Assembly (NCBI GenBank): GCA_030613705.1 | Contig: JAUWLJ010000009.1 | Span: 1-16,202, forward strand | DNA: 16,202 bases | Origin: Chloroflexota bacterium | Lineage (GTDB): Bacteria; Chloroflexota; Anaerolineae; Anaerolineales; UBA4823 | Direction of reading: 5' to 3' | Shown: positions 1-16,202 of the stretch, piece by piece | Numbering within the stretch: position 1 is the first letter of the stretch | How the letters are laid out: every line of letters starts with the position of its first letter | Notes under the pieces: model-generated | The model's input: the letters and a program-made list of their open reading frames with translations, nothing else | Databases searched by the model: none | Told to the model about the DNA's origin: nothing | Program-made: the position numbers and the translations under genes

Positions 1-374
1 GGTTGATTGTAATTATCAAAATCTATCACAAAAATTCTCCCTATGTTACTTACACCACAATTGTCGAAAGGACTAGATTGTGCTAGAAGAACTTGGCTTT
101 CTAACCACACAAATGAAACCTTCAAATACTGTCCCCAAAAATTATTACATAATCACTTGTCAGTAGACGTTGTTGCTTCTTATACTGGTTACATTATGCA
201 ATATATGTTCAGGATATTAAGCTCTGGGCTATTATCTGAAGAATGCCGAGCAGTCAATAGATCGGCAATTTGGTACCAGTTAAAATTTACTGTCCACGAT
301 TGTTTACAATTCCATCAACCAGATAAAATATCCAACCCTATCACCACCTCGAAAATGAAGTATATTGGATCTCG
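1..374. other. Left-edge stretch without a convincing gene
   Basis: This AT-rich stretch lies beyond the 3' end of the DinB-like gene. An open frame runs on the plus strand from an ATG at 43 to a TGA at 390 (115 codons). It has no Shine-Dalgarno before it, is rich in Cys and His, and overlaps the DinB-like gene tail-to-tail. Its first 25 residues (LSKGLDCARRTWLSNH) faintly recall the N-terminus of PD-(D/E)XK/Cas4-like nuclease families, where a Cys-Pro-Arg-Arg-x-Trp-Leu pattern is common. The rest matches nothing I recognise. It could be a decayed gene remnant or chance. I see no tRNA or repeat here. Confidence 0.25.
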
Positions 375-842
375 TCATTGTTGTCGGTGAACCCATAGCT
401 GGTGAGTGATCTCCGTATCCCCGACATGGACCGCTGCATGCGTGATAGCGTGAATGAGGGACCAGCTATGGGAATAAGAACTGCCTCGATCTTTATTGAA
501 ACTCTCACTTTCTATTGTTTCAAGTGTGTATGTCTCAAGATAAGACTTGCACATTGCTAGTGTGTCGTCTAACATTGTAAGGAGTTCATCCACGGATTTC
601 CCCCTAAATAAAAACTCGTCGTCACGCACACGGGTTGAATCCTCGTTACTAGGAAATGAGCCAACCCAATAAAGAGTCGAACCACAAGTATGTGCTACTA
701 ATACAGCCATACTGTTCATATCCTCGCCGGGTACCCAATTAATAGCCTCCATAGGAAGGTCTTCAACTGAATTGCGCATGGTTTTGAAAAGACCTTCCAG
801 TCGATCGTAATAATCTGCAAAAAATTGATGTTGAAAAAACAA
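375..842 (-). CDS. DinB-like four-helix metal-site protein
   Basis: A 155-residue protein of the DinB/DUF664 superfamily, whose members fold as a four-helix bundle with a three-His metal site. Some members act as thiol-dependent transferases or hydrolases, and most have no known reaction. The expected ligands are visible: His51 in the second helix (VAHTCGSTLYW) and His135 and His139 in an HxxxH pair near the C-terminus. Length is normal for the family. The start is a TTG at 842, chosen because GGAG sits six bases upstream and because the next Met (residue 22) would remove part of helix 1. It is the third gene of the leftward operon, 83 bases after the PdxA2-like gene, so it may be co-transcribed with acid-sugar catabolism. 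No link to that pathway is known for this family. The family call is fairly firm; the function is unknown. Confidence 0.8.
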   Translation of the reverse strand: MFFQHQFFADYYDRLEGLFKTMRNSVEDLPMEAINWVPGEDMNSMAVLVAHTCGSTLYWVGSFPSNEDSTRVRDDEFLFRGKSVDELLTMLDDTLAMCKSYLETYTLETIESESFNKDRGSSYSHSWSLIHAITHAAVHVGDTEITHQLWVHRQQ

Positions 843-848
843 AATTAT

Positions 849-852
849 CTCC
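849..852 (-). promoter_or_regulatory. Ribosome binding site deciding a TTG start
   Basis: GGAG on the minus strand, six bases before the TTG at 842, supports a TTG start for the DinB-like gene. No ATG or GTG lies nearby in that frame. Confidence 0.55.
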
Positions 853-925
853 GTTTTCGTGGCTGGTGATTGTGAATAAGGTTATGCTTGTCATTACCTT
901 TCGATAAATATCTGATCAATCATAT

Positions 926-1951
926 TTATTCTGAAGGTGCTTTGCGAGTGGGCCAATTGCTGTTTAAGGTTAGAGCATACTCAATAGCATTAATGAGACT
1001 TTTAGGATCGGCTTTTCCCTTCCCTGCGATATCGAATGCAGTTCCGTGATCAACAGAGGTACGGATGATTGGTAAACCAAGAGTAATGTTTACTCCACCC
1101 CAGAAATCGATGATTTTCGCTGCGATATGGCCTTGATCATGATATTGTGCAATGACAGCATCAAACTCTTTGCCTTCCCACATGCGAACAAAAACAGTAT
1201 CTCCTGGGACAGGATACGAGCATACATTAAAACCTTCCGCGATCGCCTCATCAATGGCTGGCTGAATAATATCAATTTCTTCCCGACCAAAGACTCCTCC
1301 CTCACTGCTATGAGGATTAAGCCCCGCAACAGCTAGCTTTTGCTCACTAATTCCCATGTGTAGAAGACCTTCATGTGTAAGTTGGATAACCTTAATCAAT
1401 CGTTCTCGAGTGCAGCGATCAATCGCGTCTCTAAGTGACAGGTGTGTGCTGACATGTGTCACTCTGAAATGTTGAGAGGCCAACATCATTGTCACATCTG
1501 CTGTTTTTGTACGTTTGGCAAGAAGCTCTGTATGGCCATCAAATTTATGTCCAGCTAGATGTAAAGCTTTTTTATTTATAGGGGAGGTCACAACTGCGTC
1601 GATTTTTCCCTCCATCGCGAGGTCAATTGCTTGGATAATATATTCGTAGGCAGCATTTCCCGCAATCTCTTGAACCGTTCCCCATCGCAATTTATCCAGG
1701 TCGACATTCTTAAGATCAAGAATTGGCAAAATCCCAGGCTCAAAGTGTGCTTCATCAATTGATTTTATCGGAATTGCCTTAATATCGACATCAACGATAT
1801 CAATAGCCCGGCACATTACAGCATAATCGCCAATACACACCAGTCGAACTGGTTTATGCTTTTCGGTTGCAGCAGCCATAGCAATAATTTCAGGTCCGCA
1901 CCCAGCCGGATCACCCATGGTGATTGCGAGTAGTGCCTTGTTATTCTGCAT
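926..1951 (-). CDS. pdxA2: PdxA2-type four-carbon acid-sugar 4-phosphate dehydrogenase
   Basis: NAD-dependent dehydrogenase of the PdxA family, 341 residues. PdxA2 members oxidise D-threonate (or D-erythronate) 4-phosphate at C3, and the product loses CO2 to give dihydroxyacetone phosphate. Numbering from the TTG at 1966, the family motifs are MGDPAGCGPEI (17-27), TSPINKKAL (127-135), GHTELLA (144-150), AGLNPHSSEGG (214-224), the metal-binding YHDQGH (275-280) and GLPIIRTSVDHGTAFD (297-312). The open frame reaches the TTG at 1966, but the bases just after that TTG form AAGGAG, exactly six bases before an ATG at 1951, so 1951 is the real start. It lies 44 bases downstream of the DUF1537 kinase. 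That pairing is the signature of the acid-sugar pathway and argues against PdxA of pyridoxal phosphate synthesis. The substrate epimer cannot be read from the sequence. Confidence 0.93.
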   Translation of the reverse strand: MQNNKALLAITMGDPAGCGPEIIAMAAATEKHKPVRLVCIGDYAVMCRAIDIVDVDIKAIPIKSIDEAHFEPGILPILDLKNVDLDKLRWGTVQEIAGNAAYEYIIQAIDLAMEGKIDAVVTSPINKKALHLAGHKFDGHTELLAKRTKTADVTMMLASQHFRVTHVSTHLSLRDAIDRCTRERLIKVIQLTHEGLLHMGISEQKLAVAGLNPHSSEGGVFGREEIDIIQPAIDEAIAEGFNVCSYPVPGDTVFVRMWEGKEFDAVIAQYHDQGHIAAKIIDFWGGVNITLGLPIIRTSVDHGTAFDIAGKGKADPKSLINAIEYALTLNSNWPTRKAPSE

Positions 1952-1957
1952 ATTAGG

Positions 1958-1963
1958 CTCCTT
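1958..1963 (-). promoter_or_regulatory. Ribosome binding site fixing the pdxA2 start
   Basis: AAGGAG on the minus strand, six bases before the ATG at 1951. It lies inside the longer open frame that begins with TTG at 1966, so the longer start would place the ribosome site within its own coding sequence. Confidence 0.7.
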
Positions 1964-1995
1964 CAAACACTCTTACTTTAAGAAGACGGTTGTAA

Positions 1996-3165
1996 TTAAT
2001 TAAATGAATTTGTCAAAATCTCTGGTGTGCCGAATCCTCCAGCTTTTGTGAGAATCGGTAAATTCTCTCCTATGCCTCCTTGGAGTGTCCCAAATGGAAA
2101 ACCAGGCACAATTTCACCATGGATATTGATCGTCTCTGATGACAATACTCTTAGTAGGGAGCTTGCCGTATCTCCTCCACAGACAACAAGAGCATTAATG
2201 GGGTAAGTCTCAATGATGGATTTTGTGATTGTTGCCAAACCATTTTGTATAGCTGATTTTTCCTTATTTGAAAGAACATCTTCTATTGGAGACCGAATAA
2301 GGATTGATTTATTTTGCAACTCTTTCAGCTTCGGCATTTTACTAACGTGATTGTTAAATTCTGGTGCATTTGTTGTTACTACTATTTCAATAATGTCTTG
2401 TGAATTTATCAGAACTCGTAATTGTTCGTGAGTTCTTGGATGATGACTTCCAGAGACAAAGAGAACGGGGTGTCTCATACTAGTCCTCAATTTTTTATTA
2501 TTGGGTTCGCGGTTTGTCAACACAGCAATCCAAGCACGTGCTAAAGCAAATGCGCCACAAGGTAGGATGTTGGTGGAGATGATCGCTTCAGCAATATGAA
2601 CAAGATCGGTTCCTGATGTAACGGAAGGAACCAGTATGTGTTCTTTTGAAAACTGAAGTCTGGTTCGAAGGTTTGTTTTACCAGATCGCACAACTGATAG
2701 AGGGATGCCGGCGATATCTCCATGGAAACGATCTTGGATTCGGGATGTGTGGGCAGGCCAGGTAGGATCATGTGCAAACGCGGTCTTATGTAATGGTTGT
2801 TCATCTATCCAAAGTTGTGCCTCAAGAACCATACGACCTTGTTCTATTACAGCAGGACATATAATTGCTTTTTGGAAACTACTCGCATTAAGAATTGTCG
2901 TAATCTCAGCATCAAGATGTCCTCGTAAGGTCGAGTCAATTTTCTTGAATAATAATCTCCCTCGTAGAGATGAAACAGCATCGAACATACGCTTGCGCGC
3001 CAAGTCAACCGATGTTTCTCTCGAGTCAGTGTTTATTATTTCAACTTCTTGAGATGGAATGTTTCGATTGTCTAGTCTTAATACAGTTTTCAATCCATAT
3101 TTTGCAAACTGAACACCAGTGTCCATAGCGCCAGTTAAATCATCAGCAATGACACCGATCTTCAT
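1996..3165 (-). CDS. dtnK: Four-carbon acid-sugar kinase (DUF1537, DtnK/OtnK type)
   Basis: ATP-dependent cytosolic kinase of the DUF1537 family, 389 residues, slightly short of the usual 400-430. Known members phosphorylate D-threonate, D-erythronate or L-threonate/2-keto acids at C4. The N-terminal substrate domain shows ADDLTGA (7-13), NTDSRE (45-50) and KKIDSTLRGH (74-83). The C-terminal nucleotide domain begins near VLFVSGSHHPRTHEQL (234-249) and carries GGDTASS (330-336) and KAGGFG (374-379). The ATG at 3165 has GAGGT nine bases upstream. It is the first gene of the leftward operon, about 150 bases downstream of a predicted promoter, and its product would be the substrate of the adjacent PdxA2-like enzyme. 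Family certain; D-threonate versus D-erythronate specificity not resolvable, so the symbol is provisional. Confidence 0.92.
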   Translation of the reverse strand: MKIGVIADDLTGAMDTGVQFAKYGLKTVLRLDNRNIPSQEVEIINTDSRETSVDLARKRMFDAVSSLRGRLLFKKIDSTLRGHLDAEITTILNASSFQKAIICPAVIEQGRMVLEAQLWIDEQPLHKTAFAHDPTWPAHTSRIQDRFHGDIAGIPLSVVRSGKTNLRTRLQFSKEHILVPSVTSGTDLVHIAEAIISTNILPCGAFALARAWIAVLTNREPNNKKLRTSMRHPVLFVSGSHHPRTHEQLRVLINSQDIIEIVVTTNAPEFNNHVSKMPKLKELQNKSILIRSPIEDVLSNKEKSAIQNGLATITKSIIETYPINALVVCGGDTASSLLRVLSSETINIHGEIVPGFPFGTLQGGIGENLPILTKAGGFGTPEILTNSFN

Positions 3166-3321
3166 AAGACAGTAACCTCAATATTTGGAGAATTAATTGC
3201 TTGTATTTTATTCTAATCCCAATAATTTACCAGCGTATATCATGCCCATCCATCAGCAATGGTTTAGAGTGAACACTTACGATGGTCTGTCAGTATTTGT
3301 TAATAAAAAGGTAGTGTCTGC

Positions 3322-3350
3322 ATTATAGCGTTATAAATGAGCGCAGTCAA
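3322..3350 (-). promoter_or_regulatory. Sigma70-like promoter for the kinase-pdxA2-DinB operon
   Basis: Reading the minus strand, TTGACT (3350-3345), a 17-base spacer and a perfect TATAAT (3327-3322) form a near-consensus housekeeping promoter. Transcription would start near 3316 and leave about 150 bases of leader before the kinase ATG. A GCAAT box abuts the -35 element at 3351-3355, a position where a bound repressor would block polymerase. Confidence 0.72.
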
Positions 3351-3459
3351 GCAATAATGTGCAATTTCTTCCATTTCCTACTTGATTTATTGCGTCTTAT
3401 ATGCTATTATACGAGCATTAATGCGCAATTATCGCCTCAAATCACCGCATTCCAGCAAT
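3351..3459. promoter_or_regulatory. Cluster of GCAAT boxes, candidate DeoR operators
   Basis: GCAAT occurs on the plus strand at 3351, 3361, 3425 and 3455 and inverted (ATTGC) at 3389. Two more lie in the kinase leader, at 3256 and inverted at 3196. Seven copies in 385 bases is far above the roughly one expected by chance at this base composition. The pair at 3351/3361 is a direct repeat with a ten-base period (one helical turn) lying between the two divergent -35 elements. The inverted copy at 3389 is inside the plus-strand promoter spacer, and the copy at 3425 is just past its start site. The wider consensus is roughly CAAGCAATTAAT. Binding by the adjacent DeoR-family protein is inferred. 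Confidence 0.55.
3382..3410 (+). promoter_or_regulatory. Extended -10 promoter for the DeoR gene and downstream genes
   Basis: TTGATT (3382-3387), a 17-base spacer and TATTAT (3405-3410), preceded by the extended -10 TG at 3402-3403. Transcription would begin near 3417, leaving about 134 bases of leader before the ATG at 3551. It faces the leftward promoter with 31 bases between the two -35 elements, so one bound repressor could control both. Confidence 0.65.
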
Positions 3460-3550
3460 CTATAGGTATTTGCACACTAGAAAGTGCTACTTTTACTTAA
3501 CTCACAAAAACGCCAATTTCATGTACCTCCAACAATCGTGAGATGAAAAT

Positions 3551-4327
3551 ATGAGTTCTCAGATTCGGCAACAGCAACTTATTGAGATCCTGAAAGAAGA
3601 CCCTGCAGTTCAGGTATCCGACCTAGCTACACATTTTAAGGTATCTTCATCGACGATACGGCGTGATTTAAATAAGCTAGAAGACGTTGGATTGGTACGT
3701 CGTGTACACGGGGGTGCTCTTTCAAAAACTAATTTTGTAACTGAACCACCTTTCGAGGTGCGAAAAGTAACCCACCAAGCAGAAAAATCTGAGGTTGGTA
3801 AAGCTGCAGCCTCTATCATTGATGACGGATTAACAATATTTATTGATGGCGGCACTACAACTCCTTTTATTGTTCCACATCTTAATGGTCTAAATGATCT
3901 AACAGTTGTGACAATCGGATTAAATGTAGCTTATAAACTAGCCTCCCTTCAAACTGTTCGGATAATCCAGATAGGTGGAGAATTACATCGGGAGACCTGG
4001 GTGTATGCTGGTCCACTTTCAATACAGGCGTTAGAGAATTGTGGATTGACTTTTGATTTGGCGTTCATCAGCGCAGTGGGTGTATCAGCAAAATACGGGG
4101 CAACAAACCAGATTCTCGACCGCATCCCCCAGAAGCAAAAAGCCATAGATCTTTCTCGGAAGGTGGTTGTAGTATGCGACGGCTCTAAAATTGGTCAAGT
4201 AGCCTCAGCCCGAATTATTCCAATGAGTGCTGTTGATATTCTTGTTACAGACCAGACTGCTCCACAACCTGAGTTAGATGAAATAGCTAAGCTAGGACCA
4301 GAGATTATGCTAGCGAATCAGGATTAG
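3551..4327 (+). CDS. DeoR-family transcriptional repressor
   Basis: A 258-residue regulator of the DeoR/GlpR family. The N-terminal winged helix spans about residues 5-57: R-x3-L-x2-L, then VSDLATHFKVSSSTIRRDL and GLVRRVHGGA. The C-terminal sensor domain has the sugar-phosphate isomerase-like fold, with IDGGTTT (98-104), IGGELH, FDLAFISAVGVS and a DGSKIG motif near the end. Family members usually repress nearby sugar-catabolic operons and are released by a phosphorylated intermediate. Here the intermediate could be an acid-sugar 4-phosphate or dihydroxyacetone phosphate; that is inference. The SD sequence is weak. It sits between the leftward kinase operon and the rightward dehydrogenase/transporter genes, next to a dense set of GCAAT boxes, so it probably represses both directions and itself. 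Confidence 0.92.
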   Translation: MSSQIRQQQLIEILKEDPAVQVSDLATHFKVSSSTIRRDLNKLEDVGLVRRVHGGALSKTNFVTEPPFEVRKVTHQAEKSEVGKAAASIIDDGLTIFIDGGTTTPFIVPHLNGLNDLTVVTIGLNVAYKLASLQTVRIIQIGGELHRETWVYAGPLSIQALENCGLTFDLAFISAVGVSAKYGATNQILDRIPQKQKAIDLSRKVVVVCDGSKIGQVASARIIPMSAVDILVTDQTAPQPELDEIAKLGPEIMLANQD

Positions 4328-4381
4328 TTTGATGCTTGGAAGATTTTCAAGTCAATTGATCACAGGAGTAAAACGAATCTA

Positions 4382-5539
4382 ATGAACAGAATAGCACCCC
4401 TCCGAATTCCACAGGAATTATATTTCGGAGAAGGCAGTGCAGAGGCAATGGGGAAATTTGCCAAGAATCTTGGTTCTGGTTCCGTTTTCCTCATAAGTGA
4501 CAAAGGATTGAATTCTGTCGGTATAGTGGATCAAGCAAAAACTTGGCTTCAAGAATCTGGATTTGATGTTGAAGTATATCTTGATGTCGAACCTGAACCA
4601 TCTACTTCAAATGTAGGAACTTGTTTTTCTGAGGCTCAACAAGTTGCTCCCAACGTAGTTGTTGGTCTAGGTGGAGGTAGCGTTCTGGACACTGCAAAAA
4701 CAGTTGCTATGTTGATTACTAATGAGGGTCGGGTTGAAGATTACTTGGGGACTGATCTGGTTAAACGTCGTGGTGTACCGACAATTCTATTGCCGACAAC
4801 CTCTGGTACAGGTGCGGAGATCACTCCAAATGCTCTCTTTTATGTTCCAGAGTTACGTGTCAAAAAAGCTATTGTTAGTGAACACATTATTCCCAATCTT
4901 GTCATTGTTGATCCCGTACTTACGTTGAGCGCCCCACCAGGCCTCACAGCAGCCACGGGCATGGATGCACTTTGTCACGCAATTGAATCCTTCACTGGAT
5001 TAAATGCAACGCCATTAACCGAGCCTCTCTCAAGAGAAGCAGCCAAGCAAATTGGTAATCATCTGCGTACAGCTGTCTATTTTGGAAATAATTTAAATGC
5101 ACGTACTGGAATGGCTTTAGGGAGCCTGTATGCAGCAATTGCCATAGCAAACTCTGGCACTAATGCAGTGCATGCTCTTGCCTATCCTTTACAAGGTCTG
5201 AATCGCGTTCAACACGGTGTCGCCAATTCATTGTTGCTGCCATATGTGATGTCTTTCAATCTGTTAGGGGACCTCAAAAAGTTTTCCGAAGTCGCCGAGC
5301 TGTTAGGAGTGCCAACTACACATCTTAGTGTACGTTCAGGAGCGGAAGCTGCTGTTGGAGCATGCAAAGAGTTATCAAAAGATATAGGCATACCCCAAAA
5401 TATGAGTGAAGTGGGTGTTCATGAAGAGCAACTTGAAGATCTTATCGATGGAGCGCTAGATGTTCAGCGTCTCTTGAAGAATAACCCTCGTCCGATAACT
5501 CGCAAAGACATCAGGGATATCTACAATGAAGCGATGTAA
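4382..5539 (+). CDS. Iron-containing (group III) alcohol dehydrogenase
   Basis: A 385-residue NAD(P)-dependent dehydrogenase of the Fe-ADH family (FucO, maleylacetate reductase and relatives). The nucleotide-binding motif GLGGGSVLDTAK is at 95-106 and TTSGTGAE at 139-146. The four metal ligands expected for the family are present: Asp195 and His199 in TGMDALCHAIESF, then His264 and His278. Length is typical. The ATG at 4382 follows an AGGAG with an unusually long 13-base gap, and no better start exists. It lies 54 bases after the DeoR gene, so it is likely in the same transcript. In this setting it could oxidise a hydroxy-acid, or reduce an aldehyde released by the DapA-like lyase, such as glycolaldehyde or a tartronate-type semialdehyde. 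The substrate is unknown. Confidence 0.9.
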   Translation: MNRIAPLRIPQELYFGEGSAEAMGKFAKNLGSGSVFLISDKGLNSVGIVDQAKTWLQESGFDVEVYLDVEPEPSTSNVGTCFSEAQQVAPNVVVGLGGGSVLDTAKTVAMLITNEGRVEDYLGTDLVKRRGVPTILLPTTSGTGAEITPNALFYVPELRVKKAIVSEHIIPNLVIVDPVLTLSAPPGLTAATGMDALCHAIESFTGLNATPLTEPLSREAAKQIGNHLRTAVYFGNNLNARTGMALGSLYAAIAIANSGTNAVHALAYPLQGLNRVQHGVANSLLLPYVMSFNLLGDLKKFSEVAELLGVPTTHLSVRSGAEAAVGACKELSKDIGIPQNMSEVGVHEEQLEDLIDGALDVQRLLKNNPRPITRKDIRDIYNEAM

Positions 5540-5713
5540 TTTCCCGATTAAAGAACGGCAATGTCTTTTAATCCGACAAATACCAGTTACGCTTATGGAG
5601 GAGGGGGGGAAGGAGGATAAAGAATCTCAATCAGTATTTGAATCCATAGGAGCTTCATAGATCAAACTCATGAAAGATAGAGGAAATGGGATCTCATATA
5701 GGAGGAAAGGATT
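5540..5713 (+). promoter_or_regulatory. Leader region of the ABC importer with a small hairpin
   Basis: The spacer between the alcohol dehydrogenase and the binding-protein gene starts with an imperfect hairpin: GATTAAAGA (5546-5554) against TCTTTTAATC (5564-5573, one bulged T). Its loop contains GCAAT. No U-tract follows, so it is not a good terminator. A purine run at about 5597-5620 contains an AGGAGG with no start codon in reach. The real ribosome site, GGAGG at 5701-5705, is eight bases before the ATG at 5714. I see no clear -35/-10 pair. Confidence 0.35.
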
Positions 5714-7393
5714 ATGGAACGCAAAAATAAAATTCGCATAATTGCTCTATTCGCTTTAGTCACATTGCTGCTGTCCCTCGCTGCTTGTGCTCAACCTGCC
5801 ACAGAAGAGCCAGAAATTGAGCAACCTAGCGAGGAGCAGGCTGAACCTGCAGAACCATCCGAAGAAGAAGAGGAGGTAGAGCTGCGAATTGCGGTCGGAG
5901 CCCGGTTCGATGATTTGTCACCATTAAGGGGCGGTGGCCATAGCGCTTTCTGGCTCTCGATGTGGTGGGCAAGCCCGATGTATTACGATAGCGATGGCCA
6001 ACTTCACCCATACGTCTTCAATGAATGGGAAGCAAATGATGATTTCACGGTTTGGACGTTTAAGATTGATCCAAAGGCTGTCTTCTCAGATGGAAGCCCA
6101 ATAACAGCTGGCGATGTCAAAGCGACATGGGATCTAAGCGCGGTTCCCACGACAAAACATCAGCGTGTAGGCCTATTCTTCACAGGCGTCGAAGGTTACG
6201 ATGCGGTGATCAACAGTGAAGCTATGCAGATGAGCGGTATTGCTGCTGTTGATGACAACACTATTGAAGTCACACTCACAGCTCCTGATCCTGTCTTTTA
6301 CAAACGGATGGCCACGAACTTAATCCCGCCAGTGAAAGCATCTCAAGCTGTTGGACCTGACGGAAAAGAGGTCTTTGAATGGTGGCGCCCTGAAAACGGT
6401 GTGGTCGTCAGTGGTCCCTTTATGCCCGTATCGATGGACCTAGACAAGAGTGAAGCAGTGTTCGTGAAGAATCCCAACTTTTGGATGGGTGAGCCGAAGA
6501 TCGATAAGGTCACTTTAATCGCCGTGGAAGATGCTCAAACAGCTATTACGCTTTTCCAGAGCGGTGAACTAGATGCTATGAACGAAATCTTCACACCAAC
6601 CCTTGTGGAGGAAATGGGAGAGGAATTTGTCTCTGGACCAATGATTCCACGCGGGCATCAATTTTGGCTTGATGGGAGCAAAGAACCGACAAACGACATC
6701 AATGTACGGAAAGCATTGATCATGTCTGTAGATCCAGACATGGTTTTTGAAGCAGCTTTCCCCAATGGTCCAGGTCAATCCGTGACTCAACTTTTGGTCG
6801 CGGTTGAAGGTGTTGATCCGGAATATGTGTGGTATGTACCTGACGCGGGCGCTGCTCAAGATGCTTTGGCGGCTTCAAGCTATGAAAACGCGGAGAACCT
6901 TCCGAAGCTATACTTTGTCGGCATTAGCCAGGCATCACACGAACTCGCAGCACAATATATCGCAGAAGTATGGCGGCAAACCCTCGGTATTGAGGAAGTT
7001 GAAATGAAGGCCGCTTTTGACGAATACTCTGGCCCAGATCAGGATCGGGTCCAGATCTTCCGTGATGATGCTGGCGCCAGATTCCCGGATCCAGTTGTTT
7101 ACCTTATGGGCACGATCCACTCATCCAGCGGTCCTGCGCAGCGGAAAATGGGTGGCTATAACAATCCCGAGGTTGATAGGCTACTTGAAGAAGCAGCAAC
7201 GAAGGGTGCGGATGATCCAGACCGCATCGCGCTGGCGCAACAAGCGCATGAGCTATTCCTCGAGGACTACATGTTTGTCCCTTACTACTTCCAGAACATG
7301 CCTCGATATGCTATGCCTTGGGTGACGAATTGGTCAAAGAATTCGGATTGGCAGGTTGTGGAACCCTGGAACGTCGTTATTGAACCGCACTAA
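5714..7393 (+). CDS. ABC importer solute-binding lipoprotein, family 5 (peptide/nickel type)
   Basis: A 559-residue extracytoplasmic binding protein of the SBP_bac_5 family. The signal peptide has basic residues 3-8, a hydrophobic core (9-21) and the lipobox LAAC, with Cys25 as the lipidated residue. An acidic Glu/Pro linker follows to about residue 56, a style common in Chloroflexota lipoproteins. The family signature is clear: FTVWTFKIDPKAVFSDG and PITAGDVKATWDL at about 111-141. Length is normal for the family. GGAGG eight bases upstream of the ATG is a strong ribosome site, and a 13-base-pair hairpin just after the stop may stabilise its message. It heads a complete five-gene importer. 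Family 5 proteins bind peptides but also sugars, opines and sugar acids. Because this one sits beside acid-sugar genes, a sugar-acid ligand is a reasonable guess. Confidence 0.93.
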   Translation: MERKNKIRIIALFALVTLLLSLAACAQPATEEPEIEQPSEEQAEPAEPSEEEEEVELRIAVGARFDDLSPLRGGGHSAFWLSMWWASPMYYDSDGQLHPYVFNEWEANDDFTVWTFKIDPKAVFSDGSPITAGDVKATWDLSAVPTTKHQRVGLFFTGVEGYDAVINSEAMQMSGIAAVDDNTIEVTLTAPDPVFYKRMATNLIPPVKASQAVGPDGKEVFEWWRPENGVVVSGPFMPVSMDLDKSEAVFVKNPNFWMGEPKIDKVTLIAVEDAQTAITLFQSGELDAMNEIFTPTLVEEMGEEFVSGPMIPRGHQFWLDGSKEPTNDINVRKALIMSVDPDMVFEAAFPNGPGQSVTQLLVAVEGVDPEYVWYVPDAGAAQDALAASSYENAENLPKLYFVGISQASHELAAQYIAEVWRQTLGIEEVEMKAAFDEYSGPDQDRVQIFRDDAGARFPDPVVYLMGTIHSSSGPAQRKMGGYNNPEVDRLLEEAATKGADDPDRIALAQQAHELFLEDYMFVPYYFQNMPRYAMPWVTNWSKNSDWQVVEPWNVVIEPH

Positions 7394-7410
7394 ACACAAC
7401 CGTTCATCAG

Positions 7411-7445
7411 CATGGGGGTAGAGATATGCATACTCTACCCCCATG
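7411..7445 (+). repeat. Perfect 13-bp stem-loop after the binding-protein gene
   Basis: CATGGGGGTAGAG (7411-7423) and its exact reverse complement CTCTACCCCCATG (7433-7445) enclose a nine-base loop. No U-tract follows, so it is not a full terminator. It sits 18 bases after the binding-protein stop and about 130 before the first permease. Such intercistronic hairpins are known to protect the binding-protein message and lower permease output. That role is inferred here. Confidence 0.8.
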
Positions 7446-7560
7446 TACTTGTTAACACATCCTTGTAAAATTATCCTAAGCAGGGTTTAATCATTTCAGG
7501 ACATTGGAATACAAATGGTGTAGAAAATTTGGTTCAAGCATAGGAGGGATTCTTGTCCAC

Positions 7561-7565
7561 GGGAG
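7561..7565 (+). promoter_or_regulatory. Ribosome binding site deciding the first permease start
   Basis: GGGAG lies seven bases before the ATG at 7573. A second SD-like AGGAGGG at 7542-7548 has no in-frame start codon at a proper distance. Confidence 0.5.
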
Positions 7566-7572
7566 TTCCAGC

Positions 7573-8535
7573 ATGGGACGTTATTTGATTGGCCGATTTA
7601 TAAAATGGGTACCATCCGCAGTCATCGTATTGTTTCTTGTATACGCATTGGCATTTTACGGTGCTGGTGATCCCATCAAATTAATCTTCCTCCGCGCTCC
7701 GGGAGACGTGGTATGGAGCCCAGAGCAAATTGAAGCTTTACGAGAGGAAGCAGGATTAGACCGACCATTTCTCATCCAATTTGGTGATTACTTCTGGCAT
7801 TTGCTACAAGGAAACTTGGGGAACTCTATCATTTCGAATAGACCGGTCATCGACATCATCTCAGCAGCAGCGCCGATTTCCATTCAAATTGGATTAGCTG
7901 CAACAGCAATTATGGCTATTATTGGTATCCCTCTCGGTGTCCTTGCTGGTCTTTACCAAAATTCCTGGCTGGACAATGTAACTGTGGGTTTTGCGCTCTT
8001 CGTTTGGGCTATTCCTGTCTATGTTGCAGGACCCTTACTTCTGGTTCTCTTGGTGCTTGTATTGAAAATCATGCAAGTGCCGTATGGTTGGGATGGTCTT
8101 TTTAGCACGAAGGCAATCATACCAGTAGTTGTTTTGGCACTGGCTCCGCTAGCCCTCGTAATTCGCCAAACTCGAGTAGCCGTCATCGATGTTATATCCG
8201 AAGATTATATTCGAACTGCATATGCCAAGGGAATCCCTCAGTATGTTGTAGTTTATCGACACATTCTACGACCAGTTCTTACACCCGTTATTACCACTCT
8301 TGGACTCATCATGATCACCATGATCAATGGCGCGATCCTGGTGGAAACTGTATTTGGAATACCTGGTCTTGGATATTTGACTGTAAACAGTATTATCGAA
8401 GTCGATTATCCCGTGATCTTAGCCATAACACTCATTGGAACCTTCCTGGTTATGGCATCAAATCTATTGGTCGATCTCGTGTATCCTATCTTGGACCCGA
8501 GAGCCGCGAAGGCAGAGGTGGAGGAGGTAGGATGA
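7573..8535 (+). CDS. ABC importer permease, DppB/OppB type
   Basis: Inner-membrane permease of the binding-protein-dependent family, 320 residues from the chosen start. The frame is open back to a TTG at 7504. The ATG at 7573 is preferred because GGGAG sits seven bases upstream and because the protein then begins MGRYLIGRFIKW, as DppB/OppB proteins do, with the first helix at about 12-32. About six membrane helices are visible. The cytoplasmic EAA loop that docks the ATPases is EDYIRTAYAKG at 210-220, and VETVFGIPGLGYL (258-270) and the terminal LDPR are family landmarks. The last four bases overlap the second permease (ATGA at 8532-8535), so the two are translationally coupled. It would form the heterodimeric channel with that protein. 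Confidence 0.92.
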   Translation: MGRYLIGRFIKWVPSAVIVLFLVYALAFYGAGDPIKLIFLRAPGDVVWSPEQIEALREEAGLDRPFLIQFGDYFWHLLQGNLGNSIISNRPVIDIISAAAPISIQIGLAATAIMAIIGIPLGVLAGLYQNSWLDNVTVGFALFVWAIPVYVAGPLLLVLLVLVLKIMQVPYGWDGLFSTKAIIPVVVLALAPLALVIRQTRVAVIDVISEDYIRTAYAKGIPQYVVVYRHILRPVLTPVITTLGLIMITMINGAILVETVFGIPGLGYLTVNSIIEVDYPVILAITLIGTFLVMASNLLVDLVYPILDPRAAKAEVEEVG

Positions 8536-9506
8536 GTTCATCACCGCAAGCATTTAACGAAGTTCTCCCAGAAGGTCTTGAAGGGCATGAACCGACAAGC
8601 CTTTGGCGAGATGCCTTCGATCGCCTGAAAGCTAATAAGCTTGCTGTATTCGGGTTCATCATTGTTGTCGTTCTCTTACTGGTCGCAATCTTGGGTCCAT
8701 TTATCACACCATACGATTTCTTATCGCAAGACCTATCACAACGTAACCAATCATCTTCAGCTGCTCACCTACTCGGTACAGATGATCTTGGGCGTGATGT
8801 TCTTAGCCGGGTTATATACGGTGCCCGCACTGCTACGATTGTCGCCTTCTCGGTCACTGCGGTCAGTCTTCTTATAGGTGTCAGTCTTGGTGCCATTGCC
8901 GGGTATAGTGGAGGCAGGGTGGATTCAGCCATAGTATGGATCATCGATTTAACCATGTCGATTCCAATCCTATTGTTGGCGGTCGTAATCAATGTTTCAT
9001 TGAAAACCCCGGTCACCTATTGGATGGACGACATGTATCTCAAGACCCATAATCCTATCTACAGAGAAACGATTTGGGTGGATTTTGCGCTAGTCTTTGG
9101 TGCCCTCGCATTAATCATGTGGCCTCCTTACGCAAGACTCATTCGTGGCCAGATCCTCAGCATTCGCAATGAAAACTATGTCCTTGCTGCAAGAGCGCTC
9201 GGATTTTCAAATCGTAGGATCCTATTCCGGCACATACTTCCTAATGGACTTGGACCGGTGATTGTACTTGCGAGTGCAGGTCTAGGCCAAGCGATGATTC
9301 TTGAATCAGCATTTAGCTTTCTCGGAATAGGAGTACGGCCTCCTATACCTAGTTGGGGAAATATGATCTCGGATGGGCTGCGTGTATGGCGAAATTACCC
9401 CCACCTGTTGGCAGCACCGGCGGTTGTATTGGGAATCATCACCGTCGCATTTAGTTTTCTAGGTGATGGTCTTAATGATGCGCTCAATCCGAAAGGATGG
9501 CGGTAA
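8532..9506 (+). CDS. ABC importer permease, DppC/OppC type
   Basis: The second channel subunit, 324 residues. A cytoplasmic N-terminal segment leads to helix 1 at about 38-58, followed by LLGTDDLGRDVLSRVIYGAR (80-99), a hallmark of DppC proteins. The EAA loop is NYVLAARALGF (215-225), followed by ESAFSFLGIGV (258-268) and the closing GDGLNDALNPK. GGAGG lies just before the ATG, inside the first permease gene. One feature looks unusual: the loop between the third and fourth helices (about residues 154-184, containing YWMDDMYLKTHNP) is some 30 residues longer than I would expect for DppC, and would face the binding protein. A 124-base gap separates it from the next gene; that gap holds only weak short inverted repeats. 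Confidence 0.92.
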   Translation: MSSSPQAFNEVLPEGLEGHEPTSLWRDAFDRLKANKLAVFGFIIVVVLLLVAILGPFITPYDFLSQDLSQRNQSSSAAHLLGTDDLGRDVLSRVIYGARTATIVAFSVTAVSLLIGVSLGAIAGYSGGRVDSAIVWIIDLTMSIPILLLAVVINVSLKTPVTYWMDDMYLKTHNPIYRETIWVDFALVFGALALIMWPPYARLIRGQILSIRNENYVLAARALGFSNRRILFRHILPNGLGPVIVLASAGLGQAMILESAFSFLGIGVRPPIPSWGNMISDGLRVWRNYPHLLAAPAVVLGIITVAFSFLGDGLNDALNPKGWR

Positions 9507-9630
9507 ATAAGATATCCACAATCAATTCTTGAGTTTTTATCCCAGCTCGTTGAGATAATCATTTGTTGTTGAGGCTGCATAGGACAAGTATGGATTTTCA
9601 TCTCAAGTACAACGATAGGATAACCCCAGC

Positions 9631-10626
9631 ATGAAGCTGCTCTTGGATGTAATGGACTTGAAGATCCGCTTCCGCGTCCGAAAAGGTCACATCTACGCAG
9701 TTAATGGTGTCTCGTTTCAAGTCCATAAAGAAGAGACTCTTGGGATTGTTGGTGAAAGTGGATGCGGGAAATCGGTCACCATGTTAAGTTTGTTAGACCT
9801 GTTGCCTCATTCGGCGGAGATTGAAAGTGGAACAATCCTATTCAAGGGAAATGACCTACGCAAACTTAAATCAAGAGAGCTCCAAAAGATTCGGGGTGCG
9901 GAGATTGGGATGATCTTCCAAGATCCTATGACATCACTTAATCCTGTCCTTAATATTGGCACCCAGATATCCGAACCCTTAATTTATCACAAAGGGATGA
10001 GCAAGAAGGATGCCTTCGTCCGCTCTGGTGAACTAATGGAAATGGTTAGGATCCCAGATGGTAAATCGCGCATAGAAGATTACCCATATCAGCTTTCCGG
10101 TGGGATGCGCCAGCGGGTCTTAATCGCTATGGCGATTGCATGCAACCCTGACCTCATCATTGCAGATGAGCCCACGACTGCACTGGATGTGACCATACAA
10201 TCGCAGATCATAGCTCTTGTGAAGGATTTGAAGAAAAAGTTGGGAACTTCCATCATCTGGATCACACACGATTTGGGCGTAATCGCAGGTTTAGCCGATC
10301 GAGTGGCTGTGATTTACGCTGGATATATCGTTGAACAAGCCAAAGTAGATGATATCTACGATAATCCCCGCCACCCATACACACTGGGGTTAATTAAGGC
10401 AGTCCCAAGCGTTAAAGACTCTGGTGACCGACGGCTTGAGACGATAGGAGGTGTACCTCCCGATCTTACAATCCGACCTGATTATTGTCCATTTCTCCCC
10501 CGTTGCTCTTATGCTTTCGATAGGTGCCGATTAGAGAATCCACCCCTATCAAAGACACTTGAAAACGTGGAGACGGAACACTATTTTGCGTGTTGGTTTG
10601 ATGTCCGCAAAGGTAAACCCCGATGA
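9631..10626 (+). CDS. ABC importer ATPase, DppD/OppD type
   Basis: ATP-hydrolysing subunit, 331 residues, one of the two that power the importer. Walker A is GESGCGKS (41-48), Q-loop FQDP with Gln97, signature LSGGMRQR (155-162), Walker B IIADEP (176-181) and switch His213. The C-terminal oligopeptide/dipeptide extension follows, with Cys286, Cys292, Cys299 and Cys321, the four-Cys pattern linked in some relatives to an iron-sulfur cluster. The start ATG has AGGA ten bases upstream. Its stop codon overlaps the start of the next ATPase (ATGA at 10623-10626). All catalytic motifs are intact. Confidence 0.94.
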   Translation: MKLLLDVMDLKIRFRVRKGHIYAVNGVSFQVHKEETLGIVGESGCGKSVTMLSLLDLLPHSAEIESGTILFKGNDLRKLKSRELQKIRGAEIGMIFQDPMTSLNPVLNIGTQISEPLIYHKGMSKKDAFVRSGELMEMVRIPDGKSRIEDYPYQLSGGMRQRVLIAMAIACNPDLIIADEPTTALDVTIQSQIIALVKDLKKKLGTSIIWITHDLGVIAGLADRVAVIYAGYIVEQAKVDDIYDNPRHPYTLGLIKAVPSVKDSGDRRLETIGGVPPDLTIRPDYCPFLPRCSYAFDRCRLENPPLSKTLENVETEHYFACWFDVRKGKPR

Positions 10627-11609
10627 AACGGGATCCAAATGCAACACTTATTAAAGTGAGATCTCTTACCAAGCATTTCCCCGTTCGATTGGGTGCTTAC
10701 GGTCAACATAAGGCGACTGTTTACGCGTTGGATGATGTATCCTTCAACATTTTTCGGGGAGAAACGCTCGGTCTGGTAGGAGAGTCGGGCTGTGGAAAAA
10801 CCACCGTCGGTTTATCGATTTTACAACTCCATCGACCCTCGAGAGGGGAGGTATGGTATGAGGAAATAGATCTGACTAAATTGAAAGAAGCGGATTTACG
10901 GCCTTTGCGACAGAAATTACAAATTGTCTTCCAGGACCCATATTCAACATTGAATCCACGAATGACAGTTGGTGCGGCCATCGCCGAACCGATGAGCGTA
11001 CATAGGCGATGTGAGAAGCAACAAATCCAAGAACGGGTTGAAAGACTTATGGATGATACCGGTCTTCCTATGCGCTATGGAAATCGCTACCCTCACGAAT
11101 TTTCTGGAGGCCAAAGACAGCGAATTTGCATCGCGAGAGCATTGGCTTGTGACCCGGAATTCATCGTTTGCGACGAGCCAGTTTCTGCCCTCGATGTCTC
11201 TATCCAAGCTCAGATATCTAACCTGCTAAAGGACTTGCAGGAAAAATATAATCTGACATATCTCTTTATCGCACATGACCTCGCGGTCGTCAAGTACATA
11301 AGTAGTCGTATTGCAGTGATGTATTTGGGAAAATTAGCAGAACTTGCACCAAGGGATATGCTTTTTGAGCACCCGCTCCACCCATATACGCAGGCACTCC
11401 TCTCTGCTGTTCCCGTGCCAAACCCAAAGGAGGAACGGAGTCGTCAACAAGCCCTGTTGGAGGGGGACGTACCCAGTTCAATTTCGCCTCCAAAAGGTTG
11501 TCGCTTTCATCCCCGGTGCCCGCTTGCCTTTGAGCCATGCAGTGATGCCGTCCCTGATTGGCGTGAGGTTGATAACAACCATTGGATTGCGTGCCATGCT
11601 GTGAAGTAA
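10623..11609 (+). CDS. ABC importer ATPase, DppF/OppF type
   Basis: The second ATPase of the importer, 328 residues. Walker A is GESGCGKT (53-60), Gln104 lies in VFQDP, the signature is SGGQRQR (161-167), Walker B IVCDEP (181-186) and the switch residue is His218. The C-terminal extension carries Cys293, Cys299, Cys306 and Cys324. The start overlaps the preceding stop by four bases, so translation is coupled. With the lipoprotein, the two permeases and DppD-like subunit it completes the importer; none of the five is broken. The stop at 11607-11609 forms part of a tandem repeat that leads into the spacer before the lyase gene. Confidence 0.94.
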   Translation: MKRDPNATLIKVRSLTKHFPVRLGAYGQHKATVYALDDVSFNIFRGETLGLVGESGCGKTTVGLSILQLHRPSRGEVWYEEIDLTKLKEADLRPLRQKLQIVFQDPYSTLNPRMTVGAAIAEPMSVHRRCEKQQIQERVERLMDDTGLPMRYGNRYPHEFSGGQRQRICIARALACDPEFIVCDEPVSALDVSIQAQISNLLKDLQEKYNLTYLFIAHDLAVVKYISSRIAVMYLGKLAELAPRDMLFEHPLHPYTQALLSAVPVPNPKEERSRQQALLEGDVPSSISPPKGCRFHPRCPLAFEPCSDAVPDWREVDNNHWIACHAVK

Positions 11610-11640
11610 TGCAAGTTAATGTAAGTGATTGCAGATTGCT
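11607..11640 (+). repeat. Compound direct repeats before the lyase gene
   Basis: TAATGCAAGT (11607-11616) is followed at once by TAATGTAAGT (11617-11626), nine of ten bases identical, a one-helical-turn period. Next come GATTGCA (11627-11633) and GATTGCT (11634-11640), which hold two copies of ATTGC, the reverse of the GCAAT box in the DeoR control region. A small hairpin GTGGA-CTAT-TCCAC follows at 11649-11662. A second operator for the DeoR protein is possible but unproven, and no clear promoter pair is visible in this 118-base gap. Confidence 0.4.
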
Positions 11641-11733
11641 ATTTAAATGTGGACTATTCCACCTGAGTTTGCATCATGCACGATAGTCGTTTGCCCCAAC
11701 AAATCTCATATATAACAGAAAGGAAGAATGAAA

Positions 11734-12684
11734 ATGTCCAGAAAAGGAATGTCCCCCCAAGAAGCCAAACCGTTTATGACGGGTGTATTCAATATTCAAT
11801 TCACCCCCATGAAGTCAGAGTCAGAGATTGATGAGTCAGCTTTGCGTGAACACACGAACTACATCATCGATGGTGGGCTCGTGAAAGGAAAGGGCGCCAC
11901 GGTAATTGGTGGTTCAAATGGTGAAGGATTTTCACTATCAGATAAAGAATATCGTCAATTAATCGACGTTGTTTTGGAGACTGCTGATGGACGTGTTCCT
12001 GTTGTTGTTGGTTGTGTAAGACCTGGTACACAACCAGTTATAGATCTAGCCAAATACGCTGAGCAAGCTGGAGCTGATGCGGTCATGGTACTCGCGCCAC
12101 ATTACTATCCTGTACCTTCACACGAGTACGTCGTAGATCACTTTAGAGCTTTAGCTGACTCCACGAATATTGGAATCGTGATTTACAACAACCCTGTAGT
12201 GACAGGCTTAGATATACCAGTTGATTTACTGGAACGCTTAGCGGAGATTGACAACATTATCGGATTGAAAGAGACCACTTCCAATATGTATAGACTCCGC
12301 CAAGTTCTTTACCGTTTTAAAGATCGCTTTGCAATAAATTCCAACACGTACCGCTGGATGATGCCACTCGATTACCAGCTCGGTTGTAAGGGGTTTAATA
12401 CTTATTTTGGCAATGCTGACCCTGCGTTCGCTGTCAGAATGCATGAAGCAGGCTTGAGTGGTGATTTTGAGACATGTAATAAGCTCTGGATTGACATGCT
12501 TGACCTTTACAACTTTTGCTTTGGGCATGGCGACATGTACAGGGCGACATCCCTTGGTAAAGAGATGGTGCGTATTGCTGGCGTCTCTATGGGCGATTAT
12601 GAGCGCTTGCCATTAAAACGTCCGAGCAAAGAAGATCGTGAACACTTGCGTAGCCTGATGAGACAAGCAAAAGTGGCCTTGTAG
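11734..12684 (+). CDS. DapA-family Schiff-base lyase/aldolase
   Basis: Class I aldolase-type enzyme of the DHDPS/NAL family, about 316 residues, a TIM barrel. Numbering from the upstream ATG at 11728, the pyruvate or keto-acid carboxylate motif is GGSNGEGFSL (61-70), the proton-relay Tyr153 is in IYNNP, and the Schiff-base Lys181 is in IIGLKET. The start at 11734 is preferred because AGGA (11721-11724) lies nine bases before it but only three before the ATG at 11728. Many relatives cleave 2-keto-3-deoxy sugar acids to pyruvate plus an aldehyde, or dehydrate them. The setting here, beside acid-sugar genes and an FAH-family enzyme, favours such a catabolic role over lysine synthesis. The long C-terminus (FGHGDMYRATSLGKEMVRI) fits the catabolic branch. 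The substrate is not identifiable. Confidence 0.88.
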   Translation: MSRKGMSPQEAKPFMTGVFNIQFTPMKSESEIDESALREHTNYIIDGGLVKGKGATVIGGSNGEGFSLSDKEYRQLIDVVLETADGRVPVVVGCVRPGTQPVIDLAKYAEQAGADAVMVLAPHYYPVPSHEYVVDHFRALADSTNIGIVIYNNPVVTGLDIPVDLLERLAEIDNIIGLKETTSNMYRLRQVLYRFKDRFAINSNTYRWMMPLDYQLGCKGFNTYFGNADPAFAVRMHEAGLSGDFETCNKLWIDMLDLYNFCFGHGDMYRATSLGKEMVRIAGVSMGDYERLPLKRPSKEDREHLRSLMRQAKVAL

Positions 12685-12721
12685 CACTTTACCAGAATAT
12701 TGAAATTTTTGTCCAATGTAG

Positions 12722-12778
12722 ACCCGGACCTCCAAATCTCGATAATCCAAATTTGTGAGGCACCGGGTTTATATTTTT
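12722..12778 (+). terminator. Rho-independent terminator after the lyase gene
   Basis: An imperfect GC-topped stem: ACCCGG (12722-12727) with CCGGGT (12763-12768), CCTC (12729-12732) with GAGG (12757-12760), and CAAAT (12733-12737) with ATTTG (12751-12755), around a 13-base loop. TTATATTTTT follows at 12769-12778. It separates the DeoR-to-lyase run from the next unit. Confidence 0.72.
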
Positions 12779-12830
12779 GGTTTTAAAAACTGCAATTCTG
12801 CGGTTGCTCATTTCTTTTTTAGCTAGTTGC

Positions 12831-12836
12831 AAGGAG
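12831..12836 (+). promoter_or_regulatory. Ribosome binding site supporting a TTG start
   Basis: AAGGAG five bases before a TTG at 12842. The longer frame (TTG at 12827) would contain this site, and the first ATG (12854) is 17 bases away. Confidence 0.6.
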
Positions 12837-12841
12837 CTCGC

Positions 12842-13795
12842 TTGAAAAACGTAATGGGTTCTCAAGCAATACTGATCGCACTAGCATCACATACCGGATT
12901 TGGTCTATATGTTGTTATGTCAAAAGATCTGTTCAAGCACTTTCCACCTTTTGGGCTTTTGGCTTGCGCGTTCGGTTGTGCGCTCCTGACTGGAGCATGG
13001 ATTTTTAGGAAAGACTTCGAATGGAAAGATGTCCTGCGAGTTAGCGTTTGGAGTGTTGCTGGTATTGCAATCTTACGCTCCCTTACAAAAATGCTAGCAA
13101 TTCAGTACACATTGGCAGTGCACGTTCAGCTCTTGGGTCTATCAATACCATTTATCAGTGCGATACTCGCCCGGATATTTCTTCGTGAAAAGATGCCTCG
13201 AGGAACAATACCAGCTCTGATAGCAACAACATTGGGTGCATACTTTGTCATAACTATCAACCCCTTAAAACCTGATTTGATAATCAGATATGTTGATCTG
13301 ACCGGTCTTGCGTTGGCGTTGGTATCATCTATCTTGATGGCAATTCTGGTGGTGATAACCAGTTTTTCAACGCAAGTACAATCGAATCCGGTAAATGTTT
13401 ATTTACAGCAAACCACTGCCTTGACTGTTACATATTTATCTCTTTCAATCTTTACAAAGGAGTCTTGGGCACCTTTTTTACATCTTAATTTTTCCTATCT
13501 TGGTTACCTTCTAGTTTTTTTTGCTATCGTGTTTATAGCCGGAGGGCTGACTGTCTCTGCTATTTCAAAAGTAAATACAACGATTTTTTCATCACTTCTC
13601 AGTTTACGCCTAGTGGTTGTCTTAGTGGCAGGTTGGTTTATTCTGGGTGAACAATTAACATCTGTATATCAATATTCCGGAGCAGCACTTATTATCGTTG
13701 CGATTACTTGGTACCTGTGGCGACAGAATATTTCTAACGAAAACCAATCTGAGAGGAAAATGCAAGATTTTACGATTGATGGTTCCAGGAGGTGA
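12842..13795 (+). CDS. EamA/DMT-superfamily transporter
   Basis: Integral membrane protein of about 317 residues with ten predicted helices in two EamA repeats. The first repeat ends in a FLREKMPRGTIPALIATTLG segment and the second in WFILGEQLTSVYQYSGAALI; both are typical of the family (helix, then an LGE or REK turn, then a glycine-rich helix). Members export or import amino acids, nucleosides and other metabolites; the direction and cargo cannot be read here. The TTG at 12842 is chosen on its AAGGAG ribosome site. The gene begins a unit after a terminator and ends three bases before the short-chain dehydrogenase, inside whose ribosome site its stop codon lies. It could be a second uptake route for the same nutrient, or an exporter of a side product. 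Confidence 0.85.
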   Translation: MKNVMGSQAILIALASHTGFGLYVVMSKDLFKHFPPFGLLACAFGCALLTGAWIFRKDFEWKDVLRVSVWSVAGIAILRSLTKMLAIQYTLAVHVQLLGLSIPFISAILARIFLREKMPRGTIPALIATTLGAYFVITINPLKPDLIIRYVDLTGLALALVSSILMAILVVITSFSTQVQSNPVNVYLQQTTALTVTYLSLSIFTKESWAPFLHLNFSYLGYLLVFFAIVFIAGGLTVSAISKVNTTIFSSLLSLRLVVVLVAGWFILGEQLTSVYQYSGAALIIVAITWYLWRQNISNENQSERKMQDFTIDGSRR

Positions 13796-13796
13796 T
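13787..13796 (+). promoter_or_regulatory. Full-length Shine-Dalgarno overlapping an upstream stop
   Basis: AGGAGGTGAT is a complete match to the 16S anti-SD tail. It lies six bases (from GGAGG) before the ATG at 13799 and contains the TGA of the transporter gene (13793-13795), so the two genes are tightly coupled. Confidence 0.75.
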
Positions 13797-13798
13797 TT

Positions 13799-14566
13799 AT
13801 GTATACATTAGAACGCTGGACTGGTCGGGTTGCATTAATTACAGGTGCGTCAAGTGGAATTGGGAGAGCTGTCGCCAAAAAACTCGCTGAGGCGGGTATG
13901 CGTATTGCCATCTGTTCTCGTCGCAAAGAGCAGTTGGAACAGTTAGTTAATCAATTAGATATTGACCCAACTTCTGTATTAGTGCTCCCTGTGGATCTTC
14001 GATTCCCAAAAGAAATCAAAGAGGTATTTAATCAAGTAAATGCGATATGGGGTGGTGTTGATGTCTTGGTAAATAATGCTGGTGTAGGCTATAAAACTCC
14101 TGTATACCAAGGCAATCTTGATCTATGGCGAGAGATGGTAGATGTCAACATTCTTGCTTTGTGTCACTGTACATATGAAGCCATGACTAATATGCGGAAG
14201 CGGGAGGACAATGGACACATTATTCTCATTTCATCTCTTGGAGCTTATCGGCACAAACCCGGTTCAATTGGAAATGGTATGTATGTCGCTACAAAACGGG
14301 CAGTTCGCTCGTTGACCGAATCAATCCGAATGGAGCTCCGCAGCTTAGGTAGTAATATAAGAATCTCTGCGATCAGCCCTGGGTTGGTTGAGACGGAGTT
14401 TGCTGAGCGTTTCTTACAAAATGCTGAGGCCGCTAGTGATCTTTATCAAAAAACACAGACTTTAAATCCGTCAGACATCGCAGAGATAGTTGGTTTTATT
14501 CTTTCCTGCCCTCAACATGTCCAACCGCATGATGTAATTGTGCGTCCTACAAGGCAATTAAGCTAA
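13799..14566 (+). CDS. Short-chain dehydrogenase/reductase, YdfG-like
   Basis: A 255-residue classical SDR with a Rossmann fold, cytosolic. The cofactor loop is TGASSGIG (15-22), and Ser40-Arg41-Arg42 after the second strand suggests NADP preference. NNAG is at 92-95. The catalytic set is Ser145/Ser146, Tyr162 and Lys166 (YVATK). The C-terminal tail HDVIVRPTRQ is characteristic of the YdfG/DHRS11-like branch, whose bacterial members oxidise 3-hydroxy acids such as L-allo-threonine, serine and 3-hydroxypropionate. It is tightly coupled to the transporter gene and 81 bases before the FAH-family gene. A plausible role is oxidising a hydroxy-acid to a keto-acid that the FAH-family enzyme or the lyase would then cleave; that role is inferred. 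Confidence 0.9.
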   Translation: MYTLERWTGRVALITGASSGIGRAVAKKLAEAGMRIAICSRRKEQLEQLVNQLDIDPTSVLVLPVDLRFPKEIKEVFNQVNAIWGGVDVLVNNAGVGYKTPVYQGNLDLWREMVDVNILALCHCTYEAMTNMRKREDNGHIILISSLGAYRHKPGSIGNGMYVATKRAVRSLTESIRMELRSLGSNIRISAISPGLVETEFAERFLQNAEAASDLYQKTQTLNPSDIAEIVGFILSCPQHVQPHDVIVRPTRQLS

Positions 14567-14647
14567 CAACAGGGCAAACTAATCTGGATATGGAAAATAG
14601 CTACGATGAAGTTCATAGTCTTAGCAAATTTGAAAAGGAGATAAAAA

Positions 14648-15415
14648 ATGGAAATATGTACATACGCTTCTAAGGATGGTCCACAACAAGGCTTGATTGA
14701 AGATGGCAGTGTATATCATCTACATGGTGAACTATACACTGGTGATATTGTGCGAGGTGAGTTTGTAGATAGCATTGATGTGCTGCAGTTGCTGCCACCT
14801 GTTCTGCCATCAAAAATATTATGCATTGGTCGCAACTATGTTGCTCATGCAGCAGAATTTGGCAATGAACCCCCCACTGAACCCATTCTATTTTTCAAGC
14901 CACCTAGTTCCTTAATAGGCCACCAACAGTCCATTGAGCTTTTGCCTGAAAACGGACATGTGGATCATGAAGCTGAGCTGGCAGTCATCATCGGGAGGGA
15001 AGGACGTTTCATTTCTGAAGATGAAGCTTTCAACCATATACTCGGCTACACATGTGCCAATGATGTCAGTGATCGGGATTTCCAGAAACATGATAAGCAG
15101 TGGACACGGGCGAAAGGATTTGACACATTTTGTTCTTTAGGGCCCTGGCTGACCACAGATTTGGATATCTCTGAACTAGGTATCCGATGCCGTGTAAATG
15201 GAGAGTTGAAACAAAATTCTCACACGAGCCTTATGGTTTTTAAAGTTCATTATTTGATTGCGTATATATCCCGGATTATGACTCTTAATCCTGGTGATCT
15301 AATCCTAACCGGCACACCAGCAGGGGTGAGTCCAATTAATCCAGGTGATGAAGTAGAGGTTGAGATAGAGGGTATTGGGATCCTTAGAAACTCAGTAGTT
15401 CTGAGCTCTAATTAA
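14648..15415 (+). CDS. Fumarylacetoacetate-hydrolase-family enzyme
   Basis: A 255-residue cytosolic metal-dependent enzyme of the FAH family, which breaks C-C bonds in 2,4-diketo acids (fumarylpyruvate, acylpyruvates, 2,4-diketo-3-deoxy sugar acids) or decarboxylates oxaloacetate. Visible landmarks are CIGRNYVAHAAEFG (59-72, with His67), the metal ligands Glu108 and Glu110 in HEAELAVIIG and Asp139 in ANDVSDRD, Lys156 in RAKGFDT and the TGTPAGV loop (221-227). Length fits the short YcgM/HpcE-like branch, with a small N-terminal domain. AAGGAG seven bases before the ATG is a strong ribosome site. As the last gene of the unit, it suggests that the pathway passes through a diketo acid. The family cannot separate hydrolase from decarboxylase by sequence alone. 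Confidence 0.92.
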   Translation: MEICTYASKDGPQQGLIEDGSVYHLHGELYTGDIVRGEFVDSIDVLQLLPPVLPSKILCIGRNYVAHAAEFGNEPPTEPILFFKPPSSLIGHQQSIELLPENGHVDHEAELAVIIGREGRFISEDEAFNHILGYTCANDVSDRDFQKHDKQWTRAKGFDTFCSLGPWLTTDLDISELGIRCRVNGELKQNSHTSLMVFKVHYLIAYISRIMTLNPGDLILTGTPAGVSPINPGDEVEVEIEGIGILRNSVVLSSN

Positions 15416-15860
15416 TCCTTAAAGGTTGCATGAATGAGGATATCGATAGGATTCTCTCATGGAGAAAAACCGTGCTATATCTAGGAAACCGTCAAGGATC
15501 TGGAATTTACACTAACCCGAAAAACTCTCACATACAGGAGCCCCCGAAGAGATTCGAAGTGACAGTAGGTTGTGTCCACCCCGTACATATGGTATATAAG
15601 AGATCTAAAAAACAATGAATGTATAAACTAGAATCCAATAACATTAGGATTCGAAGTAACCCGTTAAACCCCTACATATGTGTAGAACCCAACCTTATCC
15701 CCCTCCGCAGGCCTGTCCTGAATGTAATGAAGGGCTGACCACCCAGCCTGCGGTTTGCACACCACACCTATCTCGTGGAGAGAGAGCGTTCTGAAAAAAT
15801 CATCAAATTGAGGTTACCCCAAAATGTTATACTTATCGTGTATGCAGGTAAAGGCTACCA
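15416..15860. other. Hairpin-rich spacer with an unconvincing small ORF
   Basis: No recognisable gene lies in these 445 bases. A 62-codon frame at 15430-15618 has a poor ribosome site (AAAGG four bases away) and no familiar features. After it come three stem-loops: GAATCC/GGATTC (15631-15652), CTACA-TATG-TGTAG (15672-15685) and the GC-rich pair CCGCAGGC (15705-15712) with GCCTGCGG (15746-15753). None ends in a U-tract, so a terminator for the FAH gene is not obvious. An untested structured RNA is possible. Confidence 0.35.
15825..15833 (+). promoter_or_regulatory. Extended -10 element before the exporter ATPase gene
   Basis: TG-T-TATACT (15825-15833) is a near-consensus extended -10. The nearest -35-like TTGAGG (15808-15813) is only 14 bases away, so the -10 would carry most of the recognition. 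A start near 15840 would leave about 20 bases of leader. Confidence 0.4.
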
Positions 15861-16202
15861 GTGATTACTTCAACCCTTCAAGCCCATAATATTAGTCATT
15901 CCTATGACACGTTTCAAGTGCTGGCACCTACCGATCTAGATTTGCGAACAGGTGAAATAACAATACTAGTAGGGCCAAATGGCGCTGGCAAATCCACCTT
16001 GTTACTTTGCTTAAGCGGCGTACTTAGACCAACCACCGGTGATGTTATTGTCGCAGGCTATAACGTCTATTCCCAGGAACAGGATGCAAAGCGGTGTTTG
16101 GCCTTTGTGGCTGATGTACCACGCTTTTATACCGAATTAACCGCCTGGGAGCATCTGCGTTTCATGGCGTTGGCTCACAACGCTATGGAATATTTTGATG
16201 TG
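15861..16202 (+). CDS. ABC exporter ATPase, N-terminal part (cut by window edge)
   Basis: The first 114 codons of a CcmA/YxlF/EcsA-type ATPase, with no stop before the window ends. Translation starts at a GTG at 15861: an in-frame TAA lies at 15849-15851, no ATG comes first, and AAGG is six bases upstream. Visible parts are the A-loop Tyr15, Walker A GPNGAGKST (38-46) and the stretch FVADVPRFYTELTAWEHLRF (82-101). The usual Q-loop Gln is replaced there, probably by Asp85, as is seen in some EcsA/YxlF-like exporters. The missing part should hold the signature and Walker B. It is separate from the importer upstream and probably has its own promoter. A membrane partner is expected beyond the edge. 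Confidence 0.85.
   Translation, partial: MITSTLQAHNISHSYDTFQVLAPTDLDLRTGEITILVGPNGAGKSTLLLCLSGVLRPTTGDVIVAGYNVYSQEQDAKRCLAFVADVPRFYTELTAWEHLRFMALAHNAMEYFDV

Follow-up and report, generated by a model that had tools for sequence, protein, structure and literature searches.

A Chloroflexota locus most likely encodes import, cleavage and catabolism of an acidic sugar

Introduction

The window, by which we mean the whole stretch of DNA analysed (one entire contig of 16,202 bases from a genome that is 58% complete), raises the question of whether the two arms of its central locus serve a single pathway. Genes for a DUF1537 kinase and PdxA2 lie divergent from genes for a DeoR regulator, an iron-containing alcohol dehydrogenase (Fe-ADH), five importer components, a DHDPS-family lyase, an EamA transporter, an SDR and an FAH-family enzyme (Table 1). 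To our knowledge, neither an aldolase nor an Fe-ADH or Opp importer belongs to the basic DUF1537/PdxA2 pathway; in the D-threonate and D-erythronate pathways reportedly described by Zhang et al. in 2016, a four-carbon acid kinase and a dehydrogenase lead to dihydroxyacetone phosphate.

Most likely, the locus imports an acidic sugar, splits it and burns the pieces. We favor, with a probability of roughly 0.5, one catabolic pathway in which import, aldol cleavage and reduction to D-threonate precede conversion to dihydroxyacetone phosphate by the kinase and PdxA2, and the chances are about even that the window is the Chloroflexota-type version of a catabolic locus spread over several phyla.

Results

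All named genes were open frames with scores above the Pfam gathering cut-offs. Frames and Pfam matches agreed with the gene inventory of an initial annotation of this DNA (kinase/PdxA2, importer, Fe-ADH, lyase, SDR, EamA and FAH), from which the DeoR gene between the arms had been absent. No dehydratase family was matched among the 16 window proteins scanned, as that annotation had stated, and two enolase-superfamily places were found elsewhere in the bin. Such an enzyme need not be missing from the pathway, since import of a ready 2-keto-3-deoxy acid would make it unnecessary. In the gap between the arms, the top-scoring promoter-like site of the window (11/12) was located at 3350–3322 on the minus strand and another at 3382–3410 on the plus strand, but the window held 26 such sites against 32.7 in shuffled sequences, which is no excess over chance. 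A direct repeat of 21 bases (3335–3355 and 3439–3459, 81%) was also observed there, two-copy repeats often being due to chance.

Table 1. Features of the locus, with Pfam scores
Feature	Position	Strand	Pfam match or note
PdxA2-type dehydrogenase, predicted D-threonate 4-phosphate dehydrogenase	926–1966	-	PF04166, 342 bits
DUF1537 four-carbon acid sugar kinase	1996–3165	-	PF07005 (SBD_N), 149 bits; PF17042 (NBD_C), 77 bits
Divergent promoter region common to both arms	3166–3550		385-base gap
DeoR-family regulator	3551–4327	+	PF00455, 142 bits; PF08220, 69 bits
Iron-containing alcohol dehydrogenase (Fe-ADH)	4382–5539	+	PF25137, 168 bits; PF00465, 153 bits
SBP_bac_5 (SBP5) solute-binding lipoprotein of importer	5714–7393	+	PF00496, 183 bits
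Two OppB/OppC-type permeases (BPD_transp_1)	7504–8535, 8532–9506	+	PF00528, 127 and 111 bits
Two OppD/OppF-type ATPases (ABC_tran/oligo_HPY)	9631–10626, 10623–11609	+	PF00005, PF08352
DHDPS-family Schiff-base lyase	11728–12684	+	PF00701, 171 bits
EamA (DMT) transporter, accessory	12827–13795	+	PF00892, 56 bits
SDR oxidoreductase (adh_short), accessory	13799–14566	+	PF00106, 171 bits
FAH-family enzyme (FAA_hydrolase), accessory	14648–15415	+	PF01557, 242 bits

The enzyme set is more than a chance neighborhood, because it recurs in other bacteria. The importer had matches on 131 Rhizobiales plasmids, and all 12 of the loci opened also matched PdxA, Fe-ADH, DHDPS and the DUF1537 kinase. In each of the 12, eleven genes followed one order (PdxA, Fe-ADH, BNR, DHDPS, SBP5, B, C, D, F, kinase, GntR), several of the matches in one locus (L131) being partial. 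Of ten further loci picked by the sialidase-like BNR gene, seven held all five core families, with transporters of the Opp or SSS type; among them, the S. meliloti lyase match was partial. The sialidase-like gene itself scored 222 bits against Pfam BNR_2, whereas against the PDB it gave partial matches of low significance, the best having E 3e-4; the value for the RG-II enzyme 5mqr (E 0.2) constitutes no evidence. In Pantoea vagans, DHDPS and Fe-ADH are divergent from kinase, PdxA and DeoR as in the window, and the set was matched in 1044 of 5426 E. coli genomes, approximately a fifth of complete genomes. With the four enzyme families and a transporter gathered in roughly 15 kb, the window qualifies as such a cluster by gene content, although its enzymes showed just 21–45% pairwise identity with those of proteobacterial clusters. 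Among metagenome relatives, kinase and SBP5 fell on identically sized contigs of at least 5 kb in 6 cases against 0.2 by chance, and SBP5 and lyase in 3 against 0.16; one contig size, 20839 bases, fitted relatives of all three together. The initial annotation had held that the two arms belong together, which is borne out by their side-by-side recurrence in Rhizobiales, P. vagans, E. coli and further loci, and the reading we prefer is the one it proposed, in which cleavage of a larger acid supplies the kinase with a C4 acid.

It had also proposed conserved co-occurrence as a check, and the pair standing alone in related genomes as refutation, and here the outcome was divided, with refutation inside Chloroflexota but not across phyla: the arms were linked in other phyla, whereas among 35 Chloroflexota kinase loci (stretches of 3–19 kb, some ended by contig ends) 29 had PdxA2 and none matched Fe-ADH or DHDPS. 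These 29 loci, and three of four control loci in which the pair likewise stood without the lyase arm, would suit two neighboring unrelated functions, namely a pair scavenging D-threonate or D-erythronate and a 2-keto-3-deoxy sugar acid operon comprising importer, lyase, SDR and FAH. The lyase was also found without the pair: on a contig of 6.2 kb (L009) its neighbors were 2-hydroxyacid dehydrogenases, GH38 and a gene of the enolase superfamily, and on a contig of 8.0 kb (L010) they were GntR, SBP5, a double FAH protein and two permeases. We nevertheless consider two separate functions unlikely, because the families are linked in Rhizobiales, Azospirillum, Caballeronia, Paracoccus, P. vagans and E. 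coli, too frequently for coincidence.

Within the phylum, the kinase was detected in 6 of 201 genomes of the order, including the genome itself, with four of the six matches weak or partial, in 25 of 396 genomes of the class at 1e-50, and in 12 of 400 genomes of the phylum at 1e-70; a genome of the same genus (G175) had no kinase match. At 1e-50, five of the 396 class genomes carried the lyase clade, two with distant members, and in two orders it occurred in 1 of 4 and 1 of 25 genomes (A3: 1 of 2). Genome contigs gave two lyase loci and viral contigs two distant kinase loci. The phylum search with SBP5, in which three candidates were scored per genome where several existed, returned only its own genome (1 of 400) and says little. 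The GC content of the contig was 0.441 against 0.499 for the bin, and its tetranucleotide correlation to the bin was 0.633, compared with 0.931–0.948 for four sampled contigs of at least 9 kb and at least 0.772 for the 19 readable of 20 sampled contigs. This foreign composition makes it likely that the contig was misbinned or recently acquired, and statements on the host are correspondingly weak.

The genes beyond the core varied between clusters: SDR and FAH occurred in Azospirillum, EamA in Paracoccus, and SDR in Caballeronia and Pantoea, and none of the three adjoined the core in the 12 Rhizobiales loci opened. Their inclusion in the set by the initial annotation was therefore not upheld. 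The window SDR was 35% identical over 246 residues to the SDR adjoining the Azospirillum cluster. The hydrolase LRA6 belongs to the FAH family. The DeoR regulator matched the NCBIfam models AgaR (173 bits) and YgbI (155 bits), both below cut-off. An alternative for this part of the locus is that lyase, SDR and FAH form alternative ends of a non-phosphorylating fuconate- or rhamnonate-like pathway that yields pyruvate together with lactaldehyde or lactate, Fe-ADH then serving as the lactaldehyde reductase; passages of PMC11199699 describe such routes as using either an aldolase or an SDR with a FucG/LRA6-type hydrolase. The best NCBIfam match of Fe-ADH was indeed lactaldehyde reductase (298 bits, below cut-off), and FAH scored 162 bits against 8gsr, a diketo-deoxyrhamnonate hydrolase. 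However, FAH was nearer to HpcE-like proteins (3rr6, 240 bits; HpcE 1gtt, 232 bits) and reached 181 bits against the 500-bit cut-off of the NCBIfam didehydro-deoxyrhamnonate hydrolase model, and the best PDB match of the SDR was human ARPG836 (183 bits). L-2-keto-3-deoxyfuconate dehydrogenase was not named in the best 60 of 662 PDB rows for the SDR, which excludes nothing. Since the window also has no fuconate or rhamnonate dehydratase and the C4 kinase would be left unused, we regard this pathway as improbable.

The kinase falls within the DUF1537 family, its two domains exceeding the Pfam cut-offs of 25 bits (SBD_N) and 28 bits (NBD_C). Of three NCBIfam models, D-threonate kinase (DtnK, NF047819) fitted it best, at 207 bits against a cut-off of 450, followed by 3-oxo-tetronate kinase at 101 bits (cut-off 350). 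Judged by sequence scores against PDB entries, the window dehydrogenase is closer to PdxA2, matched at 285 bits (2hi1), and to the D-threonate 4-phosphate dehydrogenase of 6e85 (275 bits) than to biosynthetic PdxA, for which scores were at most 211 bits (1r8k). It scored 326 bits against the NCBIfam D-threonate 4-phosphate dehydrogenase model NF002891, below the cut-off of 583, and exceeded the cut-off of the broad TIGR00557 pdxA model (353 against 290 bits), as did the Pantoea and E. coli enzymes. The curated D-threonate cut-offs were surpassed by kinase and PdxA of both P. vagans (520 and 658 bits) and E. coli (533 and 682 bits), so these models support D-threonate as a predicted intermediate in Pantoea and E. 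coli, not in the window. In Caballeronia, a single fusion protein comprises both kinase and PdxA. Passages of PMC12928451 report these enzymes both from region GR 6 of E. coli and from a comparable cluster of S. meliloti 1021, and read them as related to pyridoxal phosphate; the set, for which the initial annotation had known of no described pathway, is thus in print under a different reading. That the pair serves pyridoxal phosphate synthesis or 4-hydroxythreonine repair would accord with passages reporting that the DUF1537 protein STM0162 phosphorylates 4-hydroxythreonine (PMC10971088) and that PdxA2 can perform the PdxA step (PMC9997740). This function would leave importer, lyase and Fe-ADH without a role, the models and structures nearest to the pair are those for D-threonate, and PMC9997740 itself places PdxA2, in the passage concerned, in organic acid catabolism; we hold it to be very improbable.

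The importer showed 49–64% identity with its homologues on Rhizobiales plasmids: 49–50% for SBP5 (Rhizobium and Pleomorphomonas), 61% and 64% for the permeases, and 50–54% and 64% for the ATPases. In OppA, Asp419 anchors the peptide amino group. The SBP5 protein has Arg456 at this site in place of the Asp of peptide binders, and the Arg is nearly invariant in 24 relatives, so that an acid ligand fits better than a peptide; the sialic-acid binder 5za4, of the SBP5 type, was among the fold matches. In the lyase, Lys181 was invariant across 35 aligned sequences, and the predicted model (pLDDT 91.7) had a fold like DHDPS, NAL and KDG-type enzymes, with the catalytic Lys and Tyr of Schiff-base enzymes of the DHDPS superfamily within a TIM barrel. 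It carries Val158 where the aligned DHDPS enzymes (alignment to 3hij) have an Arg, which in DHDPS binds the aldehyde. Val158 was rejected as a hallmark of the whole cluster, other cluster lyases having Arg there. We propose that the lyase is a 2-keto-3-deoxy acid aldolase. The view suggested by the family names Opp/Dpp and DHDPS, a peptide importer beside a DapA of lysine synthesis, is scarcely credible in the face of a dapA score of 148 bits against the NCBIfam cut-off of 206, Val158, Arg456 and the absence of a peptidase from the window.

Discussion

Under the single catabolic pathway that we favor, and as far as the protein families indicate, the SBP5/Opp importer would take up an acidic 2-keto-3-deoxy sugar (a ulosonic or ulosaric acid, perhaps a small conjugate), and the DHDPS-family enzyme would cleave it by Schiff-base retro-aldol reaction to pyruvate and a four-carbon aldehyde acid. 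Fe-ADH would reduce the latter to a tetronate, which is most likely D-threonate. Phosphorylation by the DUF1537 kinase would give the 4-phosphate, and PdxA2 would oxidize and decarboxylate this to dihydroxyacetone phosphate. The initial annotation had placed an oxidation before cleavage, which is not needed, Fe-ADH more likely reducing the aldehyde afterwards. Because Fe-ADH would use one NAD(P)H and PdxA2 would produce one NADH, the route would be redox-neutral. DeoR would govern both arms from the 385-base gap, and SDR, FAH and EamA would be accessory.

3-Deoxy-D-lyxo-hept-2-ulosaric acid (Dha) occurs in plant rhamnogalacturonan-II and green-algal walls, and stereochemistry fits this acid as a candidate substrate. 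Retro-aldol cleavage between C3 and C4 of Dha would give pyruvate and a C4 aldehyde acid with both chiral carbons D-threo, so that its reduction product would be precisely D-threonate, which the curated kinase and PdxA2 models name as substrate. In other versions, the sialidase-like and YhcH-like genes may serve to free the ketosidic acid and open its ring, as in sialic acid use. We tentatively suggest, as a doubtful specification of the preferred pathway, that these loci are dedicated to redox-neutral use of Dha and that the Chloroflexota version imports it by the SBP5 transporter. No paper containing both "heptulosaric" and "threonate" was found among the 40 ranked highest in open-licence PMC text, where papers with both words rank first.

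Sialic acid catabolism, with NanA lyase, NanQ/YhcH anomerase and the SBP5-type importer of H. ducreyi, is comparable in that a DHDPS-family lyase acts on a ulosonic acid, and the clusters of E. coli and Pantoea ananatis both contain YhcH and sialidase-like genes; however, sialic acid yields a C6 amino sugar rather than a C4 acid. The E. coli dtnK region (GR 6, BEN2908) and the similar S. meliloti 1021 cluster share with the window the DUF1537 kinase, PdxA2, Fe-ADH and the DHDPS-family lyase, and also the divergence of the pair from the lyase/Fe-ADH side; E. coli has a DeoR-type regulator as well, and its enzymes are 27–45% identical to those of the window. Both clusters have a sialidase-like gene, with YhcH, TerC and SLC13 in addition in E. 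coli, whereas the window has the SBP5/Opp importer, EamA, SDR and FAH. Rhizobiales plasmid clusters (pRL9, p42b, pNGR234b, pSM30-1) resemble it in the importer (48–68% identical) with adjoining PdxA, Fe-ADH, DHDPS and kinase, but differ in having GntR instead of DeoR, an additional BNR gene, another lyase group (about 23%) and a shorter kinase. Routes 1 and 3 of non-phosphorylating L-fucose/L-rhamnose catabolism, in passages of PMC11199699, are alike in their aldolase, SDR and FAH-type steps but end in lactaldehyde or lactate and have no C4 kinase.

The presence of the set, with swapped transporters, in about one-fifth of complete E. coli genomes and on many plasmids of rhizobia indicates that a real nutrient is involved, and no publication naming it was found in open-licence PMC text. 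The finding joins the known lower route from D-threonate to dihydroxyacetone phosphate to a specific upper route of import, aldol cleavage and reduction, and a small, testable list of substrates follows from the proposed route. Should a plant ulosaric acid prove to be the substrate, the pathway would close a gap in the breakdown of pectin side chains and would explain why root bacteria retain these genes.

Gene content and organization of the window

The window takes in the entire 16.2 kb contig of a source genome that is 58% complete, and all the genes that the initial annotation had named were found in it, each above the Pfam cut-offs. Because the spacing was everywhere below 180 bases in the plus-strand run from DeoR to FAH, it is plausible that these genes form one operon. 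The gap between the run and the minus-strand pair of DUF1537 kinase and PdxA2 contained the top-scoring promoter-like site of the window, oriented towards the kinase, a second promoter-like site oriented towards DeoR, and an imperfect direct repeat of 21 bases. Since shuffled sequence contained promoter-like sites at least as often as the window did, these signals are only suggestive of a shared promoter region. The GC content was 0.441, versus 0.499 in the sampled bin, with a tetranucleotide correlation of 0.633; this composition makes misbinning or a foreign origin of the contig probable and leaves its host uncertain.

Positions of features in the window
Feature	Position	Strand	Remark
DinB-superfamily gene	375-842	-	Flank
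PdxA2	926-1966	-	Above Pfam cut-off
DUF1537 kinase	1996-3165	-	Above Pfam cut-off
Intergenic gap			385 bases, between minus-strand pair and plus-strand genes
DeoR	Starts 3551	+	First of eleven plus-strand genes
FAH	Ends 15415	+	Last of eleven plus-strand genes
Unrelated ABC ATPase	15861-16202	+	Flank, 5' part only

Kinase, PdxA2, lyase, and binding protein

The window PdxA2 scored 285 bits with Salmonella PdxA2 and 275 bits with D-threonate 4-phosphate dehydrogenase, against at most 211 bits with biosynthetic PdxA. The best model for the kinase was D-threonate kinase (207 bits), followed by 3-oxo-tetronate kinase (101), both scores lying below the curated cut-offs. The lyase belonged to a clade of the DHDPS family with 43-80% identity, which dropped to 35% or less past about 100 sequences. 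Its Schiff-base lysine, K181, was kept in 35 of 35 aligned sequences, and the modelled fold (pLDDT 91.7) resembled DHDPS, NAL, and sugar-acid enzymes of the same superfamily. Assignment as DapA is unlikely, the score being below the DapA cut-off and Val158 replacing the Arg of an aligned DHDPS. In the binding protein, a member of SBP_bac_5 (SBP5), the aligned counterpart of OppA Asp419, the residue anchoring peptides, was Arg456, almost invariant in 24 relatives. This replacement suggests that a peptide is an unlikely ligand and an acid a more likely one; fold comparison did not decide between peptide, opine, and sialic-acid binders.

Distribution of the joined gene set

The initial annotation had treated the kinase/PdxA2 pair, importer, and lyase arm as one module and proposed a search for their co-occurrence; kinase, PdxA, Fe-ADH, and DHDPS-family lyase, with varying transporters, were recovered together in Rhizobiales, most loci found with the sialidase-like BNR gene, Pantoea vagans, and Escherichia coli, but in none of 35 Chloroflexota kinase loci. 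SBP5 matches occurred on 131 of 72,556 plasmid records, every one from Rhizobiales. When 12 of these loci were opened and searched with proteins of the Rhizobium plasmid pRL9, all 12 gave matches to eleven genes in a single arrangement (several being partial in L131): PdxA, Fe-ADH, BNR, DHDPS / SBP5, OppB, OppC, OppD, OppF, DUF1537 kinase, GntR. Identity with the window was 49-64% for the importer proteins, 44% for PdxA, 37-39% for Fe-ADH, 25% for the kinase, and 23-26% for the lyase.

With BNR as bait, 304 records matched and 10 loci were opened, 7 of which had DHDPS, Fe-ADH, PdxA, kinase, and BNR together (Sinorhizobium meliloti, with a partial lyase match, Agrobacterium, Azospirillum, Aminobacter, Caballeronia, Paracoccus, and Martelella). 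The kinase was absent from the Pantoea ananatis locus, and this core from those of Pantoea agglomerans and Streptomyces. The P. ananatis locus (L134, 12719-19417) adjoined an L-ascorbate (ula) gene set. On the Caballeronia plasmid, kinase and PdxA were fused in a 768 aa protein (L137, 6037-8343). Transporters swapped between Opp types and SSS across clusters. FAH and SDR genes adjoined the core in Azospirillum and an EamA gene in Paracoccus, so that the accessory families of the window recur as well.

As a control, four loci from the plasmid kinase search were chosen regardless of SBP5 or BNR; PdxA was present in all four, and DHDPS with Fe-ADH in one, P. vagans. In this locus, as in the window, two gene groups diverge: DHDPS and Fe-ADH make up one, and kinase, PdxA, and DeoR the other. 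The P. vagans kinase (520 versus 450) and PdxA (658 versus 583) passed the curated cut-offs for D-threonate kinase and D-threonate 4-phosphate dehydrogenase. The one E. coli locus opened followed the P. vagans plan (SLC13, YhcH, sialidase, TerC, DHDPS, Fe-ADH / dtnK, PdxA2, DeoR), and its kinase (533) and PdxA2 (682) exceeded the same cut-offs. Its stretch from dtnK, PdxA2, Fe-ADH, and DHDPS to sialidase and YhcH (L146, 1143-8828) matched 1044 of 5426 complete E. coli genomes, 1043 of them over 80% or more of its length. Among the other controls, kinase and PdxA stood with a protein carrying a lactate-racemase domain and with genes for lactate utilisation on a Rubrobacter plasmid (L145, 4868-11528), and with DUF362 and cupin genes, with FAH and aldehyde dehydrogenase nearby, on a Haladaptatus plasmid (L143, 6668-10651).

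In 35 Chloroflexota kinase loci (stretches of 3-19 kb, several ending at contig edges), PdxA2 was present in 29, and Fe-ADH, DHDPS, and SBP5 matches in none. Different Opp-type genes adjoined the pair in one (L051), and FAH genes were present in two (L073 and L116). In L116 (9092-11132) the kinase directly adjoined an FAH gene with 51% identity to that of the window, with no PdxA2 match within the 19 kb stretch. Lyases also occurred without the pair: a window-clade lyase neighboured 2-hydroxyacid dehydrogenases, an enolase-superfamily gene, and GH38 (L009, 131-6200), and another neighboured GntR, SBP5, permeases, and a double FAH protein (L010). Nearer relatives of the window proteins were metagenomic, and their linkage was gauged from exact source-contig sizes common to the match lists, leaving out coincidences below 5 kb, whose sources disagree. 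The best 120 of 2121 kinases and best 120 of 399 SBP5 shared 6 identical sizes of at least 5 kb (0.2 expected), and the SBP5 and lyase lists shared 3 (0.16 expected); a size of 20839 bases fits kinase P0012, lyase P0130, and SBP5 P0234 together.

Relation to published clusters

The initial annotation knew of no described pathway with this exact set; the E. coli cluster is already in print (PMC12928451, PMC9125672). The former lists region GR 6, with CitT-, EbgC/NanQ-, COG4692-, DapA-, Fe-ADH-, OtnK/DtnK-, PdxA2-, and YgbI-like genes, notes a similar cluster in S. meliloti 1021, and interprets the pair as pyridoxal-phosphate related; the latter names a region for D-threonate that is linked with some E. 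coli. No assignment of the upper steps was found in the open-licence PMC text searched. To these clusters the window adds a Chloroflexota-type version, whose Opp-type importer looks orthologous and whose lyase comes from another clade.

Proposed pathway and substrate

The DUF1537 kinase/PdxA2 pair is known to phosphorylate a tetronate and turn it into DHAP. In the proposed route, the lyase would split the substrate into pyruvate and an aldehyde, Fe-ADH would reduce the aldehyde to a tetronate, most likely D-threonate, and this would be phosphorylated and converted to DHAP. Cleavage followed by reduction would be redox-neutral and make a dehydratase unnecessary. The C4 end is the best-founded part, based on family knowledge and on curated models whose cut-offs were passed by relatives, not by the window proteins. 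E. coli YhcH scored above the broad-family cut-off (95 versus 45.5) but below that of N-acetylneuraminate anomerase (90 versus 160). The sialidase-like and YhcH genes of the other versions suggest that the pathway substrate is a 3-deoxy-2-ulosonic or -ulosaric acid that forms a ring. Of such acids, Dha, 3-deoxy-D-lyxo-hept-2-ulosaric acid, if cut at C3-C4, would leave, as deduced from the stereochemistry in its name, a D-threo aldehyde acid, and thus D-threonate once reduced.
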